Both the position numbers and the translations under genes were made by a program. Below the pieces are notes generated by a model, which worked only from the letters and a program-made list of their open reading frames with translations, searched no databases and had not been told where the DNA came from. Shown here in pieces: positions 1 through 64,000 of a stretch of DNA of 64,000 nucleotides. Positions within the stretch are counted from its first letter, which is position 1. Every line of letters starts with the position of its first letter. This stretch comes from Saccharothrix ecbatanensis (lineage in GTDB: Bacteria > Actinomycetota > Actinomycetes > Mycobacteriales > Pseudonocardiaceae), in the NCBI RefSeq assembly GCF_014205015.1, contig NZ_JACHMO010000001.1, forward strand, positions 5,580,001-5,644,000. The letters run 5' to 3'.

Positions 1-1576
1 GCTTGCCCAGGCGCTTGGCGAACACCTCGCGGATCACGTCGAGCGCCGACGCCTCGGCGTTCTCCGACTCCGCGCGCACGGCGGTCGCGTCGGCCCTGGG
101 TCGCGGCAGCGCGGTCACGTCGACCACACCGCCGCTGCGCGGCAGGTCCGTCACCCACACCACGTCGACCGGCACCAGCACGGCGGGCAGCCGTTGCGCC
201 AGGCCGCCGCGCACGCGGTCGGTGAACACGGCCGCCACACCGGGCGGGTAGACCTCCGCGACCACCGGTTCGGCCGACACCGGGTCCGCGAACCGGAAGT
301 GCGTGGCGGCGGCGAGCGCGGGCGGCAGCAGCGTCACGTCGAACGCGCCGTCCGGGTCGCCGTCCGCCCAGCTCACCCGCGCCAGCCAACCGTGGCGCTC
401 GGCCAGCCGCCACAGCACCTCCGGGTCGACACCGGGGCCGGTCCCGGCGGCACGGCCGGCGGGCGTGAACCCGTGCCGGTCGCGGGCGGCCAGCGCCTCG
501 TCCAGCCGACCGTTGCGCACGGCCCGGTAGCCGAACGGCTCGGAGCCGGCGAGCAGGCGGCGTTCCAGCGCCGAGAGCTGGAGGTCCGCGCCCGGTTCGG
601 GCACGACCCGCTCCGGGGTGTCGGCGCAGTCGACGTGCAGCACGGCGTCGTAGCGGAACAGCGGCATCTCGGTGGTCGACTCGCCGCGCCGCGGCGCTAT
701 CTCGACGCGCGTCACCCGCGGCGCGCGGGCGGGCGCCGCGGCCAGCCACGCCGGGTCGACGCTCAGCTCGCCGTCGTGGTTGCGGTCGTGCCGGATCGCC
801 TCCCGCACGTCGTCCGCCTCGCTGCGCAGCTCGTGCTTCAGGGCGAAGAACGCGTCGGCCACGGCCTCGTTGCGCAGGTCGCCCAGCACGACGTGGCCGC
901 CGGGCCGCACCACGGCGAGCGCGGCGTCCAACGCCTCCGTCAGGTAGTGCAGCGAAGGGAAGTACTGGACGACGGAGTTGAGCACCACGACGTCGTACTC
1001 GCCGTCGGCGACGCGGGTCGCGTCCACCGCGTCCGCTTCCGCCACCACCAGCTTCGTGGTCGCGCCGGCGTGCCGCAGCTCGTCGGCGAGCTGGTCGAGC
1101 ACCGTGATGGCGGACGCGGAGAAGTCCGTCGCCACGTAGGTGTCGATGGTCCCCGACGACACGAGCGGCCGGACCAGCAGACCGGTTCCCGCGCCGATCT
1201 CCAGCACCCGCTTCGGCGCGAGCGCGGCGATGCGGGCGACCGTCGTGTCGACCCACTCCGCCATCTGCGCCGGCGCGATCGGCTTGCCGGTGAAGCTGTC
1301 GTTCCAGCCGGTGGTCGCAGCCGCCGGCGTCAGGTCGTCGCCGATGGACCCGTAGGTCTCGTCGAACACCGCCCGCCACGAGTCGACGGCGGCGGCCCGC
1401 GCCTCGGAGACGTCGGCGGACCGCTCGGGCGCCGCGTACGCCACCAGGCGCCCGTCGACCGCCGTCACCGCCGCCTCGCGCACCAGCGGGTCGGCCAGCA
1501 GCTCCGCGGTCACCTTCGTGGCGTCCACCCGGACGCCCTTCACCACGATCGCGTGGTCCACCCCGCGCTCAGCCAT
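1..1576 (-). CDS. NRPS piece: A-domain C-terminal tail + methyltransferase + start of carrier domain (partial at left edge)
   Basis: I translated the frame from the ATG at 1576 by hand; it stays open to base 1, giving about 525 residues. The first 50 residues look like an A8 region (VVKGVRVDATKV, then LVAYAAP). An S-adenosylmethionine methyltransferase follows (VLEIGAGTGLL near residue 124; VVLNSVVQYFPS further on). A degenerate A9/A10 stretch comes next; its A10 reads SGGVVD where the family has NGK-D, so the catalytic lysine is missing. The last residues, DVIREVFAKRLGK, match the first helix of a carrier domain cut by the window edge. This is the a8-MT-a9 layout of interrupted A domains, but with no adenylation core, so it probably works in trans with the upstream A domain. 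The start overlaps the upstream stop (ATGGCTGA), implying coupled translation. The methyl acceptor (alpha-amine or side chain) is unknown. Confidence 0.8.
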   Translation of the reverse strand, partial: MAERGVDHAIVVKGVRVDATKVTAELLADPLVREAAVTAVDGRLVAYAAPERSADVSEARAAAVDSWRAVFDETYGSIGDDLTPAAATTGWNDSFTGKPIAPAQMAEWVDTTVARIAALAPKRVLEIGAGTGLLVRPLVSSGTIDTYVATDFSASAITVLDQLADELRHAGATTKLVVAEADAVDATRVADGEYDVVVLNSVVQYFPSLHYLTEALDAALAVVRPGGHVVLGDLRNEAVADAFFALKHELRSEADDVREAIRHDRNHDGELSVDPAWLAAAPARAPRVTRVEIAPRRGESTTEMPLFRYDAVLHVDCADTPERVVPEPGADLQLSALERRLLAGSEPFGYRAVRNGRLDEALAARDRHGFTPAGRAAGTGPGVDPEVLWRLAERHGWLARVSWADGDPDGAFDVTLLPPALAAATHFRFADPVSAEPVVAEVYPPGVAAVFTDRVRGGLAQRLPAVLVPVDVVWVTDLPRSGGVVDVTALPRPRADATAVRAESENAEASALDVIREVFAKRLGK

Positions 1577-3806
1577 GCCGGCCCACCGCGTTCGACCGCT
1601 GGTCGATGCGCTCGGCGACCTGCCGGACCACGGCCTCGCGGTCGATCTTCCCGCTCGACGTGAGCGGCAGCTCCGGCAGGACGTGCAGCGACACCGGCAC
1701 GGACACCGCCGGCAGCACCTCGCGCAACGCGTCGAGCAGCGCGGCGACGTCCAGCGGCGGCAGGCCCGGCTCGGCGGTCACGGCCGCGTGCAGGCTGCGG
1801 GTGCCCTCGGACAGCTCCACGACGACGCAGATCGCCTCGGCGACGCCCGGCTGTTCGAGCAGGCACGCGTCGACTTCCAGCAGGTTCACCCGCGTGCCGC
1901 GGATCTTCACGTCGTGGTCGAGCCTGCTCAGGTACTGCACGACGTCCCCGTCGAGCCGCACCAGGTCACCGGTGCGGAAGGCCCGGGTGTGCCCCTGCGG
2001 CGTGGGCGGGATGGTGATGTACCGCCGAGCGTTCAGCTCCGGCTGGTTCAGGTAGCCCAGGGCCAGCGGCGCGCCCGCCACCAGCAGCTCGCCGATCGTG
2101 TTGTCGTCCGGCTCGACCGGGTCGATCAGCAGCTCGCAGCCGGGCAGCGGGCCGCCGATCGGCGGCTGCGACGGCCACTGCGACGGTGGTCCGGTCAGCG
2201 TGTGCGCGGTGACCATCGCCGACTCGCTCTGCCCGTAGTGGTTGTCGAGGCGGCAGTCGGCGAGCCGGGTGAAGAACTCCCGGATCGGCGGCGAGCAGAC
2301 GATCTGCTCCCCGGCCGTGTTGACCTCGCGGAGCGCCAGGTGCGCCAACGACTTCTCCGACGCGGCGGCGACCGACAGCATGTGCAGACCCAGGTACGGC
2401 AGGAACAGCCGCTCGATCCGGTTGTCCGCCAGCCAGTCCAGCAACTCGAACGGGTCGGAGCGCAGCCGCTCGGGCACGATCACGAGCGTCCCACCGCCCG
2501 CCAGCGTGCCCAGGATCTCCTGGAAGCACACGTCGAAGTTGAGCGGCGCGAACTGGGCGGTGCGCGGGTCCGGGCGACGCGAGTGGCCGCGCTGCCACTC
2601 GACCATGTTGTCGACGCAGCTGTGCGGCAGGGCGACGCCCTTGGGCCGGCCCGTGGAGCCGGACGTGTAGATGACGTAGACGGGCAGGTCCGCCGAGCAC
2701 GCGACGACGGGCCACGCCGAGGGGTCCGGCGCGTGGCCGGGGCGCGGCTCGGGGATGGCGACGACGGCCGCGCCGGTCGTGACCTCCGGCGCCGCCCCGA
2801 CGTGCAGCAGCACCTTGGGCGCGCTGTCGGACAGCATGTGCGCCAACCGCCGCGCCGGGTACTCGGAGTCCAGCGGCACGTACGTCGCGCCGACGCTCAG
2901 CACGCCGAGCATCGCGGCGACCACCTCGGCGCTGCGCGGACCGGCGACGGCGACCCGGTCGCCCGCCGCCACGCCGCGGTCGCGCAGCAGGCCGGCGATA
3001 TCGCCCGCCCAGCCGAGCAGTTCCGCGTAGGTCAGCTCCCGCTCGTCGTCCACGACGGCGACCTCGTCCGGGCGCTGCTTCGCGGTGTCCACGAGGGACT
3101 CCAGGAGGCAGGGCGGGTCGGCCGCGCCTCCCCACACCGAGGGCCGTTCCACATCCACCGACGCGGCGGTGCCAAGACCGAACTCGCGCATGATCCTCCC
3201 TACGTCGCGGCGTACCCCCGAGTCGGCGGCCTCGAACCGGGCGATGATCCGGTCCTGCTGCTCTGGGGTCTGGCCCTGGCTGAGCTTGAACATCGCGTCG
3301 ACGTGCTCGACCCGCAGCTGGAACGCGCCGACGGCGCGGCCGATCGAGCGGAAGTAGTCCAAAGAGGACTCGGGGTTCCACCCGACGCCGAAGTCGTTCT
3401 CGTACGCCAGCACGGTGCCGCGCACGACTTCCAGCGTCCCGTCGAGGTCTTCGATACGCCGCAGCGTGCCGACGACGTGCACGGTGACGAAGTTCCACGT
3501 CGGCGCGGCGGGTTCGGTGTGGTAGTCGACCGGGGTGACGTACCCGTGCGGGCCGGCGAAGACGAGCTTCGCCGTCATGTCGTCCTCCAGCCAGCGCCAG
3601 TGCGGGTTGGCCCGGTTCAGGTGGCCGAGCAACGTCGTGCCGACCACGTCACCGCTCTGCGGCGAGCCCGGCGCGAAGATCACCGGCACGTGGGTGGCCT
3701 GCGGAACCCTCGGTCCCGGCGTCACCAGCGTGGCCAGCGGGTGGTTGCGCATGACGAACCGCGTCCACGCGTGTTCCCGGCTCTGGTACTGCTTGGGCAC
3801 GTACAT
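1569..3806 (-). CDS. PaiB-like FMN-binding barrel fused to an NRPS adenylation domain
   Basis: 745 residues. Residues 1 to about 205 resemble the PaiB-type FMN-binding split barrel (MYVPKQYQSREHAW, then HPLATLVT). A complete A domain follows from about residue 230: A3 [12 protein letters not shown]4 FDVCFQE, A5 HYGQSES, A8 KIRGTRVNLLEV and A10 SSGKIDRE. No carrier domain follows. A pocket code read by hand (D V Q L N A H M V) is close to the published proline codes (DVQLIAHVV), so proline or an analogue is the best guess. The A domain likely charges a carrier on another protein; the barrel could redox-modify the loaded residue or be a flavin-binding relic. It lies in the leftward operon, 15 bp after the N-hydroxylase gene. 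The domain calls are firm; substrate and role of the barrel are inferred. Confidence 0.85.
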   Translation of the reverse strand: MYVPKQYQSREHAWTRFVMRNHPLATLVTPGPRVPQATHVPVIFAPGSPQSGDVVGTTLLGHLNRANPHWRWLEDDMTAKLVFAGPHGYVTPVDYHTEPAAPTWNFVTVHVVGTLRRIEDLDGTLEVVRGTVLAYENDFGVGWNPESSLDYFRSIGRAVGAFQLRVEHVDAMFKLSQGQTPEQQDRIIARFEAADSGVRRDVGRIMREFGLGTAASVDVERPSVWGGAADPPCLLESLVDTAKQRPDEVAVVDDERELTYAELLGWAGDIAGLLRDRGVAAGDRVAVAGPRSAEVVAAMLGVLSVGATYVPLDSEYPARRLAHMLSDSAPKVLLHVGAAPEVTTGAAVVAIPEPRPGHAPDPSAWPVVACSADLPVYVIYTSGSTGRPKGVALPHSCVDNMVEWQRGHSRRPDPRTAQFAPLNFDVCFQEILGTLAGGGTLVIVPERLRSDPFELLDWLADNRIERLFLPYLGLHMLSVAAASEKSLAHLALREVNTAGEQIVCSPPIREFFTRLADCRLDNHYGQSESAMVTAHTLTGPPSQWPSQPPIGGPLPGCELLIDPVEPDDNTIGELLVAGAPLALGYLNQPELNARRYITIPPTPQGHTRAFRTGDLVRLDGDVVQYLSRLDHDVKIRGTRVNLLEVDACLLEQPGVAEAICVVVELSEGTRSLHAAVTAEPGLPPLDVAALLDALREVLPAVSVPVSLHVLPELPLTSSGKIDREAVVRQVAERIDQRSNAVGRHG

Positions 3807-3821
3807 CGCACACCTCCTGTG

Positions 3822-5096
3822 TCAGGCGAGCCGGTCGAGGACGGAATGGGTGATCTCGCCGGCGCGGACGGCGGTGGTGGACAGCAAGCCGGCCGAGATG
3901 CCGTGCGTGTGCTCGGAACCGCCGCCGTGGACGTAGATCCCGCACCGGGTGGCGCCCGAGGTCAGCACGCGGTAGTCCCGCTCCAGCAGCAGCCTGCCGT
4001 CCGCGTCGCGCTTGCAGTCGCCGCCGAGGTCGCCGAGCAGCGCCAGCGGGTCGACCGGCCGGTAGCCGGTGGCGAAGACCGCGGCGTCGGCGTCGAGCAC
4101 GTCCACGGCGCCCGTGGGCAGGTGCTCGACCGACAGCCGCACGCCCTGCGCGTGCTCCTCGACGTCACGCAGACGTGCCGCGTTGACGACCCGCAGCCGC
4201 TCCCGCCCGCGCACCTTCTCCTGGTAGTGCCTGCGGAACAGCTCGGTGCTCAGCTCCGCGTCGACCACCGAGTAGTTGGTGTTGGCGTGGTAGCGCAGCA
4301 ACAAGTCCTTCACCCCGGGCGGCGCGGCGTGGAACGTGTCCACCGCCTCCGGGTCGAAGATCCGGTTGGCGAACGGGTTGTCGTCGGCGGAGCTGTAGCC
4401 GTACCGGGAGAACACCGCGCACACCTCGGCGTCGGTGAACTCGCGGTGCAGGAAGTCGACGACCTCGGCGGCGCTCTGACCCGCTCCGATCACGGCGAGC
4501 CGGCGGGGGCGTCGTGCGCGCAGGCCCTCGACGGCGCCGAGCAGCCCGTCGCTGTGCAGCACGCGGTCGGAGGGCACGACACCGGGCGGCAGGTGCGGGG
4601 CCAGGCCCGCGCCGATCACGACGTTGCGGGCGCGGTGGATCCGCACACCCCCGTCGGTGCGCACGGCGACCTCGACGTACTCGTCCGCCTCGCCCACCGC
4701 GACCACGCGCAACCCCTCCACGGTGGCCCCGTAATGCACGGGGACGCGCACCTTGGCCGCCGCCCACTCCAGGTACGCGTGGAACTCCGTGCGGTACGGG
4801 TGCAGCATCTTGCTGTTGATGAAGTCCGTCAGCCGGCCTACCTCGTGCAGGTACGCGACGAAGCTGTAGGTGCTCGCCGGGTTCCGCATGGTCACGAGGT
4901 CCTTCAGGAACGAGACCTGCATCGTGGCGCCGTCGAGCAGCATGTCCCGGTGCCACCCGAACTCCGGCTGCCGCTCGAAGAACGCCACCCGGGACAGGCC
5001 CGCGTCCTCCAGCGCGATCGCCAGCGCCAGGTTCGAGGGGCCGAACCCGCACCCGACGACGTCGAGCACCGGTTCGGTTTCTTCCTTCGTCGTCAC
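3822..5096 (-). CDS. L-ornithine/L-lysine N-monooxygenase (SidA/IucD/PvdA family)
   Basis: 424 residues, GTG start one base after the upstream stop. The FAD site VVGCGFGPSNLALA is at the N-terminus, an NADPH motif GAGQSAAEV in the middle and ATGYRPVDPLALL near the end, in the order and spacing of siderophore-type amine N-hydroxylases. These flavoenzymes hydroxylate the terminal amine of ornithine or lysine, usually to make hydroxamates or N-N/N-O bonds in peptides. Here the gene sits inside the NRPS operon beside a PRMT-like methyltransferase and an arginine oxidase homologue, so ornithine or a guanidine-bearing amino acid is a plausible substrate. The family is clear; which amine is used cannot be read from the sequence. 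No siderophore transporter is visible nearby. Confidence 0.88.
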   Translation of the reverse strand: MTTKEETEPVLDVVGCGFGPSNLALAIALEDAGLSRVAFFERQPEFGWHRDMLLDGATMQVSFLKDLVTMRNPASTYSFVAYLHEVGRLTDFINSKMLHPYRTEFHAYLEWAAAKVRVPVHYGATVEGLRVVAVGEADEYVEVAVRTDGGVRIHRARNVVIGAGLAPHLPPGVVPSDRVLHSDGLLGAVEGLRARRPRRLAVIGAGQSAAEVVDFLHREFTDAEVCAVFSRYGYSSADDNPFANRIFDPEAVDTFHAAPPGVKDLLLRYHANTNYSVVDAELSTELFRRHYQEKVRGRERLRVVNAARLRDVEEHAQGVRLSVEHLPTGAVDVLDADAAVFATGYRPVDPLALLGDLGGDCKRDADGRLLLERDYRVLTSGATRCGIYVHGGGSEHTHGISAGLLSTTAVRAGEITHSVLDRLA

Positions 5097-5097
5097 G

Positions 5098-6219
5098 TCA
5101 ACGTCCCCTGCTGCCGCGTCGCGCGGCCGTCGGCTCGGACTCGAACAGGGCGCGGTGCAGGCGCGAGGCGCGGAACGGCCCGCCCGCGTACCGGGAGTCG
5201 GCGGCCAGCGGCGTACGGCCGCCGTCGGCGCGGACCAGGGCGCCGGTGAACGCGTAGTCGGGGTGGATGTCGTCCGCGACGGTCTCGGCCCGGCACTCCA
5301 GGTCGATCACGTCCCCGTCCGCGAGGTCGAACGCCTCGGCGAACGGCACGTAGACGGGCAGCCAGTTCGTGACGGTGTCGAGGCTGTCCAGCACGGGCTG
5401 CCCCGGCGCGCAGCGCATGTTCAGCCACAGCAGCAGGCCGTCCACGCGGCCCGGTCCGAGCGCGTCGAGCCGGACGGACGGGAAGTCGGCCACGCCCTCG
5501 TCCAGGCGCAGGTCCTCGACCAGGGCGTCGGTGGTGCGCAGCGCGGAGCGGTCCACGTTGCCGACGCAGAACCTCAGGTCGAAGAACCCGCCCGCGGCGT
5601 CCAGCAGCCGTTCCACGTAGTCGACGTACTCGGGCCGGACGCCGTACCGGCCGCCCAGCAGGTCGTCCAGGCACACCGCCGCCGCCCGCGTGCCCACCGC
5701 GGCCGGCACGGTCGCCGCACCGGGCTTCAGGTGCCGGCGGCGCGCGTCGGCGAGCACCGCGTCGATGCCCTCCGCGCCGCCGATGTTGCCGACCAGCTCG
5801 GCGATGCACAGGTCGGCGGGCTCGGGCAGGGACAACGTCGTCGCCTCGCCGCCGAACACCCGGATGTCGTGGGCGGTGGTGCTCGCGAGGTCGGCGGCCC
5901 GTGCGGCGCTGTCCTCGTTGACGTCGGCGGCGAACACGCGTGCCGCGCCCGCCTCGGCTGCGCACAGCGTCCACAGCAGGTCCGGGCCGCACCCCAGTTC
6001 GACCACGGTCGCCCCAGGGGCCTCCTGCGCGATGGCGTCGCGGAAGAGCTTGTTGCGCGGCTCGTCCTCCAGCATCACGTGGTAGAGGTAGTCGTCGTAG
6101 ACGGGGTACTCGCCCACCGACGGCCAGAGGTAGGGCGCGTCGCGGTCGAGGTCGGCGAGCACGCGCACCCTTGTCCGCTCACCGCCGACGGTGACGTTCC
6201 GCCAGTCCTGCCCGCTCAT
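5098..6219 (-). CDS. PRMT-like SAM-dependent methyltransferase, possibly acting on free or tethered arginine
   Basis: 373 residues from the ATG at 6219, which overlaps the upstream stop (ATGA). The SAM motif VVELGCGPDLLWTL is near residue 73. The stretch AELVGNIGGAEG places glutamates at positions 141 and 150, nine apart, the spacing of the double-E loop that holds the guanidinium in protein arginine methyltransferases. A C-terminal beta-rich half of about 200 residues fits the PRMT barrel. A PRMT homologue that methylates free arginine is known from the streptozotocin pathway (SznE). With an MppP-type arginine oxidase and a VioC-type hydroxylase in the same cluster, methylation of an arginine guanidine is the likeliest role. 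It could instead modify another amine. No protein substrate is suggested by the context. Confidence 0.75.
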   Translation of the reverse strand: MSGQDWRNVTVGGERTRVRVLADLDRDAPYLWPSVGEYPVYDDYLYHVMLEDEPRNKLFRDAIAQEAPGATVVELGCGPDLLWTLCAAEAGAARVFAADVNEDSAARAADLASTTAHDIRVFGGEATTLSLPEPADLCIAELVGNIGGAEGIDAVLADARRRHLKPGAATVPAAVGTRAAAVCLDDLLGGRYGVRPEYVDYVERLLDAAGGFFDLRFCVGNVDRSALRTTDALVEDLRLDEGVADFPSVRLDALGPGRVDGLLLWLNMRCAPGQPVLDSLDTVTNWLPVYVPFAEAFDLADGDVIDLECRAETVADDIHPDYAFTGALVRADGGRTPLAADSRYAGGPFRASRLHRALFESEPTAARRGSRGR

Positions 6220-7121
6220 GCGGCCACCCCTTCCACGCCGTGTCGTTCGTCCGCCGCAGCCCGCCACAGGACCGACGGCGGTCCCCACACGTCGACCGCG
6301 CCGTAGGCGGCCCGGTAGACCGCGCCGACCGCGGGGTCGGACGTTCCCGCGGCCCCGTGCAGCTGCACTACGGCGTGCGCGGCCGTGATGGCGGCTTCCA
6401 CCGCGGTCGCCAGCGCGGTGCGCGATAGGTGGCGGTCCACGCCCGCGTCGAGGGCGCAGGCCGCCTCCCACACCTCCACCCTGGCCAGCTCGACGGCGAT
6501 CGCCGCACGGGCCAGGCGGTGTGCCGAGGCCTGCCGCTCGACGAGTGGCCGGCCGCCCAGCAGACGGGTCGCCACGCGGTCCGCCGCCAGCTCCACCGCC
6601 CGCCGCGCCACGCCGACGTGGTACGCCGCGCCGCGAACCCGGTCCCGGTGAAGTGCCGCGTCGACCACGTCGGCCGACACGGGTGAAGTGTCCACTTCGG
6701 ACTCTCCGGTTGCCGGTTCCCACCGCCGGTTCCCGTCCGCCACGTCCACCACGACCTCCGGTCGCGGCCCGTCGTGCGGCGCCGGGCCGAGCGGCACGAC
6801 CCGGCCCGCGTCCACGGCGGGCGTCCGCCGGCGCAGCTCCGCCACGGCAGCCGAGTCCGGCGCCCACAGGTCGAGCACGACGTGCGCGCCCCGGACGAAC
6901 CGGCCGTCGCACAACCGCGCGCCCAGTTCCTCGTGCACCAGGCACAGGTCGGCGTGCCCGAGCCCGAGGCCGCCCTGGTCCGCGGGCAGCGCCAGCTCGA
7001 CCAGCCCCGTGGCGGCGAGCTTCTTCCACACCGCGTGCGGGTCGTCCGGCACGACGTCGGCGAGCTGGTCGCGGACGAGCCCGCGCAGCTCCCGCTGTGC
7101 CGGCCCGAGGGTGATGTCCAT
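6216..7121 (-). CDS. Acyl-CoA dehydrogenase-like protein, short subunit
   Basis: 301 residues, ATG at 7121 sharing one base with the stop of the longer dehydrogenase gene (TGATG). The helical N-terminal domain (ALPADQGGLGLGHADLCLVHEELG) and the C-terminal helical domain (AITAAHAVVQLHGAAGTSDP) are recognisable, but the beta domain is reduced and the protein is about 70-80 residues short of a typical 380-residue enzyme. Next to a near-full-length partner, this resembles heteromeric acyl-CoA dehydrogenases in which one subunit carries a degenerate active site. In an NRPS operon such enzymes usually oxidise an aminoacyl chain on a carrier protein, as in proline-to-pyrrole conversion. The substrate here is unknown. 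The family is secure; the heteromer is inferred from the paired genes. Confidence 0.8.
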   Translation of the reverse strand: MDITLGPAQRELRGLVRDQLADVVPDDPHAVWKKLAATGLVELALPADQGGLGLGHADLCLVHEELGARLCDGRFVRGAHVVLDLWAPDSAAVAELRRRTPAVDAGRVVPLGPAPHDGPRPEVVVDVADGNRRWEPATGESEVDTSPVSADVVDAALHRDRVRGAAYHVGVARRAVELAADRVATRLLGGRPLVERQASAHRLARAAIAVELARVEVWEAACALDAGVDRHLSRTALATAVEAAITAAHAVVQLHGAAGTSDPAVGAVYRAAYGAVDVWGPPSVLWRAAADERHGVEGVAA

Positions 7122-8215
7122 CAGGCGCTCCCGGTGCACTGGTCGACGGCGATCAGGTCCAGCTGCAGTTCGACGGCGCCGCCGGAGATCGACAGCTCGG
7201 GCGCCTCGGCGAGGGCGTGCCGCACGACCCGCAGCCGGTCGCCGTCGGCCCCGCCGGTCAGCTCGGTGGCGGCCCACCGGGCCACGCCCTGCGCCGCCTC
7301 GCCGCAGGCGAGCTTCGAGTAGGCGGAGGCCACCTCGTCCATGTCGAACCCGTCGGCGGTGTTGACCGCGCGGAACGCCAAGGCGCGCGCGTTCGCCACC
7401 GCCCGCTCGTGGCGCAGGAGGTCCACCCGAAGGCGTGCCCGCTCGGCCGGCGGAGCGGCGTCGACCAGCTCCCCGGCCGTGCGCAGCCACCGCTGGGCAC
7501 GGCTGAGGTAGTCGAAACCCGCGCGCTCGAACCCGATCGCCCGGATCAGCAGCGGCCAGCCCTGGTGCTCCGGGCCGATCAGCGCGTCCCGGCCGACGCG
7601 GACCCCGTCCAGCACGACGGTGTAGTACGGCTCACCGGCTTCCCGCCGCACCGGCCGGAGCGCGACGCCCGGCGCGTCGAACGGGACCAGCAGGAAGCTG
7701 ATGCCGTCGTAGCGGTCCCGCCCGGCTCGGGTGCGGACCGAGACCAGCCCGAAGTCCGACCAGTCGGCGTAGAGGTTCCACGCCTTCCGGCCCGTGACGA
7801 CGTAGCCGTCGCCGTCCGGGACGGCGGTGGTCTCGATGGCGGTCAGGTCGCTGCCCGCGTTGGGCTCGGACAGCAGCAGGCTCGCGAACGCCCGGCCGGC
7901 GGCGACGCGCGGCAGCCACCGGCGGCGCTGCTCCTCGGTGCCCGCGGTGAGCAGCGAGCAGCCCACGCCCTGCACCGTCACGAGGTGGACCTCGTCCGGC
8001 AGCCCGGCCAGGCCCATCCGCTCGGCGACCGCGGCGTGGTCGGTCAACCGCAGGCCCCGGCCGCCGTACTCCTCCGGGTAGTGCACGGCCACCAGCCGCC
8101 GATCGCCCAGCAGGGCGAACAGCTCACGCCGCGACGCGCCGGGGCCCGCGTCCGCGAAGACCCGGTCGACCTCGTCGAGCAGCCCGCGGGTGACCTCGTC
8201 CGGGGTGAACCGCAC
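7121..8215 (-). CDS. Acyl-CoA dehydrogenase-like flavoprotein, longer subunit
   Basis: 364 residues. It carries the family landmarks in order: YPEEYGGRGLRLTDHAAVAE in the N-terminal helices, LLLSEPNAGSDLTAIET (flavin/substrate loop), GYVVTGRKAWNLYAD in the beta domain, and a C-terminal helical bundle with DEVASAYSKLACGEAAQ. It is slightly shorter than the usual 380-400 residues. It sits 3 bp downstream of the arginine-oxidase/carrier fusion gene and overlaps the short dehydrogenase gene by one base, so the pair is almost certainly made together. I infer alpha,beta- or C-N desaturation of a carrier-bound amino acid. Fatty-acid use is less likely because no other beta-oxidation gene is close. 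Confidence 0.85.
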   Translation of the reverse strand: MRFTPDEVTRGLLDEVDRVFADAGPGASRRELFALLGDRRLVAVHYPEEYGGRGLRLTDHAAVAERMGLAGLPDEVHLVTVQGVGCSLLTAGTEEQRRRWLPRVAAGRAFASLLLSEPNAGSDLTAIETTAVPDGDGYVVTGRKAWNLYADWSDFGLVSVRTRAGRDRYDGISFLLVPFDAPGVALRPVRREAGEPYYTVVLDGVRVGRDALIGPEHQGWPLLIRAIGFERAGFDYLSRAQRWLRTAGELVDAAPPAERARLRVDLLRHERAVANARALAFRAVNTADGFDMDEVASAYSKLACGEAAQGVARWAATELTGGADGDRLRVVRHALAEAPELSISGGAVELQLDLIAVDQCTGSA

Positions 8216-8218
8216 CGC

Positions 8219-9724
8219 TCACGCCCCCGGTTGCCGGGCGGCGAACGACATCCGCAGCCGGTCCAGCGGGTCGGCGGGAGCCTGCGTGCCGGCGGCGGCG
8301 GACCGCTCGCGCAGTTCCCGCACGCGCGCCGCGAGGTCGCCGAGCACCGGGCCGTCGAACATGGCCTTGACCCGCAGCGGCAGCCCGGTCTCCTTGGCGA
8401 TGCGGCCCACGAGGTGCATGGCCGACATCGAGTCGCCGCCGAGCGCGAAGAAGTCGTCCGCCAGGGTCGCGTCGGGCCGCTCCAGCAGTTCCGCGGCGAG
8501 CCGCAGGACGAGCGCGTCGGTGTCCACCCCCGTGTCGGGCGCGCCCTGGCCACGGGACGCGTAGCGCTCCAACGCCTCGGCGAGCGCGCGGGCGCTGTCG
8601 GCGAAGTCGCCCTCCGACCGCATGAGCGCCACCCGGACGAACCCCTCGCCCGCCGAGTGGTCCGCCCAGAAGAACGGCCACCCCGGCAGCACCGAGACCT
8701 CCTGCTCGGTCAGCCAGTCGCACAGGTCGTCCGCCCGCCAGCCCTCGGGCAGCCGCAGCCACGCGACGCTCATCGGACCGGCCGCGGGCACCGGCGTCAC
8801 CGGGCCGCCCTCCAGCGCGCGTTCCAGCACGCCGCGGTTGACCGCGCCGACCTGGCGGGAGCTGAGCTCGCGGTCGGCGTCCACGTAGTCGCGGATGAGC
8901 GCGAAGATGAACGGCGACACGTTGAGCAGCAGGTCGTCGGTGATCTCCTGGAGCCTCGGGTACACCCGCGCGTCGGCGATCAGCGAGCCGATCTTCAGGT
9001 CCAGCGTGGGCCAGGTCTTGCCGGTGTCCTCGATGCCGATGTGGCGCAGTCCGATCGACTCGAAGTAGGCGTACTGGTCCCAGTCGGCCAGGTGCGCGCT
9101 GAAGAACCTGAAGCTGTAGTCCACGATCAGCAGCACGTCGTGCTCGACGCAGCGCCGGGCGATCGTCCGCATCACGTCCGGCGCGGGGTCGGCGCCGGTG
9201 GGGTTGTTCGGCGTCACCAGGAAGATCGCGTCGGTGTCCCGGTAGAACGCCGGGTCGTCCGGCTCGGTGAAGATCCGCTCGGTGATCGGGGTGAGCGGCA
9301 CCTGGTGTCGGCGCAGGATCGCGGGGATGTTGTCGAACGTCGGGTGCAGCAGCGAGACCCGCGACCCCTTCTCCCGCAGGTAGTTCGCCACCACCTCGAT
9401 CGACAGCGACGACGAGTAGTGGTGCAGCGGCCGGCGCTCGCGGGTCACCACGCTGTGCTGCCCGGCGAGGCCGTAGAACGCCTCCTCGAACTCGCGCTGC
9501 AACGTCAGCTGCGGCACCTCGTCCGCCGTGGTGTACAGCTCGGGCAGCCGGGCGACGACCTCGCGCATCCGCGGGGTCTGCGCCTGGCGCGCGTGGCCGT
9601 CGGCGAGGTTGTGGGTGTTCATCAGGCCCGCCCACTCGTGCCGGGTCAGGCTGTCGGCCACGTCGTCCGCGGGCAGCGCCGGGGTGTTCGGAACCGGCAG
9701 GTCAGGCAAGCTCGACACGGTCAT
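8219..9724 (-). CDS. MppP/Ind4/RohP-type PLP arginine oxidase fused to a C-terminal carrier domain
   Basis: 501 residues. Residues 1 to about 395 are a fold-type I PLP enzyme with the hallmarks of MppP, the O2-using arginine oxidase/hydroxylase of enduracididine synthesis: NLADGHARQA near residue 39, HHYSSSLS, LLHPTFDNI, TPNNPTG, and IEDTGKTWPTLDLK with the likely PLP lysine at position 236. Homologues (MppP, RohP, Ind4) turn free L-arginine into hydroxy- or dehydro-oxo acids. Residues 400-470 form a carrier domain with the phosphopantetheine serine at 432 (ALGGDSMSAMHL). I know of no characterised MppP enzyme with a built-in carrier, so the substrate may be a tethered arginyl thioester. The stand-alone A-domain gene upstream overlaps it by 23 bp and would load it. 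It differs clearly from capreomycidine synthase (VioD). Confidence 0.85.
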   Translation of the reverse strand: MTVSSLPDLPVPNTPALPADDVADSLTRHEWAGLMNTHNLADGHARQAQTPRMREVVARLPELYTTADEVPQLTLQREFEEAFYGLAGQHSVVTRERRPLHHYSSSLSIEVVANYLREKGSRVSLLHPTFDNIPAILRRHQVPLTPITERIFTEPDDPAFYRDTDAIFLVTPNNPTGADPAPDVMRTIARRCVEHDVLLIVDYSFRFFSAHLADWDQYAYFESIGLRHIGIEDTGKTWPTLDLKIGSLIADARVYPRLQEITDDLLLNVSPFIFALIRDYVDADRELSSRQVGAVNRGVLERALEGGPVTPVPAAGPMSVAWLRLPEGWRADDLCDWLTEQEVSVLPGWPFFWADHSAGEGFVRVALMRSEGDFADSARALAEALERYASRGQGAPDTGVDTDALVLRLAAELLERPDATLADDFFALGGDSMSAMHLVGRIAKETGLPLRVKAMFDGPVLGDLAARVRELRERSAAAGTQAPADPLDRLRMSFAARQPGA

Positions 9725-11270
9725 GGCCTTTCACGTCGTCAGGGCGGGAGGGGAGGGCCGGCCCGGCGGGCAGCGGCCGGCCGAGGGAGTGCACCGACGC
9801 CGCGAGCGCTCGCCGGTCGACCTTGCCGTGGCCGGTGAGGGGGATCTGGTCCACCTGCGCCCAGCGGGCCGGGATCATGTAGTCGGGCACGCGCTCGGCG
9901 AGCACGGCGTTGAGCTGCGCCGCGGTCGGCGGTGTTCCGGCGACCTCGACGAACGCGGCGAGCCGGGTCCCGGTCGCGGTCTCGTGGGCGACGACCGCGG
10001 CGGCGGCCACCGAGGGGTGCGCCAGCAGGCCGGCTTCCACCTCGCCCAGCTCCACCCGGAAGCCGCGCACCTTCACCTGGGCGTCGGCCCGGCCGCGGAA
10101 GACGAGGTCGCCGCGCTCGTCGACCACGCCGAGGTCGCCGGTGCGGTACATGCGGTCGCCGGGCGCGCCCGTGGGATCAGGCCGGAACCGGTCCGCGGTC
10201 AGCCCCGGCTGGTTGAGGTAGCCGCGGGCCAGGCCCGCGCCGGCGATGTGGATCTCGCCGACCTCGCCGGGTTCCACCTCGTCGAGGTTGTCGTCGAGCA
10301 GGCGCACGCGGACGTTCTCGATCGGCCTGCCGATCGGCACCAGCGGCGCGGGGTCGTCGAGGTCCGCCGGACGGCAGCGGTGCACCGTGCTCCACACCGT
10401 GCCCTCGGTGGGGCCGTACTCGTTGAACAGCGCGTTGTCCGGCGCCGCCGCGAAGTGCCTGCGGGCCAGTTCGGCGGGCAGCTGCTCGCCGGCGAGGACG
10501 GTGCAGCCGACGTCGCGCACGGCGTCGGGGTGGTAGGCCAGCAGGGCCGCGTACTGCGACGGCACGCCGTCCACGTGGGTGGCCCGCTCGCGGACGATCA
10601 GCTCGGCCAGCAGCGCGGGGTCCAGCACCTCGTCCGCCGTCGGCACGACGAGCCTGCCGCCGGTGCCGAGCGTGAAGTAGATGCCGGCCACGGCGGCGTC
10701 GAACGTGAACGGCGCGAGCATCACGTACGAGGCGCACGGCCGGGGGAACACCGAATACCTGGCCAGCGTGGAGTTCACGACCTGCCGGTGCGGGGTGACC
10801 ACGCCCTTGGGCACGCCGGTCGAACCCGAGGTGTAGATGACGTAGGCGACGTTGTCCGGCCCCACCGGCGCCGACACGTCCTCGTCGGTCTCCTCGCCGG
10901 CGGAGACGACCGCCCGGCCCTCCGGGACGCCCGCCAGCGCGTCGGCGGAACCGGCGAACAGCTCGATGCCGGCGTCGGCCACGATGTGGGCACGCCGCTG
11001 CGCGGGGAGGTCGGCCGCGAAGGGCACGTACCCCGCGCCGGACCTCAGCACGCCGAGCGTCGCGGCGAGGGTGTGCGTCGAGCGGTCGGTCGGCACGCCG
11101 ACTAGCGACTCCGGGCCCGCGCCCAGCCGGCGCAGCCGCGCGGCGACGTGGTCGGCCCGGCGGCACAGCTCGCGGTAGGTCACGTCGGCGCCCGCGGTGG
11201 TCACCGCGACCGCGTTCGGCGTGCGCGCCGCCTGCCGGTAGACGAGTTCGTGCAGGATCGCCATTGTCAC
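9702..11270 (-). CDS. Stand-alone NRPS adenylation domain, basic (arginine-like) pocket
   Basis: 522 residues with all core motifs: A3 YTSGSTGVPKG near 145, A4 FDAAVAG near 188, A5 NEYGPTEGTVW, A7 YRTGDLG, A8 [13 protein letters not shown] and A10 GHGKVDRRAL with the catalytic lysine. There is no condensation or carrier domain. The hand-aligned pocket code is D A A D V A E V W; an aspartate at position 278 is shared with arginine-type pockets (DVADVGAID), so a cationic amino acid is likely. The gene is first after the MbtH homologue and overlaps the arginine-oxidase/carrier fusion by 23 bp, so it most plausibly loads that carrier. The code is my alignment and needs confirmation. Confidence 0.88.
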   Translation of the reverse strand: MTMAILHELVYRQAARTPNAVAVTTAGADVTYRELCRRADHVAARLRRLGAGPESLVGVPTDRSTHTLAATLGVLRSGAGYVPFAADLPAQRRAHIVADAGIELFAGSADALAGVPEGRAVVSAGEETDEDVSAPVGPDNVAYVIYTSGSTGVPKGVVTPHRQVVNSTLARYSVFPRPCASYVMLAPFTFDAAVAGIYFTLGTGGRLVVPTADEVLDPALLAELIVRERATHVDGVPSQYAALLAYHPDAVRDVGCTVLAGEQLPAELARRHFAAAPDNALFNEYGPTEGTVWSTVHRCRPADLDDPAPLVPIGRPIENVRVRLLDDNLDEVEPGEVGEIHIAGAGLARGYLNQPGLTADRFRPDPTGAPGDRMYRTGDLGVVDERGDLVFRGRADAQVKVRGFRVELGEVEAGLLAHPSVAAAAVVAHETATGTRLAAFVEVAGTPPTAAQLNAVLAERVPDYMIPARWAQVDQIPLTGHGKVDRRALAASVHSLGRPLPAGPALPSRPDDVKGHDRVELA

Positions 11271-11274
11271 GGCC

Positions 11275-11457
11275 CTATTCGGCGGTTTCCCGGATGCTGC
11301 GCGGTCGCATGTCCGACCACACCCGGTCGACGTGGTCCAAGCACTCCTGGCGACTTCCCGTGAAATCCGCGGAAGTCCAGCCGTCGGGCAGCTGCCGGTC
11401 GGCTCGCCAAATGGAGTACTGCTCTTCTTCGTTGATCAAGACCACGTATTCGCTCAT
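11275..11457 (-). CDS. MbtH-like protein
   Basis: 60 residues. It has the signature order of the family: NEEEQYSIW, then LPDGW, then CLDHVDRVWSDMRPRS. MbtH proteins bind and stabilise NRPS adenylation domains. It is the first gene of the leftward operon, 4 bp ahead of the stand-alone A domain, and is likely the activator for several A domains in this cluster. It is shorter than the usual 65-75 residues at the C-terminus but keeps the tryptophans that contact the A domain. Confidence 0.93.
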   Translation of the reverse strand: MSEYVVLINEEEQYSIWRADRQLPDGWTSADFTGSRQECLDHVDRVWSDMRPRSIRETAE

Positions 11458-11755
11458 CGCACTCGGCCCAATCTCACCTACCGGAACGGCTGTCCGATGC
11501 CATCTTGGACACCTCCCGGCGGTGCGGAGAAGCCCTCATTTGCTTCACAGCGCAGTTCCACCGTGAAGCACCGCTGAACACCCTCAGGTCAACCGTGCGG
11601 TGTTAATCAGGCATTAACAGGGTGGGTCGCTGATTAAATCTTCGAAATAGCCGGCGGTCATCCCCACCTGATAGGAATGCGCCGATCAGCGGATTCCCGC
11701 ACGGTCGACGAATTCAGCTCGCCTGGAGCGCGGAGAAGCGCGAAGAGGAGACCTC
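11458..11755. promoter_or_regulatory. Divergent control region of the two NRPS operons
   Basis: This 298-bp gap lies between the mbtH-like gene and the hydroxylase gene, transcribed apart, and is visibly richer in A/T than its surroundings. It contains an 8-bp inverted repeat (TGCTTCAC at 11541-11548 and GTGAAGCA at 11563-11570) and a tighter palindrome GTTAAT-5-ATTAAC at 11602-11618, followed by a related TGATTAAAT at 11631. These are candidate operators and promoter elements for both operons. No regulator gene of the cluster is in the window, so the binding protein is unknown. The palindromes are seen directly; the function is inferred. Confidence 0.55.
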
Positions 11756-12754
11756 GTGGTGGAGACGAACTCCGGCGGCGACGGCGCGACGCACGACGCC
11801 GCCCGGTTGCTGCACGAGATCGCGAGTGGGCTGGCGCGGGCCGGCGCGACCTCCGACACGGTGCTCACCGACCACCTGGAACGGGTGCCGGCCGAGCTGT
11901 CCGCCGCGCTGGCGGACGTGGTGGCGCTGCCGGACCGGACCACCGGCTGGTCGGTGGCGAGCGGTCTGCTCGCGGAGTTCGGCGACCCCGGGCCCACCCC
12001 GTTGCACTGGAAGGAAGGCGGCGACGAGGCCACCCGCGCGGTGGACATCGCGCTCGTCCTCGTCGGCTCGTCCCTCGGTCAGGTGTTCGGCTGGGCCGGG
12101 CAGCAGGCCGGGCGCATCGTGCACGACATCGTGCCGAGCGCGGGGTACGAGGACATGCAGGTGGGCGCGAGCAGCACCACCGCGCTGGCCTGGCACACCG
12201 AGGACGCGTTCCACCCGGACCGCCCCGACCTGCTGATGCTGGCGTGCTTCCGCAACCACGACCGCGTCGGCAGCCTCCTGTCGAGCATCCGCCGGGTCGT
12301 GCTCGACGAGCGCGACCTTGTGGTGCTGAGCCGGCCGGACCTGGTGATCGTGCCGGACGACTCCTACCCCGGCGACTGGTCGGGCGGCGACCTGTCCGAG
12401 AACGCCATGGCGACGGTGTGGCGTGCCGACGACGGCCTCTGCCTGCGCTACGACCCGTCGTACACCCGGTTCCTCACCGACGACGCCGAGCTGCGCGCGG
12501 CCTACGACCGGCTCGGCGAGGCGATCGACGCGTCCAGCGAGGAGGTGCCGATCCAGGCGGGCGACATCCTCCTGGTGGACAACGACATCGCGGTGCACGG
12601 GCGGGCCGCCTACCGGGCCCGGTTCGACGGCACGGACCGCTGGCTCAAGCGCGTGCTCGTGCGGCTGGACCGGCCCCGGCCCGCCGAGCAGCGGTCCGGC
12701 GGCTACGACCAGGCCATGGTGCGGCCGACGTTCCGCGGTCCGGTCGCGGGCTAG
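11756..12754 (+). CDS. Fe(II)/2-oxoglutarate amino-acid beta-hydroxylase (VioC/MppO-like)
   Basis: 332 residues, GTG start behind GAAGAGGAG. It belongs to the clavaminate-synthase-like family of VioC, OrfP, AsnO and MppO. The iron ligands are visible as LAWHTEDAFHP (H147, E149) and H281 in DNDIAVHGR. R295 lies 14 residues after H281, the spacing VioC uses to bind 2-oxoglutarate. The length fits the family. VioC, OrfP and MppO hydroxylate arginine or enduracididine at C3, AsnO asparagine. With an MppP-type arginine oxidase across the promoter, an arginine-derived substrate is favoured. It heads the rightward operon, 12 bp before the serine-type NRPS. Family membership is firm; substrate is inferred. 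Confidence 0.87.
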   Translation: MVETNSGGDGATHDAARLLHEIASGLARAGATSDTVLTDHLERVPAELSAALADVVALPDRTTGWSVASGLLAEFGDPGPTPLHWKEGGDEATRAVDIALVLVGSSLGQVFGWAGQQAGRIVHDIVPSAGYEDMQVGASSTTALAWHTEDAFHPDRPDLLMLACFRNHDRVGSLLSSIRRVVLDERDLVVLSRPDLVIVPDDSYPGDWSGGDLSENAMATVWRADDGLCLRYDPSYTRFLTDDAELRAAYDRLGEAIDASSEEVPIQAGDILLVDNDIAVHGRAAYRARFDGTDRWLKRVLVRLDRPRPAEQRSGGYDQAMVRPTFRGPVAG

Positions 12755-12766
12755 GCCGGGGACGCC

Positions 12767-15700
12767 GTGATGACCGACCACACGCCGGGCTGGAACGACA
12801 CCGCGCACGACGTGCCCGCCGTGACGCTGCCGGACCTCTTCGAGGCGCAGGCCGCCCGCACGCCCGACGCGGAGGCGGTGCGCTTCGACGGCGAGGTCGT
12901 CACCTACCTGGAGCTGGACGAGCGCGCCAACCGCCTGGCCCGCCTGCTGGTCGCGCGCGGCGCCGGACCCGGCCGGATCGTCGCGGTCGACCTGCCCCGC
13001 TCGGTGGCGCTCGTCGTCGCGCTGCACGCGGTCCACAAGGCCGGCGCCGCCTACCTTCCGATGGACGGCGCGGACCCCGTCGAGCGGGTCCGGCAGCAGC
13101 TCGTCGACGCCGCCCCGGTGGCCGTGCTGACGACGGTCGCGCAGGCAGCCGGGCGTTTCCCGCCGGACGCGAACGTCGTCGCGGTCGACTCGCCGGGCAC
13201 CGCCGCGGACCTGGACCGGCTGCCCGCCACGAGCCCCGAGCGGTCGGGCGTCACCACGGCCACCCCCGCGTACGTGATCTACACGTCCGGGTCGACCGGG
13301 CGGCCGAAGGGCGTGGTGGTCCAGCACGGCGCGATCGTGAACCGGCTCGTTTGGATGCAGCACCAGTACCCGATCACCGCGGGCGACCGGGTGGTGCAGA
13401 AGACGCCGTGCACGTTCGACGTCTCGGTGTGGGAGTTCTTCTGGCCGTTGGCGGTCGGCGCGACGCTGTGCGTGGCCCGGCCGGGCGGTCACCGCGACCC
13501 CCGGTACCTCGCCGACCTGATCCGCGCCGAGCGGATCACCGTGGCGCACTTCGTGCCGTCGATGCTGGACGTGTTCCTGGACGAGCCGTCCTCCGCCGAC
13601 TGCCCCAGCCTGGAGCTGGTCGTGTGCAGCGGCGAGGCGTTGTCGGCCGAGCTGCGCGACCGGTTCTTCCGGACCTCCTCCGCCCGGCTGGAGAACCTGT
13701 ACGGCCCCACCGAGGCCGCTGTGGACGTCACCTACCACTCCTGCTCCCCCGACGACGCCGAGCCGGTCGTCCCCATCGGGCGGCCGGTGTGGAACACGCG
13801 GGTGCACGTGCTCGACGACCGGATGCGCGAGGCGACCGAGGGCGAGCTGTACCTCGGCGGCGCCCAGCTGGCCCTCGGCTACCTCAACCGCCCCGGCCTG
13901 ACCGCGGAGCGGTTCGTGGCCGACCCGTTCGGCCCGCCGGGCGCACGGCTCTACCGGACCGGAGACCTCGGGCGCAGGCGGCCGGACGGGGCGGTGGAGT
14001 ACGTGGGCCGGGCCGACGACCAGGTCAAGATCCGGGGCATGCGGGTGGAGCTCGGCGAGGTCGAGTCCACGCTCACGGCCCACCCCGCGGTCGCCCGGGC
14101 GGCGGTCTCGGTGCACCGGGACCGGTCGGGCTCGGCGGTTCCCGTCGCGTACGCCGTGCCGGACGGGTCGCGGGCCGGCGCCGTGCGCAACCTCGTCACG
14201 TGGGCCGCGGAGGGTTCCACGCCGGACCTGCCGCTGCAACGCGTCGGCCGTGACGTGGTGATGTTCGGCCGCAGCAGGTCCGAGGCCGAGTTCCTGCACG
14301 AGGAGATCTTCACCAGGCGCGAGTACCTGCGCGGCGGCATCACCCTCCCGCCCGACGCGGTGGTGTTCGACATCGGCGCGCACATCGGGTACTTCGCGCT
14401 CCAACTGTCCCAGGAGTGTCCACAAGGGACGGTCTACTGCTTCGAGCCGATCCCCGAGCTGTTCGCCACCCTGTCCGCGAACTGCGCGCTGCACGACGTC
14501 GACGCCCGGTTGTTCAACTGCGGCATCGCCGACCGGGCCGGCACGGACGCGTTCACCTACTACCCCGAGCTGTCGATCATGTCCGGCCGGTTCGCCGAGG
14601 AGGCGGCCGACCGCGCGGTCGTGGAGACGTACCTGCGCAACGGGTTCGGCGCCGAAGGAGGCGCCGGGGCGGGCCCTCAGGTTGGCTCCGAGGTTGGCTC
14701 CGAGGTTGGCACGATCGCCGCGCCCGACCTGGCCGACCTGCTGACCGACCGGCTGCGCGCCACGCGCGTGACCTGCGAGCTGCGCACGGTCTCGGACGTC
14801 ATCGACGAGCACGGCGTGGAGCGCGTGGACCTGCTGAAGGTCGACGCCGAGCGGAGCGAGCTGGAGGTGCTGCGCGGCGTCCGCGACGAGCACTGGCCGC
14901 GCGTGGCACAGGTCGTCGCCGAGGTGCACGACGAGAACGGTCGGCTCGACGCGGTGCTGGACCTGTTGCGGCGGCACGGCTTCACCGTCGCCGTCGACCT
15001 GTCCGACCCGCTGCGCGGCACCGGTCTGGTCAACGTGTTCGCGCGCCGACCGGACGCCCCCACCTCGGCCCCGACCGCGCGGGAGCGGACGTGGGCAGTG
15101 CCCGAAGCGCTGGTCGAAGACCTCCTCGACCACCTGCGCGACCGGCTGCCGGAGCACATGGTCCCCGCGTCCGTCACGCTGCTCGACCGGCTGCCGCTGA
15201 CGCCCAGCGGCAAGCTCGACCGGCGCGCCCTGCCCAAGCCCCGCGCCACCACGTCGGCGGGCCGCGCCCCGGACGGCGTCCGCGAGCACGTCCTGTGCGA
15301 GTTCTTCGCCGACGCGCTCGGGCTGCCGTCCGTGTCGCCGGACGACAACCTCCTGCGCCTGGGCGCGCACTCGTTGCTGATGGCCAAGCTGGCCGCGCGC
15401 ATCCGGTCCGCGCTCGGCGGCGCGGTGGTCCTGAGCGACGTGCTGCGCGAGTCCACCGTGGCCGGTCTGGTCCGGCTCGCCGGCGCGTCGGACGGCGGCG
15501 CCTACGAGCCGGTGCTGGCCTTGCGGCTGCACGGGAAGCTGCCGCCGCTGTTCGCCGTCCACGGTGCGGACGGGCTCGGCCGGCACTTCGCCGCGTCGCT
15601 CGACCACCTCGAACCCGGCCGGCCGGTCTACGCGTTGCAGGCGCGCGGCCTGAACGGCGACGGCCCGGTCGCGTCGTCGCTGCGCGAGGCGGCGGCCGAG

Positions 15701-16177
15701 TACGTCGCACGGGTCCGGGCGATCCAGCGACGCGGCCCGTACCACCTGGCCGGCACGTCGACCGGGGCCGTCATCGCCCGGGAGATGGCCGCGTCGCTGC
15801 GGGCCGACGGGCACGAGGTGGTGCTGGTTCCCGTGGACGGGGCGCCCGGCGGCGCCAACCCGACCGCCTCGCTGCTCGACGCGCGGGCGACCTCGATGGG
15901 CGCCGACCGCGCCGCCGCCGTCGCCGAGATCACCCGGCGGTTCGCGGACCTCCTCCGCGACCACAACGCCGACCACGGCCACACCGCTGACCAAACCCAC
16001 ACCGGCCACCACAGCCACACCGGCCACCACAGCCACACCGGCGACCACACCGACACCGCCGGCGAGCCGCACCGCACGCGGGGCGAGCCGCACCGCACGC
16101 GGGGCGACCACCTCGTGCCCGTCACCGCCCGACCCGCCGACGACCGCGCCCCGACCGCTCCGGAGAGCCTGACGTGA
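12767..16177 (+). CDS. NRPS module: serine-type A domain with FkbM methyltransferase insert, carrier, thioesterase
   Basis: 1136 residues. It opens with WNDTAH, the usual linker between condensation and A domains, but has no condensation domain. The A domain has A3 [12 protein letters not shown]4 [12 protein letters not shown]5 [10 protein letters not shown] and a hand-read code D V W H V S L V D, matching serine. After A8 ([13 protein letters not shown]) an FkbM-family methyltransferase is inserted at about 480-755 ([28 protein letters not shown]). A10 [12 protein letters not shown] follows, then a carrier at 840-910 with LGAHSLL in place of LGGHSLL, then an alpha/beta thioesterase (GTSTG near residue 997). 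The thioesterase C-terminus is a histidine-rich repeat (see 15998-16109). O-methylation of loaded serine is the likely methyltransferase role, by analogy with other FkbM/A-domain fusions. Confidence 0.9.
15998..16109 (+). repeat. In-frame tandem repeats in the thioesterase tail
   Basis: An 18-bp unit (cacaccggccaccacagc) is repeated at 15998-16015 and 16016-16033 with a partial third copy. Two exact 21-bp units follow at 16061-16081 and 16082-16102, encoding GEPHRTR twice. Together they code for a His/Thr/Gly-rich stretch just before GDH at the C-terminus of the thioesterase. The frame is kept throughout. Confidence 0.9.
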
Positions 16178-18471
16178 CCGCTTCACCGCAGACCGCCGTC
16201 CTCCCCGACGAGAGCTGGAACGACACCGCCCGCGAGTTCCGCTCGGACGCCCTGGTGCACCAGCTGGTCGCCGAGGCCGCCGAGCGGCACGGCGACCGGC
16301 CCGCGCTGGTGACCGCCGACGCGACGGTGTCGCACCGCGAGCTCGACGCCGCGTCGAACCGGCTCGCCCGGCACCTGAAGGCCTCCGGCGTCCCGGAGCA
16401 GGCCTACGTCGCCGTGCTGGGCGACCACCGGCCGGCGACCGTCACCGCGCTGCTCGCCGTGGTGAAGGCGGGGGCGGCGTACGTCCCGCTCGACCCGAGG
16501 TGGCCCGCCGAACGCCTGGTCACGCTGCTGTCGTCGCTGAACGTGCGGTACCTGCTGGTGGACCGGGCGCACTACCCGGTGGCCGAGCGCATCCGGTGGT
16601 CCGTGCCCGGCCTGCGGCACGTGGTGTGCTTCGACGAGCCGGCCGAGCGGCCGTGGGCCGACCGCCTCGACACCGACGTGCTCGGCGAGATGTGGGACGT
16701 GGTCGCGGGCAGCGACGACGAGCTGGTGGCCGCGGGCTTCAACCGCGGCGACTCCGCCGAGAGCTACACCGAGGACGACGTCCGGGCGTACGCAAGACAC
16801 GTGGCCGGTCTCGTCACCGACGCCCTCGGGCCGTCCGGCGGCGTGCTGGAGATCGGGTGCGGCACCGGTCTCATCCTGCGGGAGCTGGCGCCGCTCGTCG
16901 CGCACTACACCGGCGTCGACCCGTCCCCCGTGGCGATCGGCAAGGCCGGCGCGCGGCACCCCGGCGCGCACCTGGCCGTCGGCTTCGCGCATGACGTCGC
17001 GCGCCACACCCGCGGGCGGTACGACGTGGCGGTCCTCGCCAGCACCGTGCAGTTCTTCCCGGGGCTGGACTACCTGGTCGACGTGCTGGACGCGGTGGCG
17101 GACGTGCTCGGCGAGGGCGGGACCGTCGTGCTCGCCGACCTCATCGACCCCGATCACGAGGAGCACCGCGGCCTGCGCGTGCCCCCGTCGTTCTTCGCCT
17201 GGCTTGCCGACCGCGGTGACCGCTTCGCCTCCGTCGACGTCCGGCGGCGCGACGGCGGGTTCCGCGGCGAGCTGGCCCACCGCTACGACGTGCTGCTCCG
17301 GGTGGGCGGTCCGGGTCCGATCGCGCCGGTGACCACGGCCTGGCACGTCGACCGCCTGCCCGCCGACCCGGTGGCCGCGGGCATCGACTCCGGCGCACTG
17401 GCCTACGCGATCTTCACGTCCGGTTCGACGGGGCTGCCCAAGGCGGTCGCCGTGCGCCACCGCAGCGTGGTGAACCTGATCGACTGGGTGAACCGCACGT
17501 ACGAGGTGACGTCGGCCGACCAACTGCTCATGGTCACGTCGTTCTCGTTCGACCTCTCGGTGTACGACGTGTTCGGCATCCTGGCCGCGGGCGGGTCGAT
17601 CCGGCTCGTGGAGGACCGCCTGATCGCCGACCCCGACCACCTGGCCGACATCCTGGAGGTCGAGCCCATCACGTTCTGGGACTCCGCGCCCGCGGCGATG
17701 TCGGTGGTCCTGTCGTTCCTCGAGCTGCGAAAGGGCGCGGCGTCCCGTCCGGTGCGGCTGGTCTTCCTGAGCGGCGACTGGGTGCCGCTGACGATGCCGG
17801 ACCGGCTGCGCGCGCAGTTCCCCTCGGCGCTGGTGGTGGCGCTGGGCGGTGCGACCGAGTGCACGGTGTGGTCCAACCACTTCCCGGTCACGACCGTGGA
17901 CCCCGACTGGCCCAGCGTCCCGTACGGCCGGCCGATGCAGAACGCCCGGTACTACGTGCTGGACGAGCAGATGCGCACGTGCCCCGTCGGCGTGGCGGGC
18001 GACCTGTACATCGCGGGCGAGTGCGTGGCCGCGCGGTACGAGGGCGACCCGGAGCTGACGGCGCGGAAGTTCCTGCCCGACGTGGTCCGCCCCGGCGAGG
18101 ATCGGATGTACCGCACCGGCGACCGCGCCTGCTGGCTGCCCGACGGGACGATGCGGTTCCTCGGCCGGGTGGACGATCAGGTGAAGGTGCGGGGCTACCG
18201 GATCGAGCTGGGCGAGGTGCAGGCGGCGCTCAACCGGTGCGAGGCGATGGTCGAGGAGTCGGCGGTGGTGGCCGCGTCGGGCGCGCACGGGCCGGAGATC
18301 GCGGCCTTCTACGTGCCGCGTGGCGGCACGGCGCCGGACGACGTGCGGGCCGAGCTGGCGAGGTCGCTGCCGGAGTACATGATCCCCGCGCGCCTGGTCG
18401 CGGTGGACGAGCTGCCGGTGTCCGCGATGGGCAAGGTCGACCGGAGGAAGCTCGCGGAGATGCTGGGCTGA
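16174..18471 (+). CDS. Stand-alone A domain interrupted between A2 and A3 by a methyltransferase
   Basis: 765 residues; GTG start overlaps the previous stop (GTGA). It begins with WNDTAR, the condensation/A linker without the condensation domain. The A2 region [15 protein letters not shown] is followed by a SAM methyltransferase at about 172-386 ([26 protein letters not shown]). The A domain then resumes with A3 [13 protein letters not shown]4 [21 protein letters not shown]7 YRTGD, A8 [13 protein letters not shown] and A10 [11 protein letters not shown]. It lacks a carrier, so it must load one in trans. The hand-read code D L Y D F S L V W resembles cysteine codes (DLYNLSLIW) except aspartate at 278; GGATE instead of GPTE is also cysteine-like. 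A2-A3 insertion matches TioN-type enzymes, which methylate the side chain. Substrate uncertain. Confidence 0.88.
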
Positions 18472-18492
18472 CGGCGCGGTCGGGCCGCGCCG
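18472..18492 (+). terminator. Hairpin after the rightward NRPS operon
   Basis: Perfect 8-bp arms CGGCGCGG (18472-18479) and CCGCGCCG (18485-18492) with a 5-nt loop begin at the base after the stop codon of the last NRPS gene. There is no T-run, as is common in actinomycetes. It marks the probable right border of the cluster. Confidence 0.6.
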
Positions 18493-18513
18493 GGCACAGC
18501 GGTTCATGGGCAA

Positions 18514-18719
18514 CTGCTCGACGTGCCAGTTCCTCTTGACTGAGCCCGCAGCGCGCCTCGCCCGCACCAGCATCGCCGCCATATCCGCTATCCGGCCCTC
18601 CACTGACGTCTCCGATGGGATACGTCACGCCGCGAGTTCGCCTGCGACAACCCGCACCCGGCCCCGCACCCGACGAGCCGACCAGACAGAACGAGCTCGG
18701 CCCCCGATCAGCGGAACAG
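18514..18719 (-). pseudogene. Broken copy of the HTH antitoxin gene start and its upstream region
   Basis: This stretch repeats 22632-22839 at about 90% identity by eye. On the minus strand it encodes MAAMLVRARRAAG, matching MTEMLVQARRAAG of the intact HTH protein. One C is then missing (gagcccgcag against gagccccgcag), which breaks the frame before EELARR. The remaining 410 bp of the gene and its toxin partner are absent. It is a dead fragment left by duplication or by a second copy of the same element. Confidence 0.8.
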
Positions 18720-19041
18720 GTGCTCGGTATCTCGGGAAACCCGTTCGCGGCGATTCGGCCACCTGTACGCCTCACAGCCGCAGCTCGCCGGCGCCAACCG
18801 GTCCGGCCCTTGCCCTGTCACCCAGAGGCGCCCCGACGGTCGGCTGTGCGGTGGACCGGTCCGGAAGACCTGATCCGCGTGCCGGCGATGACCGTGTGTG
18901 CCGGCGTTCACCCGACACCTCTGCCCGGCACCACCTGTCCAGGTGGTGCCGGGCAGACCGGCCGGCCGGATCCCTGTAGTGCGACCACTCTGCGTCCAAA
19001 GGACGCCGGTGGCGGTGTCCTGTGACGCGCGGAGGGGCAGA

Positions 19042-19971
19042 ATGCGCCAAGCGGAAGCAGCCGGAACGTCGGAGAAGCCCGAGCGACGGTGGTGGTCGCG
19101 GCTCCTGCTCGCGGCGTTGGTGGCGGCCTCGTCGGTCGTCACGCCGGTCGCCGCCTCGGCCGGTGGACTCGATGCTCTGGAACCGCTGACCGACGAGCAG
19201 TGGGCCGCCCACGTCCGGGAGGTCGACGCCAAGGTCGCCGAGGCACTCGAACAGGGCAGGGCCACCGCGGTCACGCACACCGTCGACGGTGACGGCGTCC
19301 GCTGGCTTCCCGAACGCGCGGCGTGGCAGCGCAGGATCGCCGCGGAGTTGTACGCGCGGGGCGCGTGGGTGCCCGACGAGGGCGAGGCGCTGTTCACCGG
19401 CGGTCTGCCGGGCGCGGGCAAGACGACGGCGCTGAACCAGAACCCCGACGTGGACCCGTCTCGCTACCTGGTGCTCAACGCCGACGACGCGAAGGAGAAG
19501 CTGTGCGAGCACGGCCTGGTCCCCCAGATTGACGGGATCGCGCCGCTGGAGGGCTCGGAACTGGTCCAGGAGGAGGCTTCGGTGATCGCCGGGCTGGTCG
19601 CCGGCATGGCCGCCCAGAGCCGCAAGAACGTCGTCTGGGACACCACCATGAGTTCCCACGGCTCGGTCGACCGGCGGCTCGACCGGTTGCGTGACAAGGG
19701 CTACGACCGGTTCACCGCGCTGTTCCTGGACGTCCCGATCGACGTCAGCCTCCGACGCGTCGACCAACGCCACCGCGAAGGCTACGAGAAGTACCGCAAC
19801 GGTGACCGCTGCGAGGGCCGCCACGTCCGGGCGTCCTACATCCAGAGCTCCGTGGACCCGGACTACACCAGCGTCAACCGCCGAGTCTTCGAGGACCGCA
19901 AGGCGCGCTTCGACCGCTGGTACCTCTACGACGCCACCGACATCCCCGCCACCCTCGTCGACCAAGGCTGA
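19042..19971 (+). CDS. Zeta-toxin-like kinase with N-terminal signal peptide
   Basis: 309 residues from ATG 19042 behind GGAGGGG. Residues 16-45 are two arginines followed by a hydrophobic run and an Ala-rich cleavage region (LLLAALVAASSVVTPVAASA), a typical Sec signal. The mature part carries a P-loop FTGGLPGAGKTTALN, then VLNADDAKEKL, VVWDTTMSSHG and LFLDVPIDVSLRRVDQR, matching zeta-toxin/AAA P-loop kinases that phosphorylate UDP-N-acetylglucosamine or related targets. Classical zeta toxins are cytoplasmic and paired with epsilon antitoxin; neither holds here. It may act outside the membrane or as a secreted effector. It stands alone between two duplicated segments, suggesting acquisition. 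The kinase family is likely; toxicity and export are inferred. Confidence 0.8.
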   Translation: MRQAEAAGTSEKPERRWWSRLLLAALVAASSVVTPVAASAGGLDALEPLTDEQWAAHVREVDAKVAEALEQGRATAVTHTVDGDGVRWLPERAAWQRRIAAELYARGAWVPDEGEALFTGGLPGAGKTTALNQNPDVDPSRYLVLNADDAKEKLCEHGLVPQIDGIAPLEGSELVQEEASVIAGLVAGMAAQSRKNVVWDTTMSSHGSVDRRLDRLRDKGYDRFTALFLDVPIDVSLRRVDQRHREGYEKYRNGDRCEGRHVRASYIQSSVDPDYTSVNRRVFEDRKARFDRWYLYDATDIPATLVDQG

Positions 19972-20137
19972 CGCCAGGCCCACAGGTCCCCGCCGTCGAA
20001 GCCGGAATCCGGCGCGTGTCCCGGAAGTGGAACCGCACCCGTTCGCCACGCGTGGCAATACGTTCCGGGCACTGCGACCGGGACGTGTTCGGATCAATCA
20101 GCGTGGCGCCGCGAGCATTCCCCGGACCGTCCGGGAG

Positions 20138-20821
20138 TCACGACGGGCGTCCGGACACCCAACCCTTGAACCAGCCGCCCACCCTGCCCCGTTGCGGCGG
20201 CGCCGCACCCGGCACGCCGAGCAGCCCGCCCATCGGCCTGCGTTCCGGGGTCAGCGACGTGCCTCCCTGCAAGCCCGCCCGCGCCACCCGGTTGAGCGGC
20301 GGCACGGAGGTCAGCGGCGTCCGGCGCAGGGAAGCCGCCAGCCCGCACCCCGGCCCCACCATCGGCCCGCGCAGATGGCCCGCGACACCACCGACGAACA
20401 GGCTCCCGATCAGCAACGGCAGCACCACCGTCGGCATCACGCCGAACGCGGGGGCCGCCAGCACGCCGATCGCAGCCAGGTTCCCCAGCCACGCCACCAG
20501 CGTCAGCGCCCGCCACCGTCGCGGCGGGACCAGCAGGCCCCGCTCGATGAACGGCTCCACCCGCACCTGCGCCGCGACCCCGTCCACCAGCGCCCCCAAC
20601 GACCCTGGTCGCGCCGCCAGCGCCAACACGCGCGCCTGCGCCTGCGTCACGGCCCCGCCCGTGCGGACGGCACGCACCATCCCGTTCCCGTCGAACACCA
20701 ACGCCCCGACCCCCGCCAGCGCCGCCACCGCCACCTCCGCGACCCGCCGCGGCCCGGCGATCAACATCGCCTCGTCCTCCGGTGCCACTCGCTCCCCCGC
20801 GTCCGTCGACCGCGCCAGCAT
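20138..20821 (-). CDS. Short TIGR04222-like membrane protein
   Basis: 227 residues if started at ATG 20821; an alternative start is 20767. The segment AMLIAGPRRVAEVAVAALA and the following GALVFDGNGMVRA resemble the core of the TIGR04222 actinobacterial membrane family. Two hydrophobic segments lie in the middle (WLGNLAAIGVLAAPAFGVM, then VVLPLLIGSLFVGGVAG). The C-terminus is Gly/Pro/Arg-rich. Full-length members usually have extra N-terminal sequence that I do not find upstream in any frame, so this may be a truncated copy. Function unknown. It is convergent with the zeta-toxin gene. Confidence 0.6.
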   Translation of the reverse strand: MLARSTDAGERVAPEDEAMLIAGPRRVAEVAVAALAGVGALVFDGNGMVRAVRTGGAVTQAQARVLALAARPGSLGALVDGVAAQVRVEPFIERGLLVPPRRWRALTLVAWLGNLAAIGVLAAPAFGVMPTVVLPLLIGSLFVGGVAGHLRGPMVGPGCGLAASLRRTPLTSVPPLNRVARAGLQGGTSLTPERRPMGGLLGVPGAAPPQRGRVGGWFKGWVSGRPS

Positions 20822-21300
20822 GGCCGAAGCGGCGGCGGACGGGTCCGGTATCCGCCGGATCCCCCGCCGGGAATCCGCTCGTTCCCCTGTGCCTGCAAGT
20901 GGATCTCGCCGCGGTAGTACGTAGCGACCTGGGTGACGTGGTTCAACATGGCCCACCGCAACTCCGAACCGCTCATGCTCTGCCAAGTCAGGCGGCCGGA
21001 TCGAATACGGCCTGCGGTGACCAGCCGGGCGTCGACTGCGGCAGCTGAAGCACCGAGAGAAGGCGACACACGACAGGCGCCGTGTCCCCCGCAGCCGGCG
21101 GTGGTGCTGCGCAACCACATCCGGCTGCAGTCCTGTTCAAGATCTACGCCACGTGCCTTCCAGGACAGGAGGCGGTTGCGCGCAAGCAGTTGTGGGGCAT
21201 CTACCGCACTGAGGATTGACCGGCCGGAGTTCGGCGCGCATTCGGCACGGATGGCCATGGACAGCAGGTGACGGCCGGACACGGCGGCCGGCCAACACGA
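20822..21300. other. Gene-poor stretch
   Basis: No convincing gene is seen. On the minus strand near 20890-21010 a short reading (SGSELRWAMLNHVTQVATYY) looks more protein-like than its flanks and could be the remnant of a lost gene, but I cannot assign it. Base composition is less G+C-biased than in neighbouring genes. Confidence 0.4.
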
Positions 21301-21340
21301 GATCGGCCCTGACCTCATCAGTCGAGGACAGGGGCCGATC
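21301..21340. terminator. Stem-loop beside the tRNA-Leu fragment
   Basis: The outer arms GATCGGCCC and GGGGCCGATC pair with one bulge and extend inward to GACCTC/GAGGAC. A similar stem (22816-22857) stands at the same relative place next to the intact tRNA-Leu gene, so both look like copies of one downstream hairpin. Confidence 0.55.
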
Positions 21341-21355
21341 CTATGTGGTCCAACT

Positions 21356-21402
21356 ATGTGCCCCCGGTGCGACTCGAACGCACACTGGACGGATTTGAGT
21401 CC
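21356..21402 (-). repeat. Copy of the 3' half of tRNA-Leu (attachment-site-like)
   Basis: These 47 bp match 22873-22920, the 3' half of the tRNA-Leu gene from the anticodon loop outward, with one T missing (atttgag against attttgag). Both copies are in the same orientation, 1.5 kb apart. A 3'-end tRNA repeat flanking cargo is the normal footprint of tyrosine-recombinase integration. No integrase lies between them. Confidence 0.8.
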
Positions 21403-21532
21403 ACCGTCAAGCCAGGCAATCGACGTCACCACTGGCGACCGAGTCCCGTGGTTGCATCATGGAGGTGGCGCAGGCGCGGTGGCACAGTGGTTCATGGACA
21501 CGCCCATGGACAGCCGGGTCCACAAAGGATGA

Positions 21533-22189
21533 TCAACTAGGGCGGTCGTCAACCAGCTCGACGGCCCAGCTCGCGAAGAACGACCGAAGTTCCGCCACTC
21601 GGTCACCGGGGATGGGGAGTTCGCTGTCCTCGAAGCGGGACAGCGTTCCGAGCATCTGCGCGAAGACCGCCATGTCGAACCCCATGTCGACTTCAGCGGC
21701 GCGGGCGAGCAGCAATTGTTTGCCATAGCGGTGGACCAGCGCGTAGACGTCCGTGAAGTCGCGAGCTTCCGCACGGTCGAACAGGGCGAGCGTCTTACGG
21801 CCGGCCAGCTCCTCCAAGTCGAACGTCGGCCCGATGAAGCTGGCCGTGGGCGGCCTGCTCGGAGGCGTGTCGAGAGCGAGGTCGACCACCAGCGAATCCG
21901 GCCCGGAGACCACCAGCCGACAGAACGTCACCCCGTCCCGCACTCGCCGCACAGACCAGCCCCGCTCTCGCGCAGCCGTTTCGAAGGCGTCACGAGCGGC
22001 AACGACATCTCCGCTGTCGGGGCCGGCGAAGAAGTCCAAGTCCTGCGTGGGCCGGTCGGTCAAGGCTTGAGCCACCAGTGCCGCGCCTCCGGCGAGCAGG
22101 AACCCCTCGCTCTCCGCGAGACCGAAGAACACCCTGGCCACCTCTACCTGGAAGTCGGTCAAGCCTTCCGGAGACGACTCGTCAGGCAT
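21533..22189 (-). CDS. AbiEii-like nucleotidyltransferase toxin
   Basis: 218 residues from ATG 22189, sharing one base with the stop of the HTH gene (TGATG). The motif LLAGGAALVAQ followed by TQDLDFF matches the GG-x-D-x-D active site of the nucleotidyltransferase AbiEii/AbiGii family. ELAGRKTLALFDRAEARDFTDVYAL is the typical second conserved block. In type IV systems such as AbiE, the toxin transfers nucleotides and an HTH partner represses and antagonises it. It lies inside the tRNA-bracketed segment, a usual place for phage defence. Family likely; activity not shown. Confidence 0.82.
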   Translation of the reverse strand: MPDESSPEGLTDFQVEVARVFFGLAESEGFLLAGGAALVAQALTDRPTQDLDFFAGPDSGDVVAARDAFETAARERGWSVRRVRDGVTFCRLVVSGPDSLVVDLALDTPPSRPPTASFIGPTFDLEELAGRKTLALFDRAEARDFTDVYALVHRYGKQLLLARAAEVDMGFDMAVFAQMLGTLSRFEDSELPIPGDRVAELRSFFASWAVELVDDRPS

Positions 22190-22710
22190 CACGCGGCCTC
22201 TGCCGCCGCACGACCGACAACCGACGACCAAGCGGCTCGGACGTCACGAGGAAGGACGAGTTCGTCCCACAAGTCGACGAGCAGAGCACCGTCAACATAC
22301 GTGATCACGTCCTCCGGTCCACCCTCGCGAAGCACGATCTCGTAGACGCGTGCCCGTTCGGACCGGTTGGCCAGGTTGAACCACCGCCCCGGCGCAGACC
22401 AGTTCAAGTGGATCGGCAGCGTCACAACGGAAAAGGCCCGGTCCATCGGAAGACGAGGAAGCTCGCTCAACGTGAAGACCACGCGACCACGCGAAGTTAC
22501 GTGCTCGACAACCCGCGGCACGGGCACGACCACCAACTCGTGACCGGCTTCAGCCAGCAACCGCCCCAACGTGTCCACCGTGGGCGACTTCCGTCCGTGT
22601 TCGTAGGCGGACAGCGTCGGCCGCGAAGTACCTGCTCGACGTGCCAGTTCCTCTTGACTGAGCCCCGCAGCGCGTCTCGCCTGCACGAGCATCTCTGTCA
22701 TATCCGCCAT
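22189..22710 (-). CDS. XRE-family HTH antitoxin/regulator of the AbiE-like pair
   Basis: 173 residues. I place the start at ATG 22710 behind GGAGG because MADMTEMLVQARRAAG begins the HTH fold; the longer open frame above it has no homology. The HTH (LSQEELARRAGTSRPTLSAY) occupies residues 18-55 and a C-terminal domain of about 110 residues follows (PIHLNWSAPGRWFNLANRSE), which resembles the regulator partners of AbiEii-type nucleotidyltransferases. It overlaps the toxin start, so the two are translationally coupled and probably self-regulated. Its 5' part and upstream region are duplicated at 18514-18719. Confidence 0.82.
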   Translation of the reverse strand: MADMTEMLVQARRAAGLSQEELARRAGTSRPTLSAYEHGRKSPTVDTLGRLLAEAGHELVVVPVPRVVEHVTSRGRVVFTLSELPRLPMDRAFSVVTLPIHLNWSAPGRWFNLANRSERARVYEIVLREGGPEDVITYVDGALLVDLWDELVLPRDVRAAWSSVVGRAAAEAA

Positions 22711-22839
22711 ACCGGCCCTCCAGTGACGTATCCGATGGGATACGGTACGCCGCGAGTTCGCCTGCGACAACCCGCACCCAAGCCCCGCACCCGACGAGCC
22801 GACCAGGCAGAACGAGTTCGGCCCCCGACCAGCAGAACA
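22632..22839 (-). repeat. Second copy of the 206-bp duplicated segment
   Basis: It covers the first 79 bp of the intact HTH gene and about 130 bp upstream, with about 90% identity by eye to 18514-18719. The upstream part is the more conserved (cgccgcgagttcgcctgcga identical in both), so it may hold the promoter/operator. Confidence 0.85.
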
Positions 22840-22857
22840 ACCGGTCAGGGGCCGAAC
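22816..22857. terminator. Stem-loop downstream of tRNA-Leu
   Basis: Arms GTTCGGCCCCCGACC (22816-22830) and GGTCAGGGGCCGAAC (22843-22857) pair with one mismatch around a 12-nt loop. It lies 19 bp past the tRNA 3' end and probably terminates the tRNA transcript before the HTH gene. Confidence 0.65.
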
Positions 22858-22875
22858 TTCAGATGAATCGCGATG

Positions 22876-22949
22876 TGCCCCCGGTGCGACTCGAACGCAC
22901 ACTGGACGGATTTTGAGTCCGCTGCCTCTGCCGATTGGGCTACGGGGGC
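22876..22949 (-). tRNA. tRNA-Leu (anticodon CAA)
   Basis: A full cloverleaf can be drawn on the minus strand: acceptor GCCCCCG/CGGGGGC with discriminator A, D arm GCCC...GGC, anticodon stem GCGGA/TCCGT with loop CTCAAAA (anticodon CAA at 22915-22913), and T stem GTGCG/CGCAC with loop TTCGAGT. CCA is not encoded. It is 74 nt with a variable loop of only about 5 nt, short for a leucine tRNA. Its 3' half is duplicated at 21356-21402. Confidence 0.9.
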
Positions 22950-23036
22950 CGGTGGGAGCACTCTACTCGATCAGGTTGCCCGGCCGCCGCACGACCCCCG
23001 ACTTCGGGGAGCGACGGCCGGGCATCCCCCCGCGCG

Positions 23037-23318
23037 TCAGGATCGGACGAGGCGGCCGATTGCGGCGGACGCCTCGGCGATCTTCGCGTCCGCCACCTCG
23101 CCCCCCTCGGCCGCCGCCTGCGCCACGCAGTGCTTGAGGTGCTCGTCCAGCAAACCCAGGGACACCGCCTGCAACGCCTTCGTCGCGGCCGAGATCTGGG
23201 TCAGCACGTCGATGCAGTACTCGTCGTTCTCCACCATCCGCTGGAGGCCGCGGACCTGCCCTTCGATGCGCCGCAATCGCTTGAGGAACGCGTCCTTGTC
23301 CGGCGTGTAACCGTGCAT
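23037..23318 (-). CDS. CsoR/FrmR-family metal- or thiol-sensing repressor
   Basis: 93 residues, all-helical. RLRRIEGQVRGLQRMV is the family signature, and the ligand triad is present as C (DEYCIDVL), H and C (DEHLKHCVA), the Cys-His-Cys pattern of copper sensors. Such proteins release DNA on binding Cu(I) or electrophiles and usually control an efflux or detoxification gene; none is adjacent here, so its target lies elsewhere or is itself. It is convergent with nothing and lies beside tRNA-Leu, probably core genome. Confidence 0.9.
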   Translation of the reverse strand: MHGYTPDKDAFLKRLRRIEGQVRGLQRMVENDEYCIDVLTQISAATKALQAVSLGLLDEHLKHCVAQAAAEGGEVADAKIAEASAAIGRLVRS

Positions 23319-23589
23319 CGCTCCCGACCTTCCCTACCCTGGGCGGGTACCCGACTCCCAGGATAGGCCACTCGACCGAGTGTGACCGGCACCACGGGCA
23401 AGCCTTCGGGCTGCTCGCATTTCGGCGGGTGCGGTTTAGCCGGCGAAATGACCCGTCCGGGGGCATCAGTCACATTTTCGGCGCGAAAGGTTAGGCGATA
23501 TTCCTCTCGTGCACTATGGTGTCGTCGAAGCGTGTGGCGCAGAACAAGTCGTAGGCAGCACGCGCTATGCGAGCACACACGGAGGAACA

Positions 23590-23931
23590 GTGGCACAGCA
23601 GACCGTCGTCCAACTCATCGACGACCTCGACGGCAGCGAAGCCGCCGAGACCGTGACCTTCGCGCTGGACGGAGTGGAGTACTCCATCGATCTCTCCAAG
23701 GACAATGCGGACAAGCTCCGCGACTCCCTGGCCGACTTCGTCGCCAAGGCGCGCCGCGCGGGTGGCCGCAAGCAGCGCAAGGGCACCGGCAAGAGCACGG
23801 TAAAGGCTGGTGACAAGGCGCAGGCGCAGGCGATTCGGGACTGGGCGCGCGCGCAGGGCCACCAGATCTCCGACCGCGGTCGCATTCCCCAGGGCCTGGT
23901 CGTGCAGTTCCAGGAAGCGCACGCCTCCTGA
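23590..23931 (+). CDS. lsr2: Lsr2 nucleoid-associated protein
   Basis: 113 residues, GTG start at 23590 behind GGAGGAAC. The N-terminal dimerisation domain (VVQLIDDLDGSEAAETVTF, then GVEYSIDLSKDNADKLR) is joined by a basic linker (RRAGGRKQRKGTGK) to the C-terminal DNA-binding domain whose RGRIPQ loop is the AT-hook-like element. Lsr2 is the actinobacterial H-NS analogue: it coats A/T-rich and foreign DNA, including secondary-metabolite clusters, and silences it. Single gene with its own promoter, ended by a strong hairpin. Confidence 0.97.
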   Translation: MAQQTVVQLIDDLDGSEAAETVTFALDGVEYSIDLSKDNADKLRDSLADFVAKARRAGGRKQRKGTGKSTVKAGDKAQAQAIRDWARAQGHQISDRGRIPQGLVVQFQEAHAS

Positions 23932-23940
23932 GTCGCGTCG

Positions 23941-23979
23941 TTTTCCCCTGCGGTGGACCGCCACTGCCGCAGGGGAAAA
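23941..23979. terminator. Bidirectional terminator between lsr2 and the ADC synthase gene
   Basis: Perfect 13-bp arms TTTTCCCCTGCGG (23941-23953) and CCGCAGGGGAAAA (23967-23979) with a 13-nt loop. A/T-runs lie at both feet, so it can act for both convergent genes. Confidence 0.85.
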
Positions 23980-23996
23980 ACGCAGGTCAGAGACCC

Positions 23997-26066
23997 TCAC
24001 GTCATTCTGGTGCGCCCCGGGAACTCGGCGTCCAGCAGGCTGAGCAGGGCGGTCGCCTTGACCGCGGTCTCCTCGAATTCCTCCGCCGGGTCGGACAGCG
24101 CGATGACCGCGCCACCCACCCCGAAACTCACCTTGTCCCGGTCCACCACCAGCGTCCTGATGACGATGCTGAAGTCGGCCGTTCCGGAGAGTGAGAAGTA
24201 ACCGAGCGCCCCGGAGTAGACACCCCTGGGCCCGGCTTCCAGCCCGTCGATGATCTGCATTGTCCGGATCTTGGGCGCACCCGTCATGGACCCACCCGGG
24301 AACGCCGCCCTAACGACGTCGGCGGCGGAACTTCCGGAACGCAGTCTGGCCCGAACCGTGCTGACGAGCTGGTGCACTGTCGCGTAGCTCTCCACCTCGA
24401 AGATCCTGGGCACCTCGACGCTGCCGACTTCCGCGCAATGGCCCAGATCATTGCGGACCAAGTCCACGATCATGAGGTTCTCGGCCCGGTCCTTCGCGCT
24501 GGTCGCCAAGGCTGTGCGCAAAGCCTCGTCCTCGGCCGCGGTGGCCCCGCGGGGTCTCGTGCCCTTGATTGGCTCGGATTCGACGACACCCTGTCGGTCC
24601 ACCCGGATGAACCGCTCGGGTGAAGTGCTGAGCACCGAGAGCGCGCCGAAACGGAGCAACGCGGCGAACGGCGCCGGGCTTTCCGCGCGGAGGAACCGGT
24701 AGGCGTCCCACGGGTCGACCACGCCGCGCCACGTCACCGTGTTCGTCAGGCATACCTCGTAGCTCTCGCCCGCCGTGATGGCCTCCTGACATGCCGCCAC
24801 CAGCTTGAGATAGTGCGAACGGCTATGCCGCGCCTGCACGGACTCCGCACGCGGTGGTCGGGGAGCCGATGCGGGCGACGCGGTGAAATCACGCAGGAAA
24901 TCGGCCGTTCGGCCCAACCACCCGTCCTCGTCGGACAACGCCAACAGGTAGACGCATCTCGAAACGTGGTCGAAAACCAACGCCCGGTCGGCGAACACGA
25001 ATGCCGCGTCGGGCTGCTCCGAACGGTGCGCGGCCACTCCGCCGCATTCGGCCTTCAGCTCGTACCCGAGGTAGCCGACCCAGCCGAGCGCGAACTCGAA
25101 GGGGACGTCCGGCTGCGTCACCCGCCACGCGGCCAGGTCGGCCTCCAGCCAGTCGAAGAACGGCCCGGGATGCGTCACCCCGTCCACCGTGACCGCGCCG
25201 GTCCACACGTCGTACGTCGCCACGCGCGCCAGAGGGCCCTGGGCGTCGCCCATCACGGAGAACCGACCCCGTGCGCCGACGAGGCTGCTGTCCAGCCAGA
25301 AGGCGTTCTCGGACGCCCCGTACAGGGCCGCGTAGACGTCCTCCGCCGACGGGTGCACGGCCACGCGCCGCACCAACACCTCCCGCGCCGAAGCGACGGA
25401 GGGAGGAGAAGGGGGAGAGGGGGCGCGCGCAGAGTTGGAGGCGGGAGGGGGAGCCACGGAGGGGGGAGGAGTGACTGCGGGCTCGACGGCAGCGGCGGCG
25501 GTTAGGTTGTGGAAGTTGGCCAGTAGCTGGTGACCGTGTGACGTGCACACCGACTCGGGGTGGAATTGCACACCCCACGCGGGGCGGGAGCGGTGGCGTA
25601 CGGCCATCAGGACGTTGTCCGAGGTCGTCCAGGCGATCGGCTCCAGCGAATCGGGCAGATCGGACACGGCCAGCGAGTGGTACCGCACCACGGGCAGTGG
25701 CGACGGCAGGCCGGCGAACAGGTCCACCCCGGTGTGCCGCACCAGGTCCACCACGCCGTGCCGGGGCGGCACCAGCCCCACCGACGCGCCATGCGCCAGG
25801 CACAGCCCCTGGTGGCCGAGGCACACCCCCAGCAGCGGGATCTCCGCGTGCTCGATCACCGCACGGCACAGCCCGAAGTCGGCCTCCCGCTGCGGCCGTC
25901 CGGGACCGGGCGAGATCACCACGTTGTCGAACCGGCGCAGGTCGGACAGCCGGAACCGCGGGTCGTCGTTGGTGATGACGACCGGCTCGCGCCCGTTCAC
26001 CTCGGCCAGGTACTGGAAGAGGTTGAAGGTGAACGAGTCGTGGTTGTCGATGAGCAGGGTCCGCAT
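23997..26066 (-). CDS. pabAB: Fused aminodeoxychorismate synthase (glutaminase + synthase components)
   Basis: 689 residues from ATG 26066 (MRTLLIDNHDSFTFNLFQYL). Residues 1-190 are the class I glutaminase, with the nucleophile cysteine in LLGVCLGHQG and the HPES triad part. A low-complexity Pro/Ser/Ala linker of about 45 residues follows. The chorismate-binding half carries ESEPIKGTRPRG; the lysine in PIKGT marks aminodeoxychorismate rather than anthranilate synthase, and FPGGSMTGAPKIRTM is the C-terminal active-site block. It makes the p-aminobenzoate precursor for folate or for PABA-derived natural products. The fused form is common in actinomycetes. No pabC lyase is next to it, so the lyase is elsewhere. 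Confidence 0.93.
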   Translation of the reverse strand: MRTLLIDNHDSFTFNLFQYLAEVNGREPVVITNDDPRFRLSDLRRFDNVVISPGPGRPQREADFGLCRAVIEHAEIPLLGVCLGHQGLCLAHGASVGLVPPRHGVVDLVRHTGVDLFAGLPSPLPVVRYHSLAVSDLPDSLEPIAWTTSDNVLMAVRHRSRPAWGVQFHPESVCTSHGHQLLANFHNLTAAAAVEPAVTPPPSVAPPPASNSARAPSPPSPPSVASAREVLVRRVAVHPSAEDVYAALYGASENAFWLDSSLVGARGRFSVMGDAQGPLARVATYDVWTGAVTVDGVTHPGPFFDWLEADLAAWRVTQPDVPFEFALGWVGYLGYELKAECGGVAAHRSEQPDAAFVFADRALVFDHVSRCVYLLALSDEDGWLGRTADFLRDFTASPASAPRPPRAESVQARHSRSHYLKLVAACQEAITAGESYEVCLTNTVTWRGVVDPWDAYRFLRAESPAPFAALLRFGALSVLSTSPERFIRVDRQGVVESEPIKGTRPRGATAAEDEALRTALATSAKDRAENLMIVDLVRNDLGHCAEVGSVEVPRIFEVESYATVHQLVSTVRARLRSGSSAADVVRAAFPGGSMTGAPKIRTMQIIDGLEAGPRGVYSGALGYFSLSGTADFSIVIRTLVVDRDKVSFGVGGAVIALSDPAEEFEETAVKATALLSLLDAEFPGRTRMT

Positions 26067-26182
26067 GGCGGACACGACGTTACCTGCACGAACACCCGGA
26101 TGGAGTACCCCTGGACGGACGACACACCGGGACCCGGACACACTCCGACACCGAAGACACCGAAGACACCGGCAAGACCGAA

Positions 26183-26211
26183 GAGGCCGGGCACACGCGC
26201 TGCCCGGCCTC
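26183..26211 (-). terminator. Hairpin after the sigma/anti-sigma operon
   Basis: Perfect 11-bp arms GAGGCCGGGCA (26183-26193) and TGCCCGGCCTC (26201-26211), 7-nt loop, 16 bp beyond the anti-sigma stop. Just upstream (26147-26175) is a short tandem repeat of ACACCGAAG. Confidence 0.75.
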
Positions 26212-26227
26212 CCCGTCCCTCCCCGAC

Positions 26228-27160
26228 TCAGTCCAGGTGGAACTTCGGGTCTACCGCGATCGCCGCGAGCTGCTGCGACGTCAGCGGCCTCTCGGCCAGC
26301 GCCGGGTGACCGGAGTTCAGGTACTCCCGGGACTGGGCCACGATCACCAGCGTGCTGTCGTCATACCGGTAGAAGGCGGCCTGCTCCATGCCGTTCTCCG
26401 GGCCGGCCGCCGTGACGACGACGACCTGCTTGCCGCCGACGTCGAGGATGTCGCAACGGCCGCTGCCGTCGGTTACCGGGTACGTCTGGCGGATCACCAT
26501 GCCGCAGCCCGACACGTCCTCGACGCGCGAGTTCCCCTTGGTCTCGACCTGCATCCACAGGTGTCCGACGCCCTCGGTGCCGCCGCGCACCACCGGCGTG
26601 TACGCCAGGTACTCCCAGATCTCCAGCCCATCGGCGGTGTAGTCCGCGAACTGCGACTGGGTGCGCCGCAACGGCCCGTAGTCCAGCCTTCCGACCGCGG
26701 CCTTGTCCACGGCCTCCACGCCGTTCGGCAACGACGAGCCCAGGTCGTTCAGCACCGCCACGCTCTTGTCCGCTCGCGGCCCGTTGGTCGAGGTCCGGTC
26801 GCCCTGCCCGTTCGGCCACGGCCTCTCGGTGGACGCCTTCGCGTCCTCAGACGTCGGCGGCGGGCTCAGCGTCGCCGTGACGGACGGCGGCACGCTGGTC
26901 ATGGGCGGCGCGCTCGCCGGGACCGACGACTGCCCTCCCGCCACCTGGACGCCGTCGCCACCGGCCAGGTTCGGCACCAGCACGGCGCCGACCGCGATGG
27001 CGACCACCCCGAGTCCGGCGACCGCCACCGCCCACGTGGCCTTCCGGCGGCGGTCCGCACGGCGGCCCCGGTCCAGCGCAGCCCCGGCATCCATGGGTGG
27101 CGGCGGGCTGCTCGCCACCATCACATCCTGCAACGCGCTCTTCAGCTCGTGCTCGTTCAT
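26228..27160 (-). CDS. Membrane-anchored anti-sigma-like partner protein
   Basis: 310 residues from ATG 27160, overlapping the sigma stop by 4 bp (ATGA). A short cytoplasmic N-terminus (MNEHELKSALQDVM) is followed by one transmembrane segment near 45-68 (WAVAVAGLGVVAIAVGAVLV), a Pro/Ser/Thr-rich stalk and an extracellular domain of about 190 residues with a cysteine pair (SGCGMVIRQ, SGRCDILD). This is the usual layout of the partner of SigE-family sigma factors in actinomycetes; no classic zinc-finger anti-sigma motif is visible. It probably senses an envelope signal. Role inferred from topology and gene coupling. Confidence 0.75.
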   Translation of the reverse strand: MNEHELKSALQDVMVASSPPPPMDAGAALDRGRRADRRRKATWAVAVAGLGVVAIAVGAVLVPNLAGGDGVQVAGGQSSVPASAPPMTSVPPSVTATLSPPPTSEDAKASTERPWPNGQGDRTSTNGPRADKSVAVLNDLGSSLPNGVEAVDKAAVGRLDYGPLRRTQSQFADYTADGLEIWEYLAYTPVVRGGTEGVGHLWMQVETKGNSRVEDVSGCGMVIRQTYPVTDGSGRCDILDVGGKQVVVVTAAGPENGMEQAAFYRYDDSTLVIVAQSREYLNSGHPALAERPLTSQQLAAIAVDPKFHLD

Positions 27161-27660
27161 CGCACCATCTCTCCCTGCTGAGGGGTGATCAGGCCGCGCA
27201 GCGTCTGCAGCCCCCGCGCGGCCTGGCTCTTCACCGTTCCTTCGGAACAGTTCAACGCCCTGGCGGTCTCCTCGACCGACAGGTCTTCCCAGTACCGGAG
27301 CACGAGCACGGCCCGTTGCCGCGGCGGGACCTTGGCCAGCGCCGCCAGCAGCACCAGCCGGTCCTCCGTCGAGCCACGTCCGACGGCCGCCGTGTCGACG
27401 TCCGTCTCGCTCACCCGCTCCTTGCGGAACCAGCCACGGCGCAGTTCGGACACGAACGTCCGAACCAGCGTCTGCCGCGTGTAGGCGTCGAGTGCCTCGT
27501 GCCGGTCGATCCGCCGCCACGCCACGTAAAGCTTGGTGAACGTGGCTTGGACCAGGTCCTCGGCACGGTGCCAGTCGCCGCACAGCAGGTACGCCGTGCC
27601 ACGCATGGCATCGGACCGCGCCGCGAAGTACTCGGCGAACGCGGTGTCCCGATCACTCAT
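27157..27660 (-). CDS. ECF sigma factor, SigE (SigE70) family
   Basis: 167 residues. Region 2 (AYLLCGDWHRAEDLVQATFTKLYVAW) and region 4 (LPPRQRAVLVLRYWEDLSVEETA with the helix CSEGTVKSQAARGL) are complete, allowing that the window reads VPPRQ. The overlap with the membrane protein gene implies co-regulation. Its target promoter cannot be read here; self-regulation from the 27661-27775 region is likely. Confidence 0.92.
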   Translation of the reverse strand: MSDRDTAFAEYFAARSDAMRGTAYLLCGDWHRAEDLVQATFTKLYVAWRRIDRHEALDAYTRQTLVRTFVSELRRGWFRKERVSETDVDTAAVGRGSTEDRLVLLAALAKVPPRQRAVLVLRYWEDLSVEETARALNCSEGTVKSQAARGLQTLRGLITPQQGEMVR

Positions 27661-27775
27661 CTGTCCTCCCCCGTGCTGCGGTACGAGGTAATCACGCTCG
27701 CGGGCGCTCAGGGGGTTGCATGCGGGTTCCGGGGATTCGTGGAAACTGGTCTCATCACCACTCGGGAGGCCCTGC

Positions 27776-29005
27776 TTGTTCTTCTTCGTGCTGTTCGCCG
27801 TCGTGATGGGCGCAGCCCACTACTACATCTGGAAGCGGGCCGTCCGGGACACGACGCTGCCCGGTCGTGGCCGCCGGATCGGCACCGTCGTGGTGCTCCT
27901 CCTCTACGTGCTGGTGATGGCCGGCCTGTCGGTGAGCAGGCTCGGGTGGGCGCTCGGTGACGCGGTCGCCTGGCCGGGGTTCATCTGGCTGGCGGGCGCG
28001 TTCTACTTCTCGTTGATCCTGGGCGTGCTGGAGATCCCCCGGCTGCTGATGCTGCGCTCGACCCGGCGGCTGGAGGTGGCGGTCGCGGCGGGCGTGCCCA
28101 ACGCCGTTGCAGAAACACCAGAGACGCCGGAGCAGCCGGAGGCGCCGGAGCAGCCCGCCGACCCTGGCCGACGGCTGTTCATCGCACGGTCGCTCGCCGT
28201 CGTGGGCGGGGTGGCCACGGCGGGCGTCGTCACGTACGGCGCCACGCAGGCGTTGGGCGACCCAGTCCTCAAGCGCGTGCCCGTGACGCTGGGCAAGCTC
28301 GACCCGCGGCTGTCCGGCTACCGCATCGCGGTCGTGAGCGACATCCACCTGGGACCGCTGCTCGGCCGCGCGCACACCGAACGGGTCGTGCGGATGATCA
28401 ACGAGCAGCAGGTGGACCTGGTCGCGATCGTGGGCGACCTGGTCGACGGCACGGTGGACGAACTGGGCGAGGCGGCGGCTCCGCTGCGCGACCTGGTGAG
28501 CACGCACGGCAGCTTCTTCGTCACCGGCAACCACGAGTACTACTCGGGCGCCGAGCCGTGGTTGACGGAGCTGGACCGGCTCGGCGTGAGCCCGCTGCGC
28601 AACGAGCGGCTGACGATCGAACGGGCGGGCGCGTCGTTCGACCTCGCGGGCGTCAGCGACGTCACCGGCGCGGCCTTCGACGACGGCCCCGACTACGCCC
28701 GCGCCCTGGACGGCCGGGACACGTCGAAGCCCGTGGTGCTCATGGCGCACCAGCCGGTGCAGGTCCGCGAAGCCGCGAAGCACGGGGTGGACCTCCAGCT
28801 GTCCGGGCACACGCACGGCGGCCAGATGTTCCCGTTCCACCTCGCGGTGGGCCTCCAACAGCCGATGCGCAGCGGGCTGGAGACCATCGACGGCACGCAG
28901 GTCTACACGACCAACGGCGTCGGCTTCTGGGGTCCGCCGGTGCGGGTCGGCGCGCCGCCGGACATCACCGTCCTGGAGTTGCATCACAACTTCGCCGGCC
29001 GATAG
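27776..29005 (+). CDS. Membrane-bound metallophosphoesterase
   Basis: I prefer the TTG at 27776 because GGGAGG lies six bases upstream; this gives 409 residues. Four hydrophobic segments (for example FFVLFAVVMGAAHYYIW and VVVLLLYVLVMAGLSV) precede a Pro/Glu-rich linker, and a further Ala/Val-rich helix precedes the catalytic domain. The domain has the calcineurin-like motifs in order: VVSDIHLG, VGDLVDG, GNHEYY, and SGHTHGGQ. It resembles the YkuE/YaeI group of envelope phosphohydrolases, which can act on UDP-diacylglucosamine or other membrane phosphoesters; the true substrate is unknown. Divergent from the sigma operon. Confidence 0.88.
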   Translation: MFFFVLFAVVMGAAHYYIWKRAVRDTTLPGRGRRIGTVVVLLLYVLVMAGLSVSRLGWALGDAVAWPGFIWLAGAFYFSLILGVLEIPRLLMLRSTRRLEVAVAAGVPNAVAETPETPEQPEAPEQPADPGRRLFIARSLAVVGGVATAGVVTYGATQALGDPVLKRVPVTLGKLDPRLSGYRIAVVSDIHLGPLLGRAHTERVVRMINEQQVDLVAIVGDLVDGTVDELGEAAAPLRDLVSTHGSFFVTGNHEYYSGAEPWLTELDRLGVSPLRNERLTIERAGASFDLAGVSDVTGAAFDDGPDYARALDGRDTSKPVVLMAHQPVQVREAAKHGVDLQLSGHTHGGQMFPFHLAVGLQQPMRSGLETIDGTQVYTTNGVGFWGPPVRVGAPPDITVLELHHNFAGR

Positions 29006-29079
29006 CGCATTTTTCGCCCGCACCACCTAGAGTGGACGGCCGTGCCCGAACACGGTTGCGGAGGGGGACCCCTAGCGAG

Positions 29080-30249
29080 ATGACGAAGAGCTTTGCCGAT
29101 CAACGGCTTGACGAGGCAACAGCTCGTATCCGTCATTTCCTGGACAATGAGCGACCGGACACCCCCTGTCTGGTGATCGACCTGCCGACCGTGCGCGACC
29201 GGTTCACGGCCATCCGTTCGGCGTTGCCGCGGGCGGGGATCTTCTACGCGGTCAAGGCGAACCCGACGCCCGAAGTGGTCGAACTGCTGGCCGCCGAGGG
29301 GTGTTCGTTCGACGTCGCCAGCCCCGCGGAGATCGACCTGTGCCTGGCGCGCGGCGCCGCGCCGGAGACCATCTCGTACAGCAACCCGATCAAGAAGGCG
29401 CGGGACATCGCCTACGCGTACGGGCGGGGCGTGCGACTGTTCGTGTCCGACAGCGAACAGGACGTGCTCGCGCTCGCCGAGCACGCGCCCGGCGCGTCCG
29501 TGATGCTGCGGATCCTGGTCAACAGCAAGGGTTCCACCTACCCGTTCGGCAAGAAATTCGGCTGCTCGCCCGAAATGGCGACGGATTTGCTGCGGTTGGC
29601 GTCGGAGTCGGGGCTCGTTCCGCTGGGCGTGGCGTTCCACGCCGGGTCGCAGCAGCTCGACCCGGGCGGCTGGGACGCCGCGATCGCCGACGCCGCGCTC
29701 GTCACCGCGAAGCTGCGCGCCGAGGGCCTGTCGCTGACGACGGTCAACCTGGGCGGCGGCCTGCCCGCCGGCTACCTGGAGCAGCCACCTCCACTGTCCG
29801 TGTACGGCGCGGCCATCACCGCGTCGATCGAACGCCACTTCGGCGACCTCAAGCCTCACGTGATGATCGAGCCGGGACGCGCGATCGTCGCCGAGTCGGG
29901 CGTCATCCGGTCCGAGGTGGTGCTCGTGGCGCGCAAGTCCTATTCGGACGAACGCCGGTGGGTGTTCCTCGACATCGGCAGGTACGGTGGACTGGCGGAG
30001 ACCGAGGGCGAGGCGATCGCCTACCCGCTGCGGACCAGCCGGGACGGTGGACCCGTCGGCCCGGTCGTGATCGCCGGCCCGACGTGCGACGCGGACGACG
30101 TCCTCTACCAGAACACGTGCTACCAGCTGCCCCTGGAGCTGCGCGCGGGCGACCACGTCGACCTGCTCGGCGCGGGCGCCTACACGGCCAGCTACTCCTC
30201 GGTGGCGTTCAACGGCTTCCCGCCGCTGGCCACCCACTGCGTGCGATGA
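29080..30249 (+). CDS. Ornithine/lysine-type decarboxylase, alanine-racemase fold
   Basis: 389 residues from ATG 29080. FYAVKANPTPEVV holds the PLP lysine; HAGSQ, LGGGLPAGY, EPGRAIVAESG and GPTCDADDVLYQN follow in the order of group IV decarboxylases. CDADD is the active-site block bearing the cysteine that also reaches the neighbouring subunit. Length matches the short bacterial ornithine decarboxylases. It converts ornithine (or lysine) to putrescine (or cadaverine). It begins a three-gene polyamine operon with an AdoMet decarboxylase 55 bp downstream and an aminopropyltransferase. Ornithine is the default substrate; lysine cannot be excluded. Confidence 0.9.
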   Translation: MTKSFADQRLDEATARIRHFLDNERPDTPCLVIDLPTVRDRFTAIRSALPRAGIFYAVKANPTPEVVELLAAEGCSFDVASPAEIDLCLARGAAPETISYSNPIKKARDIAYAYGRGVRLFVSDSEQDVLALAEHAPGASVMLRILVNSKGSTYPFGKKFGCSPEMATDLLRLASESGLVPLGVAFHAGSQQLDPGGWDAAIADAALVTAKLRAEGLSLTTVNLGGGLPAGYLEQPPPLSVYGAAITASIERHFGDLKPHVMIEPGRAIVAESGVIRSEVVLVARKSYSDERRWVFLDIGRYGGLAETEGEAIAYPLRTSRDGGPVGPVVIAGPTCDADDVLYQNTCYQLPLELRAGDHVDLLGAGAYTASYSSVAFNGFPPLATHCVR

Positions 30250-30304
30250 GCACGCCCCCGCCTGTCCGTCGCAGTGCACCTCCTGAAGATGTTTGGAGTG
30301 ATTG

Positions 30305-30718
30305 ATGTCCGAACTCCCGTGCGAAACCGAGCCGGTTGGCTTGTTCGCAGGACAGCACGTGCTCGCCGAGCTTGAAGGCGTGAGCCCCGAACTGCTCGAC
30401 GACGAGCAGTTCCTGCGACACGCGCTCGGTGAAGCGCTCACCCAGGCGGATGCCACGGTGTTGGAGGTGGTCTCCAAGCAGTTCGAGCCGCAAGGGGTCA
30501 CCGTGCTGGCCCTGTTGTCGGAGTCGCACGCGTCCATCCACACGTATCCGGAAGTCGGAGCGGTGTTCGTGGACGTGTTCACCTGCGGCACGCGCGCCAA
30601 GCCCGCGCTCGCGGTGCAGTTGCTGGCCGAAGCGCTGGGAGCTGCGTCGGCACGGACGGACATGGTCAGCCGGGGTCGTCGCGTCCCCGCGCTCGTCGGT
30701 GAGGAGAAAGCGTCTTGA
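30305..30718 (+). CDS. speD: S-adenosylmethionine decarboxylase proenzyme (bacterial type)
   Basis: 137 residues, ATG 30305 behind GGAG. The self-cleavage site is LLSESHASIHTYPE: cleavage before S74 would give the pyruvoyl beta/alpha chains, and H79 and C94 (VFTCG) sit at the spacing used by the Thermotoga enzyme. It supplies decarboxylated AdoMet, the aminopropyl donor, to the next gene, whose TTG start overlaps this stop (TTGA). Confidence 0.92.
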   Translation: MSELPCETEPVGLFAGQHVLAELEGVSPELLDDEQFLRHALGEALTQADATVLEVVSKQFEPQGVTVLALLSESHASIHTYPEVGAVFVDVFTCGTRAKPALAVQLLAEALGAASARTDMVSRGRRVPALVGEEKAS

Positions 30719-31557
30719 TCCGCGAACCGCTCGCGGCCGGGATGACCCGGCACTGGGACGTCGAAGAGGTCGTGGTCGACACCCGGACCGAGTTCCAGCA
30801 CCTGGTGATCGCGCGCACCGCCCAGGGGTTGTCGCTGTTCTGCGACGACGACCGGCAGAGCACCGAGTTCAGCCAGTTGACGTACCACGAGGCGCTGATG
30901 GCGCCGGCGCTGCTGCTCGCCGACCGCGTCGACCGGGTGCTGGTCATCGGGTCGTCGGAGGGCGTCGTGTGCCAGATGGCGGTGGCGGCGGGCGCTTCGG
31001 TGGTCGACCACATCGACATCGACTCGCAGGCCGTGCGGCTGTGCGCCGAGCACCTGCCGTACGGGTACACGCAGGACGAGCTCGCTCTCGCCGAGAAGGG
31101 CGAGGGCGCGATCCGCGTGCAGTACATCGACGGCTACGAGTACATCCGGACGACGTCGGAGCGTTACGACATCGTCCTGGTGGACCTGCCGGACGAGCGC
31201 GAGGAAGAGGCCCAGCACAACCGCTTGTACGGCGCGGAGTTCCTCGCCCTGTGCAAGGCGCTGCTCACGCCGGGCGGCGTCGTGGTGTCGCAGGCGGGCT
31301 GCCAGACGATGTGGCGCAACACCACGCTGATCCGGATGTGGCAGCGGTTCAACGAGGTGTTCGACACGGTGGCGTACTACGGCTCGGACGAGCACGAGTG
31401 GGCCTACCTGTTCGGGCGGGCCGACGAGGTGGCCGACCCGACCGCCCTCATGGTCGAGCGCCTGCCCGAGTGCGGCTACCAGCCGGAGACGATCGACGAC
31501 CTCGCCCTGGTCGGCAACTCGATCCCGCCCTACCTGGTGCGGCACTCTTTGGCGTGA
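30715..31557 (+). CDS. Spermidine synthase-like aminopropyltransferase
   Basis: 280 residues, TTG start. The Rossmann fold begins at RVLVIGSSEGVVCQMA, where most spermidine synthases have GGGDGG, and continues with HIDIDSQAVRLC, IDGYEYI and VLVDLPDERE, where the family usually has D-SSDP around the catalytic aspartate. The N-terminal beta sheet (DRQSTEFSQLTYHEALMAPALL) and C-terminal half are intact. It should transfer an aminopropyl group to the diamine made by the first gene. The altered glycine-rich loop and DLPDE make the exact amine uncertain (spermidine, a longer or a branched polyamine). Confidence 0.87.
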   Translation: MIREPLAAGMTRHWDVEEVVVDTRTEFQHLVIARTAQGLSLFCDDDRQSTEFSQLTYHEALMAPALLLADRVDRVLVIGSSEGVVCQMAVAAGASVVDHIDIDSQAVRLCAEHLPYGYTQDELALAEKGEGAIRVQYIDGYEYIRTTSERYDIVLVDLPDEREEEAQHNRLYGAEFLALCKALLTPGGVVVSQAGCQTMWRNTTLIRMWQRFNEVFDTVAYYGSDEHEWAYLFGRADEVADPTALMVERLPECGYQPETIDDLALVGNSIPPYLVRHSLA

Positions 31558-31567
31558 CCCCCACCGC

Positions 31568-31610
31568 CGCGTGAGTCCTACGTTCAGAACGCGAACGTAG
31601 GACTCACGCG
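31568..31610. terminator. Perfect palindromic terminator made of the 15-bp repeat
   Basis: Eighteen-bp arms: CGC plus GTGAGTCCTACGTTC (31568-31585) and its exact complement (31593-31610), 7-nt loop. It fills the 55-bp gap between the convergent aminopropyltransferase and peptidase genes. The same 15-mer recurs at 45642, 45664, 45787, 46376, 46398 and 63983. Confidence 0.8.
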
Positions 31611-31612
31611 GT

Positions 31613-33673
31613 TCAGGCGAGTGAGCGCTTGAGGAAATCGACCTGGAGCAGCAACAGGTTCTCCGCGACCTGCTCCTGCGGGGTCATGTGCGTGACGCCG
31701 GACAGCGGCAGCACGGTGTGCGGACGCCCGGCGGCCAGCAGTGCCGACGACAGGCGCAGGGTGTGGGCGGCCACCACGTTGTCGTCCGCCAGACCGTGCA
31801 CGATCATCAGCGGGCGCTCCAGCTTCGGGGCGTCGGCGATGAGCGAGTTCGCGTCGTAGATCTCGGGCTTGTCGTCCGGGTGGCCCAGGTAGCGCTCGGT
31901 GTAGTGGGTGTCGTACAGCCGCCAGTCGGTGACCGGAGCGCCCGCGATGCCCGCGTGGAACACGTCCGGACGGCGCAGGACGGCCAACGCGGCCAGGTAC
32001 CCGCCGTACGACCAGCCGCGGATGCCCACCCTGGTCAGGTCCAAGTCGGGTTCGACGGCGGCGACGGCGTGCAGGGCGTCCACCTGGTCTTCGAGGGTGG
32101 CGCCGGCGAAGTCGAACGCGATCTCCCGCTCCCACACCGGCCCACGACCGGGCGTGCCGCGGCCGTCCACCACCAGGACCGCGAAACCCTGGTCCGCCAG
32201 CCACTGCGACGTCAGGTAGGCGTTCCGCGCCGACACCACGCGCTGCGCGTGCGGCCCGCCGTACGGGTCCAGCAGCACCGGCACCTTCACGCCCGGCACG
32301 TGGTCGCGCGGGAACAGCAGGGCCGTCCTCAACTCCCGCTCGCCAACGGTCCGCAGCCGCACTTCCGGTGTGAGCACAGGGGTTTCCGCGAACGTCCCGA
32401 TCTCGCCGCCGGTCGACAGCGTGACCTTCGGCCCGAAGCGGTCCATCGCCGACGACACCAGCAGCAGCACGCCGCCCGCCCGCGCCGCGCCGTGCACACC
32501 GTCCTCAGTGGACAGTCGGGTGCGTCCGTCGGCGGTGACGAGGAAGACGTGCGTCTGCGTCGGGTCGTCGGTGGACGCCGACACCAGGACGCCGTCCTCG
32601 GCCACGTCCAGCACCGCGCGCACCTGGAACCCGTCCGGCGTCCACGGGCGGTCGCCCACGACGAGCCGGTTCGCGTCACCGATCGGCAGCACGCGCAGCA
32701 GTTCGCCGTCCGGCGTCCAGCGCGGCACGCCCGGCACGATCTCCAGCCAGTGCGGGTCGGTGTCGTCCGCCACCACGTCCACCGCGCCGGTCTCGACGTC
32801 CACCGCCAGCACGAGGGCGCGGCGCTGGTCCCGTGACTGGACCTGGAGCAGCGGCTTGCCGTGCGACGACCACGACACCGTGGCCAGGTACGGGAACGCG
32901 TCGCGGTCCCACGTCACGTCGACCCGGCCCGCGCCGAAGACCGACACGCCGACCACCGCGTTGGCCTCACCCGCGGCGGGGTAGGCGATCTCGGCGGCGG
33001 GCTTGTCCGGGTTCGCCGGGTCCGCGATGTGCCAGCGGGGCACGGGCGCGTTGTCCACCCGGGCCGCCAACACCCGCTCGCCGTCCGGGGAGAACCAGTA
33101 CCCGCGGTACCGGCTCATCTCCTCGGCCGCGATGAACTCCGCCAGACCCCACGTCACGTCCGGCCCGTCCGGCGCCGCGACCACCCGGTCCGCGCCCGAC
33201 TCCAGCTCCACGACGTGCAGCGCGCCGTCCGCCACGTACCCGACCTTGCGGCCGGTCGGGTCGAGCCGGGGGTCGATGGCCGCGCCCGGGACCGGCAGCT
33301 CGCGCACCGCGCCGGTCGCGAGTTCGACCACGAACAGCCTGCCGGACAACGCGAACACCGCCTGCCGCACGGCGCCGTCCGTGGCGTAGCCGACGATGCC
33401 CGCCGCCTGCTCACGGGTGCGCTCGCGGCGTGCCCGCTCCTCCGGGGACAGGTCCTCGGGGTCGGTCAGCAGCGTGTTCGGGTCGACGAGCAGCGTCTCG
33501 GACCGGGTCGCGGTGTCGAACGCCCACAGGCCGTTCGCCCGGCTCGTGGCCGCGGCGGTGCGGAGGAAGTACACCGTGGCGCCGTCCGGAGCCACGGTGA
33601 AGGTGCGCGGTGCGCCAAGGGTGAACCGCTGGGTGCGCGCGTGCTGGCGCGGGAAAGAGATCTCGTTGCCCAC
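31613..33673 (-). CDS. S9-family dipeptidyl peptidase IV-like serine peptidase
   Basis: 686 residues, GTG start. A beta-propeller N-terminal half contains the double-Glu helix EFIAAEEMSRYRGYW, which in DPP-IV anchors the free amino end of the substrate. The C-terminal alpha/beta hydrolase has the nucleophile in RGWSYGGYLA, the acid in VHGLADDNV and the histidine in LSGVTHMTP. No signal peptide is seen, so it is probably intracellular and trims X-Pro or X-Ala dipeptides from peptides. Length is in the usual 680-760 range. It ends 3 bp from the repeat-derived terminator. Confidence 0.92.
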   Translation of the reverse strand: MGNEISFPRQHARTQRFTLGAPRTFTVAPDGATVYFLRTAAATSRANGLWAFDTATRSETLLVDPNTLLTDPEDLSPEERARRERTREQAAGIVGYATDGAVRQAVFALSGRLFVVELATGAVRELPVPGAAIDPRLDPTGRKVGYVADGALHVVELESGADRVVAAPDGPDVTWGLAEFIAAEEMSRYRGYWFSPDGERVLAARVDNAPVPRWHIADPANPDKPAAEIAYPAAGEANAVVGVSVFGAGRVDVTWDRDAFPYLATVSWSSHGKPLLQVQSRDQRRALVLAVDVETGAVDVVADDTDPHWLEIVPGVPRWTPDGELLRVLPIGDANRLVVGDRPWTPDGFQVRAVLDVAEDGVLVSASTDDPTQTHVFLVTADGRTRLSTEDGVHGAARAGGVLLLVSSAMDRFGPKVTLSTGGEIGTFAETPVLTPEVRLRTVGERELRTALLFPRDHVPGVKVPVLLDPYGGPHAQRVVSARNAYLTSQWLADQGFAVLVVDGRGTPGRGPVWEREIAFDFAGATLEDQVDALHAVAAVEPDLDLTRVGIRGWSYGGYLAALAVLRRPDVFHAGIAGAPVTDWRLYDTHYTERYLGHPDDKPEIYDANSLIADAPKLERPLMIVHGLADDNVVAAHTLRLSSALLAAGRPHTVLPLSGVTHMTPQEQVAENLLLLQVDFLKRSLA

Positions 33674-33820
33674 CGGAACACCCTACGTGGTGTCCGAGGG
33701 GTCGGCCCGGACGTCGGTGCGCGAGCGGGCCGACCCCTGTCTCCGCGCCGGGCCTGAACCACGTCCGAGGAAGGGCCGTATTGGTCGGTGGAGCGATTGA
33801 CGGACCAAGGAGGAGTGAGT

Positions 33821-34498
33821 GTGATCCGACGAAACCGCATCGCCATCGCCGTCGCGGGCGGCATGGCTGCCGTGCTCGCGCTGGTCATGTGGACTTCCAA
33901 CGCCACCGGCCTGCAAGGCAGGACGGTCGCGCAGACCGAGCAGGTGGGTGCCGCGGCCCAGGGCGACTACGGCGACGTGCAGGAGCCCTTGGCCCCTCCG
34001 ACCAGTGCGGAGGCGGCGCCCACCGAGGAGACGACCGCCGAGGAGACCATCGCTGGGGAAACCGCCGAAACGCCGGCGGGCCAGGCCGCACCCGCGCCGT
34101 CCGGTCCCCAGGTCTCGTTGGTGGGCAAGAGCGTTCCCAAGATGGGCGACGTCGTGCAGGACGGCGACGGCCGGACGCTGTACCGGTTCGACAAGGACAC
34201 GCCGAAGCCCGCGAAGTCCAATTGTGAGGGTCAGTGCGCTGTCACGTGGCCGCCCGTGCTGTCGAACGGCACGCCGCAGTTGCAGGGCGTCGACCCGGCG
34301 CTCGTGTCGTCGGTGAAGCGGGCCGACGGCAGCGAGCAGGTGACCCTGGACGGCTGGCCGCTCTACACCTACGCGAAGGACGAGGCGCCGGGCCAGTGGA
34401 AGGGCCAGGGTGTCGGCGGCACCTGGTTCGTGGTGCAGCCCAACGGGAAGCGCAACGTGGAGTGCCTGCCGCCGGGGGTGACGGCGCCTGCCGCCTAG
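33821..34498 (+). CDS. Secreted COG4315-type repeat protein
   Basis: 225 residues from GTG 33821 behind AAGGAGG. An N-terminal hydrophobic signal/anchor (IAIAVAGGMAAVLALVMW) is followed by a Glu/Thr/Ala/Pro-rich spacer of about 70 residues. Two copies of the lipoprotein-15 repeat follow, recognisable as GRTLYRFDKDTPKPAKSNCE with CAVTWPPVL, and LDGWPLYTYAKDEAPGQWKG. There is no lipobox cysteine at the signal, so it is probably released or anchored by the N-terminus. Function of the family is unknown. Confidence 0.85.
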   Translation: MIRRNRIAIAVAGGMAAVLALVMWTSNATGLQGRTVAQTEQVGAAAQGDYGDVQEPLAPPTSAEAAPTEETTAEETIAGETAETPAGQAAPAPSGPQVSLVGKSVPKMGDVVQDGDGRTLYRFDKDTPKPAKSNCEGQCAVTWPPVLSNGTPQLQGVDPALVSSVKRADGSEQVTLDGWPLYTYAKDEAPGQWKGQGVGGTWFVVQPNGKRNVECLPPGVTAPAA

Positions 34499-34531
34499 TC
34501 CACCGGCCGTCTGGTCCACTGTGGAGACACT

Positions 34532-34562
34532 GATCCCCCGGCCTGGGGTTGGCCGGGGGATC
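34532..34562. terminator. Terminator between convergent genes
   Basis: Perfect 12-bp arms GATCCCCCGGCC (34532-34543) and GGCCGGGGGATC (34551-34562) with a 7-nt loop, between the repeat-protein gene and the nitroreductase gene. Confidence 0.85.
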
Positions 34563-34570
34563 GGCACGCG

Positions 34571-35176
34571 TCAGATGACGCTGACGGCCTCGGCGTAGTC
34601 CAGGCGCGGGTTGCGCGGGTGGGTGCCGGAGTGGTCCGGGTGGCCGATGTTGACGATCACCAGCGGGAGCAGGGTCGTGTCGGCGAAGAACTCGCGGCGC
34701 ACGCCGTCCTTGTCGAAGCCGCTCATCGGGCCCGCGGCGAGACCGGCCGCGCGGACGCCCAGGATGAAGTAGCCGACCTGGAGCAGGGCGTTCATCTTGG
34801 CCGCCTCGGTCCGCCCGGCGTCATCGGCGAACGCGGCCTTGGCGCCCGGGTAGTTCGGGAACGTCCGGGGGAAGTGCTCGTGGAAGTCCGTGTCGGCGGA
34901 CAGGATCGCGGTCACCGGGGCGGATGCCGTCTTCGCCCGGTTGCCCTCCGACATGTGCGGCGCGAGCCGGGCCTTGGCCTCCTCGCCGCGCACGAACAGC
35001 ACCCGCAGCGGCTGGCTGTTCATCGACGTCGGGCCCCACTTCACGAGCTCGTAGACCTCGCGGAGCTGCTCGTCGGTCACGGGCTCGGCGGTGAACGCGT
35101 TCGCCGTGCGCGCCTCGCGGAAGAGCAGGTCCTGTGCGTCGCGCGGCAGCGCCAACGCGTCGAACGTCGTGGTCAT
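34571..35176 (-). CDS. Nitroreductase-family flavoprotein (RutE-like)
   Basis: 201 residues from ATG 35176. ELVKWGPTSMNSQPLRVLFVRG is the FMN-binding N-terminal block of the RutE/HadB group, and QVGYFILGVRAAGLAAGPMSGFD is the second flavin block. RutE reduces malonic semialdehyde in pyrimidine breakdown, but no other rut gene is near, so a general NAD(P)H-dependent reductase or detoxification role is as likely. It stands alone behind its own start region. Confidence 0.87.
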   Translation of the reverse strand: MTTTFDALALPRDAQDLLFREARTANAFTAEPVTDEQLREVYELVKWGPTSMNSQPLRVLFVRGEEAKARLAPHMSEGNRAKTASAPVTAILSADTDFHEHFPRTFPNYPGAKAAFADDAGRTEAAKMNALLQVGYFILGVRAAGLAAGPMSGFDKDGVRREFFADTTLLPLVIVNIGHPDHSGTHPRNPRLDYAEAVSVI

Positions 35177-35255
35177 GATGCCTCTTTCGGTTGTCCCGTA
35201 CGCGGGTGGCGCACGGGACAACCTCCAGTCGGCACGGGCTATTTCGTGGCGTACT

Positions 35256-36521
35256 TCACAGGTTCGGGTACAGCGGGTGCTTGGCCGCCAGCACCTCGAC
35301 CCGGGACCGCAGCTCGGTCAGGTCCGGCGACGCCTGCAACGCCGCCGCGATGACGTCCGCCACCTCGACGAAGTCCGCCTCGCCGAAGCCGCGGGTGGCC
35401 AGCGCCGGCGTGCCGATGCGCAGGCCGGACGTCACCATCGGCGGACGCGGGTCGTTCGGCACCGCGTTGCGGTTCACCGTGATCCCCACCTCGTGCAGCC
35501 GGTCCTCGGCCTGCTTGCCGTCGAGCTCCGACCCCACCAGGTCGACCAGCACGAGGTGCACGTCCGTGCCGCCGGTGAGGACCTTCACGCCGGCCGCCGC
35601 CGCGTCGGGCTGGGACAACCGGTCGGCGAGGATCTTCGCGCCCTCGACCGTGCGCCGCTGCCGGTCGGCGAACTCGGGCGACGCGGCGTGCTTGAACGCC
35701 ACCGCCTTGCCCGCGATCACGTGCTCCAGCGGACCGCCCTGCTGGCCCGGGAACACCGCCGAGTTGATCTTCTTCGCCAGGTCGGCCTCGTTCGTCAGGA
35801 TCACACCGCCGCGCGGACCGCCGAGGGTCTTGTGCGTGGTCGTGGTCACGACGTGCGCGTGCGGCACCGGGCTCGGGTGCAGGCCCGCCGCCACCAGACC
35901 GGCGAAGTGCGCCATGTCGACCATCAGGTAGGCGCCCACCGAGTCGGCGATCCGGCGGAACTCGGCGAAGTCGAGCTGACGCGGGTACGCCGACCAGCCC
36001 GCCACGATCAGCTTCGGCTTGAACTCGGCGGCCAGCCGCTCGACCTCGGCCATGTCGACCCGGCCGTCCTCCTCCGACACGTGGTACGGGACCACGTTGT
36101 AGAGCTTGCCGGAGAAGTTGATCCGCATGCCGTGGGTGAGGTGCCCGCCGTGCGCCAGGTCGAGGCCCAGGATCGTGTCGCCCGGCTGGATCAGCGCGAA
36201 CATCGCGCTCGCGTTGGCCTGCGCGCCCGAGTGCGGCTGCACGTTCGCGTAGCCCGCGCCGAACAACGCCTTGACCCGCTCGATCGCCAGCCGCTCGATG
36301 ACGTCGACGTGCTCGCAGCCGCCGTAGTAGCGGCGGCCCGGGTAGCCCTCGGCGTACTTGTTCGTCAGCACCGAACCCTGCGCCTGGAGCACCGACACCG
36401 GCGTGAAGTTCTCCGAGGCGATCATCTCCAGCGTGCCCTGCTGGCGGCGCAGCTCGGCGGCGACGGCGTCCGCGACCTCCGGGTCGAACTCCGCGAGAGA
36501 GGCGTTGAAGTGCTCGGACAT
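35256..36521 (-). CDS. glyA: Serine hydroxymethyltransferase
   Basis: 421 residues. The PLP lysine lies in [16 protein letters not shown]; the N-terminal block [18 protein letters not shown] and YGGCEHVD are complete. The enzyme interconverts serine and glycine with tetrahydrofolate and supplies one-carbon units. It lies 14 bp after gcvT in the same direction, a two-gene glycine/one-carbon operon. Full length, no oddities. Confidence 0.97.
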
Positions 36522-36535
36522 GGTGGGTCTCTCCC

Positions 36536-37636
36536 TTAGCTGGTTCGCGTGTAGAACGGCAGTGCCACGACCTCGACCGGCTCGTGCCTGCCCCGGACGT
36601 CCACGGACAGCCGGGTGCCGGGCTCAGTCTCGCCGACGGCGACGTAGGCCATCGCCACCGAGTACCCGAGCGTCGGCGACAGCGCGCCGCTGGTGATCTC
36701 GCCGATCGGGTCGCCCGCCGCGTCCAGCACCGGGTACCCGTGCCGCGGCGCGCGGCGCGAGGTGGTCTTCAGGCCGACCAGCTTGCGGTCGACGCCCTGC
36801 TCCGCGACGGCGGCCAGGGCCTCGCGGCCGACGAAGTCGCCGGGCTTGTCCAGCTTCACCACCCGGCCGAGGTTCGCGTGGAACGGCGTGCGGTCGCGGC
36901 CCAGCTCGTTGCCGTACAGCGGCATGCCCGCCTCCAGCCGGAGCGTGTCGCGGCAGCCGAGGCCGGCGGGCTTGAGGTCGTGCGGCTCGCCCGCCTCCAG
37001 CAGCGCCTGCCAGACGTGGGCGGCGTCGTCCGGCGCGACGAACAGCTCGAAGCCGTCCTCGCCGGTGTAGCCGGTGCGGGCCAGCAGCACCGACTTGCCC
37101 GCGACCTCGGTCGGGTACGACGCGTAGTACTTCACCTCGGCGAGCTCGGTGGGCGTGAGGCCGGCGAGGATCTCGGTGGCCTTCGGGCCCTGCACGGCCA
37201 GCAGCGCGTAGTCGGTCGACCTGTCCTCGACCGCCGTGTCGAAGGCCTTCGCCCGCTCGACCAGCGCGTCGCGCACGACGGCGGCGTTGGAGGCGTTGGC
37301 GACGACCAGGTACTCCTGCTCGCCGGTGCGGTAGACGATCAGGTCGTCGATCACCCCGCCGTCGGCTTCGCAGATCATCGTGTAGCGGGCGCGGCCGAGG
37401 CGGATCGCGGACGCGTGGCCGACCAGGGCGTAGTCGAGCGCGGCGCCCGCCTCGGGGCCGGTGAGCACGATCTCGCCCATGTGGGTGAGGTCGAACAGGC
37501 CCGCGGACGTGCGCACGGCGTGGTGCTCGGCCAGCTCGCTGTCGTAGCGCAGCGGCATCCGCCAGCCCGCGAAGTCGGTGAACATGGCGCCCAGCGCTTC
37601 GTGCTCGGCGTGCAGGGGCGTGCGGCGGCTTTCCAT
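36536..37636 (-). CDS. gcvT: Aminomethyltransferase (glycine cleavage T protein)
   Basis: 366 residues from ATG 37636, which has AGGGAGGA upstream; an in-frame start ten codons earlier is less likely. [31 protein letters not shown] and [14 protein letters not shown] are the standard GcvT blocks. It releases ammonia and passes the methylene group to tetrahydrofolate in the glycine cleavage system. The P and H proteins are not adjacent. It is the first gene of the operon with glyA. Confidence 0.96.
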
Positions 37637-37673
37637 CAGGCGAGGTCCTCCCTGGGGTGCGGACATGCCGTCA

Positions 37674-37696
37674 GCGCCGACCGGTCGGGTCGGCGC
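37674..37696 (-). promoter_or_regulatory. Leader hairpin upstream of gcvT
   Basis: Perfect 9-bp arms GCGCCGACC and GGTCGGCGC with a 5-nt loop stand 38 bp upstream of the gcvT start. I looked for a glycine riboswitch around it and did not find the conserved core, so the hairpin may only be a terminator of the upstream gene or a leader structure. Confidence 0.35.
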
Positions 37697-37750
37697 GGGG
37701 CTGGTCCGAGAATCACACGTGCGAAACGAGAGCGCTCGGGTGGGCCCGGG

Positions 37751-38053
37751 TCACAGGCTCTTCTCGGCCCGGACGCTCTCGACCACCTTGCGTTCGGCGT
37801 AGAACGACACGAACGGGATCGTGCCCGCGAGCAGCACCAGCGCCGTGCCCTTGATCGACCAGCGGGCCTTGAGCGCGAGGTCGACCGTCAGCACGAGGTA
37901 GACCGCGTAGAGGAAGCCGTGGACCGGGCCGACGACCTGCATCATGCCCTCGCTGTCGCCCGCGTACTTGGCGATCATCGCGAGCACCAGGAGCAGCAGG
38001 CCGACACCGACCACGTAAGCCATGAACCGGAACCTGGTCAACGCGCCGCTCAT
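37751..38053 (-). CDS. DUF3817 membrane protein
   Basis: 100 residues from ATG 38053 behind GAAGGTAGGG; a start six codons earlier is possible. Three transmembrane segments are visible (AYVVGVGLLLLVLAMIA, GFLYAVYLVLTVDLALK, GTALVLLAGTIPFVSFY), with VVGPVHGFLYAVYL typical of DUF3817. Function unknown. It directly follows another small membrane protein gene, and the two are probably co-transcribed. Confidence 0.85.
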   Translation of the reverse strand: MSGALTRFRFMAYVVGVGLLLLVLAMIAKYAGDSEGMMQVVGPVHGFLYAVYLVLTVDLALKARWSIKGTALVLLAGTIPFVSFYAERKVVESVRAEKSL

Positions 38054-38067
38054 CGCCCTACCTTCGT

Positions 38068-38481
38068 TCACCGCTGGTCCCGCGCGTTGAGGGCGGCGAG
38101 CATGCGGTTGTAGGCCGCGAGCTCTTCGTCCTCGTCGTCGTGCGCGGGTGCTCTGACGGGCTCAACGGTAACGACCGGCCGCGACGGCGCGACCACCGGC
38201 TCCGGGACGGCCTCATCAGCGGCGTCGTCCGGGTCACCGGCCGCCGCGGCGGCTGCCTCCTCGGCCTTGCGGCGGGCGTCCAGCTTGCGCAGGCGCCACA
38301 CCATGAACGCCGGGAAGAGGCCGAACAGCGGCCACTGGAAGACGTAGCCGAGGTTCTGGAACGAGCCGCCGGCCGTGGAGAACCGCTCCCACTGCCAGTA
38401 GGCCAAGCCGCAGCACACGACCATCGCCGCCACACAGACGGCCGCTATGGCCAGACGCCGGGGAGTGATGAGGCCACGCAC
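38068..38481 (-). CDS. Conserved actinobacterial membrane protein
   Basis: 137 residues. A first transmembrane segment (LAIAAVCVAAMVVCCGLAYW) and a second (YVFQWPLFGLFPAFMVW) flank a short loop with SFQNLGYVFQWP. The cytoplasmic tail is Ala/Glu/Asp-rich with a predicted coiled coil (LDARRKAEEAAAAAAG). The pairing with a DUF3817 gene is common in actinomycetes. No enzymatic motif is seen. Confidence 0.75.
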   Translation of the reverse strand: MRGLITPRRLAIAAVCVAAMVVCCGLAYWQWERFSTAGGSFQNLGYVFQWPLFGLFPAFMVWRLRKLDARRKAEEAAAAAAGDPDDAADEAVPEPVVAPSRPVVTVEPVRAPAHDDEDEELAAYNRMLAALNARDQR

Positions 38482-38584
38482 GCCTCAAGAGTACTGCTCC
38501 GGGGCTGGGGCTCCCCGCACAGGAGCCCGCCCCTCAAGGTAAGGGCTCCTCTACCGCGCAGGAGCCCGCCCCGACTCGATCCGA

Positions 38585-39073
38585 CTAGGCCACGCCGTCC
38601 CGGCGTTGCCTCTGCAACCTGGCCACGCACCAGGCTGCCGCGCTACCCCGACGCAGGTGCTGGAGCACCGTCATCGGGCCGAGGCGACGACCGAGGTCGG
38701 CGGGTGTGAGCCCGGCCGCCCGGTAGTCCAGAGCGCGCTGGTCCAACGGGCTGATGCCCGCGTCCCACCACTGCTCCGCCTCGCGCAGGTCTCCCACCAG
38801 CTGCCAGTAGCTGGCGGCGGCGGCGAGCAGAGCCTCGGGCACCTCGGGCGCCCGCTTCCGCATCGCTGCCACGTACGCGGGATCCGCGGACTCGACCTTC
38901 ACCAGGCCGCGGGAACCGCCGTTCGCCCGCTGCACCGGGATTCCCGGAACGGACGGCGGGGCTTCCGCGAGCCACGCGTCCTTGATCCGGTTCACCTCTT
39001 GCAGCTCGGCGTCATCCGAGCGCTCGGCCGCCCACTGCCGCAACAGCTCGTCGACTCCGGAGTCCTCGACCAT
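38585..39073 (-). CDS. Hypothetical helical protein
   Basis: 162 residues from ATG 39073, preceded by GGGAGG. The start at 39103 is in frame but has no ribosome site. The N-terminal part is acidic and helical (VDELLRQWAAERSDDAELQEV), and the C-terminal part is basic. Motifs such as SYWQLVGDLREAEQWWDAG suggest repeated helices. I do not recognise a family. Codon use is like its neighbours, so it is a real gene. Confidence 0.6.
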   Translation of the reverse strand: MVEDSGVDELLRQWAAERSDDAELQEVNRIKDAWLAEAPPSVPGIPVQRANGGSRGLVKVESADPAYVAAMRKRAPEVPEALLAAAASYWQLVGDLREAEQWWDAGISPLDQRALDYRAAGLTPADLGRRLGPMTVLQHLRRGSAAAWCVARLQRQRRDGVA

Positions 39074-39263
39074 TCTGCCTCCCATCGGTCGAAGATCAGC
39101 CAATGCGACGCACCGTATTAGCGGGTAACGACAACCGCTAGACCCTTGTTTGTCTAAAACCCTGTTACCAGGGCGTTATAGCCCTCATTCCACCCGTACG
39201 GTGCAACGTCTGACCTGCGTGATCACCGATCGTGACCGCATTGAGCGGAGTTCGCCGGGCCGG

Positions 39264-39425
39264 CTACGCGAAGAGGCTGCGGACGAAGGTGATGATCGAC
39301 TCGGCGCCGGACTGGAGCCAGCCGAGCGCGGTCCGCACCGCCTCCGCCGACTCGTTGGGCTGGGTGATCAGGAGGAACAGCACCAGCGCGACCGCCGCCA
39401 GTGTCACCACCTTCTTGACGTTCAC
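39264..39425 (-). CDS. Small single-pass membrane protein
   Basis: 53 residues from GTG 39425. One transmembrane segment, KKVVTLAAVALVLFLLITQP, is followed by an amphipathic helix (AVRTALGWLQSGAESIITFV). Small proteins of this make-up recur in actinomycete genomes, but I know of no function. Confidence 0.6.
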   Translation of the reverse strand: MNVKKVVTLAAVALVLFLLITQPNESAEAVRTALGWLQSGAESIITFVRSLFA

Positions 39426-39860
39426 TGATCGGTCTCCGTCCGTATCACAGGGCAGGGCGGCCGAGCGCCGCTCCGGTCGGGTCACCCGCCATGGTCCCCC
39501 ATTCACCCGGATGATGACGGCGGAACCCGCCGTCATCGCTCGACCGGTCTCACCACCGACCAAAAACCCTGCCTGAGCGACGCCCACTGTCACCCGAACG
39601 GACGATCAAGGGGACCTTGGGTCCCGCCGATCACCAAGGTACGGGCCACTCGCCCATCCCCCCGGCACGGACATCGAGGTTCATCGACACTGTCAGCGCT
39701 CCGTCGGCTCTCGTAGCTCATCACCTGATTGCGCCGGTGTACGCACCGAGCGTGACAAGGCCGATGTCGGCCGTCACACATTTCCGTTACCCCTTCAGGT
39801 GATTTCCCGCGCCCTTTTCCACGATCGTGCCGACGATCATCTCGGCGGCGCGGAAGCGGG
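39426..39860. other. Intergenic stretch with no recognisable gene
   Basis: This 435-bp gap holds the promoter region of the small membrane protein and the 3' flank of the CoA-transferase gene. I see no convincing ORF, tRNA or strong hairpin. The part from 39780 to 39860 is less G+C-rich than its surroundings. Confidence 0.5.
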
Positions 39861-40985
39861 TCAGCCGATGACGCCCGATCGCCGCAGACGATCGATCTCG
39901 GTTTCTCCCAGTCCCAGTTCGCCCAATACCTCGACGGTGTGTTCACCCACCACCGGCGGCGGGTTCGGCGCCGACGCGGGCGTCCGCTCGAACCGGGGCG
40001 CGGGTGCGGGCTGCGAAACGCCTCCTACCTCGACAAACGTCCCTCGCGCCGCGATGTGACCGTGCTTGGCGGCCTCGGCGGGAGTCAGCACGGGCGCGAG
40101 GCAGGCGTCCGTGCCCTCGGCCAGCGCCGCCCACTCGTCTCTCGTCCTGGTGGCCACCGTCGCGCCGATCCGGGCCCGCAGCTCCGGCCAGTTCGCCGGG
40201 TCATGCCGTCCGGGCAGGTCCGCGTCTGCCAGCCCCAGCACCGCCAGCAGCTCGGCGTAGAACTTCTCCTCCAGCGCCCCGATGCTGACGAACAGGCCGT
40301 CCGCCGCCTCGTACACGTCGTAGAACGGTGCGCCGCCGTCCAGCAGGTTCGTCCCGCGTGCGCCGGACCAGGCGCCCATGGACGACATGCCGTGCAGGAA
40401 CGTGGTCAGCAGCGCCGCGCCGTCGACCATGGCCGCGTCCACCACCTGCCCGCGCCCGGACCGTTCCCGCTCGTACAGCGCCGCCAGCACGCCCATCGCC
40501 AGCAGCAGCCCACCGCCGCCGAAGTCGCCGATGATGTTCAGCGGCACGGTCGGCGGCGCGCCGGCCCGTCCGATCGGCTCCAGCGCGCCCGCCACCGAGA
40601 TGTAGTTGATGTCGTGCCCGGCGCGGTCGGCCAGCGGCCCGTCCTGGCCCCACCCGGTCATCCGCCCGTAGACCAGCCTCGGGTTGCGGGCCAGGCACTG
40701 CGCCGGCCCGATGCCCAGCCGTTCCGTGACGCCCGGCCGGAAGCCCTCGATCAGCACGTCCGACTCGGCGACCAGCTTGAGCACCAGTTCGGCGCCCTCG
40801 GGCCGCCGCACGTCCACGCCGATCGACCGCCGCCCACGTCCCAGCACGGGCACTTCGGTGCCGCCACTGACGCGGTCCACCCGGACCACCGACGCGCCGA
40901 GGTCTGCCAGCACCATGCAGCCGAACGGCGCGGGCGCGAGCCCGGCCAGCTCGACCACCTTCAGCCCTTCCAGCGGCCCCGGCAC
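39861..40985 (-). CDS. CaiB/BaiF family CoA transferase or alpha-methylacyl-CoA racemase
   Basis: 374 residues, GTG start overlapping the dehydrogenase stop. LKVVELAGLAPAPFGCMVLADLGA, IGVDVRRPEG, SDVLIEGFRPGVTERLGIGP and GQVVDAAMVDGAALL follow the class III order. GRMTGWGQDGPLADRAGHDINY resembles alpha-methylacyl-CoA racemase, which epimerises branched acyl-CoAs before beta-oxidation. It sits in an operon with an acyl-CoA dehydrogenase and opposite thiolase/FadB genes, which supports lipid breakdown. Confidence 0.88.
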   Translation of the reverse strand: MPGPLEGLKVVELAGLAPAPFGCMVLADLGASVVRVDRVSGGTEVPVLGRGRRSIGVDVRRPEGAELVLKLVAESDVLIEGFRPGVTERLGIGPAQCLARNPRLVYGRMTGWGQDGPLADRAGHDINYISVAGALEPIGRAGAPPTVPLNIIGDFGGGGLLLAMGVLAALYERERSGRGQVVDAAMVDGAALLTTFLHGMSSMGAWSGARGTNLLDGGAPFYDVYEAADGLFVSIGALEEKFYAELLAVLGLADADLPGRHDPANWPELRARIGATVATRTRDEWAALAEGTDACLAPVLTPAEAAKHGHIAARGTFVEVGGVSQPAPAPRFERTPASAPNPPPVVGEHTVEVLGELGLGETEIDRLRRSGVIG

Positions 40986-42133
40986 TAGAGCGACCTCGCG
41001 ATGATTTCCTTCATGATCTCGTTCGTCCCGCCGTAGATCTTCTGGACGCGTGCGTCCGCCCACGCACGGGCGATCGGGTACTCCGTCATGTAGCCGTAGC
41101 CGCCGAAGAGCTGGACGCACTCGTCCACCACCGTGCACAGGCGCTCGCTGGCCCACCACTTGGCCATCGCCGCCGTGGGCACGTCGAGCTTGCCCTCCAG
41201 GTGCTCCGCGATGCACTGGTCCACGAAAGCCCTGGTCACGCGGGCCTCGGTGGCGCACTCGGCGAGCTTGAACCGGGTGTTCTGGAACTTGATCAGCTCC
41301 CGCCCGAACGCCGTGCGGTCCTTCACATACGCCAGCGTGAGGTCCACGGCCGCCTCGATGCCCGCGACCGACGCCACCGCGATGATCAGCCGTTCCTGCG
41401 GAAGCTGCTGCATGAGCTGGACGAACCCCTGGCCCTCGGCCTCGCCGAGCAGGTTCGCCGCGGGCAGCCGGACGTCGTCGAAGAACAGCTCGGCGGTGTC
41501 CTGGCCCTTCAGCCCGATCTTGTCCAGCACCCGGCCGCGCCGGAACCCCGGAGCCGACTCGGTCTCCACGACCAGCAGCGAGATGCCCATGGCGCCCTGG
41601 CCGGGATCGGTCTTGGCGACCACGATCACCAGGTCGGCCTGCGCGCCGTTGGTGATGAACGTCTTGGAGCCGGACAGCACGTACTCGTCGCCGTCGCGCA
41701 GGGCCTTCGTCTTGATGTTCTGGAGGTCGGAGCCGCCGCCGGGCTCGGACATGGCGATCGCGCCGACCGACTCGCCGGACGCCAGCTTCGGCAGCCAGCG
41801 CCGCTTCTGCTCCTCGGTGCCGTAGGCGTTGATGTAGTGGGCGACGATCCCGCTGTGCACGCTGTTGCCCCACGCGCTGTCGCCGCACCGCGCCTGCTCC
41901 TCCAGCAGGACCGCCTCGTGCGCGAACGTGCCGCCGCCACCGCCGTACTCCTCGGGGATGGACAGGCAGAGCAGCCCGATCTCCCCGGCCTTGTTCCAGA
42001 AGTCCCGGTCGACCTGCTTCTGCGCGGCCCAGCGCTCGTGGTGCGGGACCGACTCCCTCTCGAAGAACGTCCGTGCCAGCTTGCGCAACTGGTCGAGGTC
42101 CTCGTTCATCCATGCGGAACGGCGAGTTGGCAT
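40985..42133 (-). CDS. Acyl-CoA dehydrogenase
   Basis: 382 residues from ATG 42133 (MPTRRSAWMNEDL). CLSIPEEYGGGGG, AIAMSEPGGGSDLQNIKT and LSGSKTFITNGAQADLVIVV form the FAD/substrate loops. The C-terminal QLFGGYGYMTEYPIARAWAD and KIYGGTNEIMKEI include the glutamate expected as catalytic base. Full length. It oxidises acyl-CoA to 2-enoyl-CoA, first step of beta-oxidation. The short 42134-42328 gap separates it from the divergent thiolase-fadB operon and should carry both promoters. Confidence 0.94.
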   Translation of the reverse strand: MPTRRSAWMNEDLDQLRKLARTFFERESVPHHERWAAQKQVDRDFWNKAGEIGLLCLSIPEEYGGGGGTFAHEAVLLEEQARCGDSAWGNSVHSGIVAHYINAYGTEEQKRRWLPKLASGESVGAIAMSEPGGGSDLQNIKTKALRDGDEYVLSGSKTFITNGAQADLVIVVAKTDPGQGAMGISLLVVETESAPGFRRGRVLDKIGLKGQDTAELFFDDVRLPAANLLGEAEGQGFVQLMQQLPQERLIIAVASVAGIEAAVDLTLAYVKDRTAFGRELIKFQNTRFKLAECATEARVTRAFVDQCIAEHLEGKLDVPTAAMAKWWASERLCTVVDECVQLFGGYGYMTEYPIARAWADARVQKIYGGTNEIMKEIIARSL

Positions 42134-42328
42134 GAGGATGACGTTCCCACCGTCCGGCCCCCGCCGCCATGACCGCGACATGCCAACGTGAGTGGTGATC
42201 GTGAGCACAATTGTCAGGATCGGACGGCGTCCCGGTCGAGGTCGTGGGTGTTGGAGCTGCTCCGTGAGCTAATAAGTCACCTTGTGCGGTCATGGGCAAC
42301 GGTGCTTGGTGTCCCTACCGTTGAGTAC

Positions 42329-43531
42329 ATGAGCGAAGCCTTGATCTTCGACGCGGTGCGCACACCGCGTGGCAGGGGAAAGCGCGGATCGCTGCACAGC
42401 GTCAAGCCGATCACCCTGGCTTCCGGGGTGCTCGCGGCGCTGGCGCGGCGAAACGACCTGGACACCTCGGCGGTGGACGACGTGGTGTTCGGCGTCGTGT
42501 CGCCGGTCGGCGAGCAGGGCTCGGACATCGCCCGCACGGCGGTCCTGGCGGCCGGCTGGGACCTGCGGCCGGCGGGCGTGCAGCTCAACCGGTTCTGCGC
42601 GTCCGGACTGGAGTCGGTGAACCTGGCCGCGGCGAAGGTGGCGTCCGGGTTCGAGGACCTGGTGGTCGCGGGCGGCGTCGAGTCGATGTCGCGGGTGCCG
42701 ATGGGCTCGGATGGCGGCGCGTGGATGGCCGACCCGGAGACCAACATGGCGGTCAACTTCGTGCCGCAGGGCGTGAGCGCCGACCTGATCGCCACGTTGG
42801 AGGGGTTCAGCCGGGACGACGTTGACGCGTTCGCGCTGCGCTCGCACCAACGGGCGACGCTGGCGCGTGACAAGGGGTACTTCGACCGGTCGCTGGTGGC
42901 CGTGGTCGACCAGAACGGCGCGGTCGTGCTCGACCACGACGAGGCGATCCGTCCCGAGACCACGCTCGAAGCCCTGGGCAAGTTGAAGCCGAGCTTCGCG
43001 TTCCACGGCGACCTGGGCTTCGACGCGGTGGCCATCGACCGCTACCCGACCGTGGAGCGCATCTCGCACGTCCACACGCCGGGCAACTCGTCGCAGATCG
43101 TGGACGGCGCGGCGGCGATGCTGATCGGCAACGCCCGCATGGGCAAGGACCTCGGCCTCACGCCCCGCGCCCGGATCATCGCCACCGCGGTCATCGGCAC
43201 CGAGCCCACGATCATGCTGACCGGTCCGGCCCCGGCCGCGCGCAAGGCGTTGGACAAGGCCCGGCTGACGGTCGAGGACATCGACCTGTTCGAGATCAAC
43301 GAGGCGTTCTCGTCGGTGGTGCTGAGGTTCCAGCGGGAACTGGACCTGCCGGACGAGAAGGTCAACGTCAACGGCGGCGCGATCGCGATGGGCCACCCGC
43401 TCGGCGCGACCGGCTGCATGATCCTCGGCACCTTGCTCGACGAGCTGGAGCGCCGGGACCTGCGGCGAGGGCTGGCCACGTTGTGCGTGGGCGGCGGCAT
43501 GGGCATCGCGACGATCATCGAGAGGGTCTGA
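42329..43531 (+). CDS. fadA: Acetyl-CoA acyltransferase (thiolase)
   Basis: 400 residues from ATG 42329. The acyl-accepting cysteine is in [15 protein letters not shown], the histidine in [17 protein letters not shown] and the second cysteine in [11 protein letters not shown]. It cleaves 3-ketoacyl-CoA to acetyl-CoA. Its stop shares a base with the FadB start (TGATG), so thiolase and multifunctional enzyme are made together as a beta-oxidation complex. Confidence 0.95.
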
Positions 43532-45594
43532 TGGCTATCCACTTCGAGCGGGACGACGAGGGGATCGTCACCCTCACGATGGACATGTCCGGTTCGGCGA
43601 ACGTGATGAACGCCGAGTACCACCGGGACATGGGTGAGGCGGTCGCCAAGCTGGAGGCCGCCCGTGACGACATCACGGGTGTGGTGCTGACGTCGGCGAA
43701 GAAGACGTTCTTCGCGGGTGGCGACCTGAACCTGCTGATCCAGATCACGCCCGAGAACGCGCTGGAGTCGCTCGGCTTCCTGGAGGAGGTCAAGGGCCAG
43801 CTGCGGCGGTTGGAGCAACTGGGCAAGCCGGTCGTCGCGGCGATCAACGGCAGTGCGCTGGGCGGCGGGTTCGAGATCGCGCTGGCGTGCCACCACCGGG
43901 TTGTGCTGGACGACGACAAGATCAAGATCGGCCTTCCCGAGGCGACGCTGGGCCTGCTGCCCGGCGGTGGCGGCGTGACCCGGATGGTGCGGCTGCTCGG
44001 CGTGCAGCCGGCGTTGCCGCTGTTGATGGAGGGCAAGCAGTTGCGGCCGGCGCGGGCGTTGCAGGCCGGGTTGGTGCACTCGTTGGCTTCGTCGCGCGAG
44101 GACCTGATCGCCCAGGCGCGGGCGTGGATCAAGGAGAACCCGGCGCCGCAGCAGCCGTGGGACAAGCCGGGGTACGTGGTGCCGGACGTGCGGTTCGGCG
44201 ACCCGAACATGTACGGCCTGCTCGCCGCGGCGCCCGCCGTGCTGCGGAAGAAGACGCACGGCGTGTACCCGGCGCCGGAGAAGGTGCTGGCGGCGGCCGT
44301 CGAGGGCGCGCTGGTGGACTTCGACACGGCGTTGCGGATCGAGACGCGGTACTTCGTGGAGCTGGCCTCGGGCCAGGTCTCCAAGAACATGATCAACACG
44401 TTCTGGTTCCAGCTGAACGAGATCGGCGCGGGCAAGTCGCGGCCGGCCGGGGTGCCGGCGTCGAAGGTGTCCAAGGTCGGCGTGCTCGGCGCGGGCATGA
44501 TGGGCGCGGGCATCGCCGAGGTCAGCGCGAAGGCCGGCATCGAGGTGGTGCTGAAGGACGTGACGCTGGAGGGCGCGCGGCGCGGCGCCGGTGACACGCC
44601 GGGCATCACGCCGACCGACTCCGACGCCGACCTGGCCGGGTGCGACCTGATCGTCGAGGCGGTGTTCGAGAACCGGGAGCTGAAGAACAAGGTGCTGCCG
44701 GCGGCGGAGTCCGCTGCCCTGCCGGACGCGGTGATCGCGTCGAACACGTCCACGCTGCCGATCACCGGGCTGGCGTCGGCGGTGGGTGATCCCTCGCGGT
44801 TCGTCGGGCTGCACTTCTTCTCGCCGGTGCCGAAGATGCGGCTGGTGGAGATCATCCGGGGCGCGGAGACGTCGGACGAGACGCTGGCGCGGGCGTTCGA
44901 CTACGTGTTGCAGATCGGCAAGACGCCGATCGTGGTGAACGACAGCCGCGGCTTCTACACGTCACGGACGTTCGGCACTTACGTCACCGAGGCCGTGTCG
45001 ATGGTGGCGGAGGGCGTGGCGCCGGCGTTGATCGAGAACGTGGCGCGGCGTGCCGGGATGGCCGTCGGGCCGCTGGCCGTGTCGGACGAGGTCACGTTGA
45101 CGCTCCAGCTGAAGATCCGTGACCAGACGTTGGCGGACGACCCTTCGGCTTCGGGCGCTTTGGCCGATCATCCGGCGTTCCGGGTGCTGGAGGAGCTGGT
45201 CGGCGAGGGTCGGACCGGCAAGTCCGGCGGGGCGGGGTTCTACGAGTACCCGTCGGAGGGCCGGAAGTTCCTGTGGCCGGGGCTGGCGCGGTACGTGCGG
45301 GCCGATGCGGGCGTGACGGAGCGGGACGTGGAGGACCGGCTGCTGTTCGTGCAGTCGTTGGAGACGGTGCGGTGCCTGGACGAGGGTGTGCTGACGTCGG
45401 TCGGTGACGCGAACGTCGGCAGCGTCTTCGGGTTCGGCTTCGCGCCGTGGAGCGGCGGCACGCTCCAGTTCGTCAACTCGTACGGCTTGGCGGAGTTCGT
45501 GGAGCGCGCGGACTACTTGGCCGACACGTACGGCGAACGCTTCCGCCCGCCCGCTTCGCTCCGCGAGCGCGCCACCCGCAACACCCCCTTCTAA
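43531..45594 (+). CDS. fadB: FadB-type enoyl-CoA hydratase/3-hydroxyacyl-CoA dehydrogenase
   Basis: 687 residues. The crotonase half has FFAGGDLNLL, NGSALGGGFEIALACHHR and GLPEATLGLLPGGGG with the paired glutamates. The dehydrogenase half starts with VGVLGAGMMGAGIAEVSAKAG and includes IVEAVFENRELK, SNTSTLPI, HFFSPVPKMRLVEI and GFYTSR. Odd point: between KDVTLEGARRG and ITPTDSD only about 7 residues remain where homologues have about 35-40 (an alpha-helical hairpin of the NAD domain). The frame is intact and the total length is about 30 short of family members, so this is an in-frame deletion. The rest is complete. Confidence 0.93.
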   Translation: MAIHFERDDEGIVTLTMDMSGSANVMNAEYHRDMGEAVAKLEAARDDITGVVLTSAKKTFFAGGDLNLLIQITPENALESLGFLEEVKGQLRRLEQLGKPVVAAINGSALGGGFEIALACHHRVVLDDDKIKIGLPEATLGLLPGGGGVTRMVRLLGVQPALPLLMEGKQLRPARALQAGLVHSLASSREDLIAQARAWIKENPAPQQPWDKPGYVVPDVRFGDPNMYGLLAAAPAVLRKKTHGVYPAPEKVLAAAVEGALVDFDTALRIETRYFVELASGQVSKNMINTFWFQLNEIGAGKSRPAGVPASKVSKVGVLGAGMMGAGIAEVSAKAGIEVVLKDVTLEGARRGAGDTPGITPTDSDADLAGCDLIVEAVFENRELKNKVLPAAESAALPDAVIASNTSTLPITGLASAVGDPSRFVGLHFFSPVPKMRLVEIIRGAETSDETLARAFDYVLQIGKTPIVVNDSRGFYTSRTFGTYVTEAVSMVAEGVAPALIENVARRAGMAVGPLAVSDEVTLTLQLKIRDQTLADDPSASGALADHPAFRVLEELVGEGRTGKSGGAGFYEYPSEGRKFLWPGLARYVRADAGVTERDVEDRLLFVQSLETVRCLDEGVLTSVGDANVGSVFGFGFAPWSGGTLQFVNSYGLAEFVERADYLADTYGERFRPPASLRERATRNTPF

Positions 45595-45597
45595 CCC

Positions 45598-45801
45598 GCG
45601 AGTCGAACCCTCACGCCCCGCGTGTCGAACCTCCAGACCCCGTGAGTCCTACGTTCAGGACCCGTGAGTCCTACGTTCGGAACCCCCGAATTCAACGCTC
45701 AGTACAAGATCGTTTGTTCTGAGCGTTGAATTCAGGGGTCCTGAACGTAGGACACGGTGGTCCTGAACGTACGACTCGCGCGTTCTGAACGTAGGACTCA
45801 C
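45598..45801. repeat. Composite palindromic intergenic repeat between fadB and the next gene
   Basis: It contains GCGAGTCGAACC and GCGTGTCGAACC blocks (45598-45640) and two copies of GTGAGTCCTACGTTC (45642-45656, 45664-45678). An inner palindrome has 15-bp arms GAATTCAACGCTCAG (45688-45702) and its complement (45719-45733). Three inverted copies of the 15-mer follow, at 45743 and 45765 (imperfect) and 45787-45801 (exact). The stop codon of the downstream gene (45798-45800) lies inside the last copy. The whole can fold into one nested structure and likely ends transcription from both sides. Confidence 0.85.
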
Positions 45802-46319
45802 TGGAACAGGGGGTCGTAGGGCTCGTTCTCGGGGGTGAAGATGAGGACGAAGTCCTTGCCGGGGCCGGTGGCCACCTCGTGGAGGCGGGTCAGGACTTCG
45901 GTCTCGGTGGGGAGGGTCAGGCCCAGGGCTGCGGCCGCGCGGTCACGTTGAGCGACCAGGTCTGGGATGTCTTGCACGTACTCGGCGGCACGCGCGGCGC
46001 TCTCCTCCGCGGTGAACGTCCGGCAGTCCCGCCACCACGGCACGACCAGCAGAAGCCGCAGCAGCTCCGGCAGGCCGATCGCGAGCATGCACGCGCGCCC
46101 TTCGGAGTCCGCGTACAGGACCGGACGTTCCTCGCCACCGTCACCGCAGAAGAAGTACGTCCCGCCGCACCCGTCACCCGCGAACCCCTCCAGCGTCGCG
46201 CCGGACGCGAGGTGGACTTCCTCGACGTGGTCCGCCCGATCGAGTTCGAGGTCGCCCGGCCAGCCCAAGAACCGGGCGACGTCGTCGTCTTCGGCGATGA
46301 CAGTGAGCAGCGATCGCAC
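45798..46319 (-). CDS. Hypothetical protein
   Basis: 173 residues, GTG start with AGGAGG eight bases before it. The sequence is acidic and has two cysteine-rich turns (GDGCGGTYFFCGDGG). It has a hydrophobic helix (MLAIGLPELLRLLLVVPWW) and a C-terminal helical part. The layout is somewhat like SUKH-type or other immunity proteins, but I cannot assign a family. Both ends touch intergenic repeats: the stop lies in one, and the start is next to another. Confidence 0.7.
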   Translation of the reverse strand: MRSLLTVIAEDDDVARFLGWPGDLELDRADHVEEVHLASGATLEGFAGDGCGGTYFFCGDGGEERPVLYADSEGRACMLAIGLPELLRLLLVVPWWRDCRTFTAEESAARAAEYVQDIPDLVAQRDRAAAALGLTLPTETEVLTRLHEVATGPGKDFVLIFTPENEPYDPLFQ

Positions 46320-46328
46320 GTTCAGCCT

Positions 46329-46412
46329 CCTGAGTGTTGAACTCAGGATGCCTGAGCGTTGAACTCAGGTGTTCTGAACGTAGGACTCACGGGTCCTGAA
46401 CGTAGGACTCAC
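46329..46412. repeat. Second cluster of the palindromic repeats
   Basis: Two near-identical 19-bp palindromes, CCTGAGTGTTGAACTCAGG (46329-46347) and CCTGAGCGTTGAACTCAGG (46351-46369), are followed by two exact inverted copies of the 15-mer, GAACGTAGGACTCAC (46376-46390 and 46398-46412). They lie in the short gap between the hypothetical gene and the large secreted phosphoesterase gene. Confidence 0.85.
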
Positions 46413-46422
46413 GCGGGGTGGG

Positions 46423-49400
46423 TTAGGCGACGGCTTGGGTTGGGGTGGGGAGGGCGGTGGTGACGTCGGTGCGTTGCGTCACGCCGTTGACGGTCACGGC
46501 GACCGTCACCTGACCCGGCCGGAGAGCCGTGAACGCGCCGGTGACCGGGTCCAGCCACGCCACGTGCCACGGCCGCACACCGGACTCCGCGCCGATGTGG
46601 AGCTTCGGCGAACCGGACCAGTCGGCCGAGACGGGATAGGCCACCGGCACCTGCCGTGAGCCCTGGGCCAGAGTGGCGGAGACGACGGTGGGGCTGCCGA
46701 TTCGGACAGTCGACGGCACGGTTAGCGCCAACCCGTCCACGTGCGGGCGGATCTCCGCGGCCAGCCAGTCATCACCCGACGAACCGGGATCGACACCGAG
46801 CATCGTCCACCCGGTGAACCCACCGCGCCCCGCCTCACCCGCGGGCGCCTTGCCCGAGTTGCCGTTGATCAGGTACGGCACCCCGTCCACCCGCGAAGCG
46901 TGGAACAGCCCCACGTGCGCCCCGATGAACGCCGCGCCCTTGCCGGTCGTGCGCCGGAAGTCGCCCAACCAGTCCTCGACCACGTCCGCCTCCAGCCGGT
47001 CGGTCAACTGACTGCCCTTGGTCGGCGTCGGGTCACGCGGCGGGTGGTGCTCCATCACCACGACCGACTGCACGGCGGAGTGGTCCCGCAACGCATCCCG
47101 CAGCATCACGGCCTGGTCGAACCCGCCGCCGCGCAACGTCCCGGTGGACGAGTCCATCAGCACGAACCGCGTGCCCTTGTGGTCGAACACCCGGTTCGTC
47201 GCGCCGAACTCGCGCCGGAAGTTCTCGATCGTGCCCGGTCCCATGATCTCGTGGTTGCCCGGCACGTAGTACCAGGGCAGCTCGTCACCCAGCTCCTCCG
47301 TCAGCACCCGACGCGCCAACGCCAGGTCCGCGGGCGAAGCCTCGTCCACGAAATCGCCGTTCACCACCAGGAAGTCCGGCCGCTGCGCCTTGATCTCCCG
47401 CAACGTCCGCCGCGCCGCCCGCACCAGCTCGCTGTCCGGGTTGCGCGCCACGAACTGCGCGTCGGACATCACCGCGAACCGCCACGGCTTGTCGGCCACC
47501 GTGCCGTCCTGCACCACGAACCGGTCCGCGGGCTCCGTGACCACCGGCAGCTCCACCGCGGGCGGCACCTTGACCACGATGTCGTCCACGATCACCTCGC
47601 CGGTGTACTGCCGGTCCGCCTTGGTCTCGATCGTGTAGAACCTGTTCACCCGCAAGGGGAACGCGAGCCCGGACGGCACCGGCACCTCCAGGTACCGCCA
47701 CCCCGTCCACGTGATGTACGGCCCGTAGAGCGAGCGGCTGATCCCGGACGCGTCGGTGACGGTGAACGCCGTCCACTCCCCGCGACCGTGCCCGTACACC
47801 CACGCGCCCAACGCCAACGGCTGGCCGGTCACCTCGATCGGCTGCGGCGGGATGGCGTACGCGGTCCGGGTGCCCGTGGACTTCGAGAAGTCGTACGTCA
47901 TCCGCAGCCCGGCCCCGGTGTGCCCCTCGGACACCGGCGTCACCGAGCCCGAGGCACGCGCCGTGCCGAACTTCCACGCCGCGCCGTCGTCGAACCCGGC
48001 GATCAGCCGTTCCTCCAGGCCGACCGTCACCGGCACGCGCACCACGTGCTCGCCCACGCGAGCCACGACCGTCGTCGCACCGGCCTTCAGAGCCGTGATC
48101 CGCAGGTCGCCGTTGGTCCCGGCCGCGATGTCGACCACCGACCGGTCGTACTCCAACGCCAGGTCGGCGGGCTCGACCGGCGCGGTGAACCCGTCGCCGT
48201 CACGCCCGACCACACCGAACCCGCCGACGCCGCCCACCTCGGGCAGGCTCAGCCGGCTGGTGGTCGCGGACAGCCCGGCCAACGCGCCCAGCACGGTCAG
48301 CTCCACCTCGCCGGACGCTCCACCACGCTGCGCCACAGCGGTCGTCTTGCCCGGCCGCAGTGCGTGGAACACGCCGTTCTCGTCCACCTTGCCCACGTCC
48401 GCACGGGCCGTGTGCCACCGGTGCGCTTCGTCGAGTGCCGGCCCGTACGTCTCGTCGTGCCCGTCGGCGATCAGCCGCCGGGTCAGCCCGGGGAACACCC
48501 GCTCGGGATGCCCGCCCGGCACGGTGTCCGCACCCGGGGCCCGACGCGCGTCGATCGCGGTCCGCACCCAGAACCCGGTCAGCGAGCCGCTGCCCTCCGG
48601 CGCGTACAACGCCAACCCGTTGGGCACCAAGCGCTCGCCGCCGTCGGACGGGGTGTTCTCCACGTCCACCGACTCGGCGCCCGGCATCCGGGCCACCAGC
48701 GTGGACGAACCGCCGCCGTCGAGGTTGAGCGCGTTGTGGGCGCCCATCTCCAGCAGGATCGAGGCCACGTCCTTGAGGTTCAGCCCGAGCATGAACGCGC
48801 CCTGGCGGCCGTCCACGGTCAGCATGAACATCTTCTTGCCGTCCGCCGAGAACCCGACCGCCGTGCGCGGGTGCAGCGGGTCGTCGGGCGCGACCACCAC
48901 GCCGTCCTTGAGCAGCAACTGGTTCCCGCCGATCGCGGCACGCAACGAGCTGCCGTCACCGGCCTTCGTGGTGTGCTCCACGGTGATCCGCTGCCCGACG
49001 GCGAGGGTGGCCAGCGCGTCGGCGCCCGCCTCCCGCCCGACGAGCACGAAACCGTCGGCGGGGATCGGGTCCGCGCCCGCGAGAGCACGCCGTTCGGTCA
49101 CCACGCCCGCACGCACCACGACCTCGGTCACGCGTGACGCGCCCTGCACGGCCCGCGCCCGGCTGTACGAGCCCCAGATCGGGTCGAACACGCCGACGCC
49201 ACCGGACTGGATGGCCGCGCCGTTGAGCTGGTCCAACCGGATCGAGGTGCCGTCCTCGCGGACGACCTTGCCGTCGAAGAAGACCTCCATCACCCGGCCA
49301 ACGCCGGCCGCGTCGAGGCCGACCGCGCGACGGTGCCCGGCGGCGGGCGACTTCACCGTGCGGCCGTCCTGGACGCCGACGCCCTGCGGCGCGTTGGAGT

Positions 49401-49788
49401 TGTTGATGTCAAAGAAGTCGCCGTTGACGGCGGCCACCGCGCGGGTCCGGTCCGCCTGCGCGGAAAGCGGTTCGGCGGCGGCGACCGTGCCGGGGTACAG
49501 GTAGTCGACCTTGGTGCCCGCGGTGAGGTCGACGGTGAGCGCGTCACCGCGGATCCAACCGCCCGCGCCGCCCGGCTCGTACCAGTCGAACGAGCTGAGG
49601 GAGACGCCCGGAGCGACGGGGCGGGTGGTGCGCGCGGTCTCGATGCGGCGGGCTGGGTCGACGGCGGGCGCGACCGCCACACCGGGCAGGTCGACGACGG
49701 GGGCAGGGGGCTCGGCGTGTGCCGCGGGCGCCGCCAGGGCGAGCACCAGCACCGCGGCCAGGGCGGAGGAGCGAGGGCGTGGGGACAC
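46423..49788 (-). CDS. Secreted phosphodiester glycosidase / calcineurin-like phosphoesterase fusion
   Basis: 1121 residues. A signal peptide (LAAVLVLALAAPAAHA) is followed by a phosphodiester glycosidase (NAGPA-like) domain at about 90-400 with AAVNGDFFDINNSNAPQG, FMLTVDGRQGAFMLG and ALNLDGGGSSTLVAR. Ig-like and carbohydrate-binding-like modules fill the middle. A metallophosphoesterase occupies about 760-1020: FAVMSDAQF, LVVNGDFVD, GNHEIMG, VVVMEHHPP and FIGAHVGLFH. The last 90 residues form another beta domain. NAGPA-like domains remove N-acetylglucosamine from phosphodiesters, so both domains could attack extracellular phosphodiester glycans such as teichoic acids or phosphoglycans. The substrate is inferred. 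Confidence 0.9.
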   Translation of the reverse strand: MSPRPRSSALAAVLVLALAAPAAHAEPPAPVVDLPGVAVAPAVDPARRIETARTTRPVAPGVSLSSFDWYEPGGAGGWIRGDALTVDLTAGTKVDYLYPGTVAAAEPLSAQADRTRAVAAVNGDFFDINNSNAPQGVGVQDGRTVKSPAAGHRRAVGLDAAGVGRVMEVFFDGKVVREDGTSIRLDQLNGAAIQSGGVGVFDPIWGSYSRARAVQGASRVTEVVVRAGVVTERRALAGADPIPADGFVLVGREAGADALATLAVGQRITVEHTTKAGDGSSLRAAIGGNQLLLKDGVVVAPDDPLHPRTAVGFSADGKKMFMLTVDGRQGAFMLGLNLKDVASILLEMGAHNALNLDGGGSSTLVARMPGAESVDVENTPSDGGERLVPNGLALYAPEGSGSLTGFWVRTAIDARRAPGADTVPGGHPERVFPGLTRRLIADGHDETYGPALDEAHRWHTARADVGKVDENGVFHALRPGKTTAVAQRGGASGEVELTVLGALAGLSATTSRLSLPEVGGVGGFGVVGRDGDGFTAPVEPADLALEYDRSVVDIAAGTNGDLRITALKAGATTVVARVGEHVVRVPVTVGLEERLIAGFDDGAAWKFGTARASGSVTPVSEGHTGAGLRMTYDFSKSTGTRTAYAIPPQPIEVTGQPLALGAWVYGHGRGEWTAFTVTDASGISRSLYGPYITWTGWRYLEVPVPSGLAFPLRVNRFYTIETKADRQYTGEVIVDDIVVKVPPAVELPVVTEPADRFVVQDGTVADKPWRFAVMSDAQFVARNPDSELVRAARRTLREIKAQRPDFLVVNGDFVDEASPADLALARRVLTEELGDELPWYYVPGNHEIMGPGTIENFRREFGATNRVFDHKGTRFVLMDSSTGTLRGGGFDQAVMLRDALRDHSAVQSVVVMEHHPPRDPTPTKGSQLTDRLEADVVEDWLGDFRRTTGKGAAFIGAHVGLFHASRVDGVPYLINGNSGKAPAGEAGRGGFTGWTMLGVDPGSSGDDWLAAEIRPHVDGLALTVPSTVRIGSPTVVSATLAQGSRQVPVAYPVSADWSGSPKLHIGAESGVRPWHVAWLDPVTGAFTALRPGQVTVAVTVNGVTQRTDVTTALPTPTQAVA

Positions 49789-49898
49789 GGGGACTCCCGC
49801 AGGGTGGGTGAGAAATTACGCGATATCAGTCCACCGTGTTGGAAGTTATCCGGACACGGCCGTTCGGACGCAGTTGGCGACCCGAACGGCCGCCTGCG

Positions 49899-50891
49899 TC
49901 AGCTTGCAGGCCCACCCCGGTACGTTCCAGGACTGCTACCCGTCCACCGCTTGAACGCTCGGTGAAATGCGCTCGCCTCGGAGAACCCCAGCCGCAGCGC
50001 CAACTCCTCCACCGACTCGCCGCCGCGCACCAGGCTCGCCACCGCCTGGTCCCGCAGCAGCTGCTCCCGCACCTCGCGGAACGACGTGCCCTCGGCCGCC
50101 AGCTTCCGCCGCAACGTCGGCGCGCTCACCCCGAGCCGCGCGGCCACGTGCTCCAGCCCCGCCACCCCGCCGGCCAGCATCCGCCGCACCTGGCTGGACG
50201 CGTCCGCGCCGTAGTCGCGCCGGGACAGCAGCTCGGCCGGCGAGTTCCGCAGGAACCGGCGCAACGCGGACTCGTCCTGCACCACCGGCATCCGCAGGAA
50301 CCGCGCGTCGAACGTCAACGTCGTCGCCGGCGCCGAGAACCGCAGCGGCGCGCCGAAGATCAGGTGGTACTCCGCGCCGTGGGCCGGCTCCGGGTACGCC
50401 AGGTCGACCCCGCGCAGCGGGATCCGGCGGCCGATCAGCCACGACGAGAACCGGTGCCACAGCACCAGCAGCGACTCGACCAGGAACCGGTCCGGGTCGT
50501 CCACGCCCTCCGCGGACAGCGTGAACGCGGCGACGCCGTCCCGCTCGGACAACGCCATCGACGGCCGCACGTCGAACAGCCCGTAGAACGCGAGGCCGCG
50601 CCGCAACGCGTCACCCAACGACGTGCAGTGCACGGCGAGCAGGCACATGGTCGGGAACGTCCCGCGCTTGCTCGGCTGCGGCCCCAGGCCCATGAACTCG
50701 TCGTCCAGCACTTCCCACAGCGTCTGGATGAGCTTCGTGTACTGGGTGGGGGTGACGCGGGCCCGTTCGTCCGCGAGCAGCGCCTCGCCGATACCGGCCG
50801 ACGCGAGAAGCCCGGCGATGTCGTGACCACGCCGTGCGGCACCGCGCAGTGCGGCGGTGACGTAGTGGATGGCGATGGTCCTGGTGAGCAT
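49899..50891 (-). CDS. AraC-family transcriptional regulator (OruR/ArgR-like N-domain)
   Basis: 330 residues from ATG 50891. The N-terminal 190 residues match the Arabinose_bd-type domain found in OruR, ArgR and virulence regulators (HDIAGLLASAGIGEALLADE). The C-terminal AraC HTH is complete (VAARLGVSAPTLRRKLAAEG, then LALRLGFSEASAFHRAFKRW). Related proteins respond to ornithine, arginine or lipid-type ligands. No obvious target gene is adjacent. The perfect palindrome at 51054-51065 lies 163 bp upstream and may control it. Confidence 0.9.
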   Translation of the reverse strand: MLTRTIAIHYVTAALRGAARRGHDIAGLLASAGIGEALLADERARVTPTQYTKLIQTLWEVLDDEFMGLGPQPSKRGTFPTMCLLAVHCTSLGDALRRGLAFYGLFDVRPSMALSERDGVAAFTLSAEGVDDPDRFLVESLLVLWHRFSSWLIGRRIPLRGVDLAYPEPAHGAEYHLIFGAPLRFSAPATTLTFDARFLRMPVVQDESALRRFLRNSPAELLSRRDYGADASSQVRRMLAGGVAGLEHVAARLGVSAPTLRRKLAAEGTSFREVREQLLRDQAVASLVRGGESVEELALRLGFSEASAFHRAFKRWTGSSPGTYRGGPAS

Positions 50892-51053
50892 CACTCACAG
50901 TGTCGCATCAGAGCCGTGAACGGCGGCGCGGTGTGGGGAGAGAACGTACCGCGCCGCCGCCACGGTGGCCCACCCCAGTGAGCCGGCGCCTCGACGGTGG
51001 GGCATCCGCCCGCCCATCGTCGAGGGACGTCGTGGTGCCCATAACCTTATGTG

Positions 51054-51065
51054 GTCTAGACCAGA
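51054..51065. promoter_or_regulatory. DasR-type (dre) core palindrome
   Basis: TGGTCTAGACCA is a perfect 12-bp palindrome and equals the core of the DasR-responsive element (ACTGGTCTAGACCACT) described in Streptomyces; the two outer bases on each side differ. It stands 163 bp upstream of the AraC gene and 54 bp beyond the DM13 stop. It suggests control by a GntR/HutC repressor linked to N-acetylglucosamine. Confidence 0.6.
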
Positions 51066-51118
51066 TACGTCAATACGGCGATAACCCCACGCCAATTGAG
51101 ATTTGTTTCCGCTATGTG

Positions 51119-51673
51119 TCAGGCCTGTTCCAGGGGAGCTACTCCGAAACCCTCGGAAAACCTTACGCACCAGATCACGACGCTGCGAACGGTCGTCAGG
51201 TCGATGTCCGCGGGCACCTCGTAGACCTGGTTTCCGCGATTCGCCTTCAGTTTTCCCAGGTTCGTGAAACCGGAGTCGAACGCCGCCTCGGGCGAGTCCG
51301 CGGCCTTGTCCGAGAGGTACACGTGCAGGTCTGGGCCGTCGGTCGTGTCCAGTCCCTCGAACTGGACGGCGAGCTTTCCGTCGGGCGTCCGGACCAGCGT
51401 CGCACTACCGCTCGTGGTGTAGTCGAGCGAGCGGAACGGCCCGGTGGCCAACGCGACCGGACCGGTGGGCGCGGCCGACGTCGTGGTGACCGGGGCCGCC
51501 GCGCTCGAACCCACCGTCGCGGGCGTCGTGGTCGTCGTGGTGACCGGCACCAGCAACGCCTCGTCCGCAGTCCGGTCGGTGATCAACCGCCACGGCTGGA
51601 ACAGGTACAGCCCCACCGCCAGGGCGACCACCAGCACACCGGCCACACCGACCACTACAACCCGCTTGGACAT
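51119..51673 (-). CDS. Membrane-anchored DM13-domain protein
   Basis: 184 residues from ATG 51673. An N-terminal anchor (VVVGVAGVLVVALAVGLYLF) is followed by a Thr/Pro/Ala-rich spacer of about 45 residues and a DM13 domain from about residue 85 (ATGPFRSLDYTTSGSATLV, DGPDLHVYLS, IWCVRFSEGFGVAPL). The single cysteine in IWCVRF is the conserved one thought to bind an electron-transfer cofactor. The domain occurs in electron-transfer proteins of the envelope; no partner is visible here. Confidence 0.87.
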   Translation of the reverse strand: MSKRVVVVGVAGVLVVALAVGLYLFQPWRLITDRTADEALLVPVTTTTTTPATVGSSAAAPVTTTSAAPTGPVALATGPFRSLDYTTSGSATLVRTPDGKLAVQFEGLDTTDGPDLHVYLSDKAADSPEAAFDSGFTNLGKLKANRGNQVYEVPADIDLTTVRSVVIWCVRFSEGFGVAPLEQA

Positions 51674-51791
51674 CGCACGCCTTCCGAAGTCGTCTTGTAC
51701 CGACAACTCTGACGAATCGGACGCCGCGCGTGGGGCCAAACCGGGTTACGAAGTTCTGACGCCTCCCCGCCGGCGTTGTTAGGGTCGCCGG

Positions 51792-52187
51792 GTGGGTGAA
51801 CGGGCCGGGTTGGCGATCGTGTGCGCGCTCATGGTGGGCTGCGCCGCGTTCGGGCCGTTCCCGCACCCGGTGCCGCTGCTGTTCGCGATCGCCGCCGTCG
51901 GCGCGGCCAACGCCGTGTTCCCGTTGATGCGCACGTTCGGGTCCGCCCTGCTCGGAGGGGTCGCCGCGGCGAGCATCGGACTGGCCTCGGTGCCATTCGT
52001 GACCTGCTCCTCGGAGAAGTTCACGGAAGTGTTCACCTGCACAGGTGACGCACCTACTTGGCATATGACCGGGGCGGTGTTGGTGGCCGGGCTGTCCGGA
52101 GCCGGTTTGGTGCTGGCCCGGGTGCTCGGCACGGCGTTATTGGAACGTCGACTGGCGGCGGTGGAGAGCCGCGGCGAACGCGACTGA
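51792..52187 (+). CDS. Small integral membrane protein
   Basis: 131 residues, GTG start. Four hydrophobic stretches are visible (GLAIVCALMVGCAAFGPF, VPLLFAIAAVGAANAVF, ALLGGVAAASIGLASVPF, TGAVLVAGLSGAGLVLA) with two cysteines in the outer loop (VTCSSEKFTEVFTCTG). No family is recognised. It is divergent from the DM13 gene. Confidence 0.65.
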   Translation: MGERAGLAIVCALMVGCAAFGPFPHPVPLLFAIAAVGAANAVFPLMRTFGSALLGGVAAASIGLASVPFVTCSSEKFTEVFTCTGDAPTWHMTGAVLVAGLSGAGLVLARVLGTALLERRLAAVESRGERD

Positions 52188-52389
52188 GGGACGCCTGTCG
52201 GGGTGTACAGATCTCGGGAATGGCCTTTCCTTGTACTCACCGTGCGTGTGATGCTGCCGTGTCCGGTCGCGGCGAGGCTCGGGTCGGCCGGTGACCCGTC
52301 ACCGTCGAGCCGTTCCGTTCGTTGTCCTCGTGGGCGGTAGTGTTCGGCTCACCGTCGCGCCACGAGTACGTTCTGTTAGGAGGATCGCT

Positions 52390-52776
52390 GTGCGGGTGCT
52401 GTGGGCCACGTGCGGCTTGGCCGTCGCGGCGTCGGCGCTGACCGGTGTCCTCATCGGGGTGGTCCTCGACGGGATGAACGACGGACCGCAGGCCGACACC
52501 CCGGCCTCGACCTGGATCACCGGTAGACCGTCGACCAGCGGCAGCGGCAGCCCGATCCCGACGACGACCGTCCCGACCACGGAAGCCGGACCGCCGGCGG
52601 CCAGCCCGACCGCCGAGGTCAAGACCACCACCACGACGACGACTCCCCCGCCGCCACCGCCACCGCCGGTGACCACCGAGGCTCCGCCCGTGACGACCAC
52701 GACGACGGAGACCCGGAACAGCGAGTGGCCGTGCAGCCCGCTCAACCTGTTCCCGCCGCCGCACTGCAACGACTGA
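52390..52776 (+). CDS. Signal-anchored Thr/Pro-rich small protein
   Basis: 128 residues from GTG 52390, which has AGGAGG four bases upstream. An N-terminal hydrophobic segment (LWATCGLAVAASALTGVLIG) precedes a long low-complexity region of Thr, Pro and Ser, including runs of threonines and prolines. The end has two cysteines (WPCSPL, PPHCND). The protein is probably secreted or cell-wall spanning. Function unknown. Confidence 0.65.
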   Translation: MRVLWATCGLAVAASALTGVLIGVVLDGMNDGPQADTPASTWITGRPSTSGSGSPIPTTTVPTTEAGPPAASPTAEVKTTTTTTTPPPPPPPPVTTEAPPVTTTTTETRNSEWPCSPLNLFPPPHCND

Positions 52777-52929
52777 GACGCACTGCGACGCGCTGCAACG
52801 GCTGAGCTGCGACGACTGAGCTGCGACGGCTTAAACGCACAGGCCCGGACCCCGGTCGGACCGGCCCCCTCAACGGAGCCGAAACCTCAGCGCCCCCGCG
52901 CGGCAACGTCGGACGAGCAGCCTGGGCGC

Positions 52930-54021
52930 ATGGACACCACACCGAACACCTGGCGGCTGCGCGTCGAGCTGGACGACAGTCCCGGCGCTCTGGCGCGGGT
53001 GACCATCCGGCTGGCGGACCAGGACTGCAACGTGCTGTCGCTGTCCGTGATCCCGGTGCCCGGCGGCGTCATCGACGAACTCGTGGTGCGGGCCGGGCCG
53101 GGGCTGCTGCCGGCGGACCTGGTGGCGGCGGTGCGCGCCGAGGGCGGCCGGTGCGTCGGCATCACAGCCGCGGACATGCGTGACCTGGTCGATGCTCCGA
53201 CGGCGGCGTTGCGCGCGGCCGGGCACGCGATGCGTGATCCCGGCGCGGTGTGCGACGCGTTGCGCGCCGTGCTGGCCGCGGACTCCGTCGTAGTCCTGCC
53301 CGACGACGCGCCAGACCACGAGACCTCCGCGCAATCAAACACAGCTCGGCTGGTTACGAAGGGTGGGTTGGTAGTGCTCGCGCGGCGGGGGTGGTCGCCG
53401 TTCACCCAGGTCGAGCTGGCCCGCGGGCAGGCGTTGATCGACCTGTTGTCGGACGAGGGCGTGGCGATGCCGCAGTCGACGGCGCTGCTGACCGACGACG
53501 GCATGGCGGTCGTGCTGCGGCCGGGCCGTGCGGGCGACGAGGAAGCCGTGGCCGAGCTGCACTCCCGGTGCTCGATGGGCACCCTGTTCAACCGCTACCA
53601 CTCGGGCATGCGCACGGTGCCGCGGCGGTGGCTGCACCGGCTGCTCAGCCCGCCGCGCGGCACGACGGTGGTGGCCCAGTGCGCGGACCGCGTGGTGGCG
53701 ATGGGGCAGCTCATCCCGATGTCCGACCCGCACAGCGCCGAGGTGTCGTTGCTGGTGGAGGACGGGTGGCAGGGTCGCGGCGTCGGCACCGGGCTGCTCG
53801 CCGCGCTGGCCGGCGCGGCACGGGCGGACGGGCGGCTCGAACTGGTCGGCTGGTGCCTGCCGGTCGAGACCGGTCTGCTCCGCACGGCGGCCAGGGCCGG
53901 GCTGCCGACAGCGGTCCGCCGGGAGGACGGGTTGCTCCGGGTGTCGATCACCACGGGCCGCCAGGAGATCGCCGGTCCGGGTCGACGTGAGAGCGCTTCC
54001 CGACAGATCGCCTCCAGCTAA
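52930..54021 (+). CDS. ACT domain-GNAT acetyltransferase fusion
   Basis: 363 residues. The first 70 residues form an ACT domain (LRVELDDSPGALARVTIRLADQ, then GGVIDELVV), which binds amino acids. The C-terminal 160 residues are a GNAT acetyltransferase, with the acetyl-CoA loop in EDGWQGRGVGTGLLAALA and FNRYHSG upstream. The pair suggests acetylation switched by an amino acid, as in actinobacterial enzymes that control metabolism by protein acetylation; the target is unknown. Its 3' end overlaps an operator-like sequence for the next gene. Confidence 0.87.
   Translation: MDTTPNTWRLRVELDDSPGALARVTIRLADQDCNVLSLSVIPVPGGVIDELVVRAGPGLLPADLVAAVRAEGGRCVGITAADMRDLVDAPTAALRAAGHAMRDPGAVCDALRAVLAADSVVVLPDDAPDHETSAQSNTARLVTKGGLVVLARRGWSPFTQVELARGQALIDLLSDEGVAMPQSTALLTDDGMAVVLRPGRAGDEEAVAELHSRCSMGTLFNRYHSGMRTVPRRWLHRLLSPPRGTTVVAQCADRVVAMGQLIPMSDPHSAEVSLLVEDGWQGRGVGTGLLAALAGAARADGRLELVGWCLPVETGLLRTAARAGLPTAVRREDGLLRVSITTGRQEIAGPGRRESASRQIASS
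53988..54001. promoter_or_regulatory. CebR-like operator upstream of the LacI gene
   Basis: TGAGAGCGCTTCCC: the left half and centre are identical to the perfect palindrome at 60196-60209, the right half is weaker. It lies 58 bp before the start of the LacI-family gene and inside the last codons of the GNAT gene, where autoregulation would be expected. Confidence 0.65.
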
Positions 54022-54058
54022 GCTGGTTACGTATGGCGATCGTCGAGGAGTGGTGCTC

Positions 54059-55090
54059 GTGTCCGTTTCATCGCACTCAAGCGCCCGGCCCACGCTGGAG
54101 GACGTAGCGGCGAAGGCTGGCGTTTCCCGTGCGACGGCGTCGCGGGTGCTCAACGCGTCCCCCAGGGTGAGCCCGGAGGCACACGAAGCGGTGACGGCGG
54201 CGGTGATGGAGCTGGGCTACCAGCCGAACCAGGCGGCGCGGGCGCTGGTGACCCGGCGTTCCGGCGCGGTGGCGGTGGTGTTCTCCGAGCCCGAGCCGAA
54301 GATCTTCGACGACCCGCACTTCGCGTGGCTGATCCGTTCCGCGGCACGCTCGCTCGCCGACGCGGACGTGCAGATGGTGCTGATGCTGGTGCACTCGCCG
54401 CAGGACCAGGCGCGGGCCGAGCGGTTCATGGCCGGCGGGCACGTGGACGGCGCGCTGATGTTCGCGCCGCACAAGGGCGATCAACTGCCGACGGTGGCCC
54501 GCAAGCTGCCGCTGCCCGTCGTGTACGCGGGGCGGCCGTGGGGCTCGCTGCGCGGCCTGCACACCGTGGACCACGACAACGAGGGCGGCGGGCTGCTGGC
54601 CACCGAGCACCTGATGTCGTTGGGGCGCAAGAAGATCGTCTCGGTGACGGGCCCGCTGGACGAGCACTCGGCGATGGACCGGCTGGCCGGGTGGCGGTCG
54701 GCGGTCGGCGCGGACGACGAGACGACCGCGTTCCTGACCGAGGACGGCGGCTTCTCCCGTGAGGGCGGCCGGCGGGCGATGGAGAAGCTGCTCGCCCGCG
54801 TGCCGGACCTGGACGCGGCGTTCGTGGCGTCCGACCACATGGCGGCGGGCGCGCTGGACGCGTTGCGCGAAGCCGGCAAGCGGGTGCCGGAGGACGTCGC
54901 CGTGGTCGGTTTCGACGACCACCCGATGATCGCGCCGCACACCACGCCGACGTTGACGAGCGTGCAGCAGGACACGAGCGCGCAGGTCCGCCACATGGTG
55001 ACCCACCTGCTCCGACTCCTGCGCGGCGAGAACATCCGGGCCCGGCGCGAGGTGCTGCCGACGGTCCTGATCCGCCGCGAGTCCGCCTGA
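54059..55090 (+). CDS. LacI-family repressor, CebR-like
   Basis: 343 residues from GTG 54059 (a GTG two codons earlier is also possible). The HTH is PTLEDVAAKAGVSRATASRVLN. The periplasmic-binding-like effector domain follows (GALMFAPHKGDQLPTVARKL, VVYAGRPWG, VAVVGFDDHPMIAPHTTPTLT). CebR proteins repress cellobiose uptake genes in streptomycetes by binding TGGGAGCGCTCCCA. Here the binding-protein/permease/glucosidase operon lies just downstream on the other strand with a close match of that operator, so this is very probably its repressor. Confidence 0.9.
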   Translation: MSVSSHSSARPTLEDVAAKAGVSRATASRVLNASPRVSPEAHEAVTAAVMELGYQPNQAARALVTRRSGAVAVVFSEPEPKIFDDPHFAWLIRSAARSLADADVQMVLMLVHSPQDQARAERFMAGGHVDGALMFAPHKGDQLPTVARKLPLPVVYAGRPWGSLRGLHTVDHDNEGGGLLATEHLMSLGRKKIVSVTGPLDEHSAMDRLAGWRSAVGADDETTAFLTEDGGFSREGGRRAMEKLLARVPDLDAAFVASDHMAAGALDALREAGKRVPEDVAVVGFDDHPMIAPHTTPTLTSVQQDTSAQVRHMVTHLLRLLRGENIRARREVLPTVLIRRESA

Positions 55091-55146
55091 CGCGGTAGTC
55101 CCGTCACGCCGGAATACGCGGCGGGCGGTCGGGGGTTGTCCGTGGC

Positions 55147-55578
55147 ATGACAGACGTGTCTTTCGATCCGCACGACCTGCTGGAGCGGAGCCGGCTCGGC
55201 GTGCTGGCGACGATCAAGTCCGACGGACGCCCGCAGCTCTCCCCCGTGCAGCCGTCGTACGACCGGGCGGCCGGGGTGGTCCGGGTGTCGACGACCGACC
55301 GGACCGCCAAGGTGGCCAACCTGCGCCGTGACCCGCGGGCCGCGTTGGAGGTGACCAGCGAGGACGGCTGGAAGTGGGCGACCGCCGAGGGCGGCGTCAC
55401 GCTGATCGGGCCGGGGACGGACCCGCACGGTCCCGAGGTCGAGGCGCTGGTGGAGTACTACCGCGCCGCGGCCGGCGAGCACCCCGACTGGGACGAATAC
55501 CGGTCCGTCATGGTGTCCGACCGCCGGGTCCTGATCACGCTGGCGGTCGAGCACGTGTACGGCAGCAAGGTCGGGTGA
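55147..55578 (+). CDS. PPOX-class (F420- or FMN-dependent) split-barrel protein
   Basis: 143 residues. RLGVLATIKSDGRPQLSPVQPSYD and TAKVANLRRDPRAALEVTSED are the core strands of the pyridoxamine-phosphate-oxidase-like family. EDGWKWATAEGGVTLIGPG and a DEYRSVMVSDRRVLITLAVE end are typical of the F420-binding subgroup. Likely a small cofactor-binding reductase; substrate unknown. It sits between the LacI gene and the convergent glucosidase gene but shows no sign of belonging to that regulon. Confidence 0.87.
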   Translation: MTDVSFDPHDLLERSRLGVLATIKSDGRPQLSPVQPSYDRAAGVVRVSTTDRTAKVANLRRDPRAALEVTSEDGWKWATAEGGVTLIGPGTDPHGPEVEALVEYYRAAAGEHPDWDEYRSVMVSDRRVLITLAVEHVYGSKVG

Positions 55579-55582
55579 AGGT

Positions 55583-55616
55583 CGGGGGCTGCCCCAGCGG
55601 CACCAGGCAGCCCCCG
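55583..55616. terminator. Terminator between the PPOX and glucosidase genes
   Basis: Perfect 11-bp arms CGGGGGCTGCC (55583-55593) and GGCAGCCCCCG (55606-55616), 12-nt loop, between two convergent stops. Confidence 0.85.
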
Positions 55617-55624
55617 AGTTCGGG

Positions 55625-57046
55625 TCAGGTCACGTCGTAGCCGGTCGCGGGGACGGCGTTGACGCCGATCACCCCGGCCAGCGTGTGACCGCTCCGCTTC
55701 ACCGTGCGCACCTGCGTGTCGTAGTCGACGTGCACGATGCCGAACCGCTGGCTGTAGCCCGCCGCCCACTCGAAGTTGTCCAGCAGCGACCACGCGAAGT
55801 ACCCGCGCACGTCAACCCCGGCCGCGATGGCCCGGTGCACCGCGCGCAGGTGGTCGACCAGGTACCTGGTCCGCGCCTCGTCCACCACCTCCCCGCCCTC
55901 GACCACGTCGGGGAACGCGGAGCCGTTCTCGGTGATCACCAGCGGCAGGTCGACCTCGCGCCCGAGCCGTTCCAGCAGCTCGGTCAGGCCCCGTGCGTCG
56001 ATCTCCCAGCCGAACCCGGTCACGTCACCGCGCGCGGGCAGGAACTCGACACCGCGCAAGCCGGGGAACGGCCCGCCGGTCACCACCTCGGGATCGGCGG
56101 CGACCGCGACGCGCGTCGGGCTGTAGTAGTTCACGCCCATCCAGTCGATCGGCGTCGCGATCACGTCCAGGTCGCCGTCCCGCACGACCTCCGTCCAGTC
56201 ACCCAGCCACGCGGTGTCGTCGATGACGTCCTGCGGGTAGCCGCGACCGGCCAACGGGTCGAGGAAGAGCCGGTTCTGGAGGCCGTCGACCTTGCGCACC
56301 GCCTCCCCTTCGGACGCGTAGTCCTCCGCCAACATCGCGCAGAAGTTCAGCACGATGGAGAACCGGTGGTCGGCCGGCGCCTGCACGCTCATCGCCCGCA
56401 CCGCCAGGCCGTGCCCGAGCAGCAGGTGGTGGGCCGCCTCCAGCGACCCCTTCGGATCGACGATCCCCGGCGCGTGGATGCCGTTCGCGTACCCGAGGAA
56501 CGCCGAGCACCACGGCTCGTTCAACGTGGTCCACAGCTGCACGCGGTCGCCCAGGTGCTCGTGCGTCAACGCCGCGTACTCGGCGAACCGGTACGCCGTG
56601 TCGCGGTTGCGCCACCCGCCTTCGTCCTCCAGCGCCTGGGGCAGGTCCCAGTGGTACAGCGTGGCCACCGGCTGGATCCCCCGCCCCAGCAGCTCGTCCA
56701 CCAGCCGGTCGTAGAACGCCAGTCCCCTGGGCTCCACCCGGCCCGAGCCGAGCGGCTGGATCCGCGGCCACGCCAGCGAGAACCGGTACGCGCCCAGCCC
56801 CAGCTCGGCCATCAGGCCGACGTCCGAGGCGTAACGGCGGTAGTGGTCGCACGCCGGGTCGCCGGTGTCGTCACCCGCGATCGCGCCCGGCTTCGCCGCG
56901 AATGTGTCCCAAATGGACGGTCCACGGCCGTCGACCGTGGTAGAACCCTCGATCTGGAAGGACGCTGTCGCGGCTCCCCACAGGAAATCCGGTGGGAAGC
57001 GCAGCAGGTCCCGCCCGACCTCGGTGTCCGGGTCGGTTGTCGTCAT
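55625..57046 (-). CDS. GH1 beta-glucosidase
   Basis: 473 residues from ATG 57046. RFPPDFLWGAATASFQIEGS is the GH1 N-terminal signature. The acid/base glutamate is in LWTTLNEPW, and the nucleophile in PLVITENGSAF. YHWDLPQALEDEGGW and YFAWSLLDNFEW complete the active site. No signal peptide, so it is intracellular and hydrolyses imported beta-glucosides such as cellobiose, like BglC of Streptomyces. It is last in the uptake operon, 8 bp after the permease gene. Confidence 0.94.
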   Translation of the reverse strand: MTTTDPDTEVGRDLLRFPPDFLWGAATASFQIEGSTTVDGRGPSIWDTFAAKPGAIAGDDTGDPACDHYRRYASDVGLMAELGLGAYRFSLAWPRIQPLGSGRVEPRGLAFYDRLVDELLGRGIQPVATLYHWDLPQALEDEGGWRNRDTAYRFAEYAALTHEHLGDRVQLWTTLNEPWCSAFLGYANGIHAPGIVDPKGSLEAAHHLLLGHGLAVRAMSVQAPADHRFSIVLNFCAMLAEDYASEGEAVRKVDGLQNRLFLDPLAGRGYPQDVIDDTAWLGDWTEVVRDGDLDVIATPIDWMGVNYYSPTRVAVAADPEVVTGGPFPGLRGVEFLPARGDVTGFGWEIDARGLTELLERLGREVDLPLVITENGSAFPDVVEGGEVVDEARTRYLVDHLRAVHRAIAAGVDVRGYFAWSLLDNFEWAAGYSQRFGIVHVDYDTQVRTVKRSGHTLAGVIGVNAVPATGYDVT

Positions 57047-57054
57047 CCGAAAGT

Positions 57055-57888
57055 TCACCCCTTCACAGCGCCCTGCATGATCCCACCGACGATCTGTCGT
57101 GCCAGCAGGATGAAGATCCCCACCACCGGCAGCACCGCGAGCGACGCGCCGGAGAGCATGAGCGAGTAGTCCGTGTAGTAACCGCTGGCCAGCGTCGACA
57201 ATGCCACCTGGACCGTGGGGCTGTCGTTTGGATCCAGCACGATCAGCGGCCAGAAGAAGTCGTTCCACGCCGTCATGAACGTGAACATGCCCATCACCGC
57301 CGCCTGTGGCCGCACGGCCGGGAACGCCACGTGCCAGAACGTCTTGAGCACCGAGCAGCCGTCCACCCGAGCCGCCTCGATCAGCTCGTACGGCACGGAC
57401 TCCTCGCACGCCTGCCGCATCCAGAACACCGAGAACGCGCCGATCAGCGCGGGCACGATCACCGCCTGGAGCGTGCCGTACCAGTCGAGGTCCGACATCA
57501 GCATGTAGAGCGGGATGACGCCGAGCTGCGTGGGCACCATGGACGTGCCGACCACGATCAGGAACAACGAGTTGCCGCCGCGGAACCGCAGCCGGGCGAA
57601 CGCGAACCCGGCCAGCGTGCCGAGCACGACGTTGCTGAACGCCACCGTGCCCGCGACCACCAGCGAGTTCTGCATGGCGAGCCAGAAGTCGACGGTGTCG
57701 AACACCCTGGTCAGGTTGTCGATGAGGTTCCCGCCGGGGATCAGCGACGGCACCGCCTCGCCCAGCGCCGAGTTGTCCTTGCTCGCGATCAGGAACGAGT
57801 AGTACAGCGGGAACACCGACGCGAGCAGGATCACCACCAGCAGCGCGTAGGCGACCGGTCCGGAGCGCGTGAGACGTTTCGCGGTCAT
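57055..57888 (-). CDS. ABC sugar transporter permease, MalG/CebG-type
   Basis: 277 residues with six transmembrane segments (first: AYALLVVILLASVFPLYYSF). The EAA loop, EESVPYELIEAARVDGCSVLKT, contacts the ATPase subunit, which is not encoded nearby (a shared MsiK-type ATPase is usual). The C-terminus is GGIMQGAVKG. It lies 4 bp after the partner permease gene. Confidence 0.92.
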   Translation of the reverse strand: MTAKRLTRSGPVAYALLVVILLASVFPLYYSFLIASKDNSALGEAVPSLIPGGNLIDNLTRVFDTVDFWLAMQNSLVVAGTVAFSNVVLGTLAGFAFARLRFRGGNSLFLIVVGTSMVPTQLGVIPLYMLMSDLDWYGTLQAVIVPALIGAFSVFWMRQACEESVPYELIEAARVDGCSVLKTFWHVAFPAVRPQAAVMGMFTFMTAWNDFFWPLIVLDPNDSPTVQVALSTLASGYYTDYSLMLSGASLAVLPVVGIFILLARQIVGGIMQGAVKG

Positions 57889-57892
57889 CGGC

Positions 57893-58876
57893 TCACCCCT
57901 TCGACGCGATGCGCCGCGCCACCGTGAAGTTCACGACCGCGACCACCAGGATCAGCAGGAACAGCACCCACGCGATGGCCGACGAGTAGCCCGCGTCGAA
58001 CAGCCGGAAGCCCTTCTCGTACAGGTACATCACCAGGGTCTGGAACTGCCGGTCGTCACCGCCCGTGCCGGTGGCCGTGCCGCCCGGGTCGAACAGCTGC
58101 GGCTCGACGAACAGCTGCATGCCGCCGATGGTCGACACGATGACGGTGAACAGGATCGTCGGCCGGATGCTCGGCACGGTGATCGACCAGAAGACGCGCC
58201 ACCGGGACGCGCCGTCGAGCATCGCCGACTCGTACATGTCCTTGGGCACCGACTGCATCGCGGCCAGGTAGATCAGCGCGTTGTAGCCGGTCCACCGCCA
58301 CATCACCATCGAGCTGATGGCCAGGTGCGAGGCCCACGTCTCGGCGTGCCAGTCGACCGGGTCGACGCCGATGAAACCGAGCAGGGCGTTGACGATGCCG
58401 AAGTCGCGGCCGAACAGCTGCGCGAACACGAGCGCCACGGCGGCCACCGAGATCACGTTCGGGAGCAGCACGCCCGCCCGCCAGAACGCCCGGCCGCGCA
58501 GGCCGCGGTCCAGCAGGGCGGCCAGGCCGAGCGCGGCGAACAGCTGCGGCACGGTGGACAGCAGGAACAGGCTGACGGTGTTGCCCAGCGCGTTCCAGAA
58601 GTTCTTGTCGGACAGCAGTTCGGCGTAGTTGTCGAGGCCGGTGAAGCCCTGGTCGCCGTCGATGAGCTGCCACTCGTGCAGCGACACCCAGGCGGTGAAC
58701 AGCAGCGGGTAGAGGCCGAAGATCCCGAACACCACGAAGAACGGCGCGATGATCAGGTACGGCGTGTACCTGGTGTCCAGCCGACCGAGCTTGTCCCGCC
58801 ACGACAGGCGCTGCGCCGGCGGCGGGACGGGCGTGGTGCCCCGTCCCGCCGCGGCCCGTTCGGGTGCGACCGTCAC
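57893..58876 (-). CDS. ABC sugar transporter permease, MalF/CebF-type
   Basis: 327 residues, GTG start overlapping the binding-protein stop (GTGA). Six transmembrane segments start at YLIIAPFFVVFGIFGLYPL. The EAA loop reads VPKDMYESAMLDGASRWRVFW. The segment FDPGGTATGTGGDDRQFQT and the following YLYEKGFR are very like CebF of streptomycetes. Forms the membrane channel with the second permease. The sugar is inferred as cellobiose/beta-glucosides. Confidence 0.92.
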   Translation of the reverse strand: MTVAPERAAAGRGTTPVPPPAQRLSWRDKLGRLDTRYTPYLIIAPFFVVFGIFGLYPLLFTAWVSLHEWQLIDGDQGFTGLDNYAELLSDKNFWNALGNTVSLFLLSTVPQLFAALGLAALLDRGLRGRAFWRAGVLLPNVISVAAVALVFAQLFGRDFGIVNALLGFIGVDPVDWHAETWASHLAISSMVMWRWTGYNALIYLAAMQSVPKDMYESAMLDGASRWRVFWSITVPSIRPTILFTVIVSTIGGMQLFVEPQLFDPGGTATGTGGDDRQFQTLVMYLYEKGFRLFDAGYSSAIAWVLFLLILVVAVVNFTVARRIASKG

Positions 58877-60153
58877 TTGACGGCGTCCCGCGCTTCCTGG
58901 AGGGCCTGGGCGAAGGCCTCCGCGGTGGACTGCTTGCCGGTCTCCACGCGGGACAGGGCGTTGCCGAAGACCGGCGCGACCTTGGAGTCCTTGGTGCCGC
59001 GGTAGGTGGGCTTCAGGCTCTCCGCCGAGGTGCCGAAGATCTGGCCGACCGGCGCCTTGTTGAAGTACTCGTTGGTCGTCGCGGTGACCTCGGGGTCCTT
59101 GTACGCGGCAGGCTCGCTGGGCAGGTTGCCGGTCTCCTTGAAGATCCGCTTCTGCTGCTCGGGCGCGGTCAGCCACTTGGCCAGCTCGTAGGCTTCCTTG
59201 GGGTGCTTGCCCTGCTTGGGCACGGCCAGGAACGAGCCGCCCCAGTTGCCGCCGCCACCGGGCGCCGCGGCCACGTCCCACTTGCCCGCGGCCTCGTCAC
59301 CCGCACCGGCCTTGATCAGCGCGAGCGCCCATGCCGGGCAGGTGGTGGTGGCGAACGACGCCTGCTTGAGCGCCACGTTCCAGTCCTGGCTGAACGGGGC
59401 CAGCGCGCCGGTCTGCTTCCGCTCGCCCAGCGTCGCCGCGAGCGTGAAGGCCTGCTTCACCTTGTCGTTCTTGTCGCCGATGAACGAGTCGTCCGCCTTG
59501 GCGAAGTAGCCCTCCTCGGTCTGGTCGAGGATCGCCTTGTAGACGTTCTGGGCGGTGTCGACGAACTTCTTGCCCGGCGTCTTCTGGCTGAAGGTGTCGG
59601 CCACCTCCAGGTACTTCTCCCAGGTCGGCCAGAGCTTGCCGACGGACTCGCGGTCAGCGGGCAGGCCGGCGGCCTCGAACAGGTCGCGGCGGTAGCAGAG
59701 GGCGAGGCTGCCCATGTCGGTGCCGAGGCCCAGCACGAAGTTCCCGCCGTCGGTGGCGCCCTGGTTCCACTTCCAGGCGGCCCACTGGCTTTCGAGGTCC
59801 TTGGCGCCGTAGTCCGCCAGGTTCACGAACTTGTCCTTGGACTGGCGGAACTGCGTGATGTTGCCTTCCTCGATCGCGACGATGTCCGCCGCGCCGCGAC
59901 CGCCCGCGAGCTGCGTGGCGAGCTGCGTGTGGTGCTGCTCCATCTTGACCGTGCGCTGCTCGATCTCGATGTCCGGGTGGGACGCCTGGTACTCCTTGAT
60001 CAGGTTGGCGTACCCGAAGTCGGAGAACACACCGATCGACAGCTTCACCTTGCCGTCGCCCGCGTCACTTCCACCGCCGCACGCGGCCACCAGGGTCGCG
60101 GCCAGGGCGACCGCGGTGATCGCCGTCGTCCGGCCGACCAGAGTCCTGCTCAT
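58873..60153 (-). CDS. Sugar-binding lipoprotein of the ABC transporter, CebE-like
   Basis: 426 residues from ATG 60153 behind AGGAGGACGG. A lipobox LVAACGGG follows the signal sequence, so it is a lipoprotein. The mature part is a family 1 solute-binding protein (KLSIGVFSDFGYANLIKEYQ; LGTDMGSLALCYRRDLF; KEAYELAKWLTAPEQQ). It delivers the sugar to the two permeases encoded next. The perfect operator TGAGAGCGCTCTCA lies 43 bp upstream of the start. Confidence 0.92.
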   Translation of the reverse strand: MSRTLVGRTTAITAVALAATLVAACGGGSDAGDGKVKLSIGVFSDFGYANLIKEYQASHPDIEIEQRTVKMEQHHTQLATQLAGGRGAADIVAIEEGNITQFRQSKDKFVNLADYGAKDLESQWAAWKWNQGATDGGNFVLGLGTDMGSLALCYRRDLFEAAGLPADRESVGKLWPTWEKYLEVADTFSQKTPGKKFVDTAQNVYKAILDQTEEGYFAKADDSFIGDKNDKVKQAFTLAATLGERKQTGALAPFSQDWNVALKQASFATTTCPAWALALIKAGAGDEAAGKWDVAAAPGGGGNWGGSFLAVPKQGKHPKEAYELAKWLTAPEQQKRIFKETGNLPSEPAAYKDPEVTATTNEYFNKAPVGQIFGTSAESLKPTYRGTKDSKVAPVFGNALSRVETGKQSTAEAFAQALQEARDAVK

Positions 60154-60195
60154 CCGTCCTCCTCGACGCACTCGCCGGTTTCCGACCCGGCTTCA

Positions 60196-60209
60196 TGAGA
60201 GCGCTCTCA
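60196..60209. promoter_or_regulatory. CebR-like operator of the uptake operon
   Basis: TGAGAGCGCTCTCA is a perfect 14-bp palindrome 43 bp before the binding-protein start. It differs from the Streptomyces CebR box (TGGGAGCGCTCCCA) at one base per half-site. The related sequence before the LacI gene (53988-54001) supports control by that protein. Confidence 0.8.
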
Positions 60210-60362
60210 CAGTCGTGAGTGACGGTGTGCGCTGTCAACCCGGGAAGTACCGGTCGACACCGTTCCGCAACATTCTGAAGCGCTCTTGTGCGCCGAACGT
60301 GACCGCTGCGCTTACAACGCGTGAGCGGTCGTGGTTGCCCGGAAAAGGGCTGGAGGAGGCCG

Positions 60363-60389
60363 GATGGCCCGGCCCTCGCCCGGGCCATC
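60363..60389. terminator. Hairpin in the gap downstream of the exporter operon
   Basis: Perfect 10-bp arms GATGGCCCGG (60363-60372) and CCGGGCCATC (60380-60389), 7-nt loop, between the binding-protein promoter and the stop of the FtsX-type permease. Confidence 0.7.
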
Positions 60390-60473
60390 CCGCACCCTGT
60401 TAGAGGGGGTTCAGGCCCGGACGTGACGCGTGCTCGCAAGAAATTCTGTGACCCGCGTCGCACTGGGCAGACC

Positions 60474-60531
60474 CCGGTGGCCCGTTCCTACCCCAAGTGG
60501 AACAGGCCACCGAAGAAGAACGGGCCACCGG
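60474..60531. terminator. Long-loop hairpin after the FtsX-type permease gene
   Basis: Perfect 14-bp arms CCGGTGGCCCGTTC (60474-60487) and GAACGGGCCACCGG (60518-60531) with a 30-nt loop that itself contains a smaller stem. It begins 6 bp past the permease stop. Confidence 0.65.
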
Positions 60532-60537
60532 CGTCCT

Positions 60538-63048
60538 TCACGCCTCGGCCATCCCCGCGACGACCGAGGTCCGGGCGGCACGCCGGGCGGGCAGCGCCGC
60601 CGCCACGACGGCCGCGACGACGGCGCCGGCGAGCATCACGCCGATCTGCCCGAACGGCACGACCAGGTCGACCGCGATGGTGTCCGTGGTCAACGCCTGC
60701 GTGAGCACCCAGCCGAAGCCGATGCCGAGCAGCAGGCCGATCGACGCGCCCATCAACGCCATCAGCACCGACTCGATCACCAGCATCAGTCGCAGCTGAC
60801 CGCGGGTCAGACCGAGCGCCCGCAGCAACGCGGACTCGCGCGTCCGCTCCAGCACCGACAGCGTCAGCGTGTTGGCGATGCCGAACAACGCGATCAGCAC
60901 GGCCAGCCCGATCAGCGCCCAGATGAACGCCAGCACCTGGTTGAGCTGCTGGTTCAGCTGCTCCTTCGTCTCCGCGGCGCTGTCCAGCAGGGCCAGCGGC
61001 GACGGGTCGGTGACCCGTTCCACCGCCGCGCGCCCGTTCGTGACACCGTCCTTGAGCTTCACCAGGATGCTCTCGTAGCCCTCGGCGGCCTCCGGGAAGC
61101 GCCGCGACGTCTCCATCGTCATGATGCCGTCGGACAGCCGCTGCCCTTCGATCACCGCGACGACCTTCAGCTGCTGCGCGTCGCCCTTGCCCGTCTGGAT
61201 CGTCAAGACGGAGCCGACCGACACGTTGCCGCGCTCGACGTAGTCGGCGTTCACCGCCACCGTGCCGTCGACCAGGTCGGCGAGCGACCCGCTGGTGACC
61301 TTCGGCCGGAACAGGTCGCCGATCGCGTCACGCGGGATGCCGGTGAAGTACTCGCGCTCGCCGAAGACCCTGGTGGTCGGCGCGACCTTCGCCACCTCCG
61401 GCACGGCGGCCAGCTGCGTGGCCAGCTCCTCGGGCAGCGACCGGTCGTAGACCGAGGACGTCACCGTGTAGTCGGCGGGCATCCGCTCGTCGATCTGGGC
61501 GTTGGCGGTCTCCTTGGCGCTGTTCGCGACCACGGTCACCAGCGCCACGATCGTCACGCCGATCATCAGCGCGGCCGTCGTCGCGGCGGTGCGCTTGGGG
61601 TTGCGGCCGGCGTTGGCCGAGGCGAGCTTGGCGGGCACGCCGAACAACGCCCGGGGCAGCGCGCCGAGCACCCGGTTGACCGGGCCGACCAGCAGCGGGC
61701 CGAGCACCAGCACCGCGGCCAGCAGCGCCATCGTGCCGGAGCCGCTGACCAGCATGGCCGTTTCCTCGTCGTCCGCGCTCATGCCGAACACGATCGCGCC
61801 GATGCCGATCACCGCGAACAGCACGGCGGTCAGCACGCGGACGACGCCGGTGCGGGCGACCTCCTCGCCGCTGTCGGGCTGGCTGCGCAGCGCGGCCACC
61901 GGCGCGACCCTCGTCGCCTTGCGGGCCGGCAGCACCGCGGCGAGCACGGTCACCAGCGTGCCGACGGCGAACGCGGCGACCACCGTCGTCGCCGACACCG
62001 GCAGGTAGACCTCACCCTCGCCCGCGCCACCGAACGAGAAGATCACCCGTTGCAGCAACGCGGACACGCCGATCCCGCCGAACAAACCGATCACCGACGC
62101 GGTCAGGCCCATCACCAGCGCCTCGGCGAGCACGCCGCGGAACACCTGGGCGCGGCTCGCGCCGACGCAGCGCATCAGGGCCAGCTCGCGGGTGCGCTGG
62201 GCGACCAGGATGGTGAACGTGTTGTAGATGACCATGGCCGCGACGACGAGCGCGATCAGCGCGAACGCCAGCAGCAGCGTGGTGAACTCGCCGGCCTGGG
62301 ACTCGACCCGGGCCAGCGCCTCCTTCGTCAGCTCCTCGCCGCTCTGGATCGTGAAACCCTTGTCGCCGATGGCTTTGCGGACGTTGTCCACGACCTGCTG
62401 CTGGGTGAACCCGGCCGCGGCGGTGGCGACCACCTGGTACGGCGGGCGTTCCGGCTGCAACGCCTGGAACGCCTCAGGCGTGAGTCCGACGTGGTCGTAG
62501 CCGGACAGCGACATCGTGTTCGTGCCCTGCTGGTACGTGCCGACGAGCGTGTACGTGTGCCGCGTGTCGTCCTTGCCGAGCAACACGACCGGCTGGCCGA
62601 TGGTGAGCTTGGCGGTGGCGGCGGTGCGCTTGTCGACCGCGATCTCGTCGGCCGACGTCGGGTAACGCCCGTCCTTCAGGTCGAACTCGCGCAGCTTTTC
62701 GTTGGAGGCGAGGGAAACGGCCCACGCGGGCTTGGCCTTGCCGTTGGACGTGAGCACCGGGACGGGCTGGGCGTCACGCGCGTCGGCGCCCGCCACTCCC
62801 GGCGCCTGCCGGATCGCCGCCAGCGTTTCGGGGCCGATACCGTCCACACCGGACGATTCGCCGGACGCGGTGACCGCGACGTCGACGTTCCTCGTGCCCT
62901 TGGCGAGTTCGTCCTGCAGGCTCGCGTTCATGGCGTCGCCCAGGACGAGCGTGCCGGTCACGAAGGCGACGCCGAGGGCGATCGCCACCGAGGACAGCAC
63001 GAGCCGCGCGGTGCGGGCACGGAGACCCGCGATGATCGTGCGCAGCAT
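60538..63048 (-). CDS. FtsX/MacB-type ABC transporter permease
   Basis: 836 residues. Two FtsX-like cores, each with a periplasmic domain, give eight or more transmembrane segments, first near the N-terminus (RLVLSSVAIALGVAFVTGTLVLG). The blocks LALMRCVGASRAQVFRGVLAEA and ALLRALGLTRGQLRLMLVIES are the coupling helices that touch the ATPase. Such proteins export lipids, lipoproteins or peptides by mechanotransmission. The ATPase gene is 4 bp upstream. Substrate unknown. Confidence 0.92.
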   Translation of the reverse strand: MLRTIIAGLRARTARLVLSSVAIALGVAFVTGTLVLGDAMNASLQDELAKGTRNVDVAVTASGESSGVDGIGPETLAAIRQAPGVAGADARDAQPVPVLTSNGKAKPAWAVSLASNEKLREFDLKDGRYPTSADEIAVDKRTAATAKLTIGQPVVLLGKDDTRHTYTLVGTYQQGTNTMSLSGYDHVGLTPEAFQALQPERPPYQVVATAAAGFTQQQVVDNVRKAIGDKGFTIQSGEELTKEALARVESQAGEFTTLLLAFALIALVVAAMVIYNTFTILVAQRTRELALMRCVGASRAQVFRGVLAEALVMGLTASVIGLFGGIGVSALLQRVIFSFGGAGEGEVYLPVSATTVVAAFAVGTLVTVLAAVLPARKATRVAPVAALRSQPDSGEEVARTGVVRVLTAVLFAVIGIGAIVFGMSADDEETAMLVSGSGTMALLAAVLVLGPLLVGPVNRVLGALPRALFGVPAKLASANAGRNPKRTAATTAALMIGVTIVALVTVVANSAKETANAQIDERMPADYTVTSSVYDRSLPEELATQLAAVPEVAKVAPTTRVFGEREYFTGIPRDAIGDLFRPKVTSGSLADLVDGTVAVNADYVERGNVSVGSVLTIQTGKGDAQQLKVVAVIEGQRLSDGIMTMETSRRFPEAAEGYESILVKLKDGVTNGRAAVERVTDPSPLALLDSAAETKEQLNQQLNQVLAFIWALIGLAVLIALFGIANTLTLSVLERTRESALLRALGLTRGQLRLMLVIESVLMALMGASIGLLLGIGFGWVLTQALTTDTIAVDLVVPFGQIGVMLAGAVVAAVVAAALPARRAARTSVVAGMAEA

Positions 63049-63052
63049 CAGG

Positions 63053-63805
63053 TCACGCCCCCAGGTGCTTGAGCGCGGACAGCACGGAGTCGGTGGTCGG
63101 GCTGTCGATCTCGCCGGCCGGGCGGCCGTCGGCGAGCAGCACCACGCGGTCGGCGTAGGAGGCGGCCACGGGGTCGTGCGTCACCATGATCACCGTCTGG
63201 CCGAGCTTGCGCACCGACATGCGCAGGAAGTCCAGCACCTCGGCGCCGGAGCGTGAGTCGAGGTTGCCGGTGGGCTCGTCGGCGAACACCACGTCCGGGC
63301 GTGCGACGAGGGCGCGGGCGCAGGCCACGCGCTGCTGCTGGCCGCCGGAGAGCTCGCTGGGCTTGTGCTTGAGGCGGTCGCGCAGGCCGAGCACGTCCAC
63401 GATCGTGTCGAACCACTCGCGGTCGGGCTTGCGGCCGGCGAGTTCGAGGCCGAGCAGGATGTTCGCCTCGGCGGAGAGGGTGGGCAGGAGGTTGAACGCC
63501 TGGAAGACGAACCCGACCCGGTCGCGGCGGAGCTTGGTCAGCTCCTTGTCGCCGAGGGTGGTGATCTCGGTGCCGCCGACGTGCACCTTGCCGCCGTCGA
63601 CGTTGTCCAGCCCGGCGAGGCAGTGCATCAGCGTGGACTTGCCGGACCCGGACGGGCCCATGATGGCCGTGAACCGGCCCGCCGAGAAGGCGACGCTGAC
63701 CCCGTCCAGCGCCCGGACGGCGGTGTCGCCCTTGCCGTACACCTTCACCAGGTTCTCGGCGGCTACAGCGGTGCGGGTCCCGACGTCGGACACCAGTGCG
63801 GACAT
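63053..63805 (-). CDS. LolD/MacB-type ABC transporter ATPase
   Basis: 250 residues. Walker A MGPSGSGKSTLMHCLAGLD, signature LSGGQQQRVACARALVARPD, Walker B VVFADEPTGNLD and the H-loop VIMVTHDPVA are all intact. It energises the adjacent permease. In the upstream gap, TTCCC and GGGAA half-sites (AGCTTCCC at 63820, GGGGAAAGCT at 63835) form an imperfect palindrome that could be an operator. Confidence 0.94.
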   Translation of the reverse strand: MSALVSDVGTRTAVAAENLVKVYGKGDTAVRALDGVSVAFSAGRFTAIMGPSGSGKSTLMHCLAGLDNVDGGKVHVGGTEITTLGDKELTKLRRDRVGFVFQAFNLLPTLSAEANILLGLELAGRKPDREWFDTIVDVLGLRDRLKHKPSELSGGQQQRVACARALVARPDVVFADEPTGNLDSRSGAEVLDFLRMSVRKLGQTVIMVTHDPVAASYADRVVLLADGRPAGEIDSPTTDSVLSALKHLGA

Positions 63806-63938
63806 GCTCCCTCATTCCCTAGCTTCCCTGACTTGGGGAAAGCTAAGCCCCGTCCGCGTCCCCGGTCGTCACGCCAACGGCGGAACCGCGCGTCAACCGC
63901 CGGTATGACACCCCTAGTCCCCCGGTCTGACCTTGCAC

Positions 63939-64000
63939 GCGAGTCGAACCCCCAGCGCCCGCGTGTCGAACCCCCAGACCCCGTGAGTCCTACGTTCGCG
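63939..64000. repeat. Third site of the composite intergenic repeat, cut by the window end
   Basis: GCGAGTCGAACCCCCAGCGC, then CGTGTCGAACCCCCAGACCC, then GTGAGTCCTACGTTC (63983-63997) repeats the order and nearly the exact sequence of 45598-45656. No gene is visible in the last 195 bp of the window besides this. Confidence 0.85.

Follow-up and report, generated by a model that had tools for sequence, protein, structure and literature searches.

A predicted nonribosomal peptide synthetase cluster of Saccharothrix ecbatanensis with an MppP-type PLP domain fused to a carrier and a piperazate synthase-family domain fused to an adenylation domain

Is arginine modified as the free amino acid or while bound to a carrier protein when it is built into a nonribosomal peptide? 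This question is raised by a locus of Saccharothrix ecbatanensis (assembly GCF_014205015.1, contig NZ_JACHMO010000001.1, positions 5,580,001–5,644,000 of the forward strand), and the whole 64,000-nt stretch analyzed is referred to here as the window. A preliminary description had read the locus as a nonribosomal peptide synthetase (NRPS) cluster built around arginine. The NRPS nature was confirmed, but that reading had overlooked an MbtH-like gene, a piperazate synthase (PZS)-family domain, the adenylation (A) domain A3, and the Ser-like and Cys-like A domains A6 and A7 with their inserted methyltransferases. The cluster is cut by the window edge: it spans ~ 33 kb, of which 14.5 kb lies to the left of the window, and the first gene of Table 1 runs ~ 154 bp past that edge. 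The genes within the window are listed in Table 1. The domains, fusions, gene order, A-domain codes and conserved residues described below were read directly from the sequence.

Table 1. Cluster genes located within the window, with the match or motif on which each name is based.
Feature	Position (nt)	Strand	Basis
A-domain remnant, methyltransferase domain and PCP, 576 aa	1..1576	-	Pfam Methyltransf_23/12, PP-binding on L009:17846-19576
PZS-family domain-A2 fusion	1569..3806	-	FMN_bind_2 and AMP-binding
Flavin lysine/ornithine N-hydroxylase	3822..5096	-	Lys_Orn_oxgnase E 1.5e-102
PRMT-like methyltransferase, double-E loop	5098..6219	-	PRMT7 4m36 E 7.4e-12
Short acyl-CoA dehydrogenase, possible beta subunit	6216..7121	-	Acyl-CoA_dh_N, _1, _2 matches
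Acyl-CoA dehydrogenase with N, middle and C domains, possible alpha subunit	7121..8215	-	Pfam
MppP-type PLP domain-PCP fusion	8219..9724	-	TIGR04462 E 1.3e-52; PP-binding E 4.3e-13
Stand-alone A domain A1, code DAADVAEVW	9702..11270	-	AMP-binding E 3.6e-77
MbtH-like protein, 60 aa	11275..11457	-	named by sequence resemblance
VioC/OrfP/NapI-type Fe(II)/2-oxoglutarate oxygenase	11756..12754	+	4m23 E 4.9e-49
A6 with inserted FkbM methyltransferase, PCP, thioesterase	12767..16177	+	Pfam; code DVWHVSLVD
Stand-alone A7 interrupted by methyltransferase	16174..18471	+	Pfam; code DLYDFSLVW

The presence of an MppP-type PLP oxidase fused to a carrier, as originally proposed, was borne out by matches to TIGR04462, to the PP-binding family, and to the RohP (6c3a) and SwMppP (5dj1) chains (E ~1e-65). 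The PLP domain comprises residues 1–392 (nt 8549–9724) and is followed by a peptidyl carrier protein (PCP; nt 8219–8548) with a GGDS motif. The PLP domain is 37–40% identical to ten relatives and scores 179.1 bits against a TIGR04462 equivalog cut-off of 450, and on this sequence evidence it is classed as a relative of MppP and not as MppP itself. Of 55 positions conserved in at least 95% of 99 relatives, 53 are unchanged. His44, Asp233, and Lys236 are identical in 99/99 relatives and, when aligned to 5dj1, correspond to His29 and Asp218 of SwMppP and to the lysine found three residues after the latter, which we take to be the PLP lysine. Arg364, presumably the arginine that usually holds the free carboxylate in fold-type I enzymes, is kept here as it is in 98/99 relatives, and free arginine may therefore be the substrate of the PLP domain. 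Roles of MppP His29 and Asp218 are described in PMC6411801.

The distribution of the fusion was explored in several sequence sets. No C-terminal PCP was present in the 99 relatives, for which the C-terminal side was inspected in full open reading frames at 19 family loci and in the best 80 of 258 relatives; one of those 80 carried a 57-residue C-terminal tail that did not resemble a PCP by eye. The 258 relatives came from an alignment-based search of genome contigs, from which the best 80 were kept, and a single-sequence search of the same contigs with the MppP-PCP protein returned no relative. MppP-like matches were found, own genome included, in 6/25 genus, 36/297 family, and 2/396 phylum genomes, and among the matches listed the others from the family stop by query residue 414, short of the carrier serine. 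Across the genus, family, and phylum samples and the genome contigs searched, no relative of the MppP-PCP gene exceeded 46% identity. A plasmid tblastn search gave 12 records, ten of them distant PLP-type matches and two matching the carrier region only, and plasmid DNA showed only short NRPS or hydroxylase similarity among the 20 of 41 records listed. Neither enzyme fusion, MppP-PCP or PZS-A, was found in any relative examined.

The gene for A1, as called, overlaps the start of the MppP-PCP gene by 23 bp, and it encodes no carrier domain for A1. An Arg-like pocket had been attributed to this A domain. The domain is present and agrees with the published Arg consensus at 6/10 positions, but the fit is only moderate, and a second Arg-like domain, A3, situated left of the window, appears to fit better (8/10). 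A1 likewise shares 6/10 positions with the published enduracididine code DAEDVAAMIK. The A10 lysine is present in both A1 and A3, and A1 retains Asp235; an A domain with this residue should activate an alpha-amino acid. The MbtH-like gene, whose product is 57–58% identical to open reading frame segments in two genus-mate regions, heads the minus-strand gene row.

The PRMT-like methyltransferase was also correctly recognized at the outset, including its double-E loop. Both glutamates align without gaps to 3r0q, and a one-residue gap offsets the second relative to PRMT7 (4m36), the best PDB match; the double-E feature of the protein arginine methyltransferase fold is thus present in this protein. 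Similar genes matched in 36/297 family genomes, own included, with NRPS genes alongside in 3/10 regions fetched. A combination of MppP-type and PRMT-like genes is not new: it recurs in 18/80 loci (E up to 1e-5), the azomycin strain among them, with intervening genes identified at one of those 18 (L089) only. The pairing of MppP-like with VioC-like genes also recurs, in 2/80 loci (L096 and L099).

The two acyl-CoA dehydrogenases and the N-hydroxylase reported previously are indeed in the minus-strand row. The shorter dehydrogenase has no Pfam middle-domain match and reaches E 1.2e-6 with the IpdE2 model, below cut-off. For the full-length protein the best NCBIfam model was the pimeloyl-CoA dehydrogenase large subunit (E 1.7e-31), and the RedW prolyl-PCP dehydrogenase model was third (E 1.4e-27), both below cut-off. 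The adjoining genes perhaps encode one alpha/beta pair. The alignment of the two proteins is too poor for active-site comparison, and the suggestion that the beta partner lacks the catalytic glutamate was withdrawn as the pairwise alignment does not bear it out. Matches to the alpha-like protein occurred in 20/297 family genomes, own included, and 3/3 contexts fetched adjoin NRPS genes.

The hydroxylase had been described as VioC/MppO-type and as a member of the same operon. A VioC-like gene is present (Table 1), but its product falls below the cut-offs of both the GntD model (E 1.5e-70) and the VioC model (E 3.2e-61; score 207.2 against 418.6), and, being on the opposite strand, the gene is not in that operon. 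The HxE motif and later histidine of the iron triad are present, together with the equivalent of Asp268. The Asp270 equivalent is a serine, nearer to NapI (Ala); the guanidinium-binding Asp268/Asp270 pair and the NapI alanine are covered in PMC10884159.

The cluster had been read as built around carrier-bound arginine chemistry, which is only partly supported. The MppP-PCP protein with its overlapping A gene could load arginine, but the N-hydroxylase belongs to a cassette with the PZS-family domain, and from this arrangement its target is most likely a piperazate-type residue rather than arginine. The N-hydroxylase / PZS / A cassette, in unfused form and with the same type of A domain, was found side by side in 4/24 other genus members; a fifth genus mate (G184), outside this count, also has a PZS-family match. 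The N-hydroxylase matched MbtG (9nns, E 1.8e-146) above KtzI (4tlx, E 1.2e-113). MbtG is a lysine hydroxylase.

The PZS-family domain (residues 1–215, nt 3162–3806) ranks closest to SbPZS (9qlk, E 2.1e-62), followed by LnzB, KtzT, and PipS. The haem ligand His61, together with Thr102, Tyr150, and Lys173 (SbPZS numbering, counted from the alignment), is identical, and roles of these residues are given in PMC13274692. The domain reads KLSQG, in contrast to KLSQE/D elsewhere: the residue after KLSQ is Asp177 in SbPZS and Glu in KtzT, PipS, and LnzB, and in 17 of 19 family-genome relatives fetched (from a total of 27) it is E/D, the other two having no KLSQ match. Since this acidic residue is missing, the domain is classed by sequence as PZS-family and is not counted among the true piperazate synthases. 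NohD was rejected as its identity, as it scores under the four piperazate synthases and has Glu after KLSQ too; a literature search on NohD found nothing. PZS-family matches occurred in 28/297 family genomes, own included. The stop-to-stop frames that hold the 27 others measure 205 to 403 aa, which is too short to include an A domain as well. The fused A2 has the code DVQFNAHMV, which we take to be Pro-like and which differs from both piperazate codes reported for diperamycin.

The remaining modules complete the cluster. The upstream NRPS is organized as C-PCP-C-A3-PCP-C-A*-MT, followed by C-A5-PCP, and the first protein in Table 1 shares 41% identity, across 487 aligned positions, with the A*-MT end encoded by the next NRPS gene. 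As read from the sequence, the FkbM methyltransferase (nt 14369–14986) lies between a8 and a9 of A6, which has a Ser-like code, and another methyltransferase (nt 16792–17181) lies between a2 and a3 of A7, which has a Cys-like code; Pfam gave no C-domain match in the A6 protein. Six A domains with readable codes and six PCPs are present, making one A domain per PCP possible. Six carriers would call for five bonds, more than the four C domains can account for, and the C domain of C-A5-PCP has HHxxxDA instead of HHxxxDG.

The most likely role of A1 is to load MppP-PCP with arginine or a derivative, which would be oxidized there and incorporated together with residues of piperazate-type, basic, small, Ser, and Cys-like character. 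In the proposed pathway, A1, aided by the MbtH-like protein, would activate L-arginine or a derivative and load the PCP of MppP-PCP, and the PLP/O2 domain would oxidize the side chain of the loaded arginine. As happens in prolyl-PCP chemistry, the two dehydrogenases may introduce a double bond into the thioester. The PRMT-like enzyme would N-methylate a guanidine, and the VioC/NapI-type oxygenase would hydroxylate or desaturate arginine. The N-hydroxylase, acting with the PZS-family domain of the fusion, would convert ornithine (or lysine) to a cyclic residue, to be activated by A2 and loaded onto the methyltransferase-PCP protein. The upstream NRPS would contribute a basic residue, probably arginine-type, and a small residue, A6 Ser, and A7 (methyl)Cys, with release of the peptide by the thioesterase. 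Substrates, step order, A-to-PCP assignment, and oxidation on the carrier are what we infer. Taken as a whole, one NRPS cluster making a peptide of about six residues by this route has roughly even chances of being correct. Points against it are the retained Arg364, the MppP, VioC, and dehydrogenase model scores below cut-off, the Gly after KLSQ, the A2 code, the higher N-hydroxylase score to MbtG, the number of C domains, and the HHxxxDA motif. A stricter version is unlikely: PLP oxidation of an arginyl thioester in cis on the fused carrier, then FAD desaturation and guanidine N-methylation there, plus ring formation (N-N bonded or dehydrated) coupled to activation by PZS-A.

The alternative with the greatest weight, although it is held to be improbable on balance, is that the MppP-type domain oxidizes free L-arginine in the manner of MppP, RohP, and Ind4, with the PCP only channelling the product to A1 for loading. 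The family's conserved positions, Arg364 included, are kept, as expected of such an enzyme. No C-terminal PCP was seen on the 99 relatives, however, and it therefore seems that loading became specifically linked to oxidation in MppP-PCP; moreover, A1 with its Asp235 should take an alpha-amino acid, whereas MppP and RohP give keto acids. Both these keto acid products and, in favour of free arginine, the use of L-arginine itself by characterized MppP relatives are reported in PMC7497351, and VioC, OrfP, and NapI likewise take free arginine, according to PMC10884159.

An ordinary enduracididine- or capreomycidine-type residue, made through the established pathway that works on the free amino acid, is judged very unlikely. 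The adjoining MppP-like and VioC-like genes at L096 and L099 and the A1 code resemblance to DAEDVAAMIK speak for it. The enduracididine pathway partners are MppR, which is acetoacetate decarboxylase-like, and MppQ, an aminotransferase, and neither an MppR-type domain nor a second, MppQ-like aminotransferase domain was found among the cluster genes scanned, for which reason the route was rejected. The PRMT-like and dehydrogenase genes are, to our knowledge, foreign to that route. There is a slighter chance still that the product is already published and its gene cluster merely unrecognized. No fitting publication was found in literature covered mostly by titles and abstract beginnings, with subscription journals thinly represented; within the same coverage there was no relevant work on MppP with a carrier protein and arginine, and nothing on a piperazate synthase fused to an adenylation domain. 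The lack of any MppP-PCP relative above 46% identity in the sets searched also argues against it.

If oxidation on the carrier is correct, arginine could be loaded and edited in place by such a system, and a natural didomain of PLP enzyme and carrier would be at hand for study. The PZS-A fusion would couple the synthesis of a cyclic residue to its activation.

Several known systems share parts of this arrangement. MppP-type and PRMT-like genes are common to the cluster and the azomycin operon rohPQRST, and both were found at the locus (L072) of the azomycin strain S. eurocidicus ATCC 27428, where the PRMT-like frame is fifth and, named by position, would be rohT. The DHDPS-type and haem-oxygenase-like domains of that operon were not matched in the cluster genes scanned, which have an NRPS instead, and the azomycin route was rejected on this ground. 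KtzI-KtzT cassettes share the N-hydroxylase and PZS-family domain, and NMO-PZS fusions have been published (PMC11705231). Here, in contrast, the PZS-family domain is joined to an A domain, with Gly after KLSQ and a Pro-like code. Among interrupted A domains, we take KtzH/TioN to be of the a2-a3 type and TioS of the a8-a9 type; A7 resembles the former in its insertion point but is a stand-alone protein with a Cys-like code, and A6 resembles the latter but carries an FkbM-type insert. Prolyl-PCP dehydrogenase systems also have a stand-alone A domain, a carrier, and an acyl-CoA dehydrogenase in one gene row, whereas here there are two dehydrogenase genes, the carrier is on the PLP enzyme, and the A1 code is not Pro-like. 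With the arginine oxidases MppP, RohP, and Ind4 the family positions are held in common, while the cluster described here differs from them in the PCP fusion and the A1 overlap.

The cluster proved to be cut by the left edge of the window (bases 5,580,001-5,644,000 of a 9,689,237-base contig), its coding part running from approximately -14,543 to 18,471 in window coordinates. The MT domains of the MT-PCP protein and the large NRPS shared 45-47% identity, and the His/Thr-rich stretch encoded by the repeats in the A6 protein may interrupt its thioesterase domain.

Features of the cluster, with minus-strand genes in row order, and of regions compared with it (window positions unless a region is named; L009 covers the left-hand part beyond the window)
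Feature	Position	Strand	Remark
MbtH-like	11275-11457	minus	first of row
A1	9702-11270	minus	stand-alone
MppP-PCP	8219-9724	minus	MppP-type PLP domain and carrier
ACAD alpha		minus	acyl-CoA dehydrogenase
ACAD beta		minus	
PRMT-like		minus	
N-hydroxylase		minus	
PZS-A2	1569-3806	minus	piperazate synthase (PZS)-family and A domains
MT-PCP		minus	A-remnant/MT/PCP
2857-aa NRPS		minus	C-PCP-C-A3-PCP-C-A*-MT
C-A5-PCP		minus	
MFS transporter		minus	
Type II thioesterase	L009:3457-4164 (~ -14,543)	minus	outermost cluster gene at left
Putative LysR-type regulator	L009:2505-3449		left of thioesterase; assigned by eye
VioC-like		plus	
A6-FkbM-PCP-TE		plus	
Repeats, thioesterase end of A6 protein	15961-16107		18-bp tandem (5.6 copies), 21-bp (2.2 copies)
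A7 with inserted MT		plus	
AAA_33/zeta-toxin-like kinase domain protein	18898-19971		adjoins cluster; signal-peptide-like stretch by eye
PRMT-like ORF	L072:13613-14686		
Tandem PRMT-like pair, family member	L160:8192-10639		near NRPS and ketosynthase genes

The MppP-PCP protein was matched by NCBIfam TIGR04462 over residues 101-383 (1.3e-52, under the family cut-off) and aligned with the RohP and SwMppP chains at E ~1e-65. Among 99 relatives, 55 positions showed conservation of 95% or more; the protein deviated at two of these, M53 and F221, and its PCP carried the GGDS motif. When the C-terminal sides of MppP relatives were checked, no PCP was found in 19 family loci and the best 80 of 258 genome-contig loci, and the MppP matches listed from the remaining genomes of the family and phylum stopped short of the carrier serine. 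The three top-ranked relatives of the MppP-type domain (42-46% identity) came from Saccharibacteria, Daviesbacteria and Gottesmanbacteria metagenome bins (L031, L032 and L033), none from actinomycetes. The A1 gene, as called, shares 23 bases with the MppP-PCP gene, so that A1 would be the natural loader of the fused PCP. Gene overlap alone is no proof that the PLP domain acts on a thioester. R364, which we take to be the residue holding the free carboxylate, is retained.

The A-domain codes were read from a single alignment anchored on the Ser-like A6 domain, giving A1 DAADVAEVW, A2 DVQFNAHMV, A3 DADDIGFVD, A5 DMFQLGIVW, A6 DVWHVSLVD and A7 DLYDFSLVW; the A* domain had lost core motif A3 and gave no sensible code. 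The A2 code is presumably akin to Pro codes and that of A5 presumably Gly/Ala-like, while DLYN-type codes are, we assume, those for Cys, so that A7 would be Cys-like. A survey (PMC12283262) prints DLYN-type codes near that of A7, Ser codes one residue different from A6, and arginine positions Asp235, Ala/Val236, Glu239, Asp278, Ile/Val/Leu299, Gly301, Ala322, Val/Ile330, Thr/Asp331 and Lys517. Against the latter, including the A10 lysine that both domains keep, A3 matched at 8/10 and A1 at 6/10, and A1 also matched six of the ten residues of the enduracididine code printed there, DAEDVAAMIK. The A2 code was unlike both diperamycin piperazate codes, DVFSVASY and DVFTVAAY, given in PMC10888640.

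Structure-chain alignment revealed one guanidinium-binding Asp retained in the VioC-like enzyme and a Ser at the second such position, nearer to NapI, for which PMC10884159 describes arginine desaturation; with this Ser and this likeness, hydroxylation and desaturation would both be possible. All three domains (N, middle and C) were present in ACAD alpha, whose short neighbour ACAD beta had no middle-domain match; from their adjacency, the two may form one enzyme. ACAD-alpha relatives, carried by 19 other genomes, adjoined NRPS genes in all three regions fetched.

The preliminary description had assigned the N-hydroxylase to arginine chemistry; the gene instead sits in an N-hydroxylase/PZS/A cassette that recurs side by side in 4/24 other genus members (N-hydroxylase 59-65%, separate PZS ~52%, A domain 68-70%). 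These cassettes (L126, L128, L130 and L132, with neighbours L127, L129, L131 and L133) are unfused within an NRPS cluster, and beside them the window PZS-A would seem to be a fused form of a cassette present in the genus. No MppP, PRMT or ACAD relatives were reported in 40 kb around each of the four. Across 297 family genomes, the other 27 PZS-family matches all lay in frames too short for PZS plus an A domain. The N-terminal 215 residues of the fused protein were closest to the solved SbPZS, LnzB, KtzT and PipS; PaiB and NohD scored behind these, and NohD was rejected as its identity. After KLSQ the domain has Gly, where all 17 relatives with a KLSQ match have an acidic residue, a position reported as a substrate contact in SbPZS (PMC13274692); the Gly counts against piperazate. 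The N-hydroxylase scored higher with MbtG than with KtzI (491 vs 383 bits), making lysine a possible substrate, and with N6-hydroxylysine PipS gave dehydration only, according to PMC11705231.

The preliminary description knew of no account of the four arginine-linked activities together. Within the genomes compared and the open-licence PMC literature, covered mostly as titles and abstract starts, most single associations recur: MppP with PRMT-like, MppP with VioC-like, N-hydroxylase with PZS, and ACAD or PRMT-like genes beside NRPS genes. New in this material are the MppP-PCP fusion, the PZS-A fusion, the changed residue of the PZS domain and the presence of all these elements in a single assembly line.

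The PRMT-like protein matched PRMT structures weakly but clearly, its double-E loop aligning to 3r0q. Its longer-matching relatives (35-40% identity) had NRPS genes adjacent in 3/10 fetched family regions. A PRMT-like gene lay at most ~4 kb downstream in 18 of the best 80 of 258 MppP-type loci (E up to 1e-5). The genes between were identified in one of these 18, L089, as DHDPS-family and haem-oxygenase-like, a set we take to be consistent with the azomycin layout. L072 belongs to S. eurocidicus ATCC 27428, in which the rohPQRST cluster has been described (PMC12713392), and its PRMT-like ORF was fifth in a packed row, as read from the ORF list. Judged from the 18 loci, L072 among them, the MppP/PRMT pairing also occurs elsewhere and is not special to the S. 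ecbatanensis cluster. The fifth azomycin operon gene, rohT by position, is itself PRMT-like in appearance.
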